Below are positions 1-64,000 of a stretch of 64,000 nt of DNA, one piece after another. Below the pieces are notes generated by a model. That model ran no database searches, was not told the origin of the DNA, and was given only the letters and a program-made list of their open reading frames with translations. This stretch comes from Capitulum mitella (lineage: Eukaryota; Arthropoda; Thecostraca; Pollicipedomorpha; Pollicipedidae): assembly GCA_030062745.1 (NCBI GenBank), contig CP099842.1:3844001-3908000 (forward strand), in the 5' to 3' direction. A program made the translations under genes and the position numbers. Within the stretch, counting starts at the first letter, position 1. Every line of letters begins with the position of its first letter.

Positions 1-1850
1 GGAGAACTGATACACCTGGCAAATCTGACCAGACTATGGGCCCAAAAATGTTACTAACCCCATTATTTACACTTGAGAACTATCCCAGCATAACTGTTTA
101 CAGCACAGACCAAGAAGGGAAAACTGGTTTTTTCTGTGTCAGGGGTTGCACATAATTTGTGTTGCAGGCTAAAGGTATGTTCCCTTAACACAACAACAAT
201 CTGTACAAAAATTGCATTTCTGTTGAGCACTGACATGATAATTTCTCTTGCTATAGATTTCTGTCTTATTCCTGTCTTTTTTTCTTTCCAGGACAAGTAA
301 AAATTTTCCAGTATGGCATATTGTATGAAAAAGATCAAAGTTTCCCCATCATGTCCAGAGCACAAAACATATAAAATAAGGTATAGGCAATGCATATACA
401 ATCAATCAGTGGTTCAATACTCCATGCATCCCACAGGGTTTCTAGAAAAATATGGGGAAAATGTTTATCAAAGTATATAGGATGCTACTAATGCCCACAT
501 TAATCTAAATTTTCATTACCTACAACAAAGAGCAGACAACCAGCTAATCTGCAGAGAGACATGTGTCCTCAATATCCAAATGCAAATTTATCTGACAGCA
601 TATCAAAAACCAAGCTGGTACAAAGAAATGATGAAATATGACTCTTCCCAAGGCACGTAATTCAATTCCCGTCGATAACAGCGATAGGCAACCCTATTCA
701 ATCACAACATGTATCTGGAATGGGATGACTTTCAGTGCGCCATATCTGCAACAACAACAATATCGGTAACCATGAACGTAACTGGTCGGATTAATTAACA
801 GTTGTCTCACCAGTATTAAGCATAACACTGGTTCTTTCCAATACGTAAAGAATAGTGGCTCCCGGGGGATTACCGCAATGTAAATAACTCGTAACCCATG
901 ATGATGCAACAAGATTTCGGCGTTTAATCTCAATGTTCCCGAGTAACTGCTGTGATGAAACCTTTGTAAAGGCTTTCCTGCAACGACCAAAAAATCCTTC
1001 AAAAACGTTTACCATTCTAGCGCATTTGACCCATTTTTGGCCATACACAAACTACACGGGCTGTTTAGAAGACAGGTAGATAACCCAATTGATGCTCCAC
1101 GGTAAGCTTTGAGGGAATAATGCTCCACGTTTCAGATCAGCAACGGACCGGTGAGATTTTGGTTACTGCTCTCTGGATAAGGTAGAAGTGATCCGGCAGT
1201 ATGTCTTCGTGATATGGAACCTTATTTAAGAGCATGACATGAAATTAATGTGGCCGACTTTCGGTTATCATACATGTTATGTAACACCTTCGTTTGTTTA
1301 TAGCTACCTTTTTGCAGCAAAAACACTATATCTTAGAAGTGATTTTCATCGTCATTAGGTTATGAGCATTTGATACCATACCAGTGATGAACCTGAATGA
1401 AAATGAATTGTGCTTCCATCATTGCTTGTATGCCCACTGGATGACAGTTTCAGGAGTATCCTGTCTGCATCATGATAACTTGTAGCTTAAATGGTCTGAA
1501 TGGGTGTGGTGTGTAAACATTGAACAATCATTGGAAGATTACTTTTAAAACTTGGTTTGGAATGGCAATTAAATGTGATTGCAAAATGCAGTGTTAAGAT
1601 GGGAAGCCTAGAAGGGTCAGTCACCCTTTTCCACAAATATGTCCATGAAAAGTGGGGGCTAAGATGTAGATGTCACTGGACTAGTAGAACATACCAAGGT
1701 TTTTGGTATAATAGAACCACCAGTTTAGAAATCATTACCATGCCTTACCTTGGTGAATATCATATTGAGGAGGACATGTGGCCTTAGGATTGGCTCCAGT
1801 CAGGCTCCTGGCTCATCAAAACCACATCAGCCCTGGTCTGGAATGGTATA
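1..1850. other. AT-rich intergenic, no gene recognised
   Basis: Sequence is AT-rich with only short chance reading frames on both strands. No splice-supported exon, RNA gene or repeat array was recognised. It borders a retrotransposon remnant that begins near 1860. Confidence 0.5.
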
Positions 1851-1859
1851 CATGAGATA

Positions 1860-2560
1860 CTCTTGATGTGAGTTGGGCCTAGACCTCAGTTGGTTTGGTG
1901 TTTTAGAGGTAATGGCCCTGTGCAGAAGTGTTCAAGTTGTCCACTGTCCTCACACTGAAGGTGCTCCTTTTGATCTCTGCCACCACTTGGGACTTATTGA
2001 GCTTCCAGGGTTTGCCCCTCATAGAAGCCACTGCAGCTGGAAAATACAGTTTTTCTGGGTTTAGGTCAAATCCTGAGTGCAGGATTTAATAGCATGACAT
2101 TAGCTGGCTACCATGTCATGCTGGCAGTGGTGATGGTATAAGGATAGCAGACTGAGAATACAGAGCCTCTCAGGATCTGGCATTGTCCTGATATTTTGCA
2201 CAAGCATGGCTGCATGCCTGTTTTACCAGCTTCTGGTCTGCACAGTTAAACAGCTCCCAAATAATATTACCATACTCAAGGTGAGGATATATTGGAGTTT
2301 TAACCTAGAGATGCAGGTCATCAGGTTAAGGAGCTTGAATGACTGCCAGAATCTTGGGCACTGCAGCAGCTGTATGCTTGTGGGACATCAAGTCTGCATC
2401 CATGTGCAACCCCACATCACTGTGAAATCTTATTCCTGTGAAAAAAGATTCCTTTGAAATCTGCTGTAGCTGGATGTCCTGTATGGCCTGGGCTAGCCTC
2501 TGATTTGCCAGGCCAAAGTGCAGGGTCTTGCACTTTCCCCCCCTCCAAAATCCAACAAAG
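1860..2560 (-). mobile_element. Degenerate non-LTR retrotransposon (CR1-like RT 3' part)
   Basis: Reading the minus strand across several frames gives the end of a reverse transcriptase of the CR1/L2 type. In order one sees KTLHFG, GLHMDADL, the thumb-like block YPHLEYGNIIWELFN with ADQKLVKQ, and then FDLNPEKLYFPA, RGKPWKLNKSQVVAEI and FSVRTVDN of the C-terminal tail. The family normally carries RPHLEYGN.IWGPF and RGHxxKL at these places. Stops and frameshifts interrupt the frame throughout, so the copy is dead. The 5' part of the element is not recognisable. Borders are approximate and the clade assignment is from memory of family motifs. Confidence 0.75.
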
Positions 2561-2569
2561 TGGCAAATA

Positions 2570-3690
2570 ATAATCTTTCACAGTGATATCTGGCTTGGAT
2601 CATTTGACCTTGCTTATGTTGTACATTGCCAAAAGTCCATCCTTGCTATGAAACCTTCATTGAAGAAATGGCATAGTATCTTTGAGTTAACATTAAACTG
2701 GAAAGCCATAAATATGTACAAATATCTTCTGGTCTGTAGACAGAAGAGGAACAGTTATGTAACAATGGAGAGGAGTAAAGAGAAACTTTGGGTAGATGTG
2801 TAAGCACAGGTAGGACAGCCTTAAATCGTGATATTTTTATTTTGCTTTTTGAGTCACCATATCATTTTCCTCCCATACAATTGCCCCTAACTTATGCACT
2901 TTAGAGCATAGTTCTGTAGAGTTTGAGACTACAAAGAGTTTTTCATGGTGTTACATTCAAAATAATTTGTGATGGCTGCATGTCTTGGTTGGCATACAAA
3001 TCACATCCACATATATTTTAATGTTTGGCACTGACACACTGTCATCTGATTATCAGCTTTGCAACTATGGTGTATGCAAAAAAATTGAACGTTTGGATAT
3101 TAAATCTCATAATTCTGAAGCAGAACGTAAACAAGTCTATAAATGTTGCCCTATTTTTCATTTTTGTAGGCACTCACTGTGGTGGCAGTTGAGCATCCTT
3201 TCAGAGCCATTGCTGATTGTTTGCTTGCATATGCATTGCTTTTGCTAAAATGCTATGTCTGTTTCTGCATTAGTTTCTGCCAAACATGACTATATGCATT
3301 AAATTAAAAACCAGTACCTCTTCCTGTTCCAGTAGCAACAAGATGTCTTTCTTCTGCCTACTACAGGAACTTTACAAGATACTGGTCAAAGGTAATTTTA
3401 TTTTTGAGATGTTGAAGTCTGGTTGAAATGGATTGTGACCGTGCATGTGCATGCACCTCAGATGAAAGACAAGTTGGTGGCATTTTCCCTCATGAAAGAT
3501 AGGTACAAAATGCACTCTCGGTTTGAATATAATGTGAAACAAATTTTGTTGTCATATTTATCCTTATATGCACCATAGGCTACTGCATCCCAAAACTGCT
3601 CACCTTTGTTGGGCCAAGCAAGCATTTATCAACCTGCCTGGCATTTTAAAGTACAATATGCACCAGCTTCAGTAGAAGCAGTTTCTGGGA
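2570..3690. other. AT-rich intergenic, nothing recognised
   Basis: Possibly flanking or more decayed retrotransposon sequence, but no conserved RT block was seen. Short reading frames here lack splice or family support. Confidence 0.4.
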
Positions 3691-3699
3691 AAAGCTTTC

Positions 3700-4850
3700 C
3701 CGGACTTGAGTTTGTGGGGTAATAGGTTGTGGGTTAATAGTTCGCGATGGCAAAAGCTTTTGTAGGTCAAAAGACTGTCCCACGCAAGTTCGTTTGGTAA
3801 AGTTCGTTCAGAACAAAAGCTCGTCTCGGACAAAAATTGGTCTCGCGTAAGTTCGTCTAGGACAAAAGTTCACCGAGGGCAAAAACTTCTGCAGGAAAGA
3901 GCCTGCCTTGAGCAAATGATTCACGCTCAAATCCGTAAGGGCAATATGTGTATACTCGGAAATCTTGGCAACTGTAAACCGACAGCTGGTGGAATTATGT
4001 CGGTGACTGAGACTGCCCTGATGTCCCAGGGACGGATCAGGCCCAGCTGATCTCATTCCATCCTGTGCACAACCCTTTTTAACCACCAGGCATTGTAGCG
4101 ACCTGCCCACATCGCGGGCGGGTGCCATCAAATGCGATCGTGGTGGTGGCGGTGGGAAAGGTAGAAGTGGGTCCTGGTCTTTGACCCCTCCTTCAGTAGC
4201 CAAGACCTTTCGTTTTTGTGCTAGGACGGCGAAGTGTTCCTTCAGCTCCGGATTTGATCCTGTTTGTCTGCGGTCCCCGCTCCTCCGGCCGTGCGAGTGC
4301 CGGCCGGAGGAGCTGGTTTTCTGGTTAGGACTTTCTGGTTAGGACTTTCCAGCTAGGTCACGGGATGGGCTGGGCGGGCTGGAAAGTCGTCAGTGATCAG
4401 CTGAGCGTGGCTTACTGCAGTCTAGACGTTATATACCTTGAGGTAGTCCCATGGGGGCCCGCTGGGTGCTCGCGTGTGTACCGTGGTTTTGCGTAGGGGC
4501 ATTATGTACTGGGTATATGTATAGGAACTTCTCCTGGGACTCGAATTCTTGTCTTAGACGATCTTTTGCCCAGACGAATTGTTGTCCCAGACGAACGTTT
4601 GTCCAGAACGAACTTCTGCAGGACGAACTTTTGTCCAAGACGAGCTTTTGTCGTGGCGGAACTTCCGCGAGACGAGCGTTTGCCATAGACGAAGTTTAAC
4701 CCCAGACGATCCTTCGTGTGACGAACTTCCGCACGATGAACTTTCCTCCCAGACAAACTTTTGCCGTAGACGAACGTAGCCTGACGACTCGAGCCTGGCG
4801 AACTTTTGCCCGGCGGGCTTCTGCGATACGAACGTTGGCCGTAAAATCAC
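3700..4850. repeat. Two inverted arrays of ~17-bp repeats, possible foldback element
   Basis: From about 4546 to 4840 a degenerate unit of about 17 bp built on GACGAACTTTTGTCC recurs about 16 times. From about 3740 to 3890 the same unit occurs in reverse orientation (for example GTTCGTCTAGGACAAAAG). The two arrays face each other across about 650 bp of unrelated, more GC-rich sequence. This geometry resembles a foldback transposon with repeat-built terminal inverted repeats. No transposase is seen between the arrays and no target duplication was identified. Confidence 0.55.
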
Positions 4851-7690
4851 CTCTGAAGTTGGCCTTTGATGTTTTGCTCAGTGTCCCAATATAGCAGCAG
4901 TTTGTGGAAAACGACTTATAACCCTGTTAGTGAGTATGATCAGCCTTTGCTTCAGCCGGGCATCAGCCCATTCTAAATTCTCTGCTCTCTGCTGTTAACG
5001 TTCCCCCTAGCGGTACCGTGATCGGGTGGAAGATGACTGATCTCCCTGCCATGACAGGGCGGGCTTGAGACACTGACTGTCATGTGGCTGACGGATCAGC
5101 TGGCAGCTGACCAGTAATGGTTTGTGCTGACTGTCGGGCAGTTGTGCCAGTCTTACGCACGTAAAGGTGCGCCACAAAATCGGCTGCTACCTGGAATTCC
5201 AATATGGAGACGGGCCCTGAAAAGCCACCTCACTAAACCATGAGGTTACCCAAGTCTGCATTTACTCTTCCATGAACTGCACAACTGTGCCGGTGTGTTC
5301 GTATGTGTTTATCAGTATGCTTACCCATAGTTGTGTCTTAGTGTTATCAGTATGCTTTCCCATGCTTGTGTCGTAGTGTCATTTTCATCTTTCGTTTCTT
5401 AAAGCTTCTTTATCTTCGTATTTATTTACTGTAATACGACACAGGGCTACGCAGCCTCGTGTGGTGTTCACAGACCGTCCAAGTTTGTCACATAATGAAA
5501 TAAAGCTCAGCGCATATGCACCAAGCTCTGCACAGCACTTGTCTGTTACCGATGTCATCACCCCTGAAAATCATTTGAATCATACTTATATGTAAAACTG
5601 TCGTCCTGAAGGATACTGTTCAATGGTTAGGTCTGGAGGATTTCCTGTACACTATTCTGATCATCGCGTTAAGGCGTACTATTTCAGTCACTGATGCCGT
5701 ACAGTGCTGCCATTGAACTGGATTGCAAACTGGTTTTTAATCAATTGAAACTTGCATTCTCAAAAGCATGGATAATTTATTCGTTACGGGTCATGCCATT
5801 GCAGCGTGACAGTAACGCATGCTTTTATCTCCGTAATGTCAGTCCGCCACCGATGAGCCATGTTGAGCGTTTAGCAGTTGTTCGAACGTTTCGATTGTAG
5901 TCGTCTTCACTTCAGACCGCTGTGATCTTCTCCGGCCCGCAGGCAAGCAGCCGGGTGACGCCTACCAGTCGGAGCTGCCCGGGGCTCTCGGCAAAACGTT
6001 CAACAGCCGGACGGTGGACGGCAGAGCAAACGTGAGCGCCGGCGTCCACCTGACGCGAGGGCTCGGCAGGGCCTGTTTATCTTCGTAGTGTGGTGTGGAC
6101 AATGTCCCGACTACAGCACAGCTTCGGCCACTATTAGATTTTCTAGTCCTTGTTTTATTTGATCCTTGTCACGCGTGGCTCCACCGTGTCGGGCCGCACC
6201 TGTACATATTGTTTTCATAGCTGCAAATGAATTGTTCGGTTATTCTATTCTTTCTTCGTTCTTACCAACGCTGTGCAGTTCCTAGTCATCTCCAGATTTC
6301 GACACCATCCCACGTTAAAAAACAAACCTTCGCGGCCGCAGCTGGCCGCCCGTGACGCCGTTCTGACCACGTCTGCGCCGCTGCGGCAGGTGGCTCGCGC
6401 GACCCTGGCCGTCTCCGCTGCCGTCGGAGTGGCGCTGGTCGTGCTGGTGCCGCGGAGACAGCCCGCTCCGGAGGACGACCGCTCCGGCCGACAGTGCGCC
6501 CGCCGCAGCCGCCGTCTAGCCGCCGGGTGCGTACCAGCGGCCGGGCCGGTACTGGCGGACTGTCGCAAGACTGCCGCGGCCGGCGGTGACTGGTGGCCGC
6601 GCGTGTCGACGTAGAGCCGAACCCTGTCGGCTGTCCGCTCTCGGAGCAATGGAAGTGAGCGTTGCGAGGCGGCTCCTGTGCAGTTGAATTCTGTGCGGTT
6701 TTACACCGCGCCAGTATTAGCGTCATTGGTCGATTTTGAAATGTGCTCTGGTGGAAATTTTCGTCATGTTAGTTTTTGAAGACGCAGTTCAAAGAAGACA
6801 TGGCCTAGCGTTTGTGGGTTTCGGTCAGATGTCTTTTGGGAAGTTGCATTTTGCCACTGCAGAATATTAGTATCAGATGACTTCCATCTCTTGACGGCCT
6901 TTTATATGCAGCTTGAAATCTTGACTGGTTTTTCAACAACTGAACAGATGTTCTGGCTATACGGCGCTAAGACACCACTCGACACCATTTTGTGGTTGTG
7001 GGTATAGTGCAATATTGTTGTTACAGAATGCTGTGTTCCCTTAGATATTTCAATATAATTCTTGTCAGTATTCTCCACATAATTTGCTTGCATATTTGAC
7101 AGTGTCCAAGCCAACTAAGAAAGTTTTTAACTCGGAAATTGTTCATCTAGCTGAGCTAATGAAACTGGTGCTACACAATTTCCTGCGGGCCAAGCCTGAG
7201 TTGGTTCAAAGAAAAGACATTAAATGTGGAACTTACAAACTTTATTCGTGAGCCCCGTGGAGAATCAACATATGGACGACGTATTGCGCACAGGAAATGT
7301 TTTCCTTACAAAATACTTAAAAAAGGGCTGTCACGGAAATTTCCTGATAGGTACTTCACAGAAATGTCCCATGTGAACCCAACTTTCAGCCTGTAGGTCT
7401 GAAAGAATTGATCGATAATGTTGCCCTGTTACCTAAGCGTGATGAGATCTGGCTGCCCGTGCAGTCATCAGTGACGCGGAGGAACCGGCCTAAGCCGACC
7501 CCAATGAACTACCTCAGAAAGAGGATTGGCAGTCATTAAGTCTGAGTGGCAGCGCGATTGAATCGGTTTGATTTAATCGCGGGCTACTGGTTTCAAGCTT
7601 ATCTAGCTTCCACATGTGAGCGTGGGACACCCAGACCAATGTCCCAAGTATAGTTGTGATACCATGGACTGAGAAAAAGTTGGACCGGTA
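4851..7690. other. Intergenic, mixed composition, no firm gene
   Basis: The stretch holds a possible small 3' terminal exon (5943-6088) and a GC-rich patch (about 6330-6620) that is open in several frames on both strands, as expected from composition alone. No firm coding call can be made. Confidence 0.4.
5943..6088 (+). CDS. Possible 3' terminal exon, unrecognised
   Basis: A pyrimidine-bearing acceptor (CTTCTCCGGCCCGCAG) precedes an open segment of 47 codons ending in TAG at 6086-6088. The predicted peptide includes ELPGALGKTFNSRTVDGRAN and VSAGVHLTRGLG, which is less biased than the surrounding GC-driven frames. No upstream exon was found and I do not recognise the family. It loosely resembles glycine-rich secreted peptides, but that is only an impression and no function is assigned. 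An alternative GTGAGC donor lies inside the segment after GCAAAC, so this could instead be an internal exon. Confidence 0.22.
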
Positions 7691-7700
7691 GCCGGTCTCA

Positions 7701-7968
7701 GAGACTGGTAGGGGTTCTCATCTCCCGTATTCAGATCGGACCACACGTTTCCAGTACCCTGGGAGGACTCATTTGAGCACAGTTTCACTCGAGACTGGTA
7801 CGTGGTCTCATATGAAACCACCTAGTTCCACGTCAGACCTGTTCAGGGTGGTTTTACATGAGACCAGGTACCAGTCTCGAGCGAAAACGTTCTCGCGTGA
7901 GTCCTCCCAGGGTACTGGAAACGTATGGTCTGATTTGAAGAGGGAAAATGAAAACCCCTACCGGTCCT
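7701..7968. repeat. Large imperfect inverted repeat (hairpin)
   Basis: Arm 7701-7822 is about 80-85% identical to the reverse complement of 7847-7968, with a 24-base spacer. Shared blocks include CAGTACCCTGGGAGGACTCA and CTCGAGACTGGTAC. Similarity outside these arms is weak, so the element may have extended further. It has no coding capacity and could be a foldback MITE or an inverted duplication. Confidence 0.8.
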
Positions 7969-8069
7969 TGAGAACACGTACGATTTTCACTTGTCTTCTC
8001 ATTAAGAATGGCCACTGGTTTCATTGTCCAACACCATTCTCAAAATATCCCACCTTCTGGTTTCGGTGT

Positions 8070-11042
8070 CTTGCTTTAGAACCGCGATCTCAGAGAAAAA
8101 ATCACATTTTAAATATATTTGGGGGAAACGAGGTTGAGCCCAGACGAGACTGAGCCGGCGACAGCCGTCGGGTGATGACCCCGCTACTGCCGTAGGAACA
8201 GCCATAAGTAATCCCAGTAGTGTTGCGCCAAACACACGCAAACAGGGAATTACCGCCCCGGTATCATGCCATGAACACAGAAAGGAATCGCCACCCTGCG
8301 TTTTCGCGCTGGTAACATAACTGTCGAACCATCCGCTCCCCCAGTTTGCAGGTATAAGTAGCGCGTCACCTTCCGTCCAGCCTGCCTGGACGGTGCACTC
8401 TGGGCTTCTTTAACGCTGAAACAATGCGAATAGAACTGTCAAACAACTGCACACTGCTAGTGACAAAACTGTCGAATCACCTGTGTTTCTGTTTTTCCTG
8501 TAATTCCTGTAGGTAGCTATTTCAAAACTCATGGGTGTGGTTTTCGGCAAACGAATGTGGGTGCCCAAAACGCATATGGGGGCGTCCAGACATTGCGTAT
8601 CGGAGGGGGAGAGGTGGCGACAGGCGCTTATGCCTAAAGTTCAGGGAAATGAGTTTAAAAAGGTTTTACGGGAGGTAAATTACGGGAGGATGACTTCCGT
8701 AAATCACAGATGACTTTATGGCGGATGACACCCTTCAAGGGAATATATCTGGTTTTTCTGGTATCCCAGAAACGCACTCCGGGAATACGTAAGATTGGCT
8801 ATGGATTATCAAGTACATGAGAAGTGCATTTAGGTCATTTTAGACCAATATTTGGTGCATTTTAGCTATTGTTTTTATCGACAGCGATATCGGTAGGCAA
8901 AATACAGTACAAAACACTAGGGAAAGGAGCCAATCGGCGAGCGGAAAATACGTAGGTAAACCTTGGACACACCCGATACTTACCCGACAGTCTGCCTTGC
9001 TGTACCATATGCAGTTAGAAACAGCAGCGAGGATTGTTTTTAATAACAACACTAACTTATTTCGACCTACTCACGTAATACATACCTGTGAGGGAGATTC
9101 GAGGAACGGCAGCGGTACTTGCCTGAATCCATGGTGGCCGCCTTCATAATTTTGGTGTTCGTCAACTGATGTAAGCTTCGACATCGCTGAGGCTAACGAT
9201 ACGCTGACCCGATTCATCGGCGATTTTAGTGTTGTAAAAAAAAATGGGGTAAATAGGTTAAACTTGGGCTGGCAGCCAGCGTACTCACCTACCTCAGCAA
9301 AATATGAGCCAACCAGAGCGAGTTGGCAAGGATGAATGGTACGTACGCTTTGATTCATAAAAATGTCTTCTTCATTCGCACTGCGCAGTTAAAAAAAAAA
9401 CACGATTTGAGTAGATTCAGCCCCTTTAATGGAGGGCCTTTCTCCAGGACTAGTCTTGACACAATGTTGCTTGGAGGGTGGTGGGCAAAAGCGATTGGTG
9501 GGCGACAATGGAATAAATGGGTTCTGATTATTGTTTACAAAGCTGATTTTAGGTACGTAACGTCATGGGACTGAGAATATAAATATATTTCAGTATTTAA
9601 AGATAATCTAAGTTGTGGGCGCCCAAATCGTACTGTGGGTGCCCGTTTCCACTTTATGGGTGCCGGGACACCCACAAAGAGATAGGAAACCACACCCCTG
9701 ATAGGACTTGAAGATGAGAAATACATCTCTATGAAAAAAAACATTGTCAGCCTCCTTACCATCTACTTTAATGGCTGTCAGGAGATGCCACTGCTCACCT
9801 GGCTCAGCTTGGCACGCCTGACCGCGTCCCACAACCACCGCAAACCGACCAATTCACTCCATTTCACCACAACCGCCAGTGAAAGTCAACTGCTCGTTCA
9901 ACGCCGCCGATCGTTGGCTCGAGCTGCTGCATGCGCGCCAAAACACGTCGCGACTTGTTCCGTTGAGACCAGTGACGCGTCTCACGGTAAATCAGACGTG
10001 GAACCGTGAGGCCAACAGCCCTTCTAACCGTGCACGGCATTTATGAATGATAATTATAGACCCTTTGCTGGTTTGCAACAAGCCCTACAATTCCGCGTTG
10101 GAAATTGTTGTAACAAGAGCTTCAGCAGAGACCTCAAGCTAGAATGCGAGACCTAAAACTGGTTGAAAATAAGAATGTGAGACGTTCTCCAGTGGTTTTG
10201 TCGTTACGCTTGCAACATGGGATCAAGTGTCTCCAAAGCAGAACATCTGCGGTCCACCACTCTGGACGACCAAGCATGAAGCGTTTGATCACGTGGGCTG
10301 GCACGTTTGTTCTCTAATGCCTTGCGCTTATTCCGCATTATATTACGAATATCTCGGGTTTCCGCATGTAAACCTAAAATACAACAGTCCTCGCATTGGC
10401 CGGGCACGTTACACAAGTCACTTTTCACTGAGAGCATAGCACGGTACAACATCGTGGAATGCACAACAATTTCTTGCTGCTCCAACACAACATTTCCAGT
10501 TTCCGTCCACCTCTCTTGGCCCGTCATCACTTTGGATGACACCCACAATCATCCCGCTCGCACATCCATTGCCGAATGCCTACATGCACCGTCCAGACGT
10601 ACACGGCCTGTAATACGCACGGTACGGGTGTCGTCCATGGGATGGTAATGCAATAACGGGAGGTAGCAGGTATCGTAGTAAAAACAGGTAAACAATCATC
10701 TGCTGATCCTGCGAGCTATAAACAATAAAGTCTGCGAAAAGCGGGTAACAACTTTCGTCACAAGCTCACAATAGATTCTTGGAACGTCTATTTGACGTTC
10801 GCGGGGTGGTACGCTTCTCTTCTCACAACACTTCTCACTTGTGCCTTACATCTCAAGTAAATGATTCTCGTTATGCAGTAGGAAAACGAAACAAACACAA
10901 ACTTCAGTCTGGAGTTGACCGCATTACAACGGGACCGCCATTGTCACTGGGGAGCGGCCAGTGCTCCTTAACACTCGACACATGGCAGTGGTGCGGCGGT
11001 AGTTCTCGTCACGCCCGCCAGATGGCAGGAGCGCGGCCGCCT
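8070..11042. other. Intergenic 3' of TBCK, no gene recognised
   Basis: This lies downstream of the TBCK stop codon on the minus strand and should include its 3' UTR. A convincing polyadenylation signal could not be chosen: an ATTAAA on the minus strand near 9770 is one weak candidate. Other reading frames are short and unsupported. Confidence 0.4.
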
Positions 11043-11147
11043 CTAGCTGGAGGGCACCTGCAGCGCCTGCGCGTCGCGGAGGGCGTCGGCGCCGCGGTGC
11101 AGCGTGCAGACCCGCGGGAACCCCAGAGCCAGCAGGCCCTCTGATAG
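11043..11147 (-). CDS. TBCK: TBCK coding exon 13 (C terminus)
   Basis: It encodes residues 811-844, [20 protein letters not shown] through QVPSS, with stop TAG at 11045-11043. The acceptor GTTTGTCCCCAG is strong. The G(F/Y)PR(V/I)C.L.GG-like block matches the TBCK rhodanese end. Confidence 0.92.
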   Translation of the reverse strand, partial: LSEGLLALGFPRVCTLHRGADALRDAQALQVPSS

Positions 11148-14100
11148 CTGGGGACAAACAGGGGCGCCACAGGGTGTGATTTTACTACCGTATACCGAGC
11201 GATTGCCAGAAAACACGCCGCGGCGCTTTGCGGTGACGTCGTCGAATGCTATCGTCAGCAAGATGACACAACCGGACAGTGCTGGTGAGCCTTCACTCCA
11301 CCTGTCAGTCGCACAACCCCGTTTAACCCGCCGTGCGATTCGTGCGCGCGCGAACAAACCGCCCACCGATCGCGAATCCGGCGCGCCGCGGCGGCGCCCG
11401 GCCGGCGGCGGCTGCCGTACCTGCCTGACGGCGGCCGTGTTCCTGCCGCCGACGACGACCATGAGGCGGCCGCGGGCGGCGCGCACGGCGTCGGCGGCCG
11501 GGCCAGGTAGCAGCGAGCCGTCCTCGTCCAGCAGCGAGCCGGGCGGCACGCTCAGCGCGCCCGGAAAACAGCCGCGCTGGAAACTGGACGCCCGGCTCAG
11601 GAAACGTCCGTCCGAAAACAGCGGGGACAGTGGTGGCCAGAATGGCCCGAGGCGCCCTCAACCTCCCCGGAACCGGCGGCCAAGCACAGCAGTGGACAGA
11701 CCGACGTAACCCCGTCCACCTTTTGTTTAATTTCAAGGCCATTACTGGGGCTGGCGTTTCACTACGGCTATGTTAATCGGAGCCCTGCGCTGCTGGTGCG
11801 ATTAAAAACAGGTCTTACAAACTAAATTACATGGCCAGAGAAAAAGCGATGCAACCTGTAACGCACACTAAACTTAGTTTGTCTCGTTCCTTACAGCGTT
11901 CCAGATTCCAACACCAGTATCCCGCAACACCCACACCGCTCCCCCCCCCCCCATCCCCGGTCTGGCCATCCGCAGCCCGCCGCAAAGGATACTCGTCCTG
12001 CGGCCGGACGTCCAGCACGCAGACGCGGTCGGCCGGGCGCGCCCAGCGCAGCAGGTCGGCAGCACCGAGCCGCGGCAGCCGCAGCGCGCGCAGCTCGGCC
12101 AGCGGCAGCGGCGGCCCGTCCAGTGCGGCCGGCTGGGCGGCCCGCTCGGCTGGCGGCGCGTGCTCCCGGTGCAGCGCCGAGCGCGGCGTCAGCGCCTGGA
12201 TCCGCTGCGACTCGGCCACCACCTTCTCCATGTTGATGTCTGGCGGCCGGGACACGTGCGGTTGAGCTGGTCTCGGCTGGCAGGGTGCCCCGCGATAGCG
12301 TACGCGGGATGGGATAGACAGGAGCACATTATGAGTGCGCTGAAGCACATTATGAGACGTGGTATTATCGGGCGAAGTGCGAAAAAACGAAAGAACAGGT
12401 GCGAAAGAAACTGCCTGAATTTCTCCCATTTCGCAACTTTTCATAGGTTTCTGATAAACCAATTCACACATCTTGAACATTCAGTGTTGTTCTGCATACC
12501 AGTTCAAATCTGATACCCTGAGGGATCCGCCGCTGCCGTTGTTCACATCTCTTATATACCGCGGTGACACAGTCCTGAGTACGCACCGGGCATGTCGGAG
12601 AAGAGCAGGATGCATTCGTTGAAGCCGAACTGGAGAAGCCTGTCGCGCAGCTGCTGCAGAATGGCGACGCCCACGCAGAGCGGAAACCCCGAGTCCTCCA
12701 GCAGCAGGGCGTCCCACAGGTGGAAGATCTTGTGTAGCGGGAACACGTCTACCAGTAACGCGTCATTAGCAACGCCGCGAACATCACGACGCGCGCGTTT
12801 ACGTATATATTAGTGTGTTTATTACGGCGCTTTTAACACTTTTCAATCCAATGAAGGAAACCTAGCGCCAGCGAACCTTTCAAAAAAGTGCCGCCCGACT
12901 TATTAACATTGAACGACAGGAAAATACGGTACTGGAATCTGGCAAGAATCAGCCACCGCGATGGCGTAAGAACGTTCTGAGAAGCCGAAGAGACAGTGTC
13001 AGGTCTGGAGAGAGCCAGTCGCAGCACTAACGCGTGAACATGGTGAGGAACCAGGGGATGGCGTAAAGCTCCGGCACGAAGCCGATCTGGCGCAGGTGCT
13101 CGGACAGCGTCGGGTCGACGAAGGCCGTCAGCAGGCTGAACACGGCCAGGTACTCCTGGATCACGGCCGCGTTGTCTTTCAGGAAGAAGTCGTGCAGGTA
13201 CTTGGCGATGAAGGCCGACAGGCTGGCGTACGCCAGGGCTGGAACCGCACGGGCCGGTCAGATGGCCAGCGGTCTGGCAGCCGGCGGCGGCCACTCACCA
13301 ACCAAGGAGACGGAGCGCGCGCCAGGATTTGACCAAGACAACGAGTGGCTGAACGAAATGATCCAGGACTCACCACGCCAGTGATCCGGATCACCACGTA
13401 CGAAACAGGCATCAATATCAGCTGGCACGTTCAGAGACGGACGAGGCGGTCACCTTCGTTGTTGAAGTTGAGGTAGACGAGCGGGGCGGCCAGCGAGTCG
13501 AGGCCCTGCCAGTAGACGTACTGCGGGTGCGTCACCACCCAGGCCTTCAGCACGCGCTGCAGCTTCCTGTGCCCGGCCGGCGACGACAGCAGCTCGTCGT
13601 ACTGATGACACCGCGGAATGTCCACCTCTATCTGCGGAAGCGAGCGCGTCGCTGAGCGTGACAGGACTGTACGTGTCGGCGCAGGGCTGAACGTCCCCCA
13701 GGCAGGGCGAAATGTCCTCAGTCGGTCACAGACATCCAGTATGCGTGGATATCAACTAGAAACATTTCCGCATAAGGGGTATGTCAAACGTAACTGCCGT
13801 TGGGTGGGCACGGCCGTCTGTTGGACATTCCTGCCGGTCTCCGAGTGCGACTGTCTGTCGGACGTACCTGTGGTCGGCGGGCATGACTGTCTGTCGGACA
13901 TACCTGCCGGTCGACCATTATGACCATCTGTCGGACATACCTGCCGGTCGACCATACCGACCGTCTGTCGGACGTACCTGCCGGTCGGTGGGTACGGCCG
14001 TCTGTCGGACGTACCTGCCGGTCGGTGGGTACGGCCGTCTGTCGGACGTACCTGCCGGTCGGTGGGTACGGCCGTCTGTCGGACATACCTGCCGGTCGAC

Positions 14101-17100
14101 CATTATGACCATCTGTCGGACATACCTGCCGGTCGGTGGGTACGGCCGTCTGTCGGACGTACCTGCCGGTCGGTGGGTATGGCCGTCTGTCGGACATACC
14201 TGCCGGTCGACCATGACGACCACCTGTCGGACGTACCTGCCGGTCGGTGGGTATGGCCGTCTGTTTGTCGATGGTATCGTAGCGCCGCTGCAGCAGTCCG
14301 GTGATGCGCAGCAGAGCCGCCCAGCCGTGCGCCCGGTACAGCGGAGGCGTGTCCGTGCGGGCCTCCTCCAGTATCCGCTCCGCCCCGTACGGGTACGCCT
14401 GCGCCGCGGACGAACGCAGCCTGAGCACCCGGTCGTGGTGAGGCTGTCTGAACACGAGCACCCATGTCCAGAATCTTGAGGCAATGCATAAAGGGACGTG
14501 GGGAAGGGGTATGAATACCTCCACACGGTGCGACACATGACAGCCTGCTCCTAACCACTCAGATGCTCAGATCAGAAGTTTTATGTAAAAATTGCCTTTC
14601 AAGTGTTTTTTCTGTTCTTGCAAACAGCTTTATCGGTAACCATATCGGCAGATCGCTATCAGATGGACTATCATCGTGGTCTTGTCATCAAGGTCCCATT
14701 TGTTTCTCGACGACAAAGGGACAGTTTACCGACAAGAAGCTCCCGTCTGATAACTCTGAAACATGCGACGTAAAAAGTGGGCGTTTCTTGTTTTCGCTCA
14801 AACGGCGTGCTGTTCAGGTGAGACAGACACTGAAGGACGTGAACTGAGCACATTCCACGGCCGTCCGTTTCATTTCTCCAAGCCTGTGCGGCTCCTGCAC
14901 TGAGTGATGGAATGGAACGCGATTGGGCTCCAATTAAACCTCATATGGCACCTGCCTAATCACAGTCCACCGATGCAATGATGCGCAAAACGTATCGCGA
15001 ACTGACGAGATTAGATACGTCAGCTTCAACAGGGGCCGATCACTTGAGCGCAGGCCAGTGGCGGGCGAGCCGTAGTGTTTATAGTCGGGACCCGGTCGAC
15101 GCCATGCTGGTCACCGTGTTGCAGTGGATTCTAATCGGTAAGCGTTCACAGCCAGCCTGCAGCGCTGCATAGCCAGCAGAACCGACCATGTACACGCACT
15201 TGACGCATAAGTCTCAAACAGAGCAAGTTTCTCCCGGCTAGGCTTCCCCGATGAACGCGTTGCAGTCGTGTTTCCCCGATTCAGCGGCAGGTGAGGCGGT
15301 CGACACTGCGACCAAATGAGGATTCATCTGAACTCGTCTAACCATTCAATATCTACGTCAAAGGCCTGACGACGCCATTCGCCCTGTCCACGTGCTCACT
15401 ACAGTCCTGTACGTGAATGTCTTTGCATGACCCGGGCGTCTTCCGTCGGCCTGTTCACAGGCGTGGCGGCCGTGCTGGCCCTGGCCTGCATCCAGATCAG
15501 CTCAGCGAGGAAGTCGCGGCACCACACGTTCGGCACGATGCTGAAGCAGTACACGGCGCTCAAGGTGCTGGGCCTGGCCGCCCGCTACATGCGGCGCAGG
15601 TTCGACAACGACACCAAACACTTCATGAAGGTGAGCAAAGCGCCACTGGAGGCAGAGTCACAAGTTTTCGTCATCGGATGTTAGAGATAGAGGAGTTGTA
15701 ACCCCTAAGAATAATAGTTTTAAACGGACAAACAGATCCCTAACGATATAGTGCAAGAGAAAGTAGCAAGAGAATATTAGACTCGATAAAGGGGGATTCC
15801 GATGCGTTGTGAATAATTCATAACTCCAAGGCCATGTCAGTTAGGGTTATCACACGACTGCTCCACTTTTATGTAGACGAAAACAAAGCGCTATAGGAAC
15901 GTTCGCTGTCGCGCTCAGTCCCCTGTCCGATGTACGAAGAGCCTGAGTATAATTCAGTCGAATATGCCGAGTCCCTGTTCGCTGCCGGTGCAAAGCCAGG
16001 ACCAGGACAAAGCCACCCCCATAGACAGGTTACTTGTCCTCACTGTTGACCCTCAGTCTGAGGGGTAGACCCTGATGGTGCAGGTCACCTGTGTCTCTCC
16101 TCTGTCCTCAGTGTCAGGAACAGACCCTGATGGAGTGGGTCACCTGTGTCTCTCCTCTGTCCTCAGTGTCAGGAACAGACCTTGATGGAGCGGGTCACCT
16201 GTGTCTCTCCTCTGTCCTCAGTGTCAGGAGCAGACCCTGATGGAGCAGGTCACCTGTGTCTCCCCTGTCCCCAGTGTCAGGAACAGACCCTGATGGAGCG
16301 GGTCACCTGTGTCTCCCCTCTGTCCCCAGTGTCAGGAACAGACCCTGATGGAGCGGGTCACCTGTCTCCCCTCTGTCCCCAGTGTCAGGAACAGACCCTG
16401 ATGGTGCAGGTCACCCGTGTCTCTTCTCTGACCTCAGTGTCAGGAACAGACCCTGATGGAGCGGGTCACCTGTGTCTCTCCTCTGTCCCCAGTGTCAGGA
16501 GCAGACCCTGATGGAGCGGGTCACCTGTGTCTCTCCTCTGTCCCCAGTGTCAGGAGCAGAACCTGATGGAGCGGGTCACCTGTGTCTCTTCTCTGTCCCC
16601 AGTGTCAGGAGCAGACCCTGATGGAGCGGGTCACCTGTGTCTCTTCTCTATCCCCAGTGTCAGGAGAAGACCCTGATGGAGCGGGTCACCTGTGTCTCTT
16701 CTCTATCCCCAGTGTCAGGAGCAGACCCTGATGGAGCGGGTCACCTGTGTCTCTCCTCTGTCCTCAGTGTCAGCTGATGGAGCGGCTCACCTGTGTCTCT
16801 CCTTTGTCCTCAGTGTCAGGAGAAGACCCTGATGGAGCGGGTCACCTGTGTCTCTCCTCTGTCCCCAGTGTCAGGAGCAGACCCTGATGGAGCGGGTCAC
16901 CTGTGTCTCTCCTCTGTCCCCAGTGTCAGGAGCAGAACCTGATGGAGCGGGTCACCTGTGTCTCTTCTCTGTCCCCAGTGTCAGGAGCAGACCCTGATGG
17001 AGCGGGTCACCTGTGTCTCTTCTCTATCCCCAGTGTCAGGAGCAGACCCTGATGGAGCGGGTCACCTGTGTCTCTTCTCTATCCCCAGTGTCAGGAGCAG

Positions 17101-20100
17101 ACCCTGATGGAGCGGGTCACCTGTGTCTCTCCTCTGTCCTCAGTGTCAGCTGATGGAGCGGCTCACCTGTGTCTCTCCTCTGTCCTCAGTGTCAGGAACA
17201 GACCCTGATGGAGCGGGTCACCTGTGTCTCTCCTCTGTCCTCAGTGTCAGCTGATGGAGCGGCTCACCTGTGTCTCTCCTTTGTCCTCAGTGTCAGGAGA
17301 AGACCCTGATGGAGCGGGTCACGGCGGGGCGCCAGACGGCGTACGGACGCGACCACGGCTTCGAGCGGGTCGACAGCCTGGCTGAGTTCCGCACCACGCA
17401 GCCGGTCACCGAGTACGGCCACTACGCCGATTACGTCCAGCGGCTGGCGGCCGGCGAGACGGGCGTGCTCTTCCCGGACCGGCTGCGCTCGCTCGCCTGC
17501 ACCTCCGGCACGTCCGGCGCCAGCAAGCTGATGCCGGTCAGCCAGAGCCTGGTGCTCAACCTGCTGAGCGGCGTGCTGGTGCTGTGGGAGCGGCAGCTGG
17601 CCGCCTTCCCGGGCGCCGGCCGGCTGCAGCGCCAGATGCGGCCGGTGGTGGCGCCGCGCTGGCGGTACACGGCCGGCGGCGTGCCGATCGGGCCGGCGTC
17701 CGTGGCGCCGCCCGGCCAGCGCGACGGTCGCGAGCACGCGCAGTTCCTGTACAGCGCGCCGCCGGCGGCCGGCCACATCGCGTCCGAGCCGGCCGCCGTG
17801 TACGTGCACCTGCTGTTCGCGCTGCGCGACCGCCAGCTGGGCGCCATCGAGGCCAACTTCGCGTCGTTCGTGCACGCCGTGTTCGCGCAGCTGGAGCGCG
17901 ACTGGCCGCGCCTGCTGCGCGACCTGGCCGCCGGCCGGCTCGGCGACGACGTGGACGTGCCGGCCGACGTGCGCGCCGCCTGCGACGCGGCGCTGCAGCC
18001 GGACGCCGCCCGCGCCGCCGAGCTGCGCGCCGTGTTCGCCGCCGGCTTCCGGGACGTGGCGCGCCGCGTCTGGCCGCACCTCAACTTCATCACGACCGTC
18101 ACCGGCGGCGCGATGGAGCTGTACGCGCGGCGGCTGCGCGAGCGCTACACGGGCCAGGTGCCGCTCTACAGCGCCATGTACGCCGCCACCGAGGGCCTGC
18201 TCGGCGTCAACCTGTGGCCCGAGCGGCAGCCGCCGGCGTACGTGCTCCACCCGCGCGCCATGCTGTTCGAGTTCCTGGAGGAGGGCGGCGACGGCCGGCC
18301 GCTGCTGGCCTCCGAGGTGCGCGCCGGCGGCGTGTACGAGCTGGTGGTGACCACACGCGCCGGCTTCTTCCGGTTCCGGCTCGGCGACGTCGTCCGCGTG
18401 GCCTCCTTCTACAACAATGCGCCCGTGGTGGAGTTCATGTACAGGTAAAGACGGCCACCTGTCGTATGCAGACTGATTTACTAGCCCCTGTGAACCCGTC
18501 ACTTGGCTCTTGGAAAACGGACCAGTCATGCTTGGAAAAGAACACGCAACATTCCGGGAATACCACAGATGCGAACTAATCGCGAGTAGTTATTAACTGT
18601 TCCCCCAATTTGTCTTGGCGCATTATGTCATTCAGCCCTTGGTGTTTTCAAAATATGCCCAACGCGTGAGCCACGCACGCATTGGCTTGCGGACAGAATG
18701 TGAAATGTACCCACAGCTTAACTGCCGCGTCAATATGTCCAATCAGCGGAAGATGAGGCGGGCAGACTGCTTTTCCGCCGCCGGAAGGACGTTCGGCTGC
18801 AAGATGGTCCTACTGCCATCCCATGCCACGTCCTCCTGCCAGCCTTGCGGCCGCTGTCCGACAGGAAGGGCCAGCTGCTGGACGTCCACTCGGAGAAGAT
18901 GTCGGAGTCGGCGCTGTACGCGGCGCTGCTGGAGGCGGCCGCCGGCTGGCGCGCCGCCCTGGTCGACTACACCACCGCCGAGAGCGTGCTGCTGTCGGAG
19001 CCGGCCGACGGGCCGCTGCACTACCTCGTCTTCCTCGAGCTGGACGGGCCGGCCCTGAGCGCCGCTGAGGCCGAGCAGGTGAGGAGAGCCACCAGCCCTG
19101 AGCGCCGCCGAGGTCGAGCAGGTGAGGGAGAGCCACTAGCCCTGAGCGCCGCCGAGGTCGAGCAGGTGAGGAGAGCCACTAGCCCTGAGCGCCGCCGAGG
19201 TCGAGCAGGTGGGGAGAACCACTAGCCCTGAGCGCCGCCGAGGCCGAGCAGGTGAGGGAGTAACAGTAGGGAGCGGCGAAGCCGGGCAGATGAGGGAGGA
19301 GTAGCAGGGAGCGGCGAGGCCGAGCAGGCGAGGGAGGAGCAGGAGGGAGCGGCGAGGCCGGGCAGGTGTGGGAGGAGCAATAGTGAGCGGCGAGGCCGGG
19401 CAGGTGTGGGAGGAGCAATAGGGAGCGACGAGGTGGAGCAGGTGAGGGGGGAGCAGAAGGGAGCGGCGAAGCCGGGCAGATGAGGGAGGAGTAGCTGGAA
19501 GCGGCGAGGCCGGGCAGGTGTGGGAGGAGCAGGAAGGAGCGGCGAGGCCGGGCAGGTGAGGGAGGAGCAGGAGGGAGCGGCGAGGCGGCCAACCGGGACG
19601 TCACTCCTTCGACCCTTCGTAGCCGTTGGTTCTTACTCCGAAAATCTGCTGGATACCTTCATGTGCGTTAGGCGCGTCTTCAGCTTCATTCAGGCAGCTC
19701 TCAGTTCCAGCTTGCTCTTGTGCCCGACACCGGGCCAGGCCGAGCTAGGTCAGGTCAGGCCACGCCTACGTCAGGTCACGGTCCTGACTGGGGCGAATTA
19801 CCCACGTCCGTGCGGGAGCGCTCCAGGCCCGGAAACAGAACTCAACAACGTAACGGTAACGATCCGTCAGCATCTAAACGGAGTGAACTGAGTCAGGCCA
19901 CACCGTCAGGCTCTGGTCCGTGCTGTGCTCTGCTGTAGCATCGCAGGGATTGTGCAATTAAGGGCTTAGCATTTGTTGCGGTGGCCGGATCAGGTTATCG
20001 TCCAATCGACAACCATCTGAACGGCGCGGCAGGAAAACCAGCCAGACCAGAACTCTGTAGGCATCCCACTTCACCTCCAATTGCCCCTCCGTAACGGCAA

Positions 20101-23100
20101 CTACACCACTTCTTCCAGCGTCGGACGGACCGTAACACCTGCAGTCTGGCCGTGCCACAACGTCAGCACTTGGTCTCATCCTGCCTCCATGTCCGCCGCT
20201 GGTCTGACCGTCCCCAGTGTCCGCGGCTGTTCTGACCGCGTCCCTTCGCCGGCAGCTGGACGCGGCCCTGTGCGCGCAGCACGAGGTGTACCGCTCGTTC
20301 CGGGTGAAGGGCTCGATCGGCGCGGCGCGGCCCGTCTGTCTGCGGCCGGGGGCGTTCGAGCGCCTGCGGTGCCACCTGCTGGCCGACTCCGACACCAGCC
20401 CGCTGCAGTTCAAGGTGCCGCGCGTGCTGCGCCGGGAGGAGCTGGTGCGGCACCTGCTGGACGAGCGGGTCGGCAGCGGCGGGCCGGCGGCCGGCGGCCA
20501 GGAGTAGGCCTCGGCTGAGGTAGGGTGTCGACAGGCCGCAGCAACACAAAGACGAGGCGGGGTCGAAATGACAGGATGGGGATGCGCTCAGGTTAGACTG
20601 ATATCGTGTGTGGTTGAGTGTGGATAAGGTTTGCGTTGTGGGCGCCGCACAAGAGCCAGTCATCACGAGTTTAGCCGTGTATGGACACCAAGTCGAGCCC
20701 TGTCATAGTCAGTGACAGGTCGACGGTCAAACACTACCCGCGGAGAGCGAAGGCTCATCTGACCAAAAGAAAATCCACGTTCCCGTTCTGGTGGCTAACA
20801 AGCGAGCATCGGGAATCCAAGTGCCTCTTCTAACTGGTAACAAACAAGCCGCCAAAAGCCCTCCGACCAGATACACTGCCCTTGAGGTGTGCCGTGGATG
20901 TTTCGCCCATGGCGTATGTCCAGTGTACAATACAACTACGCGATGTACGACACTGTTTGACAGCGGCGTCCAAGCGCGATAGTAACACCGTCACGACTCA
21001 AGAGATGCCATCAGTCACTATGAACGACAGCTGTCAGAAGACTTTCCACCAGGCTCTGCCGTCGATGGACACAATGAATACCCAGTTCGCCCACGAAACT
21101 AAGCGATTCGTTCTGCTCGACTGGAAAAGGATCCGAACTGTTAATCCCTATCGGACGATCGTATACCAGACCTCTTCCCGGCTCGAGCGGCTTCACCACC
21201 GTCACGCCACGCTAACATGACGTTCAGGTTATTCTGATCGTGCTCACACATAAAAAACGGCCTAAAACTATCAGAACGTAATCTGAACAACCGCTTTTTC
21301 ACGAGAACTTAGCAATGCTGAACGGCCCATTACAGGTCAGTCCAGCATAACGACACAGTCTGCTATGCGGAAGTGCCTCTCATGTACTGTTTGTACCCGG
21401 AACCTTCTCTTGTCCTCAGTTACGCTGCTTTCGGCTTAACATGGTCTAGTTATGTCCGAGTGTTATTCTTTCTTTTTGCACGGTATGTAGCGGACTGGGA
21501 CGTAACCTCAACTTCACTTCCTCTAAAGGGAACCACGCTAGCCTCAGTACACGGTAACTTTCGCTCCAACGGTCTGAAAGTCAATGAAACAAAATCTGAT
21601 CTTCTCCCCCTCGGTACACGTCAAAATATCCGCAACTTCCCCCCTTTCGGCACAGTTCCGAGACTCCTTCATCAATCCCTGCTCAGAAGCGAAAAAATCT
21701 TGGTGTGTTAGAAAGTACTAGACCGGTTCCTCTCTCGGGACGATCACGTGTCTGCTCTATCACGTACATGTTTCGGTATCCTCACCGGTCTCTCACACAT
21801 CCGCCACTGCCTCCCTTTCGGCATTCTTCCTACACTTGCTTTTGCTCTAATATTCTCTCACGTCCGTTACTGTTTGGCCGTGTATGGTGATGGGTCTTGC
21901 AAAAACATGGCTGCCTTGCATAAAGTACTAAACTTTGCCGCTCGTATCGTCTCTTGCAACCCAAATTTCATCATACATCAGGTGTGCGATGAGGTTTGGA
22001 GTGGCTAAGGCCACCGGATGTTTTTGAACACCAGACCTTCACTCTGCTGCACAGAATCCGCCGAACTGGCGAGCCCCAATCATTGGCTGCACTTTTCGTC
22101 AGAAACAGCGAGCGACCAGGCCGTGCAAGGAGCACAAGGCAGGCTGGCCAATTAAGTCTGCCAAACACTACGGGCTCCGCCGCCGGTAAGAGGCAGTTCG
22201 TGTACCGTGCGGCTTCTCTATACAGTTTCCTGCCGCCCGAGTTCACCGGTATGTCAGTGGCGTGCTTCAAACGCGCTGTGGAGAGGCGTCTGGCGACAGC
22301 CTCGAGCACTGATCGATGATGATTACGCCCATGTGTATTTATGTGCTCTTGATTCCGCCTTTTTTGTGCCACCATGCCGATCTCGACGTATAACCTTGTA
22401 TATATGCATCTCACTGTATGCTGAATGTTATGTGCGCGCGTCCACCTTGACTCTTCCTTACCATTTGACTTGGGCACGAGAAAAGTCCTCAATAACCTTG
22501 GTCATGGCACGGAGACAAGTCTACGAAGCGCATAAATAAATAATAAATAAATAAGGGCCATGTTAAACCTTTCCACATGCCGCAGTCGCAGGCCAGGACA
22601 GGACTCAAATCTGCACGTGACAAATTCCGACCAGTCCTTAGCTATGCTTTGTTTAACGCTATATGTCAACAAAAAACGTTCCGAGTTTAAATGTATCCGT
22701 AAAGCATCAAGCTGGTCTGATGGGATAACGATGTACCTTTTCCCAGTACTCCGAACCACGACTGTACATTCAGTTTCCGTTCTTCGTGTCGGAGAATAAT
22801 TTAGTAATGGAGTGCATACACCATCTGGACAAGCGGACAAATAAAAACTGCGGGCCTAAGCTGGCGTTCTTGGTTTAAGTCAGCCAAGACATCACAACTT
22901 CCTGACCGCAGGCAGTCACTTGCTTAGAGACTTGTCAAAATATTTATACTGAAGCTTTTGATAACGAACAAGGGCGAACGTTTGGAGTAAAAAATGCTTT
23001 ACGAGCACATTTTTTGTCTCTCAACATAAAAACGACATTTCTTCAACCAAGGTCCGGACAGATGGCAGCACCGCTCTTCTCACTCACGAGCTGTACTTAC

Positions 23101-26100
23101 GAAGCTGCTTTGACCGGGCCGGAAGAGGCTCCTTCGTCAAAAGGACAGAGAAAAAGAAGAACTGAGGATCCGTTGAACAACTTGTTGAAGACAGGACTGC
23201 TAGTGTACTGACATAAAACCCGAAGAAGTCAGCTGAAGATGATTCCGTGTATTACTGAATCCGTCAACTGAAACCAGACTGATATAACTGTTTGCATCAG
23301 TTGGCTGGGGATGCATGTACAGCGTGTCCCCCCAAAAATGTGACAATTTTCTTAATAACGGATGTAGTTTTAAAGATAAACAAGTGATTTTTTTCACGTA
23401 GTAATACATATCCATGATTTTTGTTCTCGAAACGTTCATTAGTGCCAGAGTTATGAAGCTGATGACGCTGGGGCTCACAATCGAGGAAAAGGCATTTTGT
23501 GTTGAAAAATACGCAACAAACAAATTTTCCCAACACACCCGTTTGGATTTTGACGCTGTTTCGGCCTTAAAAGACGCGATGCCTCTGACAATCAATTTGC
23601 CGTTGAACGCACAAATTCGGAGTTCATGGAACGGTACATTAGCTGAGCGCTTCCCGAGCGAGGCTACTCACTCAGGAAGACCGAAATCCTAAAAAAAAAT
23701 ACTTCAGCCGACATCGCAGCCGTCGCGTCCCTTAGTCCTCGCTGCCAAGAACTCGAGACGTCCGAGAATGGATTGTCTAACATTCTAATGAAGGGCTTGA
23801 AGTTACACCTATACCATATAGGTGTGTTCCATGAACTCGATCCCCAACACAAGGAGAAACGGATGGCGATGTGTCAGTGGTTGACTGACAAACTCGAGCT
23901 GGAACCAAACTTCCCTGACGATCTCTGGTTCACAGATGAGGCGTACATTTTGCTCATTGGCCAGGTCAGTTCAAAAAGCAACATATACTGGGGATCGTGC
24001 TTCAAAGTGAACCTTGCGATCCGTGCAATCCCCATCGCTCAGTGCGTGAACGTTGTGAATGTTTCGTTTTGTTTCGTTTTGCCAAACGCATCTGGATGTG
24101 TTTGAGCCGTCGAGGCCAACATTTAGCGCACTTACTGAAATAGCCATAAAATCAATACAAAACGTCTTATCGTTATAATAGTTGGTGGGCTAAAGATGCA
24201 GAACATTACAAATTCTGTGCGAAAATATGACGTTCCTAACTCAATAGACAACAAAGTTACTGCCAAAGGTGAGTGTCGCATTTTTTGGGGGACACCCTGT
24301 ACATGCATCAGTCAGCTGCAGAAGGTGACACGTACCTGAAGTAGCCGGCTGAAGAGGGTGATCCGGTGCAGCTGGTACTCGATGTCAGCCTCCCTGATCA
24401 CCAGAGGAAGCCGGGCCGTGTCTCGCAGCTCCATCTGACTCTGGCTGTGGAGGACTGGGCCGGACCTGAGGGAATTATACGGCGTCCTGTCATCAGCGGC
24501 TGCATCCGGCTCTGACTGTGGAGAACAGGGCCATACCTGACGGAATAATAATACAGCATTCTGTTACAGCTGCTCCACCCGGCCCTGACTGTGCAGATCA
24601 TGGGCGGGGCTGAGGAAATAATAACGCAGCGTCCTGTTATCGGTTCCACCTGGCTCCGGCTGTCCAGAACGGAGCCGGAACTGAGGGTATAATAATACAG
24701 CGCCTTGTTAGCGCTGCTCCACCTGGCTCTGACTGCGCAGAACTTGGACAAAACTGAGGCAATGATACAGCCTCCTGCCAGTTTCATTTGGCAGTGAATG
24801 CAGAACATGGGCGGAGCTGAGGGCACAACAGAGCGTTCCGGTGCCGTTGCCCCGTCTCTAACCGACCGGATGGGACCGACACTCAGGGAGTAACACGGCG
24901 TCCTGTTATCGGCTCCACCCGAGTCGCCGTGCAGGGTCGGGCCGGAAGCGAGGCAATGATATCACTTCCTGCTATCAGCCCTAACGTCACCAGTGCTGCA
25001 GCCCTGCAGCTAACGCCCCATTCGAATGTGAAGTACCCAGCCGGATCCCGGCAACATAAAGCGTACGGTGACCAGCTCCTGTTGCCGGTCACGTCACCGC
25101 CGGGCGCTGCAGGATCGACCCGGGCGGGGCTGACACGCCCGGCCAACACGAGTTCAAGGATCCCGAGAGACCGAGCCCAGGACGGCGAGACAGACGGAAG
25201 AGACAGGGAAAGGTGGTCGGCCCGAACGCGTGGACGGGGAGTACGGCACGGGAGGCGTCAGGTGGGTGCGCCGCATACCGACAGACAGAACAGCAGTGAG
25301 TGGAAGATCACCACGAGAAGATAAAATGAATCTAAGAAAAAACGGTCCAGTTTTCAAGAAGTGCGTCCTTCACGGTATTAAGACCAGCTTTGCATGATTT
25401 GCATGCAATCGGACCCTTCACTCACAGTGCAGGAACCAAAATCCAACAATGAGTCACCGGGAATGCAATGAACACGTCAGGCCGCTGCCCAGTCTGTCTA
25501 GACATTCAGATAATCCGGCGCGGCTGCGGGTGTTTGGCGGCTCTCACGCCTTCTCCAGCAAGCTCTCACCCCTTCTCCAGCAAGCTATCACCCCCTCTAC
25601 AGCGGGTTCTCACCACTTTCTCAGCAGGCTCTCGCCGCTTCTGCTTCAGCTTCCGCAGGCTCTCACCGCTTCTCCAGCAGGCTCTCACCGCTCCCCAAAC
25701 AGACTCTCACTGTCTCTCCGGCAGGCTCTCACCACTTCCCCACAGGCTCTCCCCGCCTCCCCGTAGGCTCTCACCACTTCTCCAACAGGCTCTCACCGCT
25801 CCCCAAATAGGCTCTCACTGTCTCTCCGCAAGGCTCTCACCGCTTCCCACACAGGCTCTCACCGCCTCCCCGCAGGCCATTGTTGGAAAAATGATCATAT
25901 TCTGGTGTCAAGGAGAACCAAAAAAAGTACAATCCAAGAAAAATTTTGTACTCCAAAATGGTCATTTGGCCCACCCCAAAAGACATGGGTATTCCTATTC
26001 AATCAGAATTTGAAGTTGCCCAGCGTCCCCCCCCCGTTGATGGTTTACCATCCATACTCAGCTGCTGAAGTACACTCTAAACCCACGGCCAGCCGCCTTC

Positions 26101-29100
26101 CGACCCCCTCCCCCAGGCCAACGACTCTGCTGACCTACCATGTAGACCCAGGAAACTGATTTGCCCCCCCAACGGATCCTCTGGATCCGCCCCTGCTGGC
26201 CAGATATGCTTGCAAAGCACCTAGTTAGTCCCTGTCTCTCACATAAACGCATGATATTTTATACTCCAAAAGAGAGAAAAACCAGGTTTCTAACACTCCC
26301 GCAGGCTCTCACCACTCCTCCGGCAGGTTCTCACTGCTCCCCAAGAAGGCTCTCGCCGTCTCTCCGCAGGCTCTCACCGCTTCTCGAGGAGCGGATAGAA
26401 GGCGGCCGGCGAGACGTCCCGCAGCCTCTTCAGCAGCGGCTCCAGCGGCAGCGGCACCACGCTCGGGTCGTACAGCGTGTCCCGGTCGCGGCGCACTCCG
26501 AACGGCTCGCCCTCCAGCGTCACCACGCTGAAACGACCCAGGGCTGTGACGGTGGCACGGGACGGGCGGCCCGCTGGAACCGGGACGGGTCGATGTCTCG
26601 CTGGGAGAGGATCCTGCCCGCGCTGAGGCCGGAAACACGGAACGCCAAAACGCGCTGACGATCATTGCGCAATCAGCGGGGGATTAAACAGGTCCCAATC
26701 GAACAAGGTAGTCAACAAGATAAAACAGTCCACACAGCGGCAATACCTCCTCTTGAGCTGACCCAATATACCATTATCAACCGGAAGCGTAGAGGCGAGC
26801 GGCGCTGCCGTGAAACCGCTAGAAATGAATGACTACAGGAACAAGGAAGCTACGGTACCATGCGGGGAATCACATGTGATTCAACGAGATCATCACCACT
26901 GTGAAGCGAAATAGCCTACGCTTCTGAGGATTACGCTTCATACCTCACATGTGATTCAACGAGATCATCACCACTGTGAAACGTTATAGCCTACGCTTCT
27001 GAGGATTACGCTCCATACCCCAAACCTTTACTGTACGAGCTGGTTCCACCGATATAAACGTAACGTCCATACGACGTTTAGCCCAACTTACCATCGCCAG
27101 CGTTACAACTCACAGTTTTCCAGCCCACCAGAAACTGCCGAGAGTGCGCGACGTTTCCACTCTCGGAGGTGTCACTCCCCTGCAGACGCTCACTTGGGCA
27201 CGGTGAGGATCGGTGGCTTGGCCTTGACGCGGCCCTGGTTCCTGAGCTCGGTCTCCAAATCGCCGCCGGCTAGCCGCCAGAGGTGGTACACCTCGAGCAA
27301 GGGCCGGGTGCGCAGGTGGGTCTCGACGGCGGCGGCGCGGCCGGGCGGTGGCGGCGGCGGCAGCGGCGGCGGCGCAGCCGGCTCGGCGCCGCCGTCCGGC
27401 GGGGCCAGCGTCAGCGGGAACGGTTGCACGAGGCGGCCGGGCGGCGGCGGCGCGCGGCCCGCCAGCGCCCCGTGCTGCAGCAGCTCGGCCGCGGCCGGCC
27501 GCCGGCCGGGGTCCGGAGTCAGGCAGAGCCGGATCAGATCCGCCAGGTCGGCCGGCAGCGCCTGCCGAGGGCGCGGCGGTCACAGGGCGGCCGGTCGACG
27601 GGGCAGACGGTCAGCCCCCGCCGGGGGAATCGCGGCCATAACACAGCGCAACGGAGGTGAGCGTGCTTCACAGCTTGCCGGGAACAGCCTCTAGCACGCA
27701 GAGCCACTAGGACGTAACAAACGAAGCGGGTGTCGAAAGGCGAGTTCCGCAGCGTTTATCGCTGCCGCGCAGGACGACATTCAGAGCTCGGAGTTGAGGG
27801 GTCGGAGCCCGCGGGGAGGGCGACCGTCGGAGGCCGAACCTCCGCGAGCCGGCGTCAGCGCCGCCCGCTCGGCAGACGTTCAGATGTCCCGCTTAGGTCG
27901 CATACGGCTCTCTGACGTAGGGGACTTTGGTCGCCCGTTGGACGTGGCATTAAAAAAAACGGGATAAGTCAACAGATCACACCCTACTAGCAGAAACGCA
28001 GAAGCCCAATGATTAGAGTATAATCGACATCGAAATGTGGTCGCGTGCCCAGGGTGTACAAAGGTCAATGTGAGATGCGCAGTCACCGCCAATACAGCAG
28101 TCGCCAGAGTCATACAGCACCATTCAAAGGGCCAACAAAAACTGCATGGACAGTCTGCTCCACATGTGAAGCAGCGCTCCAGAAAAACCTAGCAGACACC
28201 GCCGAAAAGAGCAGAGGCATGGTATTACTTAGGGTGGTTCAAACGTATCCGACACTCACAGCTGCAGTACTTTTCAAAACACATATGGACCGCCTCATGA
28301 CCGAAAACTTCCGCTGGAACACATCAAAGACGGTCTCGTGCATCAAACGGTCCGAAAAGTGCTCCCATCAAACGGTAATATCAGCTGCCCTGCAGTGATT
28401 CATCACCAAAAGTTCGCAGGGGTCACTGGCGAATCTTAAACAGTCCGCTATTCCACGTAGTTCGCACTGATATGGGACGAATATAAGTCTATATAAGACG
28501 AGAATAAATCTATAACCTCGACAGGCCCAATTCGCCATTCATTCTCAGGCGCTTCCATCTGCCTTTTCCACTTCCACTTCCACTGCCGCTCGTCAAAATC
28601 ACGAGAGCGCCTCGCCTCACGACCGCAACACCTCCGAACTCCCCTCTCTAACCTCCGTTAACCGTTCCATTTCCGGCCCATTTCTTCTACATTCTGGCGC
28701 CACTTCACCCGAAACGTCCAGCTCAGGGTCCTACTGTAAGAACATTACATTAAGTCCATCCAACACATTACCAGCTCACAGACCACACCACGGCTCACCT
28801 GAAACAAACGTGACCCAAGTCACAATCACAAACCGCGCTCTCGCCCCTCCACCAGAGTACGGATACCCGGCTCCGACTCACCTCAAGCGCCATCCAACCC
28901 GTCAAACCCGGCTCCACCTCACAGAGAGCGCAATCCAGACCGTCAAACCCAGCTCCAGCTCACCTCGAGCGCCATCCAACCCGTCAAACCCGGCTCCACC
29001 TCACAGAGAGCGCAATCCAGACCGTCAAACCCAGCTCCAGCTCACCTCGAGCGCCATCCAACCCGTCAAACCCGGCTCCACCTCACAGAGAGCGCAATCC

Positions 29101-31898
29101 AGACCGTCAAACCCAGCTCCAGCTCACCCCGAGCGCAATCCAGACCGTCAAACCCAGCTCCAGCTCACCTCGAGCGCCATCCAGCCCGTCAAACCCGGCT
29201 CCACCTCACAGAGAGCGCAATCCAGACCGTCAAACCCAGCTCCAGCTCACCTCGAGCGCCATTCAACCCGTCAAACCCGGCTCCACCTCACAGAGAGCGC
29301 AATCCAGACCGTCAAACCCGGCTCCAGCTCACCTCGAGCGCGCGCCGGGCGCCGGCGTCGTCGGCCAGCTCGGCCAGCACGTCGCCGCTGGCCATGAGCC
29401 GGAAGACGCGGGTGACCACGGCGGCCACGTCGCGGTCGGCCCAGAGCGGAGCGGCCAGCGCGGCGCGCGCCAGCACCATGCCGGCCGACCAGACGTCGCT
29501 CTTGGCGCCGCTGCGGAACTCCGCCGTCAGGCCCGAGGCCAGCACCTCCGGCGCCAGGTAGCCCACATCCCTGCCGGACGGACGACGGACAGGGTCAGCA
29601 GCGGCAGAGACCAGCTCAGAGCGACAGGCCACCCACGTCCCTGCCGGACGGACGACGGACAGGGTCAGCAGCGGCAGAGACCAGCTCAGAGTGCCAGGTG
29701 GCCCACGTCCCTGCCGCACGGACGACGGACAAGGTCAGCGACGGCAGACAGCCCAGAGCAACAGGCCACCCACGTCCCTGCCGGAAGGACGACGGACAGG
29801 GTCAGCGGCGGCAGAGACCAGCTCAGAGCGCCAGGTGGCCCACGTCCCTGCCGAGCGGAAAGGGTCAGGGACAGCAGAGACTAGTTCAGTAGAAGCTCAG
29901 AAGGGCCACGTCCCTGGCGGACGGACGACGGATAGGGTCAGCGGCAGCAGAGACCAGCTCAAAGCGACAGGTGGTCCATGTCCCTGCAGAGCGGACAGGG
30001 TCAGGGACAGCAGAGACCAGTTCAGCAGGTCAGAGCTGTATCCCTGACGGGAGGGCCACGTCTCTGACGAAAGGACGACAAACAGGGCCACGGACGACAG
30101 AGACAAGCCCAGGGGGGTCAGAAGTCACGTCCATGCCGACCGGACGGACAAGGTCAGCGATGGTAGACCGCTCAGAGCGACAGGCCACCGACGTCCCTGC
30201 CGAGCGGACGACGGACAGGGCCAGGGACGACAGAGGCCAGCTCAGCAGAGGCTCAGAGGGGCCACGTCCCTGACCAATGGACGACCGCAGACATTGCCGG
30301 GGTTGGCAGATACCAGGGCAGACACCAGCTCAGAGCGGGACGTGGGGATGTCCCTCGCCAACGGACGGGGAGGATCACAAACAGCAGGAGGCATCTGACA
30401 ACGCCCAATCTGGATCAACGGGCGCCTGACCGCAAAGGCACAGTATGCGAAGATCGACATTCCCTTGAGTCCGAAGACGGCAACAGAGATGAACACCTCT
30501 GCCAAAGCGGACCACAGCGCCCTCCCCCAGACCGCCAAGCAAGATCGGCAAAAACGGATAAGAATTTTCACAATAACGCAGGGCATGACGAACAGACATT
30601 GCGATGTGATACAGTGTAAAGAGAAAGCAGGTACATCTTCCGCGAAGACACTTCGAACGTTATCACGGTCCGATTCCTGACGTAATGAGGTGCACAAAGA
30701 TAATCCCGATACGACATTCTCATGAACATGATTATGAAAGTGATGATCCGACAGCACCAAGCCCCTTTCTTATCGTCCTGAGTAATCCTCGAAGGAAGAT
30801 ATCACGCAAACAACCGCCCTGACACTCCGACGAATGCGTCACTTGACCCGCAGTGTTTTAGTCACGGCCTCGGAAGCCATACGTCAAAAGACGAAAGTCA
30901 AAGGTCTTCATGACGTGCCGACACCACACTCGAACGACGCCCAGGATTCCCGACCTGTACGTCAGGTCTCAGCCGGACGGCGCCGCCAGCCAGCCGAGAC
31001 CTGACCCACCGGCCGCCGCCGGACACCCCGGACCGAGCTGCAGGCACAGCCAGTCCCGACCCGCCCGTCGCCTCACCCGATCGGGAACGAGACCAGCTCG
31101 CCGTCGCGGGTCATGTAGTAGAGTCCGTACTGCGCCAGCCGCACGGCGCCGGCCGCGTCCAGGCGCACCGTGCGCGCCGTCAGGTTCCGCACCACCACGT
31201 GCCGCTCGTGCAGGAAGTGCAGCGCCTGCAGCAGGCCCCAGGCCAGCGCCGGCACGTCCACGGGCGAGCCCTCGGCGAGGACGTCCGCCAGCGAGCGCGG
31301 GAAGTGTTCGGACACCACGAGCAGCCGTTCTGTCGGCGGCGGCGCGGAGGTCAGCCGCGCCGGGGCAGGCTGCGGCGGCGGCCGACACGGGGGAGGGGCG
31401 GCCAGCGACGAGCTGCTCAGAAAACCGTTCGGTGGCGGGAGAATTACGACAACGATGGGTCAGCAGAACAACGTCGTCGCTTAGCTAATGTGTGAAACAT
31501 TACATGCATCTTTGAAGAAAACCAATATGCATTCCAAACTTGGTGAGAAAAGTGCACAAGGATAAGCCATACAAGGACGAGGTGTTAATTCAACGGAGTA
31601 AACAGAGTTGTTTAACAGAGCATTACACCACATGAGATGGAACAAAAGACGCGTAATCTGCGAATTTGACATTTCCATGAAAGCACGATACATTTTATCA
31701 CTTACCGTGTTTTCCCCGAGCAATGTCCACATACTGACATATGTTGGGGTGCCTGAGAGTTTTCAGATACTGAAATTCACCAAGAATTTGTATGGAATTA
31801 GGAGTCAATGGCAATCCATTCATTCCACAGGACTCATTGGGGTGAGCTGAGGCAAAGAAGGTACAAACCCCCAGTCCAGCATCACCCATTGACTCCAT
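11043..31898 (-). CDS. TBCK: TBC domain-containing protein kinase-like (TBCK), 13 coding exons
   Basis: The spliced model of 13 exons is phase-compatible at every junction and sums to 2535 nt (844 residues plus stop; the human protein is about 893). Residues 1-230 form a kinase-like domain in which the HRD position reads VVRN (about 110-113) and DFG reads QYG (about 131-133), so it is a pseudokinase. The activation-segment APE is kept (155-157). Residues about 438-675 are the TBC Rab-GAP domain, with the arginine finger in IEVDIPR (R498) and the glutamine finger in YWQGLD (Q533). Residues about 740-844 are rhodanese-like with no catalytic Cys. In vertebrates TBCK belongs to the FERRY complex, a Rab5 effector on early endosomes that binds mRNA, and it affects mTOR signalling; that role is inferred here by homology. 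Four of its introns contain splice-site-bearing repeat arrays, and GHDC is nested in intron 6. Confidence 0.95.
11421..11583 (-). CDS. TBCK: TBCK coding exon 12
   Basis: It encodes residues 756-810 of the rhodanese-like domain: [18 protein letters not shown], then [16 protein letters not shown], where active rhodaneses carry a Cys in the loop. The acceptor GGGCGTCCAG was chosen because it restores DVRPQDDFQRG in phase; an upstream AG would add four residues. The donor is CAG-GTACGG. Confidence 0.88.
11993..12239 (-). CDS. TBCK: TBCK coding exon 11
   Basis: It encodes residues 674-756: [20 protein letters not shown], an Ala/Pro-rich linker, and the first rhodanese strand [11 protein letters not shown]. 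The acceptor is GGCCGCCAG and the donor GACGA-GTATCC (phase 2). A 12-base C run lies about 40 bp past the donor. Confidence 0.92.
12587..12748 (-). CDS. TBCK: TBCK coding exon 10
   Basis: It encodes residues 621-673: [46 protein letters not shown], the C-terminal TBC helices. The acceptor is CTGGTAG and the donor CCCG-GTGCGT. Confidence 0.95.
13032..13238 (-). CDS. TBCK: TBCK coding exon 9
   Basis: It encodes residues 551-620: [52 protein letters not shown]. This is the central part of the TBC domain. The donor ACGC-GTTAGT (phase 1) is needed to rebuild His620 with the next exon. Confidence 0.95.
13454..13631 (-). CDS. TBCK: TBCK coding exon 8 (TBC catalytic fingers)
   Basis: It encodes residues 492-550: [20 protein letters not shown] with the Arg finger, then [13 protein letters not shown] with the Gln finger, ending YLNFNNE. 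The acceptor is CTTCCGCAG and the donor GAAG-GTGACC (phase 1). Confidence 0.95.
13785..14236 (-). repeat. 37-bp array copying TBCK exon 7 donor (intron 7)
   Basis: About 12-13 units of 37 bp fill most of TBCK intron 7 and abut exon 7. In coding orientation each unit contains the end of the exon (CCCACCGACCGGCAG) followed by GTACGTCC or GTATGTCC. The unit thus duplicates roughly 28 exonic bases plus the donor. Junction-proximal copies at 14198, 14161, 14124, 14087 and 14050 (position of the AC on the plus strand) are evenly spaced. Because 37 is not a multiple of 3, the array is open in several frames. Confidence 0.95.
14237..14398 (-). CDS. TBCK: TBCK coding exon 7
   Basis: It encodes residues 438-491, [14 protein letters not shown] through [17 protein letters not shown], the start of the TBC domain. 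Both junctions are phase 0. The donor CGGCAG-GTACGTCC and about 28 preceding exonic bases are repeated through the following intron in 37-bp units. The first donor after the conserved TDRQ is chosen because IEVDIPR of exon 8 follows TDRQ directly in vertebrate TBCK. Confidence 0.94.
15427..15630 (+). CDS. GHDC: GHDC exon 1
   Basis: The 68 codons run from ATG 15427 to FMK before the donor AAG-GTGAGC. The N terminus is hydrophobic and is followed by [19 protein letters not shown] and [17 protein letters not shown], matching the region before the GH3 domain. A possible acceptor (CTCACTACAG, ending near 15402) suggests an upstream 5' UTR exon, which was not located. Confidence 0.82.
15427..20507 (+). 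CDS. GHDC: GH3 domain-containing protein (GHDC-like), 4 exons, nested in TBCK
   Basis: Exons 15427-15630, 17291-18444, 18865-19078 and 20256-20507 join in phase to 1824 nt, giving 607 residues. Residues about 7-24 ([18 protein letters not shown]) form a signal peptide or membrane anchor. GH3 signatures are present: [16 protein letters not shown] (ATP-binding loop, about 138-153), [10 protein letters not shown] (about 364-373), [20 protein letters not shown] (about 419-438), then [13 protein letters not shown] and [12 protein letters not shown] near the C terminus. GH3 enzymes adenylate small carboxylic acids and transfer them to amino acids in plants; the animal member has no established substrate. 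The gene lies antisense within TBCK intron 6. Introns 1 and 3 carry arrays duplicating its own splice sites. Confidence 0.9.
16055..17322 (+). repeat. 55-bp array copying GHDC exon 2 acceptor (intron 1)
   Basis: About 23 units start at GTGTCAG positions 16111, 16166, 16221, 16274, 16329, 16382, 16437, 16492 and on to 17290, mostly 55 bp apart with 46- or 53-bp deletion variants. Each unit has a pyrimidine tract, CCCAG or CTCAG, and then about 32 bases of exon-2-like sequence (TGTCAGGAGCAGACCCTGAT). The final unit is the real intron-exon junction. A 376-bp higher-order duplication of six to seven units is visible (16492-16867 against 16868-17243). Confidence 0.97.
17291..18444 (+). CDS. GHDC: GHDC exon 2 (main GH3 domain)
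   Basis: The exon opens with [20 protein letters not shown] after the last of about 23 repeated acceptors (CCTTTGTCCTCAG) and ends at FMYR before AG-GTAAAG (phase 2). It holds all three GH3 signature regions. Very high GC3 keeps other frames open as shadows. Confidence 0.95.
18865..19078 (+). CDS. GHDC: GHDC exon 3
   Basis: It encodes [20 protein letters not shown] through [15 protein letters not shown]. The acceptor CTGTCCGACAG supplies the third base of Arg; the donor is GAGCAG-GTGAGG (phase 0). The last 27 exonic bases and the donor recur tandemly downstream. Confidence 0.92.
19052..19590 (+). repeat. 43-bp array copying GHDC exon 3 donor, plus derived ~37-bp repeats
   Basis: Donor GT dinucleotides at 19079, 19122, 19166, 19209 and 19252 are each preceded by a copy of the exon end (CTGAGCGCCGCCGAGG, then CGAGCAG). 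From about 19262 to 19590 a more diverged form, GAGCGGCGAGGCCGGGCAGG followed by GTGTGGGAGGAG, continues about eight more times. The array sits wholly on the intron side of exon 3. Confidence 0.95.
20256..20507 (+). CDS. GHDC: GHDC exon 4 (C terminus)
   Basis: It encodes [20 protein letters not shown] and on to a Gly/Ala-rich tail with stop TAG at 20505. The acceptor CTTCGCCGGCAG keeps phase 0; an alternative acceptor (GTCCCCAG, ending at 20216 or nearby) would not be needed by homology. No clear polyadenylation signal was found close downstream. Confidence 0.9.
   Translation: MDAALCAQHEVYRSFRVKGSIGAARPVCLRPGAFERLRCHLLADSDTSPLQFKVPRVLRREELVRHLLDERVGSGGPAAGGQE
21373..22557 (+). mobile_element. 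Degenerate non-LTR retrotransposon, 3' RT region and tail
   Basis: Several plus frames in succession carry conserved blocks of an arthropod-type non-LTR reverse transcriptase: [20 protein letters not shown], then [48 protein letters not shown], and a C-terminal portion with [27 protein letters not shown] and FKRAVERRL. Frameshifts and stops make it inactive. It ends in an AAATAAATAATAAATAAATA tail at about 22534-22556, typical of such elements. The 5' end was not determined. It lies in TBCK intron 6, downstream of GHDC. Confidence 0.85.
23320..24299 (+). mobile_element. Tc1/mariner-like DNA transposon, decayed
   Basis: Terminal inverted repeats are near-perfect over about 27 bp: left CAGCGTGTCCCCCCAAAAAT, right (reverse complement) CAGGGTGTCCCCCAAAAAAT. 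TA dinucleotides at 23318 and 24300 are the target duplication. Inside, plus-strand frames give transposase fragments: [20 protein letters not shown] near the N terminus, then [20 protein letters not shown] and [20 protein letters not shown] with the second catalytic Asp block, and NIYWGS. Stops and gaps mean no intact protein. It sits 36 bp beyond the TBCK exon 6 donor. Confidence 0.9.
24336..24444 (-). CDS. TBCK: TBCK coding exon 6
   Basis: It encodes residues 402-437, with [20 protein letters not shown] strongly conserved. The donor is CAG-GTACGT. The acceptor is placed at CTCCACAG (exon starts at 24444); the nearby GCCAGAG also fits the phase and would shorten the exon by six bases. The region upstream of the exon is a 72-bp repeat array carrying copies of this acceptor. 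Confidence 0.88.
24439..24950 (-). repeat. 72-bp array copying TBCK exon 6 acceptor (intron 5, 3' end)
   Basis: Units begin at 24439 (real junction), 24510, 24583, 24654 and 24727 with spacing of 71-73 bp; two or three more degenerate copies follow to about 24950. In coding orientation each unit has ACAG followed by TCAGAGCC(A/G)GGTGGAGC, a near copy of the exon start CCAGAGTCAGATGGAGC. Each also carries the pyrimidine-poor upstream segment, so the whole acceptor region is multiplied. Confidence 0.88.
25540..26386 (-). repeat. ~25-bp array copying TBCK exon 5 donor (intron 5, 5' end), interrupted
   Basis: In coding orientation the unit is about GGAGAAGCGGTGAGAGCCTG, a copy of the exon 5 end plus donor. 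Three to four units adjoin the exon (26297-26386), and about fifteen more lie at 25540-25880. Between them is a 415-bp non-repeat segment (25881-26296), which looks inserted. Some units have lost the GT. Confidence 0.9.
25881..26296. mobile_element. Probable insertion splitting the exon 5 donor array
   Basis: This non-repeat block interrupts an otherwise continuous array. It includes a run of nine Cs and, near 26167-26195, CGGATCCTCTGGATCCGCCC, whose reverse complement resembles terminal sequences of some hAT-type MITEs. Clear paired ends and a target duplication were not found, so the element type is uncertain. Confidence 0.4.
26378..26527 (-). CDS. TBCK: TBCK coding exon 5
   Basis: It encodes residues 352-400 plus split codons: [20 protein letters not shown] through [12 protein letters not shown]. 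The acceptor is GTTTCAG; the donor GAGAAGCG-GTGAGAG is the seed of the downstream ~25-bp array. FYPLLE is conserved in TBCK. Confidence 0.9.
26871..27020. repeat. 75-bp direct repeat, two copies
   Basis: The copies start at 26871 and 26946 and share CACATGTGATTCAACGAGAT and CATCACCACTGTGAA with few mismatches. They lie inside TBCK intron 4 and do not touch a splice site, unlike the other intronic arrays. Confidence 0.9.
27194..27561 (-). CDS. TBCK: TBCK coding exon 4
   Basis: It encodes residues 229-351. [20 protein letters not shown] closes the kinase-like lobe, then comes an Ala/Pro-rich linker ([10 protein letters not shown]), then [16 protein letters not shown] and KPPILTVP, which match the conserved segment after the kinase domain in TBCK. 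The acceptor is CTCGGCAG and the donor is CCCAA-GTGAGC (phase 2). Confidence 0.93.
28870..29341 (-). repeat. 41-bp array copying TBCK exon 3 donor (intron 3)
   Basis: About eleven 41-bp units alternate between two variants, giving an 82-bp dimer period. One variant carries, in coding orientation, GCGCTCGAG-GTGAGCTGGAG, identical to the exon 3 end and donor; the other has mutated that site (CTCTCTGTGAGG). The unit adjoining the exon is the true junction. The rest of intron 3, 27562-28870, shows no gene. Confidence 0.95.
29333..29570 (-). CDS. TBCK: TBCK coding exon 3, flanked by splice-site arrays
   Basis: It encodes residues 150-228: [14 protein letters not shown] (APE motif), [11 protein letters not shown], and the helical C lobe ending ARRALE. 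The acceptor CCGGCAG and the donor GAG-GTGAGC are both duplicated many times in the adjacent introns, upstream in about 70-bp units and downstream in 41-bp units. Phases fit exons 2 and 4. Confidence 0.93.
29551..30360 (-). repeat. ~70-bp array copying TBCK exon 3 acceptor (intron 2)
   Basis: GTCCCTGCC positions (plus strand) at about 29566, 29636, 29706, 29773, 29843, 29909 and 29979 mark units of 66-70 bp; four or five more degenerate ones follow to 30360. In coding orientation each has CCGGCAG followed by GGACGTGGGCCACCTGGCGC, against GGATGTGGGCTACCTGGCGC in the exon. About 20 exonic bases and the acceptor are therefore duplicated. Confidence 0.95.
31077..31329 (-). CDS. TBCK: TBCK coding exon 2
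   Basis: This exon encodes residues 65-149 of the pseudokinase core, including [20 protein letters not shown] in place of HRD, and LAQYGLYYM in place of DFG. It starts after CCGACAG with two bases completing Glu65 and ends before GTGAGG within a Gly codon. The high GC3 contrasts with exon 1, only 376 bp away. Confidence 0.93.
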
Positions 31899-31905
31899 GG
31901 CTGAG
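31706..31905 (-). CDS. TBCK: TBCK coding exon 1 (start codon at 31898)
   Basis: The proposed start is ATG at 31898-31896, giving [18 protein letters not shown], which aligns with the vertebrate N terminus (...FTFFASALP). A second ATG lies three codons on. TTTGTTTCAG just upstream (AG at 31907-31906) suggests that a 5' UTR intron precedes the exon. The exon encodes [14 protein letters not shown] and [15 protein letters not shown] and ends at a strong GTAAGT donor in phase 1. Unlike the later exons it is AT-balanced, matching its AT-rich surroundings. Confidence 0.92.
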
Positions 31906-34630
31906 CTGAAACAAAGAATATTTACCATGATCACACAGTGGTAATTATTCATATCTTAAAATCCCACCAAATTCATATCTTTAGATGTCCAGCAATACAG
32001 TTGCTGTGATGTAGCTTAATTTAAAGTATTGTATTAATTTTACCTAATAATTTTGATCAACTGTGTTAGTGGGATCCTAACAGCTGGGGTGCTCAACATT
32101 TAAGCTATACTTTGAGCTGAGACTGCCAAGCCTTAACTTTCAAAAGTGAATTTATAATTTGCATACAAAATGCCTAAAAAACTCTGCACATACATCAGTT
32201 TCTAATGATCTTCACCTGCTGTGACCTATTTTCAGCCAATGTGTGATACCACATGAGCAGACATAGACCACAGCTTTCAAAAAAGCATATCAACATATCA
32301 ACAAATAACCATGGGATAGAGTTTTTCATTTATTAGAGTTCTTGATACTTTTAACCAGCTATCACAAACAAGTGCATACAACATCATCAGGAACACAATA
32401 ACATCTTTCTGATCAACAAAGTCCATTTATGAAAAGTCAACCATGGCTGAACATTCCCCTTAACAAGAAATAACCAAGACATATTCAATACAACATACAC
32501 ACAAAAAATTGGCTTTACATTAAAGACATTTTCTAACAGTCTTAACATCTGCTTGACATTAACATAACATACATTTACATAACAAGTCTACATAACATAA
32601 CAGAACATTGATTTAGATATGTATATCATGCATATCTAGCATGTTCAAATTAACTATATATTAGCATATATTAGCTAAATATGCACATCATTAAGTATCA
32701 CTTTTCTGAATAAACTGGCAATATGCATTCCATTTTCCCAATGATGTTATTATGGCACTAAATACAATAACTCTAACAAGCAATTGAGTGGAACCATGAA
32801 AGGCAGAAAAGTTAACAAACACACTGATAGTAAACAAATTGCTGTGTTGGATGACTAGCAGCTCATTTAACCAGGGAAAATACATCACTTGCAAACAATT
32901 ATCCATGACATTTGAAATGTGGCTCAGAGGTGTTTGTTTCAGTTGCCTGTTATTCAGTAACCCTAATGGCCATTTATAAACTGGTTTGTCACCTTAATTA
33001 CCAGTTTACTGAGACAGTTACCTTTTTCTTTTCCACACACTTATAAAGGGGCTTAAAATCAATATTTGGAATGCTCAGGAATATAAATTTTTAATACATT
33101 TCCAACAAATACCTGGCTTAATTTGTACCTCACAGATGGCATTACCACACAGAATAAACATAAGGAACCATAAAGGCAGGTAACAAGCATCACGATCACA
33201 CCTAACTTACATCTTCTTGTTTATTCAAAGTTATGCCGCACCTTGTTCGACTACACAATAAAAAGATGGCAAACTATGTTGTCTGTCTGTATAACATGAA
33301 ACAATCAGTATGATCCAATGAATCTTCTTCAAATCCACAGTGCTAATTCTGAACTTCTGAGAATGCTGCAATTTCCTGCTCAGTCTCAAAAGAATTTGGC
33401 AAGCATGATTTGAACCATAGGGACATCAATCTGTTCTGTGTAACAATACAAGTTGGGTTAAATTTTGTGGATTGTGGTGTGGCCTAAACATACATATAAG
33501 ATCATAGCAAAACAGCCACAGGTTTTTACAAAGGTCTAGGAGTACATACAATTTTCAACTTCGAAAAACCATCTCTATGAGCACATGGTCTTGACCACTC
33601 GTGCAGCTCAGTGCTCTCCAGACAGCCCATGAAGGGTCCAATACAAGATGGGTACAGCACTGCATCAGAGCACAAGTACACACTACATTAGCATTATAAA
33701 ATTTCCCATGTTACCACACAGCACACAAATTTAGAAACACCAAAATGTAGTTCTCTGGTCATAACGAAATACCAGTTACTAACACATGGATACAGAATAA
33801 CGATTCCTCACCAGCTTCAGAAGCGGTCAGTTAATAGCACAATAGAAGCGTGAAATGCCTCAGTGGCACGTAACGTACCTAATGTGATATGCGCATGTAG
33901 GGATCGTCACCGGGCTTCGACTGCAATCAAAGCATAGCAGGGCAAAGGGCGGTTGAATGTAAAAATATACAAGCCAACGAGCCGGAAAATACACACCGTA
34001 ATAGAAACAAATACGCCATATTGATAGCATTTCCGTGAAGCGGCCAAATTGTTTCACAAACGAATTTACTTCATAAGGTATTCAGAGTCAAAAAATATTG
34101 CAAACGTGCATATGGAGTATAAAAAAGGGGAATGGCCGAATCAGACTAAAAAATGCAAAAAGTTTAAACTAAACGCCGCCAAAAATACACAAGGCCAAAA
34201 GAAGAATGGCGTTCAGCCACACGATAAATGCCATAATTTACCCGCGCTAGTTACGCATCGAAGGAATGCGTTTACAACGTTGATTTAGGACATCGTTGAG
34301 TAACACTTGAATTTGACATGGTTTCATGATCAAGGGCATGATTAAAGAACGAAAATGACAACAATGAAACAGGTTTCGGTGAACAATATGTCAACGATGC
34401 CCGGGGCTGAAAGTGATGACTTCAAAATCCATTGCACTTCCCAACTGATATTACCCTGGTAGCCTGGTATATCGAATATACCGGTATATCGAAACAGGGG
34501 CCTGGTTGCAAGTGAGCTTCATCATAGCATGAAAGAAGAAAATCCGTTTAAAACTTGGCTTGAATACTTGTAAGGCTGCTAGGATGTTTGTTGGCTTATG
34601 AATGGTTCTGAATGAAATATTAAAATGTCC
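31906..34630. other. AT-rich region upstream of TBCK exon 1
   Basis: The stretch is AT-rich and CpG-poor compared with the coding region. It probably contains the TBCK 5' UTR intron, judged from the acceptor at 31906, and the promoter further up. No exon, repeat array or transposon could be identified, and the first exon was not located. Confidence 0.45.
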
Positions 34631-34635
34631 GTATT

Positions 34636-34781
34636 CACCGGCACAGCCATAGGGGGGAGGGCGCCCCGGAGGCGCGGGCCCGAATTTCTTGTGAAAACCA
34701 TTCTACATCTTCTTCCCGGCAGGCAGTTTTCGTATGATTTCCGTCCCCCCCCCCTTTCAGGAAATCCTGGCTGTGTCCCTG
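34636..34781. mobile_element. hAT-type MITE with 8-bp target duplication
   Basis: A 146-bp element is flanked by TCCGTATT at 34628-34635 and at 34782-34789. Its ends are inverted: left CACCGGCACAGCCATAGG, right (reverse complement) CAGGGACACAGCCAGGATTT. Eight-base duplications and CAGGG-like ends are typical of hAT elements. The minus strand encodes the chance peptide GHSQDFLKGGG, a familiar signature of this repeat in invertebrate gene predictions. Confidence 0.88.
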
Positions 34782-34789
34782 TCCGTATT

Positions 34790-37700
34790 GATGCATTTCC
34801 GTGCTTAACAACTTAGAAACGTTCTCGTATAAAACAATATGCAAGATCTGTTGTCAGCGGCGGTGTTAACACGGTAACTAGCCTGTCTGTGTTTATCTCC
34901 GGCGAGGATTCCTTCCCCGCCTTTTTCACCCGGCTGACGGACAGACGAATGATGTTCGGGGAAGCTGGTTATCCTAGCCGTTTTCCTTCATTTCTTTTCC
35001 TCGCGTCATGGATCTGCACCCGCATCTAGCGGTCTCTTCTGCCCCCCACGCGGGTGACAAACCCTACGGCTGCCGTCAGCCCCCTGGCCCCGGGATCATT
35101 ATTTGCGGATTTTGCCTGCCAACTATCGTTTTGACCAGACCCGCTGATTTGTTGGAATTTGTTACGTCAGCTCTAACAATCTGAGGACGGCCTAGTGATA
35201 CCTACTGCATAAAATGCCGCCAGAAGCGATAATGAAATTTCGAAGTGAAAACGAAGAACAGCGCAGACGAAAAAACTAACGGTCCAGATATCGCCTCGTC
35301 CCCTAAAAACATTGTGGACCATTTAGGCATCTACATACGTCGTCATGGAATTTAACACTGCGCCGACGGGCGCTGCATGGGAAGAAATGCCCTAAAACTG
35401 CAGTCTCGCTCTCCCTCAGCTTTTGACCGCAGAATGAAGCTGGATGAGCCCGTGTGAACCTGGATGCTATGAGTTTCGTTTTTACGGGGTCACACGTAAG
35501 ACTCCGAACTGAATGAAGAACATTCGGACGTAACGGTCTGCAGAAAACGCTGATTCTTGGCCTGAGCCAAAGACATTTAAAAAGACCGCACAGCGTAGCT
35601 GCCAAAAGACGTAAAAAACGAATCTTTCAATATGCCTTTTTGTTAGCTCATTCCAGTCATCTTCAGTTTTCTTCCTGACCGAAAACGTAGATTTACGTTT
35701 TGTTTCGATTAAGACTTTCCTCGCCTCAAAATATAGCCGTTATTAATGCCCACGGCCAAAATAGGATGAGCTAGCAATTCAACACGCTTCGTTTTTTCGC
35801 AGTGGCTCAGACCTGCCAACGCACGACAGCCAGCGGTTACCTTGTGGTTAAAAGAACATGCATTCCACGTCATGACAAGCACCGATCCATCCTCAACGTG
35901 TGCATCGCCTCTATCGCGCGGCTTTCCTCTGCACTTCCGAAAATCCGAACTCTGTGTCTTTTTAGCGCTGGGCCGCAGATAGCCAATCGGCCGGCCGTCG
36001 GCCGCCGGCGGACCTTGCTCGACAGGAAGTGCCTACCCGACGGCGCCTCTGGCTCACGCAGGGAAGCCCGAAGCACTAGAACACCGTGCCCGGCCATATC
36101 TCGGCTGCATTGTTTGCAATGTGTGTCAACGACCCGGCCGGCGGAACCGCCAGATAGCCAGCTGTCGGGTGCGCGGGCGCCGGCGGTCCCAGAGACCGTG
36201 CGCGGACGCCGCGCCGGCCGCCAGCGGGCCGGCCGACCGTGGGCGATCCGGATGGGCTGCGGAACCAAAGCGACACGTGTAAATATTGCCGAATACTCAT
36301 GCAGTTTACAGGTGTTTAGTGGTTAGTGAAATTACTGCGTTTGGCTTTGCATGTTCTCGACGAATTCAGCGTGGTGGCATTTCAGCGTTCTCATAAAAGT
36401 GGTCATGGAGGTTTTCTTTTCAGTCCTAATGTCTTCAGAGACTGCACGTTCCGACCTCACTGGGCACTTGGAGAGTACGTAGTACTATGTATATAATATC
36501 GCGGACATTTCGTGGAAGCTCCGCTCCCTCAGACGAGTTCGAAGTCGAGAAATGAGGTCCGGTTCCGGTCCCACTAATCCAGTTCCACTAAACTTGAAAT
36601 CAAGTGAGTCTTGGTTCTGTCACTATCGGCCCCTCAACTCACCACGCGCCTCCGAGTCCATCTGCAGACGATAACTGGGACAGGTGGGCAGCCATTTATC
36701 TCAAGGTTTTCTTGAACCCAGACAAAGCCTGCACCCGGTCACAGGCACCCTGAACGGACGGTCTACTGCGCCGAAACTCCGAACGTCCCGCTGCAGGGGG
36801 TGCATCAACCAGAAGACAAACACAACAAGCGACTTAGTACCGTTTTAATCCGCCGACCTTTTGCACGAAGCCGCTCATTCTTTTGAGTCGGACACCCCGG
36901 CAGGCGTAAGTCGTAGGCACGCAGCAGCAGTTCTTTCTGTGCTCTTGAAGAGCAGTGCACACTGGCGCGTGCGGCTGCGCAAACACGGGCCGGGCCTGCT
37001 CCGTAGTGCGTCTGTTTACAGAGCGTGTCGCCAGCAGACGTTTCCTGGCCGTCGCCAGATGAAGTGCCCATCCGGCAGCTCGCTGTGGCGCCTGCATATA
37101 TTGCACATCGGATATTTTATTTGCTCGCCGCAGCTGACTGGATTCATTGCTAACCAAATCTGCGAGAGTTCACGATTATCATCATGATTGTTCAAGTCTT
37201 GAATTCATCTGTCTGTGTCTAACTCTGTGTTAAGGAGCGTATTTTTCCAGCGGCCAATGACGAGTTAATGTGCGTCACTTTGATGAGTGCCTATCCTGCA
37301 GCAAGGAAACTCGCCAAACACTAGAACAAGGACATCTTGGCCATCACAGATTCAAGCCGTCGGTTAACCAGAAAACCACAGAACATCTGTCTCTCGGTGG
37401 CTCGAGCTTTGTAAACGAAATACAAAAATGGGGTTTGCAGACTTCAAAATGAAAAGTCAATGCCCCCAAAAATATCCACTCGTATTTCAGCCAACCGCAA
37501 AGCGCAAGGAAATCTAGCTTGTCTGCGGCGTTCATGTGTTTCTTCTGCCTGCGTGACCAAAGCAGGAAACTGGACGCAATTTTGTATACAGCATATTCAC
37601 ATAACGATGCTTTGTCAATGCATGTTTGGCTTTACACAGCGCCCGTAGAATAAAATAAAAGGAAGTTTTAAGACCAATGTATTTTCATCAGATCATGCAT

Positions 37701-38060
37701 CATAATAGAGACCTGTGGCTGAGACCGTATTGTAGCTGAGATGCATATTCTTGTGACTCATAGTTTTGTATTATTTGATGGAAATGTGCCCTCGCCTTTT
37801 TCCGATCATAGGTTATCGTCCCTGATACTATTTTCTCGGTCGATTGGGAAATTAATTGGCCAGTTACCAGGCGTACTGCAGTCCGGATGCTGCAGAAATA
37901 TGGAGCACGGAGGCAGAAGCGTTGGGACCGGGGGAAAGGGGGCAGCTGTCCTCCCAACTTTGGGCAACATTTAACATTAACCTTAGACGTTGCATGGAAA
38001 GAAATGGGGTAAAAACCGCGTTTTCTTCCCTTCCCATCTCCATTGAGATACCACCGCTCC
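34790..38060. other. Intergenic, no gene recognised
   Basis: Frames of up to about 217 codons (37700-38353 minus) occur but show no family motif, no consistent codon bias and no splice context. A GC-rich patch lies at about 35980-36270. Confidence 0.4.
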
Positions 38061-38079
38061 CGCACAAAAGCAAGAGGAA

Positions 38080-38500
38080 GGCGCGGATCCAAGGGGATGG
38101 GGCTATCGTCCCCCCCCCTCAGAGGCCTGAGAAGGAGTCCCACGAGACGGGCCTCAAAGGGGTCCTTCTCAGGCCCGCCCCGAAGGACCCCTTTCAGACT
38201 CAAAAGCGGATCCGAAGGGCCCGTATGAACTTCACGTGGTCTCTGCAAAATGTGACGGGTTCTTGACGCAGTCAGGGGACTTGTGTGAGGACTGGATGAC
38301 CCTTGAGACGCAAAGATGGGCCTCTGAAGCTCCCAAAAGGCCCCTGAGACCACAATAGGGCGCCAACACGACAGATTGCCCCTGAGATCGCCAGAAGGGT
38401 CACAGGGCTCCTGGGATGGCCAAGATGAGGACTGAGCTCCTAGGACGGCAAAGGGACCCTTGGAATGTCATAGGGACCCAGGGTCCCTGAATGGGTTTCA
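38080..38500. repeat. Degenerate GC-rich short repeats
   Basis: Variants of GAGAAGGAGTCC, GGGCCTC and AGGGACCC recur irregularly on both strands, including the partly palindromic GGGCCTCAAAGGGGTCCTTC. Period and copy number are unclear. Confidence 0.35.
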
Positions 38501-41500
38501 CGGATCTGTGTGAAAAGACAGGCACCGTGCCCCCGTGCCCCTCCCCTCTCGTTCCGCCGCTTATGGATAATACTGTCCAGTGAATCCTGCTGCTGGGACA
38601 CTAAAATGTTATTCTTCACTTCTGTTAGGAACAGACGCACACAATGACACGATACTTCTCTTTTGAGGCAGGCAATGGATCTTCAGAGATAAACAAGCGA
38701 GCAAAAGTGGCTTCAGTGTTGCACCTCCTGCGAAACACGTGGTTAATATGAATACGCTAGAATTGGCGATGCACATTTATATTATCTTTCTATAATAAAT
38801 GCAGATTCACAAGTCTACGGAAGAAACAACGATTTTAACGTAGCAACCGCACAATTGCAATCCACCATCATAAAAGCAGGGTTTTAGTTCATACCCTGTC
38901 ACGACTGTAAGTGCCAAAAATGCAAGGATTAGTTACATTTGCATCTAATCATGTGACCACATGATCAATCACAGCTCATATACTTTGTAGTGCTCGTATA
39001 AATACGTCTGCATAGTAGTCTTTTCTGGTTAGCGAAGCGGACAAGTTACTGTAATTGTCATGTGTATCCTCAAACGTGAGTTGACAATCTTAGAATAAGG
39101 GCAAGTTGAGAGGGCCGAGAGTGTAATAAATATGCTTTACAATGACGTTATTAGTCTGATAACTTAGACTGTCCACTTGAGCAGAGAATGCCCGTTCAGA
39201 ATTAAGGATTTTTGAGAGGGAAAACGGACCGAACCCAAAACCGCAGCTGACAGCAATTTTGTTTCGTTCCAAGCAATGAACAAAACATTAGAGGGCAATC
39301 CAACAAATTATAGGTGTTTAGGTAGTGTTGCAGTGCCCGGTACTAACAATGAAACGCAAAACTAAACATTTTTTTTAATGCAGGATGTAAGAAGCAGATT
39401 AAACACGATGTCCAATGCTTGGTAAAGGCTTCATTGACAACGATTAGGCTCCTTTTATGTTGGGGCGCATTCATGAATCGCAAAGAAGAGTTAAACTCTA
39501 AATAGAAAAAGCTTGACTACAGCTTCACTACACTGTGGTACGGACGTGTAAGGGCCTGCGCTGAAGACCAGCTTAAATAAAATACTAGAAGCATGTAGAA
39601 AGCGTGATATCACTCATAGATGTATCCAATACGTCTACTGTTTAAGCAGTTTTATATTTGATAGTTCACATTTCAAACCATTGTTGGTTTCCTTTTCACG
39701 GCGCTTAACTTCACATCGTCTTGGGTTCTCTTCATACCGTAATGACGTCCTCATGGCCTTGGGTTCCCCTGCATCTCAGTCCGGATTGTGTCATCCTAGT
39801 CTCAGGCCCCTTACAGTCTCATTAAGACTGCCTTGCCTTTCTGTTTAGTCAAGGGACCCGGACGGACCAAAAGCTGCGAACGTTTCGATGTTTTCGAGGC
39901 ATTTCGTTCCGTGCACGTTAGATGTCGGCTAAAACCTGCAAAAGTTGAAAATACAGCACCTTGCCTCGCGCTGTCTGTACAACTCATTGAAACCAACTAC
40001 AGTTCGAGCCGTTTCCATATTAGTCTGTCCATTGCCGATGATCCAAGCATGCATGTCTGGGCTTTCCATTGAACCTTAGCACACTGTTAAAAACTGCTAC
40101 TGCTAAAAAAATAAAAAGAATTTGCATTTCGTGTGATAAAACGTCGGCGTCAGGCCAAGAGATTACATACCGTGGATAACAGCATCAAGAGAAACAACAC
40201 CAAACTCTCTTATTGATGGCTTGTGCTTACAGTTCGTCCTTTTAAAAACACTAGTGCATCATTACGCTCGCTTCGGACGCTAATCATTTACACAACCATG
40301 CTCAAATAAGTCTAGTCGTGCATCAAGGAGCTCTCTACGAGGAAAGCATCGCATAAAATGAAATTTTTCGCTTCATAATCTCGCATAAAAGCCTATCATG
40401 TTTTTCAGATCTCTCGAGGAAAATACAAGCTTACACAACTTTTACCAGTGGACTGGTCAGTGGACCACCTCGTTACGAGCAAGAAAATGGTGACGAAACT
40501 TCCACCCAAGTGCTTATGCACTGAGTTAAGTATGGGGAGCTTATTCTAGTTCTCTGAAATGGACACGTCAACATTTGCGACTTCTGCTAGCGTTCCCTGG
40601 TGATTTCATGCACATTTAGGGCACAACAAACAGCAAGAATCGAAAGCTCACAAACACAACTCAGTAGAGATTACTGTCGATACCTGCGATCAGTTCTGGG
40701 CTGAGAGACGGAGGCGTCCCGCCAGACGTGTTCGTGGATTTTGGATCTCGGCGTATATTGCGCATGTCCGTCCACTTGCCTGTAGCGTAAGTAACCGAAT
40801 GAGATATGCTAACCCGTGAACATTCATTTAAATCAGCAGGAGGCTTTGACTACAGGCATTATCCCTCCCTAAGCCAATGACGAAACTGGAAACACGACTC
40901 CAGACCAGACCCAGTGGGCGCGCACAGCAAAGATCTCAGACGTGTGTAATGGAAACTGAGGAATGGTTCGCGAGTGGGGTGCCGAAAGATGTCTTGGAAA
41001 TCGCGAAGGGTTACCGATATATTCATGTTAATGGTATCACCTCGTTCATGTTGCGAATGGGCATTAGTGGCAGCCAATGAACGGATTAGCAATGTGCCAG
41101 GTGGAAAGGTGCATAACTGATCTGCTCAGGATGTGGTGGTGACGGCGGGCATTAAGTGCGTGCATTCCTCTGCCGGTAAAATTAATTCCATTGGAATGGG
41201 GTCATCAAAAGGTTTAGTACGAGGAAGCACAAACTCTTTGAACGCCACACCAGGATAGCCTATGTGCGAACGATTTGGACATGTCGGAGGTCTCTCTGAC
41301 TAACTGAACAGTAGCCAGCCACCTGGAAGACAAGCAGCCTGCAATAACCACCGGACGTCTGCAAATTATAACGTAAGACGCCCATTATTTTTGCCTGCAG
41401 TCTGTCCTGAAGGAGTCTTTTTGCTTAAGCCATGTGAGCGGTTTATCAACCGGTGAGTGTTTCGGAATATTGTTATTGGTGTGCATTTAGAACTCATCCT

Positions 41501-42725
41501 TGCTGCTGCCTACTAGTATTATCACTGGAGTTTCGCATTTAATGATTGATGGAATAACAAGAAATTCCACACTGGCTGCACGTATTTGGGATCAACATGC
41601 AGGCTTCCAAATCACGGCGACAGGAGTCATGCTGTCGTTGGAGACTTTGGAAGTTTTTTGGTACATTCAGCTCCATTACGTCTGTTGTGGGACATGTCAA
41701 CTCGTGCCACATACGTGAAACGCCTCGTCGCCGAACGCCAATGTCAAGTAAAGTAACAGACTTAAAGCTTTTTACGGAAGTGGGTGTAGCTTTTCGGATC
41801 GTCATGAATATTTCATCAGACTGTTTGAGGGCCACTCTGAATAAAGTGGTGCGTAAATATTTAATTTCAATCTCTCGTCAACAGGAATGCAAAACATCAT
41901 GAGGTCCACAGGAAGGCAGGAGTGAGCACTCGATTACACTGCACATATAATGCGCTCCACGCCTGAAGCAACGATGTGTGGCGACATAAAAAGTGGATTC
42001 ATTGACAAAATGCTACTTAGAATGATAAAAAATCACTGCACTGATAATCCATAGCAGACTTGTTCGATTTTTGAGCTCCAGCTCTGCCGGTGCAAAATAC
42101 ATACCTCTTCACGAGCATCGAGGGTTCTTCATTCTCATGGATACGACGCCGCACGCTTGTTTTCTAACACAAAATTGCAACCGCTCGCCTCAGGAAACTG
42201 TGTCCAGCCTGTTCCATCCATTGTCTGCAGAAACATACCATGGGAAACCGGCGCTTCTGTCAGGCCTGATTTTGAACACACTGGAAATGTGCAAACTCAC
42301 GCGCTCATATCCCGGCTGTTTCATTCTAGGACTCCAATAAAGCTAAGACACCGCAGCGGCTCGGATATGATGACTCGTTTTCGAGGAACTGTCGCTAGAA
42401 TCTCCTCTCGAAGAGCTGCGATGTCTGAGCGTGCATCGCCTGATTTTCCGAAGCGATGCCCAGAATGGACGTTTTCGCTGAATTCCATTTGAGTTAAGAG
42501 GACGTCGGCAGCATGCTCCCAAAATACGAGACGCCGTGGGATGCTTGCATTGGAGGCAGTTCGAGCCACCAACGTGCTGGGTACGTATGGGGATAATTAG
42601 GACAGTACACGCACATTGTGTTCATGGTGGCAAAACCACGGCTGTTGTTGTCCCACGCTTCTGATACCACATTCCCAAATCGTCCTCTGCCTGGCTTAGA
42701 TGGTTTCATGTGCGTTATTTTCAAA
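38501..42725. other. Intergenic, no gene recognised
   Basis: The composition is mixed to AT-rich with only short reading frames. The area near 41540-41900 is open on both strands for about 100 codons but shows no family motif. Confidence 0.4.
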
Positions 42726-42730
42726 TAGGG

Positions 42731-43110
42731 ACCATCCATGAATTACATAACGCATTTCTGGGTGCTTTTTTAAATTTTCCCAACCTTTTAAATCGTTTCG
42801 TAATTGTCGGCGAAATCCCCACCCCAAAATAACACAAGGCCAAGCCAACAACCCCTCCCCCATCCTCCGCCACTCACACTGACGCACCCACATACACTGC
42901 TTGTTTGTCCTGCCCATACTGAATGCTGCATCACGCATTTTAATTAACTAACGTCGATAAGCCCTTTTTCTTCTTGTCGAGCCCCTTTTCTTCTTGGACG
43001 TGACAGCGTCACGTGACGCTCTGCCGCGCTCCTGTCCTTCCGTTGTAACGCTTTGTCGTGTATTGGCCAACTCTTCCCCACCCACCTCCAGCGTTACATA
43101 ATTTATGGGC
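42731..43110. mobile_element. Probable MITE with ~20-bp terminal inverted repeats
   Basis: The left end CCATGAATTACATAACGC (near 42736) matches the reverse complement of the right end, CCCATAAATTATGTAACGC (near 43091-43109). The 380-bp interior is non-coding and includes CGTGACAGCGTCACGTGACG. A target duplication was not resolved. Confidence 0.55.
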
Positions 43111-44736
43111 GACCGCATACCGTGCCATACATCCCACATTCATTTCTAAAGCATCGCTTCCTCTCTTCCGCGTGGATAGCATAACGAACAATGAATGATC
43201 GTTCCGAACATCATCATCCGATCTTAGGTGGTGGGGAGGAGTTCGCGAACCAAAAGCGAACCGATGTTACATCGTCTTGGTTTGTCGATTACCGGCATAA
43301 TCCAATGCTCCGACAGTCGCAAAATAAGACCGGAACGTTAGACTGACGGCATCAGTTAAATGCAGGTTTTAAATGTGATGGGACCTCCGCGGTGTAATGA
43401 ACTCTTCTTGGGGTGAAAAATACCCTCCACGGGCAATTCAGCTGTGGGAACGGTTCCTGAATTTTTATTCGTGGTAACCGAGATTGAAATGCGGAAAATC
43501 TGAGCCATCAAGGACGCAACGCTTTTTATAACGTTTTTTTATCTTGAGATCTCTGACTGAAAAAACTTAAGCCTGCCCTGCTTACCTGGCTTCACATTGG
43601 CTGAAGCTACGAAACTTCGACCAATTCACACGTCTGCTGCACCTACTGGGCTGACATTTTAAGTCCTGGAACCGGTTATCAAGCTTACTCTTGGATTCCT
43701 ACACGGCTGTGTGATCTTAAAATGCATTGCATACAGTGCGCATTACTGTGTAGTCAAGGATATCAAACTGACGCTGCGGAGAACGAGGCATATGCTGCGG
43801 AAATACATATAGGTATGAGATAAGTACACGTAGTAGGATTCCATGGTAAAAAAGACAAAATGTTTCGTCTATTTCGCAACAAAATCATTCATGGTTGGGG
43901 GCTGTGACGCTTTAACTTTTTTCAATCACGGCGCCGTGACACTTGATTGCACTTCGTGCTCGAAGAGTTGTGTAGTGCCAGTGAGTGCAATGACGATTTT
44001 AAAATGGCAATGTATTTAGGTATCAAAGGTATATGCATTGCCTGTTTAGGTATAAAAAGGCAATGTATTTCTGCCCTTAATACACCCGTGGAGGATGTGT
44101 TAAGGGTAGATCAGGCGTCATTGTGATAAAACTAGCTCAACTGGCACATTGCACTCCCACATCCAAAGTTAAGTAAGTGATAGTTCTGATTAGATGAATT
44201 ACTCAGAGGGCACTTGAACTGTGCAAGTTTTACGAAGCATTCGTGAGTAAAATGGTTGTCTGATGTTATGAAAGAACGAATATTTCGGCACAACTTGGTA
44301 TGCCTTCATCAGTGGGATCAGTCAAGGAGACCTATGCCATTGACGAAATCATGTGAAGTCCTGCCTAAATATTTTAGGTTTTACAATATCAAACGACTCT
44401 TTTACTTGTGTATGCTTCGAAAAACGTAATGAACAACCGAGTAAAAGTACCATTGCGGACTTACGGGATGCAACAATTTTTGCCCTTTGGCAGCTTTGAG
44501 GCATCACCAGAGATAAAACTAACAAATTCGTGCGTAAAGCATCGTTAATTGTGTTAATTCCGATATGACAGCAACCGTTCACTACGCAAAACGTTGCTTA
44601 CTTACAGCGACAACACTTACAGAGTTCAGAGTTTTGGCAACGGAGTGAGACGACACTGACCGCTTGAAGCCGGTGACGAGAGCCGACAGCGGCCGAGCGG
44701 GAGGGCACGGCTGACCAACAGCATCGCTACCCTGTC

Positions 44737-45135
44737 GAGGAAGGTCACGGAGTGCATACCTGCTACGTGACTCGCAAAGCCCCGCCGAAAAAAATTCATG
44801 TTTGCTGGATTTCGGGGATGTGTCAAGTACCTTGCTCATCGTACAAGGTGATAACAAAGCCACTCTGTTCCCGATTTTTCTGAAGTTTTCGACTAGCGGA
44901 CTGTTTCTGTGATATAACATGTTGTTTGATGGCTTGTGGCCGGCTTGCTGACGCCATACACGTAAAGGACAATAACGAGGAGGGTCACGAAGTAGGCATG
45001 TCCTGCGTGATTTGCAAAATCGGCTTCTAAAAATTGCGCTTTTGGTGGAGCTGAGGGATATGTTAGGGGCCTTCGTCATTGTCCGCGATGCGGACTAAAT
45101 CATTCTATTCTCGATTTTTTTGTGTCAGGCTTTCA
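44737..45135. repeat. Diverged ~240-bp tandem duplication
   Basis: GAGGAAGGTCACGGAGTGCA at 44737 corresponds to GAGGAGGGTCACGAAGTAGG at about 44977, and similarity continues through GTGACTCGCAAA against GTGATTTGCAAA, and TTCCCGATTTTTCTG against TTCTCGATTTTTTTG. The copies are old, with roughly 65-70% identity by eye. Confidence 0.65.
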
Positions 45136-45139
45136 ACCA

Positions 45140-46090
45140 TGTCTGTTTCGATGGTGTCACAACACCCTGTTTTACGTCCTGCGACCTGACCAGTGACTTC
45201 ATGCACGTATAGCACTGTCTGCATGCAGAAACCCCATAAAAAAAACGCCAGAAAACGGAACGAAGGCAGAAATGGCTCGCCATTCTGCCACGCTACGCTG
45301 GTTAGTATTGTCTGAGACACTTGCCCAAGAAAGTACGGTCCGTCTCGTCCTGGAAACAGGTTTTCAAGCTGCCTTCCTGAGTCGCACCATCGTACCACGA
45401 ACGACAACGACGTGAACTATCCGTCTGGTCTTGTGTCATTTTCTACATTTGCGTCTGCATTCTCTCTTCTTGTTACGCCAAATGGCTGCACGTCTCGTTT
45501 GCTTCGCCTGAGCGAGTCCCAGTCACCGCTGTGAGGCTGGATGATGCACGTCAGACCAATATCTGTTTTATTTTCTGTCTTTCTCATGCTCGGAATCAAT
45601 GACGCCCATCAGAACTCGAGGGGAGCAGCAAACGCTGGTTAAAGTCAACGCACTTTCTCGCTGACGTCCTGGCAAAGCTCGTGGTTGCGACTTCTGTGGG
45701 AAACAATACACGCACTTTTCGGGCCATTGGAACTGTCGCTTCATACCGTGGGACCATGCACGGTCGCATGCAAAGCGCGCCTGAACGCTCATGAAAAGCC
45801 TCGTAGTATTTTGGGCTTCCCGCACGTCCCAACGGTCCCCAGCGCGCTTGATAAGCTTTGCACCGATTGCATCTTCTCGTCGGCGACTATTGTGACCAAA
45901 ACGAGTCCCCAACGGAGCCCCTCCATAGGTGCAGGGTCCGCAGGGCGCAAGAACGTTAGGCGTAGTACCCGCGCCCCTCCATTGATCAGAGGGTGGCAGG
46001 GGCGACCTTCCACGGTCAGAGCGTCACATCACAGGAGCGGCCGGTACTGATCAAAGGGTCGCAGGGGCACCCATCCAATCACAGGGTGCC
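45140..46090. other. Intergenic, nothing recognised
   Basis: The composition is moderate. Near 45910-46110 a short motif of the type CCCCTCCATTGATCAGAGGG with AGGGTGGCAGGGGCG recurs three or four times at a spacing of 40-60 bp, a small tandem repeat leading into the GC-rich island. Confidence 0.4.
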
Positions 46091-46099
46091 AGAGGCGCC

Positions 46100-48850
46100 C
46101 CTCCATTGACCAGCAGGGGCGGCGTCTGCCAGGCCAGCGCCGCTCGCTCGGCGGCCGGTGACCAGGGGCCGCCGCTGGCGCTGACCTCGGCGGCGCGTCG
46201 CACGCGGGCGGCCGCCGCGCCGCCGCTCACGGAGCGCTTACGTAACGGTGGCCGGTCGCCGCCGGGGGCTGGGTCGCCGGAGCCGCTCCGCGCTGCTCCG
46301 GCGCGATTTCGGCGCGGCTCCGTCCGGCGCCGGCTGCCAGCTGGGCGGCTCCCGCTACCCGGCCGGCCCCGGCGGCGCCGCCCGCGCCAGGCGGCCGCCG
46401 GCCGGCGCTGGGCCGTCTGGCGGCCGCCGCCGCCGCCGGCCGGGTCACGCCCGCGTCACCGCCGGCGTGGAAGCGTTTCATTAGTGCGGCGTCACGTGTC
46501 CTCCTTACAGACGGGTTTATTTTTTAACGCGACGGCGCCGCCTTATCTGATCGGCCGACATCCGGCCTTGCGACGCATTTTCGGGTCGCGGCGGCGCCCG
46601 GCGGCGGTCGAGGCCGGGCCAGGCCGCCATTTCTGCCCGGCCGCGCCGGCTGACCCAGCGCTGATGTCATACAGCGCACCGGTGACCCCTTGCCAGGCCA
46701 TACAGCTGACATGTGCGGCTGGCGTTAGCCACGGGGCGTCCAACCGGTTCTCGGGAACGGCCTGTCGGACAGCGCCGCCACGCGGCCGCCGGCGCAACTA
46801 CAGCGCCGAGCAGCGCGCGCGGCCGCCGTCGCCCGCGCATTGACAGAGCCGCATTAGCCGCATAGAACGGCATAAATTGACCTTCGGCTGCAGCATGGCG
46901 CCGGCCAGCCCAGTCCATCTCATATTATACATATTGCCGGGTACGGCGCGGCGCGCAGAATTTTAACGAGGCTGCCTTGGAGTGGCGGCGGCGGCGCGGC
47001 GGCGGCGGCGCGTCTCCCTCGTCTCCGGGCGGCCGTCTCCGCCAGCCGGCGGCGGCCCCGGCCGCGGCCGAGCGTGCCCGGCGCGGCGCGCGGCCGGGCC
47101 GGGGCCGCGGCTCGGATTACGCGTGGCCGTCACGGCCGCCGCCGCCCGGCGTCGGACGCGCCGGCACCTGCGTCTCCCGCGCGCCGCCGGGTCGAGCCGC
47201 GTCCGGTCGCGGCGGCGGCGGCCGACGTCCGGCGGGAGGCGGCCGGCCAGCGGCGGCCATCTTCCCGCTGCAGGTGGCCTACATGAGCGGCCGCCGGCCG
47301 ATCGATGCGCCGCGGACGTGCACGCCTGTTGATACAGGCCGCCGCCGGCTGGGAGCACGCCCAGGTGGCCGCTTTCGCCGGGCGGCGGTCGGCATCCGTC
47401 GCGCTGGACACTTTCCCGACGCGGCCCGGCGGCGCCGGCGCGGCGGCGGCCGGCTGGCTCGCGGCGCCGCCGCCGGGGCACGCTCCGACGCACGGCCGGC
47501 CGCGCAAAAACAGCGCCGCCCGCCGGCCGTGCAGGGGCGCGACGACTGAATGGAAGGGGCGCTGGCGGCTGAATGAATCGGCCGGCTCAATGATGGGGCG
47601 CCGGCCGGGTGAATGGGGGGCGCCCGCCGGCCGACGCAGGCGCGCAGAAAGCGGGCCGAACGCAGCGCGTCAACTGCACGGAGCGGCCTGAATCGGCTTA
47701 ACGAGCAGGCGTTAACCTGGCGGCGGGGGAGGGGGACGGCCAGCTGCGAGAGCGGCCGTTCGGCCGGACCGCGGACCGCAAGGCGGCCGCCGCCCGCGAC
47801 GGCGACTCGCCGCCGCCGCGCCATTCATCGGCCGCTGTGCAGCGCGCGGCGGTCGCCGCTCTCCCGGGCGCGCCGCAATTACCGCGACCATTCATCACGC
47901 CGGAATTTCAGGGGCATCCGACCTATTTTCGCCGGCGCGGCGTGCATCGGCTTCTCACGGCTCTCTGTTTTCAGCCGGAAGTCGGCCATCAGCGCGGGAG
48001 GAAGCGGCGGGCGCGGCGGGCGCGACGGCGCCGGCTGTGCGCGCCGGCCAGCCGACGTGCCGCCGCGCCGCATCCGGCCGGCCGGCCCGGCCGCCCGTTC
48101 TGGGAACAACTGCGCAACAGGCCGGCGGCGGCGGCGGCGGCGGCGGCCGGGCGGCCTGGCCGCGCGCGCCGCCACCGGGCCGTATCGCTATCTGCCGCTT
48201 ATCGGCGCCGTGAATCACATACGCCGGGCAAACAGCGCTATCTGGCCTGCTTCTGAGCGGCCCCGGGCGGCCCAGCCCGTCTGCCCGTTTCCGAGCGCAC
48301 CCCCCTCCCCCCGTCTCGGCAGGCAAGGCCGCGCGCCTGCCGGGTCGGCCTTCTTCGGATCGTTCCGTCCCACGCGCCGTCAGCGCCGGGCGCTCAGCTC
48401 GCGTGTCGGCAGCGCGCTGACTCGACGCCGCAGCCTGAGCGCCGCCCCTCCCGCCGCAGCTGGTGCGTCGGCGGCGCCGGGTCGCGCGGCCGGCCGGCCC
48501 GCATGCGGTCGGGCCGGCGCGACCGCCGCGCCCGACCGCCCAGTCCCACATACAGCCAGCATCCGGCCCGCCCGGCGCATACCAGCGAGCGGGCGGCCGG
48601 CCGGCCGGGCGGCGCCATTCCCGGGCGCGCGGCCGCGGCCGGCCGGCTCCGGAGCTCTCCGGCGGCCCGGCCGGCCGCCGGCAGGGGCGGCGCCCGTCTC
48701 GCCACCGCTCGATCAATGGGAGCGGCGGCGACGGCAGCGCCGCCCGGCCGCGGCGGCCGGCCGCGCAGACAGCCGCCGCCGGCCGGCCGAGAGCAGACAG
48801 CCGGCGCGCAGACAGCGGCGAGCGCGCGCACACACACCGGCCATGGTTCA
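46100..48850. other. Long CpG-dense island 3' of Sprouty
   Basis: Very GC-rich sequence is open in most frames on both strands purely through base composition, up to 441 codons at 47613-48938. No protein family, initiation context or splice pattern supports coding. Short AT-rich motifs such as CATTAG, CAATTACC, CCATTCATC and GAATGAATC stand out against the background and may be factor sites. A (CGG)8 tract lies near 48124-48149. Confidence 0.55.
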
Positions 48851-48927
48851 CTCTAGCTGTATTGATCACGTACAGCCGGTACATTTATACATACATGTAC
48901 AGTTAAACTTACATACAACGCACTGCA

Positions 48928-48933
48928 TTTATT
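48928..48933 (-). terminator. Candidate Sprouty polyadenylation signal (AATAAA)
   Basis: AATAAA on the minus strand lies in an AT-rich pocket about 950 bp past the Sprouty stop codon. It is the first exact AATAAA found downstream on that strand. Use of the signal is not demonstrated. Confidence 0.3.
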
Positions 48934-49884
48934 TGTAATTAGCAGTACAGCCAACAAACAACGCGCGGCATCCGTCGCCCGGAACGCGGACGCCGGAGAC
49001 TAGATAATACTGTATAACTGGGTTAAGGGAAACTCGTCAAATACGTGGCGGCGACGGTCAGTGGCCGGCGGCCCGGTTCCCTGATATCGCGAGGAAATTT
49101 CAGCCGGCGGGCCGGGCCGCGGCGGCTCCGCGGCCGGAGCCGGGCCGCCGGCGGCGCGGCCCGGCCTGCCCGGCTCCGTCAGGCTGCAACTGCTCGGGGA
49201 ACGGGAGCCGTCGCCGGCCGGCCGGCGCGGCGGCGGCCGGCGGGCGCCGCGGGCTGCGCGCGCGCGAGGTCGCCTCGCCGCGCCAGCCGGCGGCGCCCGA
49301 CGGCCCGGGGAGGGAAGCCCCTGACTCGGGGGAAGCCCTGACTCGAGCGACGGCCGCGTCGGCACCGGGCGGGCGCACCCGCGACTCGCGGCACGCCCGG
49401 GAACCCAGTGATGTCCCGGCCCGTCGATACCGATACGGTCGACGCCGGGCGAGCGGCAGCGGCTGGTGACCGCCGGGGACCCGAATTAGTAAGAACCGTG
49501 GGGGAGTGAGCGTCTGGCGGGTCAGCAAGTTTTAACGAAAGAATGACTAGCACTGGGTCACGCGCAGAAAATTCTAGCTATCGCGCGAATAAATACTCCT
49601 TAGCAAATCTTGTACATCGCCGGTTTCCAAAGTAAACCCACCATATAAATAAATTATTTCTCTATAGTTGGATGTACAAAATATACAGACCATGCCTGCT
49701 GACTATGTAATATCCGATACGGCCCTATCCCCGGGTCCCCTCCCCCAGCGGTCCGCCATGTCCGGCCAACGGTCACACATACCTGTCGCCTCTCTCGCGC
49801 CCGTCCACGCACGCACGCACGCACCCGTACACGCTCGCGCACTCGGAGAATCACAGATGCATGGGCGGCCGCCGGCAGCCCCGT

Positions 49885-50661
49885 TCACCGCGGCAGCAGA
49901 CCGTCGGCCGGGCACGTGCAGCCGTGACTGGTGGTGCGCCGGTAACACTTCTCCATCAGTTTGACGGCGCCGCGCAGCGGCCAGTAGCACCAGAGGCAGG
50001 GCAGCACCGCCGAGAGCAGCCCCAGGCCCGTCCAGCGCAGACAGCAGCCGGTGCCGGAGCCGGTGCACGAGCACGGCTTGTCGGCCCCGCGCGAGCCGCT
50101 GTCCGACGCCGAGCAGTGGTAGCCGAGCGCCTTGACGCAGCACAGGCACGACACGCAGTCCACGCACGTCTCCGCCGAGAGCACGCACTTCTGGCCGCAG
50201 AGCAGGTGCTGCGGCAGCGGGCGCGGCGTGCGGCACGCCTCGCACCGGCAGCGGCCGCACGCGGCGCACACGAACGAGTCCCGCAGGCTGGGCTCGCTCT
50301 CGTCGGCGGCGGCGGCGGCGGCCGGCTTCAGCGGCGCCGGCTGCCGGCTCACCGGCTTGGCCGGGCCCGGCTCGGCGCGCCAGCCGCAGTCGGCCGGCTT
50401 GGCCGGCGGCCGGCGGCGGCCGCGCGCTCCGCTCGCGCCGGCCGCCGCGCTCGGCGTCGTCGAGTAGATGTTGAATGTGCGCAGCTGGTCGGGCCGCGGA
50501 TGCTGCAGGGAGACCTCGCGCCGCGACGGCGGCCGCGGCGGCGGCGGCGGCGGCGGCGGAGCGCGGTGCACGGCAGCCGGAGCGGGCAGGGCGGCAGCCG
50601 GGCGGCCGGGCGGCCGTGGCGCCAGCGCGGGCTGCGCAGCAATGTGGCCATGATGGGCCAT
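49885..50661 (-). CDS. spry: Sprouty, receptor tyrosine kinase pathway antagonist
   Basis: One open exon of 258 codons starts at MAHHGHIAAQ, with stop TGA at 49887-49885. Residues 49-70 contain EVSLQHPRPDQLRTFNIYST then TP, matching the arthropod Sprouty N-terminal block. N64-I-Y66-S-T-T-P70 fits the Cbl TKB site N-x-pY-(S/T)-x-x-P. Residues 132-250 are the Cys-rich SPRY domain: CAACGRCRCEACRTPRPLP, then LSAETCVDCVSCLCCVKALG, ADKPCSC, PCLWCYWPLRG and HGCTCP. Sprouty proteins bind membranes through this domain and dampen Ras/MAPK signalling from FGF and EGF receptors. A run of eight prolines comes from a CGG-type repeat at the DNA level. At 258 residues it is short for an arthropod Sprouty, so an upstream coding exon cannot be excluded. 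Confidence 0.93.
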   Translation of the reverse strand: MAHHGHIAAQPALAPRPPGRPAAALPAPAAVHRAPPPPPPPPRPPSRREVSLQHPRPDQLRTFNIYSTTPSAAAGASGARGRRRPPAKPADCGWRAEPGPAKPVSRQPAPLKPAAAAAADESEPSLRDSFVCAACGRCRCEACRTPRPLPQHLLCGQKCVLSAETCVDCVSCLCCVKALGYHCSASDSGSRGADKPCSCTGSGTGCCLRWTGLGLLSAVLPCLWCYWPLRGAVKLMEKCYRRTTSHGCTCPADGLLPR

Positions 50662-51790
50662 GAAGATTTACACCCTCATCCAGAGAGAGCCATGGAGCCT
50701 CAGAACCTGAAAGGCACGGCGCGGCGTCAGACGGCGGGTCGCGGGGCACTGGGCGCGGCCCGGCTGACAGCTCGCGAGTTCAGTGGCACAAGGCTGACAG
50801 CTGGCACGGCCGGCCGATGACGGACGCCCGAATGAAGCCTCACGGCGCACCGGCGGCGGTCAGCCGGCCGACAGCGGCGCCTGGGCACGCGGGCCGCGGG
50901 CCTGCCAGACCCGCGGCCGCTACAAAAGGCAGCGAAGGGACAGCGACATGTTGGGACGTCGAATCATCAACAAAACGACAACAGAATAATAGGGGTCGGA
51001 GAAAACCGCTTCAAATCCAGAACGACGACGACAACGTCATGATGTACGTAGACGTTGAACGGAACCAAGCGGATCATTCATCATGCCAATCAGACGTTAA
51101 ACAAGAAATGAAGAACGAAGCACACAGGGACGACCAAAGGTCATACGTCCCAGAGCTTCTTTAGTTGACGCCAGGCGGCTGGACTTAACAAATACTTCAC
51201 CAAGGTTTGATAGCACTCAGTCAGCTGCAGATGTTGAAGTGTGTTGCGCACGACATCTTGAGGACTTCGACAGATGTTATCAGTTCATTTATCAGCTGTC
51301 ACTACAATACTCTGTATAGCCTTGGTTCCTAAATTGCTCAACGGACAAAGAAAAGCGTTTTGTGTATTGGATATGCTCAGATGGAAAAAAACAATTTGCC
51401 AGTTAAAAGCACTACATCCTGTAGACTGAAATCGGCTTCCTATTTTTCTGTTCACAACCGGAAAATGTGCTTCGCCGTTACGGACATCGTTTACTCGAAA
51501 TATATGCTTCATTTTCAAGCACCAGTGTCAACACACTGGCTCCACGCGTTGCACACCACCTGTGTTTAACCGAATCATTTCTACTGCCAATTATAATGCG
51601 CAGCGACGTCTGATGTCAGTTATCGGGAGAGGCAGACTCAATGTCGCGTTCCTCCCAACCTGAACATGAAACAGCCACGGCGTGAGCTGTGCATGCCTCC
51701 CACAAGACAACGCCTCCCAGTATTTACCACCGCATTTACGTTTGTGTAACTATTTATCAAAGGCTGAATCTGCCGTTCTTGAACACATGA
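50662..51790. other. Region 5' of Sprouty
   Basis: This is the likely 5' UTR and proximal regulatory DNA of Sprouty on the minus strand, GC-rich to about 50940 and then balanced. No TATA box or initiator could be assigned with confidence. Confidence 0.4.
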
Positions 51791-51799
51791 CAGATTTGC

Positions 51800-52499
51800 A
51801 CGGCATTTCTATCCGTCACCTGGCCGGTGCCCGGCCGGCGGGGGGGAGGGGGCAGCAGCAGCCCGCAGGTCCGCCGGGCGAGAGCCCGGCCAGCCGGCTG
51901 GCGCGGCCCGGCCAGCCGGCCCGGACACGGTCCAGACGGGCCCGGCCGAAATTCGGCCTCCGCAGCCCATTCCCAGGGGCACGGCTCTGTTTACATTGGA
52001 GCCGGGCGTCGCCGCGCCGGCCGCGCCGACCCGCCGGCTGGCGGCCGCAGCGGGCGCTCGTTAGCCGTCGCCGGCCGTACGGCGCGGCCACTACGCCGCC
52101 CGCGCGGCGCGGCCACAATTAATAGCCGACGTCAGGTCCAATACCGCAAAGCTCTCTCCGCGCCGGAGGAGCCGGTGGCCGGTGCGGCCGGCGCCCGGTC
52201 GCGCGGAAAAGAAAACGCGCCGCGCCAGCTGCTCGGCGCCGCGTCGCGCGCGCGGGCATTCCCTGGCTCTTGTGGGCGGCCGACGGCCGGCGAGCGCCGC
52301 GCCAAACCGCCATGGTAATGAGCGCCGAACAATGGGCAGGCTCACTCCGGGAAGTCGCCCGGCGAAGCCGCATGCAACGCCGCCGCAACGCGCCATCGGC
52401 CGGTGCATTCCTGCCGGCGCGGCGCCGGCCGTCTTTTCAATGAGCCGCCAAGGCCGTCCGGCCGTCCGGCTCGAAAAGTGAGGTCGCGCCGGGCACGGC

Positions 52500-52531
<32 letters not shown>

Positions 52532-52790
52532 AGGCCGGCCCGGTCCCGTCCGGCCCGGTCCGGTCCGGCCGGCCGCGGCGCCGGCGCTGCCGTCCCCTGG
52601 CAACGGCCATCCATTACCGGGACACTGCAGACGCGCGGCCGGCCCGGGGCGCGCCGCGCCGCGTCCTCCCGCCGTGCAGCGGCGATTACGGCGCGCCGGA
52701 CCGGCGGCGCGCGGCCGCGGGCCGGCCAGCGCGCTCCGCTCCGCTCGGCCGCGCCGCGCCGCAATAACAGACAGCCTACTGATGCGCTTC
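51800..52790. other. CpG-dense island upstream of Sprouty
   Basis: A second strongly GC-rich block, again open in all frames without family support, contains a (CGG)10 tract at 52500-52531. Its distance (about 1.1-2.1 kb upstream of the Sprouty start) makes a promoter or enhancer role possible, but this is inference. Confidence 0.5.
52500..52531. repeat. (CGG)10 trinucleotide tract
   Basis: An uninterrupted CGG run lies inside the CpG island. Shorter CGG runs are seen near 48124 and 50540. Confidence 0.95.
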
Positions 52791-52799
52791 ATTGAGGAC

Positions 52800-55700
52800 T
52801 GACCGGCTCTCCGGCGGCGCAGCGCGAGTGCATCGCCAACACATCATACATAAATGCATCGCCAAATGCATATATGCATCTCAAAGATACTGCCAAGGCA
52901 TAGCCGGGCAGGCGAGCGGCGCATGCGCACTGGCGGGACTGCTACTTCGGCAGCAGAATCCATATCCGACGCGTCATTATGGCGGCTTAAGCTTAAGTAT
53001 TTTTTATCTACCATACCTAGCACAGTTCGCGGCCAGGGTGTGGTTCAGACGAATTATTTTCGCTGGGCAGCCGACCGCAAAAAAGATAAAGAACCGCAGT
53101 CATGTCCGTGACAGCGCGTCGCTACGCCTACGGTGCGAATGCATGTGGTCAGACCGTAAGCGTTGCCATTCGTCATTCACTCATCTGGGGTGAAAATCGC
53201 GGCAGCCAAGCATCGGTTTTTGTGCGGACACCTCGCCGCACGGGTACGAGGCCGACCATACGAGCCCGGAGTCTAAGCGGACCATAAACGCGGCTCAACT
53301 GCGCAAAAACACACAAGCCGTACACCTTCCTGGAAAATGCTCAAAAGGTAGCACGAACCGGGCGAAAGTACTGGAACACTTTTAGGACAACGATTCATTG
53401 CTTCGATGCGGGGTGAATCACCCGAGGCTGCCTCGCCAAAAAAGCGCCAAGGCCACTGGCGTGAGGGACCACAGACCGATCACCAGTGGCTGTCAGTCGA
53501 TTCGAGGAAACGCCACAAACGAGGTTTCACAGCCATCGCGATGGATGTCGTCGCGGAATGACTTCAGTAACGGTCAACAATGTCACGAACAAAGCAGTAA
53601 CACGGGTAATGCCGTGTTCCGTTCGAGAAAGACTGTGTGCAAGGACAGTGTCTTGTTTCTAGAAAAAAGACCATGGAACATACGGTACATAGTCCCATGC
53701 GAAAACGACAGAATGGCTTGAAATGTTATACCTCGGAAGAAAACTTTCCATGCACAGACATGCCTTGTCTGATAAATGTCAACGATTGCTTTTTCTGCCA
53801 TCATTTCACTGAAAGATCTCTAGACGCTTAAACCAATGTAATAGGGTACTTAATCACTGTAGTCTGCAGTCATTCGCCGATGTCATGTAATACGGGTTTG
53901 TGCAGGTCGATGAACGCAAGCGTTCACTGGTATGCGCCCACTGGTGACATCACGGCACAGTCGTAAATATGACACAAGGGAAACCGTGGGACATCGCTCT
54001 GAAACACTAAGTTTTGAGTTCTGAGACATTACGCATGTTCCAAATCGATATCTTAAACTGCAGGCTATAATTTGGTTGCATGAGTTTAAAGCACGCATTA
54101 ATTGCGAAACGCTCTCATTATTACAAAAACATCAACACATCAGCCAACTTAATCCACTGGTTGTCCGGTGCACCGGGTACCTCGGAAGGCGAAACTCTGC
54201 TCGTCCGTTTCTGTGCCTGCCGCAGATATGTTGCAGCAAGTGTTCAGCAAATTTGAGAGCTGAAAAGGTCCAGGCCCTACACTCCAGTCGTTCACAGACG
54301 TACGGTGTTTTCAGTTCCGTCTCGGCAGAGGAGAGCTCGCTATTACGGCGCGTATTTCGCAGGTCCGACGCGGGTCAACGTTCCTGAGACGGACGCCCTG
54401 AGCTGGGCGGCGTTTCAGAGCGCTCGATTTCGATACCCAGACCGCGCCGGGCCGGCCACTACCTGCGACAAAAGGCTCTCTGCGTCTCCGTGTCTGGGTC
54501 TGCGCGGGGCCCTCACCGCGGGCTCTCTGTTGTACCTCCGGCATCCCTCACCGGGCCCTCCCTGACCCCGTCTGAGCGCCTGGCTGGACTACGGCCGACA
54601 TACCCCTCGCTGGGTTACCAGCCCCGTGTGGGCGCCCGTCTGGGGCCGGGCCGGCATACCAAGAACGCCTCGGGAGCAAAGCCGGCAATCAATCCCAGGT
54701 ATTTGGCAGGCCACCTTCTCGAATCGCAGACACGCTTCCGACCGGCACATCACAGACCGCAGCCGCCGTCAGCCTAATGTTCCCCGACAGCTTCAAAGCC
54801 CTCTGTTGGCGCCGTGGCGCGGGCGCGCCGCGGCAAGTCGCATTCTTGGTGTTCCTGCCATCGACATGAGCTAACGCCACTCCGACCGGACAGGATCACC
54901 CAAACAGACCCGGCCAAGTGTGACCGAGAGTTCCACCTAGTCGACGAAACCGGTGTCACCGGCTTGTACTTGGTTCCCGAGCCGGGCAGTCAGCCGTGGA
55001 CTCTCAGATACACACCGCTGAGCGGATAATCCAAATATCGACGGCGTCCTCCGGTCGATTTCCGCGGTAACGGCTCGTTCCCGAATGGTCCGGACGTGCA
55101 CAGCAGAACAAACAGTTTACGCCAACTCCGTCAGCGATCAGCGGCGCTACGAACTGTGACAGCTCCTCGCATGCATGCCGCTCCAGAGCGTGATTCACCG
55201 GGACGGTTTACCGTTTGACGCCGGCTACACGCCGGCGGTTACGTACGGGGCGCCGCCGCCGTGGCGGCAGAATGGCACAAACGGGCACGACTCACAAACT
55301 GCTCCGCGCCGGCCTGATCCCCTCTCCCGGCTCCACAGCGGCTGTCGGCCTGCGTCGTCCCCGGCCGCTTGGTGCCGGTTCACAGACCCCGCCGGGAAAA
55401 CCGCCTCCTAATCAGCTGGCGACAGGAGGACACTGCTACGCCGGGCTGGCGCGGCTGTCCCGACCACAGTCGCACGTGCAGCCCCGCCGCAGGCTTTAAC
55501 TGCAACAGCTATACCGGTCCAACTTAAGAACGGTGTGAAGACAAAAAGCCTACAAGCCGCAGCTAGAAGATCGCGAAGCAAGTCGACATGATAAGCTTTT
55601 TTTAAACACTGGCCGAAACCTCAAGTCGACGGAACATCCAAAATCTGCATCAATTTGCTTCTACCACAAAAAACGGTATGGCTGACGTAATGCTTCTCAA

Positions 55701-56000
55701 ACTACGAGGATACAACAACATTCACTGCCACCAACACCACCTACAAACAGCCTACAAGTCCACCTGATCCGCAGGCCAGATGGCCGCTATATCACGTGGC
55801 CGACTGGGACGATTCGCGGTACAGTGGGCACACTGCGACACCTGATTACTATCTCAGCCCACGCGGTGGGGCCACCGGCGCGCGAACCGGATGTTAGGCC
55901 TCAGCGGTACCCACGTCGCCCCAAGGGGGACGGGAAAGCCACCCGTTCGCCGTAAAGTAAATCTCCGCGGGCACGAAAAGTCAAGCTAGCGTAGGGAATC
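52800..56000. other. Intergenic, no gene recognised
   Basis: The composition is mixed. GC-rich frames at 54300-55500 show no conserved domain. Confidence 0.4.
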
Positions 56001-56009
56001 AAGAGGGAT

Positions 56010-56300
56010 GAGCCGGGCGGCGTCTCCGAGCGGGTCTGCCGGCGAGTCTGCTACTGATTCCGCCACCGTGTCTGCCACTGGCTCGGCCGCGCCCATTCTA
56101 CCGCAGAGTGTATCAGAGCATTTCGCGGATAGTCTGCGGATAGTCTGTCTGCGGATAGTCTGCAGAACAGTCTGCCAAAAGTTACCTGTCCCTGCCTCTG
56201 CCTCCGAGTCTGCCTATGATTTTACTGTTCCGTCTGCAAATGATTCTGCCGCCGAGTCTACCACAGATTATGCCACGGAGTCTGCGGCAGTCTCCGCAGA
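56010..56300 (+). repeat. Degenerate repeats of GAGTCTGCC type
   Basis: Variants of GAGTCTGCC and GATTCTGCCAC recur about fifteen times at 15-30 bp spacing, making an open but low-complexity Ser/Ala/Asp frame (170 codons from 56008). It is regarded as repeat rather than gene. Confidence 0.55.
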
Positions 56301-56544
56301 GCCTGTCCGTTCCTCGCCGGTCCAGGCCGCGGCTGTCGGCCTCCCGCCCTTCCGGCTCGAGTCGGTCTGGTTCATGTCTCCGTATCCGCCCAGTCCGAGT
56401 CTGCCTCGGCCGCCTCTGGTCTGTCCTGCACGGGCCGCCCTGGCCCGCGTCCACGACATCTGCATCCGCCTGGCCTGTGTCTGCTCGACTGGTGTCTGTC
56501 TGGCATTTGCCTTGAACTAACGCCTGCCGCGCGACGTAGCCCCA

Positions 56545-56935
56545 GTGTCGGACCTTCCGTCCGTTCGTCCGTTCGCCCGCTGGCCAGTCCGTCCTTCAGT
56601 CTATCCGTCCTTTGTCCGTCCTTGCGCTGGTCCGATGGTCCCTCCGTCAGTCCGTTCCCCGGTCCGTTCTTCCGCTGGCCCGTCGGTCCCTGCGCCGGTT
56701 CGTCGGTCCGTCCTCTGGTCCGTCGGTCCCTCTACCGGTCTGTGGGTCCCTCCGTCCACCCGTGCACCATCCCTCCGCCGGTTAGTCGGTCTGCCCTCCG
56801 CCGGTCCGTCGGTCCCTCCGCCGGCCCGTCGGCCCGTCCTCCGCCGGTCCGCAGGTCCGCCGGTCCGTCGTCCCTCGCCGGACCGTTGGTCCGTCCGTCC
56901 GTCGGTCGGCCGGCTGGTCCGGCGACGGCCGCTGT
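56545..56935. repeat. Degenerate GTCCGTCGGTCC short tandem repeat
   Basis: About 390 bp are built from permutations of TCCG, TCCC and GGTC tetramers, for example CCGGTCCGTCGGTCCCTCCG. All frames are open because of the repeat. Confidence 0.85.
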
Positions 56936-59370
56936 CGCTAGGCTGGCGGCCGGCTGGCCGCGCCGCCCTTATAAACAGGCTGGCCGGCGGGCCGTGTTTA
57001 TTTGAGTTGGCCACTGCGCCGCCTGCGCCGCGTCAGGCCGCGCCGCCGCCGCAGCACGACCCGGCCGCCGCGCTGCGCGTAGGCGCTTCCGGTGACGGCG
57101 GCGCGGCGGCGCCGCCGCGCCGCCGCGCCGCCACGCCGGCCGGACCCGCCAGAGCGGCGGCCGAACGCCTCTGGGGGTCGGCGGCCGGTCCTGACGTATA
57201 GTCGTCACGTGACAGAGATGGCCGTAGCGCTCTTTAATGTGGAGACAGAGCTCACTCTGCTCCCGAGACGTCAGCTAATTCAGCAGGGTTGGTTTGCCCC
57301 TGATGTGAGGCGCCCTTCTCTGCCCGCGACCGAAAATGACGTCCGGCTGCGACGACAGACGATATGCTCCCGCCCCTCGCCTCTCGTTCCCGGTTCTGCG
57401 CGATCCAGCGCGCACAGACGCCCAGCGCTGCAGCGCGCCCGCCGCTGACCGGCCGCTGGCTCAGCTGCCAGTCCGTCACATGGTTTCCGCGCAGCGCCGG
57501 ACGTCGCCGAACGTTGCAACTGAAATCCGGAGACATCTCGAAGATTCCGTGTCACACGCAAATACCTCGAACAAAAGGGATATCCCGTGAGAAATCGTAA
57601 ATGTCTGCCAAACCTCGCTGGGAGAGACTCCAGGATCAACAATCACTAAAACGAGGGCAAAACATCTGTGAAGGAAGGAAAAAATCCCTCTGTACATTAA
57701 TGAAATCGTAGGTCCTAAAGTTCGAGGACAAATGTGGGAAAAAACATCTAGATCTTTTCTTCAGCAGTCGGGGTAGTTACATCGACCATGAAACCTTCCT
57801 GTCTCATGGCTATTACCTTGAACAACCGCATACAACTTTCCGGTCCGTTAAATCATTAGAGTCACACGACTACAGAAACGAGGGGTCGAAGCATGACGAA
57901 CGCTTTTGCATCACACATCCGTCCAGCCGAAAGCACCAACCACTCATCATGTACACTCACCGGTCTATTGAAGCCAAGAGCCCATTATTCCGGATGCATT
58001 GTCCTGAAACAATCAACACAATCGTCAAAAAAGACTGCGGGAAGGAACACATTTGGGGCAGTCGTGGCCTTCAGGAAAGCTGTCCGCTGCTGTCTAGTTT
58101 CTAGTGATCATGAACGTACCAATGGTATCAGGATTTAGGACAGGCCAGTCCTTTTTCCCCATTTTCGACGCTGTACAGTGATGTGATACAAATAAGTATT
58201 CCCAAAAAGACCAATGACGAAGATTATCAGAATTTTGACAACATCTATTACTACGAAAATCAAACACATTGGCATGGACGCCTCACGGCAACATACTAAT
58301 CAACATTCCTTACGTCCTGTTTGAACAATGGCACTAGTGCAAAAAGCAGTCGCCGACGTTGTAGTTTAACATTATGTGGAAAGAAATGTAATGCAATGCG
58401 ATTTTCATGTAAGCAAACGACATGTACAGGTGGGACTGTCGGAAGAAAAACGATCCTCAATGTTGACTGTTTTATTTGTTGTTTCCCCTATGTATCAGCA
58501 GAGAACCAAAAACATTGCCGCTTTTTGGGGGAAAAATAATATCACTGTTTCCAGAGTGATATTCGTTACATTGAGGGTACGACAAAGTTGAACGTTTCAA
58601 ATTCACGGTAAAAAAAAAAAAACAAGTAAAACATAACGTACGTAATCTCCGTTCACACCGCATTATTCTTCTGACAAAAATGTGTGTTTCTATCGAGCAC
58701 GACCCCAATCGTCAATGGTCAACAGGCCACGAAATGAAGGAATTATTGACGCTACGCGTATCCTTTGAACCGCACTGCTCCTGTCGTGCAATCGAGAGCG
58801 TTCACCGCAGTGGCGCTCGCCCCCTTATCCATTGACAGATCAGGTAAGCTGAGATGAGCAAAACCGAACAGTGGATCGGCTGCCTTGCCTTGCGATCACC
58901 TTGCCGACGAAATACAGCTAGAAATTCCAACCAGGGATCGTGACCACAAAGCCGCTAAGCGACCGAATACCAATTACGTAAGGTCGCCAGTGCCATATGG
59001 TCCACCTTTGCGTGAAAGATCACGGGGCGGGTGTCGAGCAGTGCCGTTTCACCGCGGCGAGGGAATGGGGCGGGGCAGGCGGTGGCGGGGCAGAGAGGAG
59101 GAATCGTGAAAAGCGGCCATTGTGGTTCACGTCCGGAAGAGCCACCTCTGGGGATGCAATGAACTTTGGCGGGCACGTACAAAGTTCTCGACGGGACGCA
59201 CGGAGCCGCAAGGGAAAACCAAGCAAAACCAGCTGAGACGCGGGTGTTGCCGGACTTCTGATCGGCGCTTTCAAACGCCCGTGGCAGTTCGCGTCGCGAG
59301 CCCTCACGCCGGCGGTCCAGGAGACGAGATGTCGCCGGCAGCCACACTCGGACCAGACGGGAGGCGAAAC
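56936..59370. other. GC-rich block followed by AT-balanced intergenic DNA
   Basis: A CpG-rich block occupies 56936-57200; the rest to 59370 is balanced to AT-rich. Short frames have no recognisable product. An A tract of about 14 lies at 58610. Confidence 0.4.
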
Positions 59371-59379
59371 CTCTGACCG

Positions 59380-60060
59380 GGAGAAAGGCGGAGGGAGCCG
59401 CCGCCGGGGCGCGGGAGCTGTCAGACGCGGGCCGGCAGCCGTCTCCGGCCAGCGCGCGGCGGCGCGGCGCGGCGCCGGCTGGCCTGCGCGCCGCCGCGGC
59501 GCCGGCCGCCCGTCCCCCGCCGGCCGCCAGCCAAGGCCGGCCGGGCCGAGCCGGGCCGGGCCGGGCCGGGCCGGGCGCGTGTGGCGGCGTCCGGCCGGCC
59601 GCTGCCCCGTGCCCCTCCCCCCGCCGGCGGCCGAGACGAGCACGCGCGGCCCAGCGCGCCGCGGCCGGCAGCCGCCGCCAGTTCGTCCCCCGCCCGACGA
59701 CGAGCCGCGAGAGGCGCCGCTCGTCCGCCGCAGAGGGCGCCGGCGCGACCGCCGCAGCTCGCAGCCGGCCGCAGCCGAGGACGGGGCTTCTGCGGTGGCG
59801 GCGGCGCGGCGGCGGCGCGCCGGCAGCCTCCCCGCCAGCGGCCGGCCGGCCGTCACCGCGGCGGCGGCGCGGCGCGAGACACACAGTCTGTCGGCCGGCC
59901 GGCCGGGCGTGGCGGCCGTGTATATTCCCGGCTGTTGACGTTCGCCGAGCGGCTGTTTGGTCGTCGGCCGCCCGGCGAGAGAGCCGGCGGCCGAGGCGCC
60001 GCGTCGTCCGTCCGCCCCGCACCGACTGGGGCTGACTGAGGCTGCGGCGGGGACTTGGCC
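59380..60060. other. CpG-dense island
   Basis: Long overlapping frames on both strands (up to 380 codons, 59020-60162 minus) come from composition only. CCGGGCCGGGCCGGGCCGGG (near 59550) is a small tandem repeat. No gene is supported. Confidence 0.5.
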
Positions 60061-60720
60061 GGCGCCGAGGCTGCGGCTCGAACAGAGGCGGAGTCGGAGG
60101 CTGCGGGGAGACTGAGACACTGCCTGGGACCGACGTCGAGGCAATGTGGCTACGACTGACAACGAAGCGCAGATGGAGGAAAGAGCGAGAGGCTGGGCTG
60201 GGACGGCAACGAGGCTAAAACAACAAGGGCTGCCGTTGCTGCATCAGGATTGCGGTTGAGGAAGAAGCAGAGACGGGCAATAGAGCTGTCAATGGGCCTG
60301 GTCCCGGGGCTACCACTGGGCTGAGACTGTGGCTGGTGCTGAGATAGAGATGGACGCAAAAATTGCGCCTGACGACGAGGTTAGAACTACCTCGTCGTCA
60401 GGACGAATTTTTCACGAAGTTTTGACTAAAGCCAAGGCTGGGAGTCTGGGGCTAAAGCGAAGGCTAATGCTGACAATGAGACAGACTTCTTTTGCGGAGT
60501 GATATGAGAACAATGAAACTGCCACTAAAAATCGGTAGCGGTCGTTGCGATCCAATGAGTATACAGTTCGTGGGATAGCTGGCGATAATCCAAGGTTGCG
60601 ACAATGAGATCGCAGATGCAGTTACGAGTGAAAGGTGAGAATGATACCCAAAATGGGATGAGAATGATGCCCAGAGTGAGACTAAGTATGACATGAAAAT
60701 TATAAGGCAGACGCGCTTCA
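60020..60720 (+). repeat. Degenerate purine-rich GAGxCTG repeats
   Basis: Units of roughly 12-18 bp such as GGGGCTGACTGAGGCTG, GAGACTGAGACACTG and GTGAGAATGATACCC drift gradually from GC-rich to AT-rich along the stretch. The strand is markedly G+A-biased. Period is irregular. Confidence 0.5.
60355..60416. repeat. Hairpin with 14-bp perfect core
   Basis: CCTGACGACGAGGT (60368-60381) pairs exactly with ACCTCGTCGTCAGG (60389-60402) across a 7-base loop. The arms extend imperfectly to about 26 bp through AAAAATTGCG and CGAATTTTT. Confidence 0.9.
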
Positions 60721-60724
60721 GACC

Positions 60725-61590
60725 TACCAGCAAGACCAGGGGTCAGACAGAATCAAAACAGGACACTTACGAGCTCGGGTCGTACGACAGGCGTTGTCGT
60801 CTCCGGGGATTAACCGCAACTGCGCGCCAACACGTGCCCGTCTCAGGTAAGGGACGTGAGATGAGTGAAGGATGCGGCCATCAGATTTAAAGTGAACGTA
60901 CACACATAATTTCCATACTGCCAGGAGCGGGAAGTTTGCAACAAACGTACGAGTAAAAAATACTCAATAATGCGGGAGCACCTACACCGTAAGCATCGTA
61001 ATGACCAAGATAACAGGTAATGTACAACAGTAAGAAACCACAAAAAATCCCAAGCCTTTGCAAACATACGGATGTGTGGTGCCAAACAAGCGCCAACAAA
61101 GTGCTTTTCAACCACACGCTCAACGCGATAATTGTCACCTTCTGCACAAGGCACTTGAAAAGTAGCTGGGACAAAACTAATAGATCACTTCGCGTGGACG
61201 ATCAAAACAGATTCCGCTATAGTAAAATTTCAGGATTTCGGGTCCCATCGTTAATGGGATCCAAAAATAATACGAAATCAGCGACTGCCTCATCCCAATT
61301 TGCAAAGCCAACCAATTATGCCGCGCCTGTTTGAGACAGCGAATGCCCCAACCGCATACCAACACGTCTTCACAACTCTCAGCAACTCTCCCCCGTCAAG
61401 CAGACCCAGCACTCCCGCCCCCGGCGCGGGTACGGACCTCGCCGTTCCCCGAAATCTCCATCCCACACGGCCACGGAATCGTCCAGGAATCGTGCGCCAC
61501 TCCTTCTTGGAATCCTCCACTCCGTCACGTACACGGACTCCGACCTTCCCCGAAGCCGGCAGCCCGCCGGTACCCGCCACCTCCCACGTC
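60725..61590. other. Intergenic, nothing recognised
   Basis: Balanced composition with short frames only. No repeat or RNA gene was seen. Confidence 0.4.
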
Positions 61591-61599
61591 CCGGGCTCT

Positions 61600-63500
61600 G
61601 TTGACACGCAGCCATGCTGCGCAGCCTCCGGCCGCACAAGGCCGCCCGGCTGCGGGCCCCGCCGGGCCGCCCCCGCCCGCCGGACACGCCGCGCCGTGCT
61701 GTCCCCATCGGCGGCGGCTCGGATTACGGCCCTCCCCCGGCCGCGCGGGGGACGCCAGCGAGGGGAGCCGGCACCACTTCCTGGGCCGGCCGGCCCGCAG
61801 GAAGTCGTCAGGTGGAGACCGCGCCGCCGCCGGCCCAGTGGGAGTCAGGTGGAGGCGGGGGGGGGGGCGCCGGTGGCCAGCCGGCTGTGACACGGCCGCC
61901 GCGCCGGCGCGCACACAGGAAACAATCACGGCCCGGCGGCGGAAACAATCGCGGGATGCGGGGGGGGGCGCCGGGCGGGGCGGCGCACCAGACGGCAGGC
62001 GGGCCGCCTAAAAAAGGTCATCAGGGGCGCGTCCGCGACCCGCCGCCAGACCGACCCTCATTACGCTCCCGCTGCCGGCTCCCGGCCGAAAGGGGAGGAG
62101 CCGTGACAAATTATCGCCGCCGCAGTGGCAGCGGCCGGCCGCGGCGCGCCGCTCGGCCGCCCGGCGGGGAGGCTGCACGCATCTGCGGCCGCCGCGGGCA
62201 CGCCGCGCGGCCGCCGGCCGGCCGTGATGCTGCAACGCTAGGCATTGCCACGGCGTGTTGCACACATGACAACCTTCTTATCGTGTCACGCCGTTTGCAA
62301 AAGGTGCTGCGGTCTTGCACGGCTCTGTATATGTAATGATCTAGTGTCGGAGCCGTGCCTGGATGCGGCCGCTCCCGCCCTATCGACAGCGCCGAGCATG
62401 TAGACGCGGCCACGACCGCTCGACAGCAGATTTACGACGGTCCGCTGACGGCGGAGCCCCGGCGGAGAAAAGCCGGATTCCTCGAGAGCGGAAAACGAGA
62501 ATTTCCGGTCCGCGTCCTCGCGGCATACCCGGGGCCTCGTAAAGTATGCGAGCCAGTGCGATACCCGCTGTTCCGTCCTGCGTCCGGGAGCCTCCCCGGC
62601 TCCGAACAGATGGCCAAATGCCATTCCCTGACCCGCTACGCCAGGCAATGGCCAGCCTGATTTGAACGCCAACTGACAGCCGCCGTCGCATTGGCAGACA
62701 CCGTCTTTGGTGAGTCTCCCCGCCGACGGCAGGGGCCTGTGCGCTTCACGGTCCGGAGAAGAGTACCTCGGTATTCGGGTCGCCGGCGCCTGGGCGATGC
62801 CGCTGACGACAGGCGACGGGGCTTTCCTCCGCCCCTCTGCCCGGCTCTGGCACTCTGCCCAGCCGCCGGCGGCGCTTCCGGCGTTTCACCGTCGGCCGCG
62901 GGCGTTTCCGGCCGTTTCTCCCGGCTGCAGTGCGGTTTCCGGCGGCCATCTCGCGCCGGCCGCCGGGCTTCCGGGCGGCGGCCGCCTCCAACTGGGGCGA
63001 CCGCCGCGGCGCCGGAAGCCGCCAGCTGGCGGCCAGCCTTAGCCCAGTCAGCGAGCGCACCTGGGCGGCGGTGCGACCGCAAGGCCGCGTCCCGCTCCCA
63101 CGCCGGCTGCCCCCAATCGCCGGGTCGGCGATGAATGGGGCCGGACGGCCGGCCGGGTCGGCGGTACAGTTAGCCGGCGGCCGACGGCCGCTGCAATTAG
63201 GCGGCGCGCGCGGCCGCCGCCGGCCCGGCGCCGAGCGGCCGGCGTCGGCCGCACACGGTCGCCCGCCGCCCTGCACCGCCGCGCGCTAATTGACGGCAGA
63301 AAAGCCGGGGCCGCGACGGCTCGAAGCCCGCCGCGGACGGGCGGCGGCGGCGGCCGGGCGCGCTCGTCCGCTCTCCGCGGCCGATTGGCCGGCGGCAGGG
63401 CCGGGTGTCGCGGCGTCTGCAGCGTCCGGCACATGGCTGCGGTTTGTTTACGTCGCGCCGGCTGCATGGCGCCGCCGGCCGGGCGAAAATGGTGCACGAG
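61600..63500. other. CpG-dense islands (61600-62240 and 62700-63500)
   Basis: Two GC-rich blocks are separated by about 460 bp of less extreme sequence. Isolated AT-rich motifs (CTAATTGACGG near 63286, CAATTAGG near 63194, GATGAATGGGG near 63130) resemble homeodomain-type or other factor sites. There is no protein-coding support. Confidence 0.5.
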
Positions 63501-63509
63501 CGCGAAATA

Positions 63510-64000
63510 CCGCACGGCGCGAACCCGACCACCACGGACGCCGTCGGATTAAACCGGTGCACCGAAGACGCTGCGGGTTACGGGGTGGGGATCAGCGTCG
63601 TTCACAAAACAAGGACATGGACTTACTGATTCCCAAGGCCGGCACAAGGACAAACACATCATAGCCGACCACGGTTGAACAAAGAGCTAAAAGCGTAGGA
63701 CATTAACAGTCGGTGCGTAAGCCATAATCGCGTGAGATCATGCCACTTATCACCTGCTTTCCATTGTACGACATCACACTCCAGACAACTCAGGATGATT
63801 CTTAGGTCAAAACAAACGAGAAACCCAAATCTTCGATGGATATCCAGCCGCCACGTAAGCTCATTTCGACGCAAACCGAGGTTTGTTCATTGTCGCCACC
63901 AAAATCCTCCGTTTTATCGCCCCAAAAATCTTCGGTTCTCATCCCCACGTCAACCAAAGATTCGCGTTCAGTCACGGGTGTACGCGCCACTGCTCATATA
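63510..64000. other. Intergenic, nothing recognised
   Basis: Balanced composition. A short direct repeat occurs near 63895-63945 (CCAAAATCCTCCGTTTTATC against CCAAAAATCTTCGGTTCTCA). No gene. Confidence 0.4.

What the first reader, a model, noticed from the sequence alone, without database searches (positions are those of the whole stretch)
13785..30360. Seven intronic minisatellites whose repeat unit contains the adjacent splice site and exon edge
In TBCK and its nested neighbour GHDC, seven tandem arrays abut exons, and each unit copies the real splice junction: 8-32 exonic bases, the GT or AG, and flanking intron. Periods differ (25, 37, 41, 43, 55, 70, 72 bp) and the sequences are unrelated, so this is not one spreading repeat family but a recurrent process acting at exon ends. 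Every array lies on the intron side and in direct orientation. Four multiply donors and three multiply acceptors. Of eight introns longer than 500 bp, six carry at least one such array; the exceptions are the 666-bp intron 4 and the 9.9-kb intron 6 that hosts GHDC. Chance placement of minisatellites would rarely cross a junction this precisely. Possible explanations are slippage or repair initiated at exon boundaries, selection purging expansion on the exonic side, or a benefit from decoy splice sites. I do not know of a described element or mechanism matching this.
Basis: seen in the sequence. Interest (0 to 1): 0.93.

Follow-up and report, generated by a model that had tools for sequence, protein, structure and literature searches.

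The report
Exon-edge minisatellites in barnacle introns
In a barnacle genome, unrelated short tandem repeats keep starting at the edges of exons and copying the real splice site over and over into the intron, which suggests that exon edges repeatedly seed or preserve such repeats.

Summary
Confirmed, sharpened and partly tested elsewhere. The window is from a thoracican barnacle (477-Mb assembly, species unnamed). TBCK hosts GHDC in a 9.9-kb intron. Homologues fix the junctions. Seven arrays (units about 21-73 bp, mutually unrelated) start at 7 of 32 junctions, four donors and three acceptors, with about 8-38 exonic bases per unit, on the intron side only. Uniform placement predicts 0.4-1 of 7 (P 1e-9 to 5e-7); GC-matched seeding 2.1 of 7 (P 9e-5); very short ancestral introns would weaken this further. 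Prospective test: in nine myosin stretches chosen by protein family (71 kb), 4 of 4 arrays sit at a splice junction by inspection (3 of 3 in the automated test, P 0.012). In 200 kb of systematically sampled DNA, 4 of 19 testable arrays touch a predicted exon edge against 0.51 expected (P 0.001); by eye two are clear splice junctions and one probable. The real junction takes part in array turnover: internal copies match it perfectly in three arrays. Splice motifs are not better conserved than the rest of the unit, so decoy benefit is unsupported. Best reading: exon-anchored tandem duplication under one-sided selection. Isolated human precedents exist; the recurrence looks new. RNA use and cause are untested.

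The parts
11048..31898 (-). TBCK gene, 13 coding exons: 31898-31706, 31329-31077, 29570-29333, 27561-27194, 26527-26378, 24465-24336, 14398-14237, 13631-13454, 13238-13032, 12748-12587, 12239-11993, 11595-11421, 11147-11048
   Evidence: In-frame GT-AG model, 854 codons without a stop; 80-83% identity to Amphibalanus and Pollicipes TBCK over the first 10 exons; kinase and TBC Pfam domains
15104..20507 (+). GHDC gene nested in the 9.9-kb TBCK intron; exons 15104-15137, 15461-15630, 17291-18444, 18865-19078, 20256-20507
   Evidence: In-frame model; 72% identity to Amphibalanus P0001; GH3 Pfam domains. The first exon is a guess.
13794..14264 (-). 37-bp array at the donor of TBCK exon 14398-14237; 12 sites counting the real one; about 28 exonic bases per unit
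   Evidence: exonic part encodes TAIPTDRQ, identical in both barnacle relatives, TDRQ in 8 of 8 aligned proteins
24428..25010 (-). 71-73-bp array at the acceptor of TBCK exon 24465-24336; TRF 4.4 copies to 24743, 8 decaying sites counting the real one; about 38 exonic bases per unit; junction corrected here
25540..26385 (-). 21-22-bp array at the donor of TBCK exon 26527-26378; 19 sites counting the real one, split by a 421-bp unrelated insertion at 25878-26298; 8 exonic bases per unit
   Evidence: joining the blocks is inferred from shared unit sequence
28865..29341 (-). 41-bp array at the donor of TBCK exon 29570-29333; 12 sites counting the real one, alternating subtypes (82-bp dimers); 9 exonic bases per unit
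29551..30360 (-). 70-bp array at the acceptor of TBCK exon 29570-29333; 11 sites counting the real one, decaying outward; about 20 exonic bases per unit
   Evidence: the 50 intronic bases before the real acceptor equal those of the neighbouring copy
16067..17322 (+). 55-bp array at the acceptor of GHDC exon 17291-18444; 23 sites counting the real one; 32 exonic bases per unit; 376-bp higher-order repeat
19052..19586 (+). 43-bp array changing to 38-bp units at the donor of GHDC exon 18865-19078; about 27 exonic bases in the 43-bp unit

Best explanation
These are exon-anchored minisatellites. (1) A short tandem duplication arises across, or right at, an exon edge. GC-rich exons favour this; an extra fragility of the edge is inferred. 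(2) Duplications inside exons are mostly removed by coding selection. One that straddles the edge leaves the exon-proximal splice site and the reading frame unchanged, so it survives as extra intron (frame and orientation shown; use in RNA inferred). (3) The array turns over by unequal exchange or gene conversion in which the real junction copy takes part (shown by sequence). Because coding and splicing selection hold that copy fixed, it acts as a permanent master copy that keeps feeding the array, while distal copies and arrays without an anchor decay (inferred; weak polarity seen). The copied splice sites are mostly passive passengers.
For: At the locus, 7 of 7 intronic arrays with TRF score >=100 and >=3 copies straddle a junction. 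Independent loci: 4 of 4 such arrays in nine myosin stretches lie at junctions by inspection, and 4 of 19 testable arrays in 200 kb touch a predicted exon edge, 0.51 expected. The exonic part encodes residues shared with other barnacles, so the exon is the source. The real junction belongs to its array: an internal copy matches it over 37/37, 55/55 and 22/22 bases in three arrays and 40/41 in a fourth; in another the adjacent 50 intronic bases are identical. In GHDC the exon codon AAG, where Amphibalanus has Q, is shared with 2 of 22 intronic copies; 17 have CAG and 3 lack the site. Nearer copies resemble the exon more: 6 of 7 correlations negative, combined permutation p 0.016, one array below 0.05 alone. 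No excess conservation of splice motifs.
Against: GC matching removes much of the excess at the locus, and the tests at the other loci were not GC-matched. If ancestral introns were 60-100 bp, 7 of 7 would have P 0.07-0.007. Polarity is absent in two arrays, the 22-bp donor and the GHDC acceptor. Of the outside junction arrays, two (L003 and L030) show no clear exonic bases in the unit, so there the anchor is the splice site alone. No transcript data, and no relative's DNA.
Confidence: 0.6

Rival explanations
1. Homology run-off at exon edges. In hyperdiverse barnacles the two haplotypes align in exons but hardly in introns. Repair copying that runs out of an exon loses its template, falls back, re-invades the exon edge and copies it again, writing tandem copies on the intron side. 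A specific mutational form of the best explanation.
For: Fits intron-side-only growth, both splice-site types, variable unit length and an anchor at the edge. Balanus improvisus has about 5.5% coding and about 20% fourfold-site diversity (PMC8270832, passages).
Against: Diversity of this species is unknown; Semibalanus shows about 1% in the North Atlantic (PMC7826171, passages). Anchors can be as short as 8 bases or none. No haplotype data here.
Confidence: 0.17
2. Ordinary minisatellites placed by GC content, intron size and purifying selection alone, with no special process at exon edges.
For: Exon GC 71.5%, arrays 62.7%, other intron 52.3%; GC-matched seeding gives 2.1 of 7. Short ancestral introns would raise it further. 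Minisatellites are common in this genome: 21 in 200 kb.
Against: P 9e-5 even when GC-matched. The GC-rich 46-64 kb part of the window has one TRF locus of score >=100 and >=3 copies. Non-array intron remaining ranges from 162 to 1303 bp (inputs). Other genes show the same placement.
Confidence: 0.15
3. Arrays are kept because extra splice sites buffer or regulate splicing (decoys, alternative exon ends).
For: 0.9% of 869 background intronic GTs reach the median true-donor score, against 10, 5 and 5 non-real array sites in three donor arrays; the fourth (22-bp) array has none. Human IFI6 uses repeat copies as donors (PMC4526556, passage).
Against: Splice motifs and dinucleotides are not better conserved than the rest of the unit (p 0.41, 0.67). 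Most units are not multiples of 3, so decoy use would usually shift the frame. In the L025 array the visible intronic copies carry GC instead of GT.
Confidence: 0.06
4. The introns themselves were born from the tandem arrays, as proposed for some human introns.
For: Repeats at exon-intron boundaries can make introns in human duplicated genes (PMC2812944, passages).
Against: Each array repeats only one end of its intron; the opposite ends show no copies in the 36-edge scan unless a separate array sits there.
Confidence: 0.02

Closest known systems
Human IFI6 (6-16/G1P3) minisatellite supplying multiple splice donor sites (Turri et al. 1995; title and one descriptive sentence seen, paper not held)
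   Same: A minisatellite at an exon end whose units carry the splice donor
   Different: One case with copies used as donors in RNA; here many unrelated arrays, donors and acceptors, in several genes, with use untested
Variable internal tandem repeats at exon-intron boundaries in human segmental duplications (PMC2812944, passages)
   Same: Minisatellite-size units (about 30 bp on average) at exon-intron boundaries
   Different: Recent paralogues where repeats can make new introns; here housekeeping-type genes in which the array lengthens one end of an existing intron
Introns from tandem arrays (Zhuo et al. 2007; seen only as a reference, not held)
   Same: Tandem duplication meets splice sites
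   Different: There both splice sites come from the repeat (recalled); here only one end of each intron is repeated

Membership tests
Minisatellite | Head-to-tail units of about 10-100 bp, several copies | tested here: met
   TRF units about 21-73 bp, about 4-23 copies
Splice-site-bearing minisatellite (IFI6 type) | Unit contains the real splice site and exon edge | tested here: met
   Seven arrays, junctions supported by homologues; also L005, L022, L025, L028
Splice-site-bearing minisatellite (IFI6 type) | Repeat copies used as splice sites in RNA | not testable with these tools
   No transcript data; copies in three of four donor arrays score like true donors
Array-born introns | Both splice sites derive from the same tandem unit | tested here: not met
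   Only one end of each intron belongs to a given array
One dispersed repeat family | Shared unit sequence between arrays | tested here: not met
   0 hits outside own array at E<=0.01 for 7 unit consensuses in the window; the 41-bp array found only at its own place in the genome (a search that skips simple repeats)

The most novel reading that the evidence does not exclude
In this barnacle exon edges are genome-wide hot spots of tandem duplication. Coding and splicing selection fix one copy, which keeps writing copies of itself into the intron, so that introns grow from their splice sites inward and store a record of past exon-edge sequence that can still exchange with the exon.
Probability: 0.42. 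Interest if true: 0.86.

Novelty: new variant of a known kind. Interest (0 to 1): 0.71.

Why it matters
If general, it would tie splice-site position to where minisatellites are born or survive, give a concrete route for intron growth, and supply genes with arrays of spare splice sites whose number can vary between individuals. The GHDC case also shows coding bases at an exon edge exchanging with intronic copies.

Tried and rejected
Selection for splice-site copies: unit-wide conservation, not supported. Hairpin-driven expansion: of 7 units folded as DNA, only the 37-bp dimer folds better than shuffles (z -3.06); the other six range from -0.56 to +2.05. One dispersed family: rejected. GC alone: lowers but does not remove the excess. 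My first acceptor for exon 24336 (at 24438) was wrong and was corrected from homologues; the protein searches used the version 9 residues too short. The PDB search listed kinase and RabGAP/TBC chains among the 60 shown of 984. In the listings (titles and abstract starts only) I saw no report of recurrent exon-edge arrays; the library lacks most subscription journals. Passages of PMC9582164 had no bearing.

Caveats on counts. One search selected copies by similarity to the junction core; one search is the unbiased version. One search's Fisher test left out one short block (79 bp next to the 26378 donor) and treated the 43- and 38-bp GHDC blocks as separate. One search left the 9.9-kb intron out. 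One search is ungapped with a 0.55 identity floor, so its farthest hits may be background. One search's counts included the real site; I quote them less one. The exon predictor was trained on TBCK and GHDC; it found 14 of those 18 exons and one other stretch in the window, the Sprouty gene. One search dropped three arrays as overlapping a predicted exon by more than 45 bases: L025, where the predictor overshot the real exon end so that the array is a junction array by inspection; L006 5279-5621, a coding repeat; and L010. It counted L006 5725-5983 (edge of that coding repeat) and L011 (array just after the stop codon of a carboxylesterase exon) as touching although neither is a splice junction, and missed L005, whose exon was not predicted. 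One search, a looser flank test, gave 5 of 21 arrays with a coding flank against 7.5% of random positions (two of the five are the L006 coding repeats) and 4 of 4 against 28% for myosins; its controls and those are not GC-matched.

Because of them I raised the novel-case probability from 0.27 to 0.42, interest from 0.62 to 0.71 and the best-explanation confidence from 0.58 to 0.60, and lowered the GC-only rival from 0.17 to 0.15.

Full report
What the window is. The locus holds TBCK on the minus strand and GHDC, on the plus strand, nested in its 9.9-kb intron. GHDC is 72% identical to Amphibalanus amphitrite and TBCK is 83% identical to Pollicipes and 80% to Amphibalanus, so the source is a thoracican barnacle. 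The best Amphibalanus hits for both genes come from contigs of the same length, 373,136 bp, so the nesting is probably conserved.

Junctions. All 13 TBCK coding exons join without a stop, as do the five GHDC exons, and 16 of 16 introns are GT-AG. Alignment with eight TBCK proteins from other animals, two of them barnacles, corrected one boundary: the exon I first started at 24438 starts at 24465.

The arrays. Seven arrays sit at seven of 32 junctions: four donors (14237, 26378, 29333, GHDC 19078) and three acceptors (24465, 29570, GHDC 17291). Each unit contains about 8-38 exonic bases, the splice site and flanking intron. Copies lie on the intron side only. Unit consensuses do not match each other or other parts of the window.

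Chance at the locus. Seeds placed uniformly in the present introns give 0.40 of 7 at a junction, P(7/7) 7.5e-10; introns shortened by their arrays give 1.05 and 4.5e-7; whole arrays slid along the intron give 0.77 and 3.3e-8. Counting two interior two-copy repeats as failures gives 5.6e-8, 8.9e-6 and 1.1e-6 for at least 7 of 9. Seeds restricted to windows as GC-rich as the unit give 2.1 of 7, P 9e-5. Ancestral introns of 100 or 60 bp would give P 0.007 or 0.07. The locus was picked by a reader, so these values are descriptive.

Other loci. The genome search answered late, which allowed a limited prospective test. (a) Twenty systematic 10-kb stretches hold 21 arrays with score >=100, >=3 copies and period 15-100, one per 9.5 kb, denser than the rest of the window (one in about 43 kb). 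With exons predicted from codon use, 4 of 19 testable arrays touch an exon edge, 0.51 expected, P 0.0011. By eye two are splice junctions: L005, a 63-bp unit ending TCTCGCAG and running into an exon with the start of an SH3 domain (E 0.009, below the Pfam cut-off), and L003, a 41-bp unit ending at the CAG before a Cdc6_C exon (E 4.5e-6). L013, a donor, is probable. L006 holds repeats in or at the end of a coding exon with units of 84 and 42 bp, multiples of three, and L011 follows a stop codon. The others show no exon that I could detect. (b) Nine stretches (71 kb) were chosen only because they match the myosin head family. They hold four such arrays, all at junctions by inspection: L022 donor after GYPS (45 bp, about 15 exonic bases), L025 donor after ARDVTR (79 bp, about 38 exonic bases), L028 acceptor before EEYV (39 bp, about 12 exonic bases) and L030 donor (45 bp, starting at the GT, no clear exonic bases). 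The automated test used three of them, 3 of 3 against 0.77 expected, P 0.012. Combining the two P values by hand (Fisher) gives about 1.6e-4. These nulls are not GC-matched.

Direction and turnover. The exonic part of the units encodes residues shared with other barnacles and in part other animals, so exon edges were copied into introns. The real junction belongs to its array. In the 37-bp array the second intronic copy equals the real junction over 37 of 37 bases while the first is another subtype; in the 55-bp array a copy 477 bp upstream is identical over 55 of 55; in the 22-bp array one is identical over 22 of 22; in the 41-bp array subtypes alternate in register with the exon (40 of 41); at the 29570 acceptor the adjacent 50 intronic bases equal those of the neighbour. 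In GHDC the exon codon AAG is shared with two of 22 intronic copies, 17 have CAG, the residue of Amphibalanus, and three lack the site. Exchange between exon edge and intron copies is visible; its direction is open there.

Selection. With whole units aligned without choosing the junction in advance, splice motifs and dinucleotides are no better conserved than other positions (combined p 0.41 and 0.67). Copies in three of four donor arrays still score like true donors, as expected of fairly young copies. Identity to the real junction falls with distance in 6 of 7 arrays, combined p 0.016; one array is below 0.05 alone and two are flat.

Mechanism. The simplest account is tandem duplication at an exon edge, tolerated because the exon-proximal splice site and frame are unchanged, followed by turnover in which a copy held fixed by selection keeps re-seeding the array. 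Why edges are hit so often is open: GC content contributes, survival of anchored arrays may contribute, and homology run-off in a hyperdiverse genome is an attractive but untested idea (PMC8270832, passages; against it, about 1% diversity in Semibalanus, PMC7826171, passages).

Known relatives. The IFI6 minisatellite (PMC4526556 passage) and human tandem repeats at exon-intron boundaries (PMC2812944 passages) show that the kind exists. Recurrence at donors and acceptors of several ordinary genes in one genome goes beyond both.

Noticed in passing
23310-24309: Inverted repeats (33 of 36 bases matching) bound about 1 kb inside the host intron; it looks like a decayed mariner-type transposon (type recalled, not searched).
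   Followed up: partly
25878-26298: A 421-bp insertion, single-copy in the window, splits the 22-bp array; the array motif CCCGCAGGC flanks both sides.
   Followed up: partly
49888-50667: Minus-strand reading frame with a Sprouty domain (PF05210, E 7.7e-32).
   Followed up: partly
3799-3871 and 4542-4697: Degenerate 17-bp repeats (GACGAACTTTTGTCC-like) in opposite orientations; two 64-66-bp arrays of similar sequence lie in L019 3466-4503.
   Followed up: no
5942-6520: Two candidate exons of an unidentified plus-strand gene, with plausible splice sites.
   Followed up: no
17300-17302: GHDC exon codon AAG differs from Amphibalanus and most array copies (CAG) and is shared with intronic copies 16658 and 16814.
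   Followed up: yes
L006 5279-5983: Tandem repeats with units of 84 and 42 bp, both multiples of three, in or at the end of a predicted coding exon: repeats kept inside exons here are frame-compatible.
   Followed up: partly
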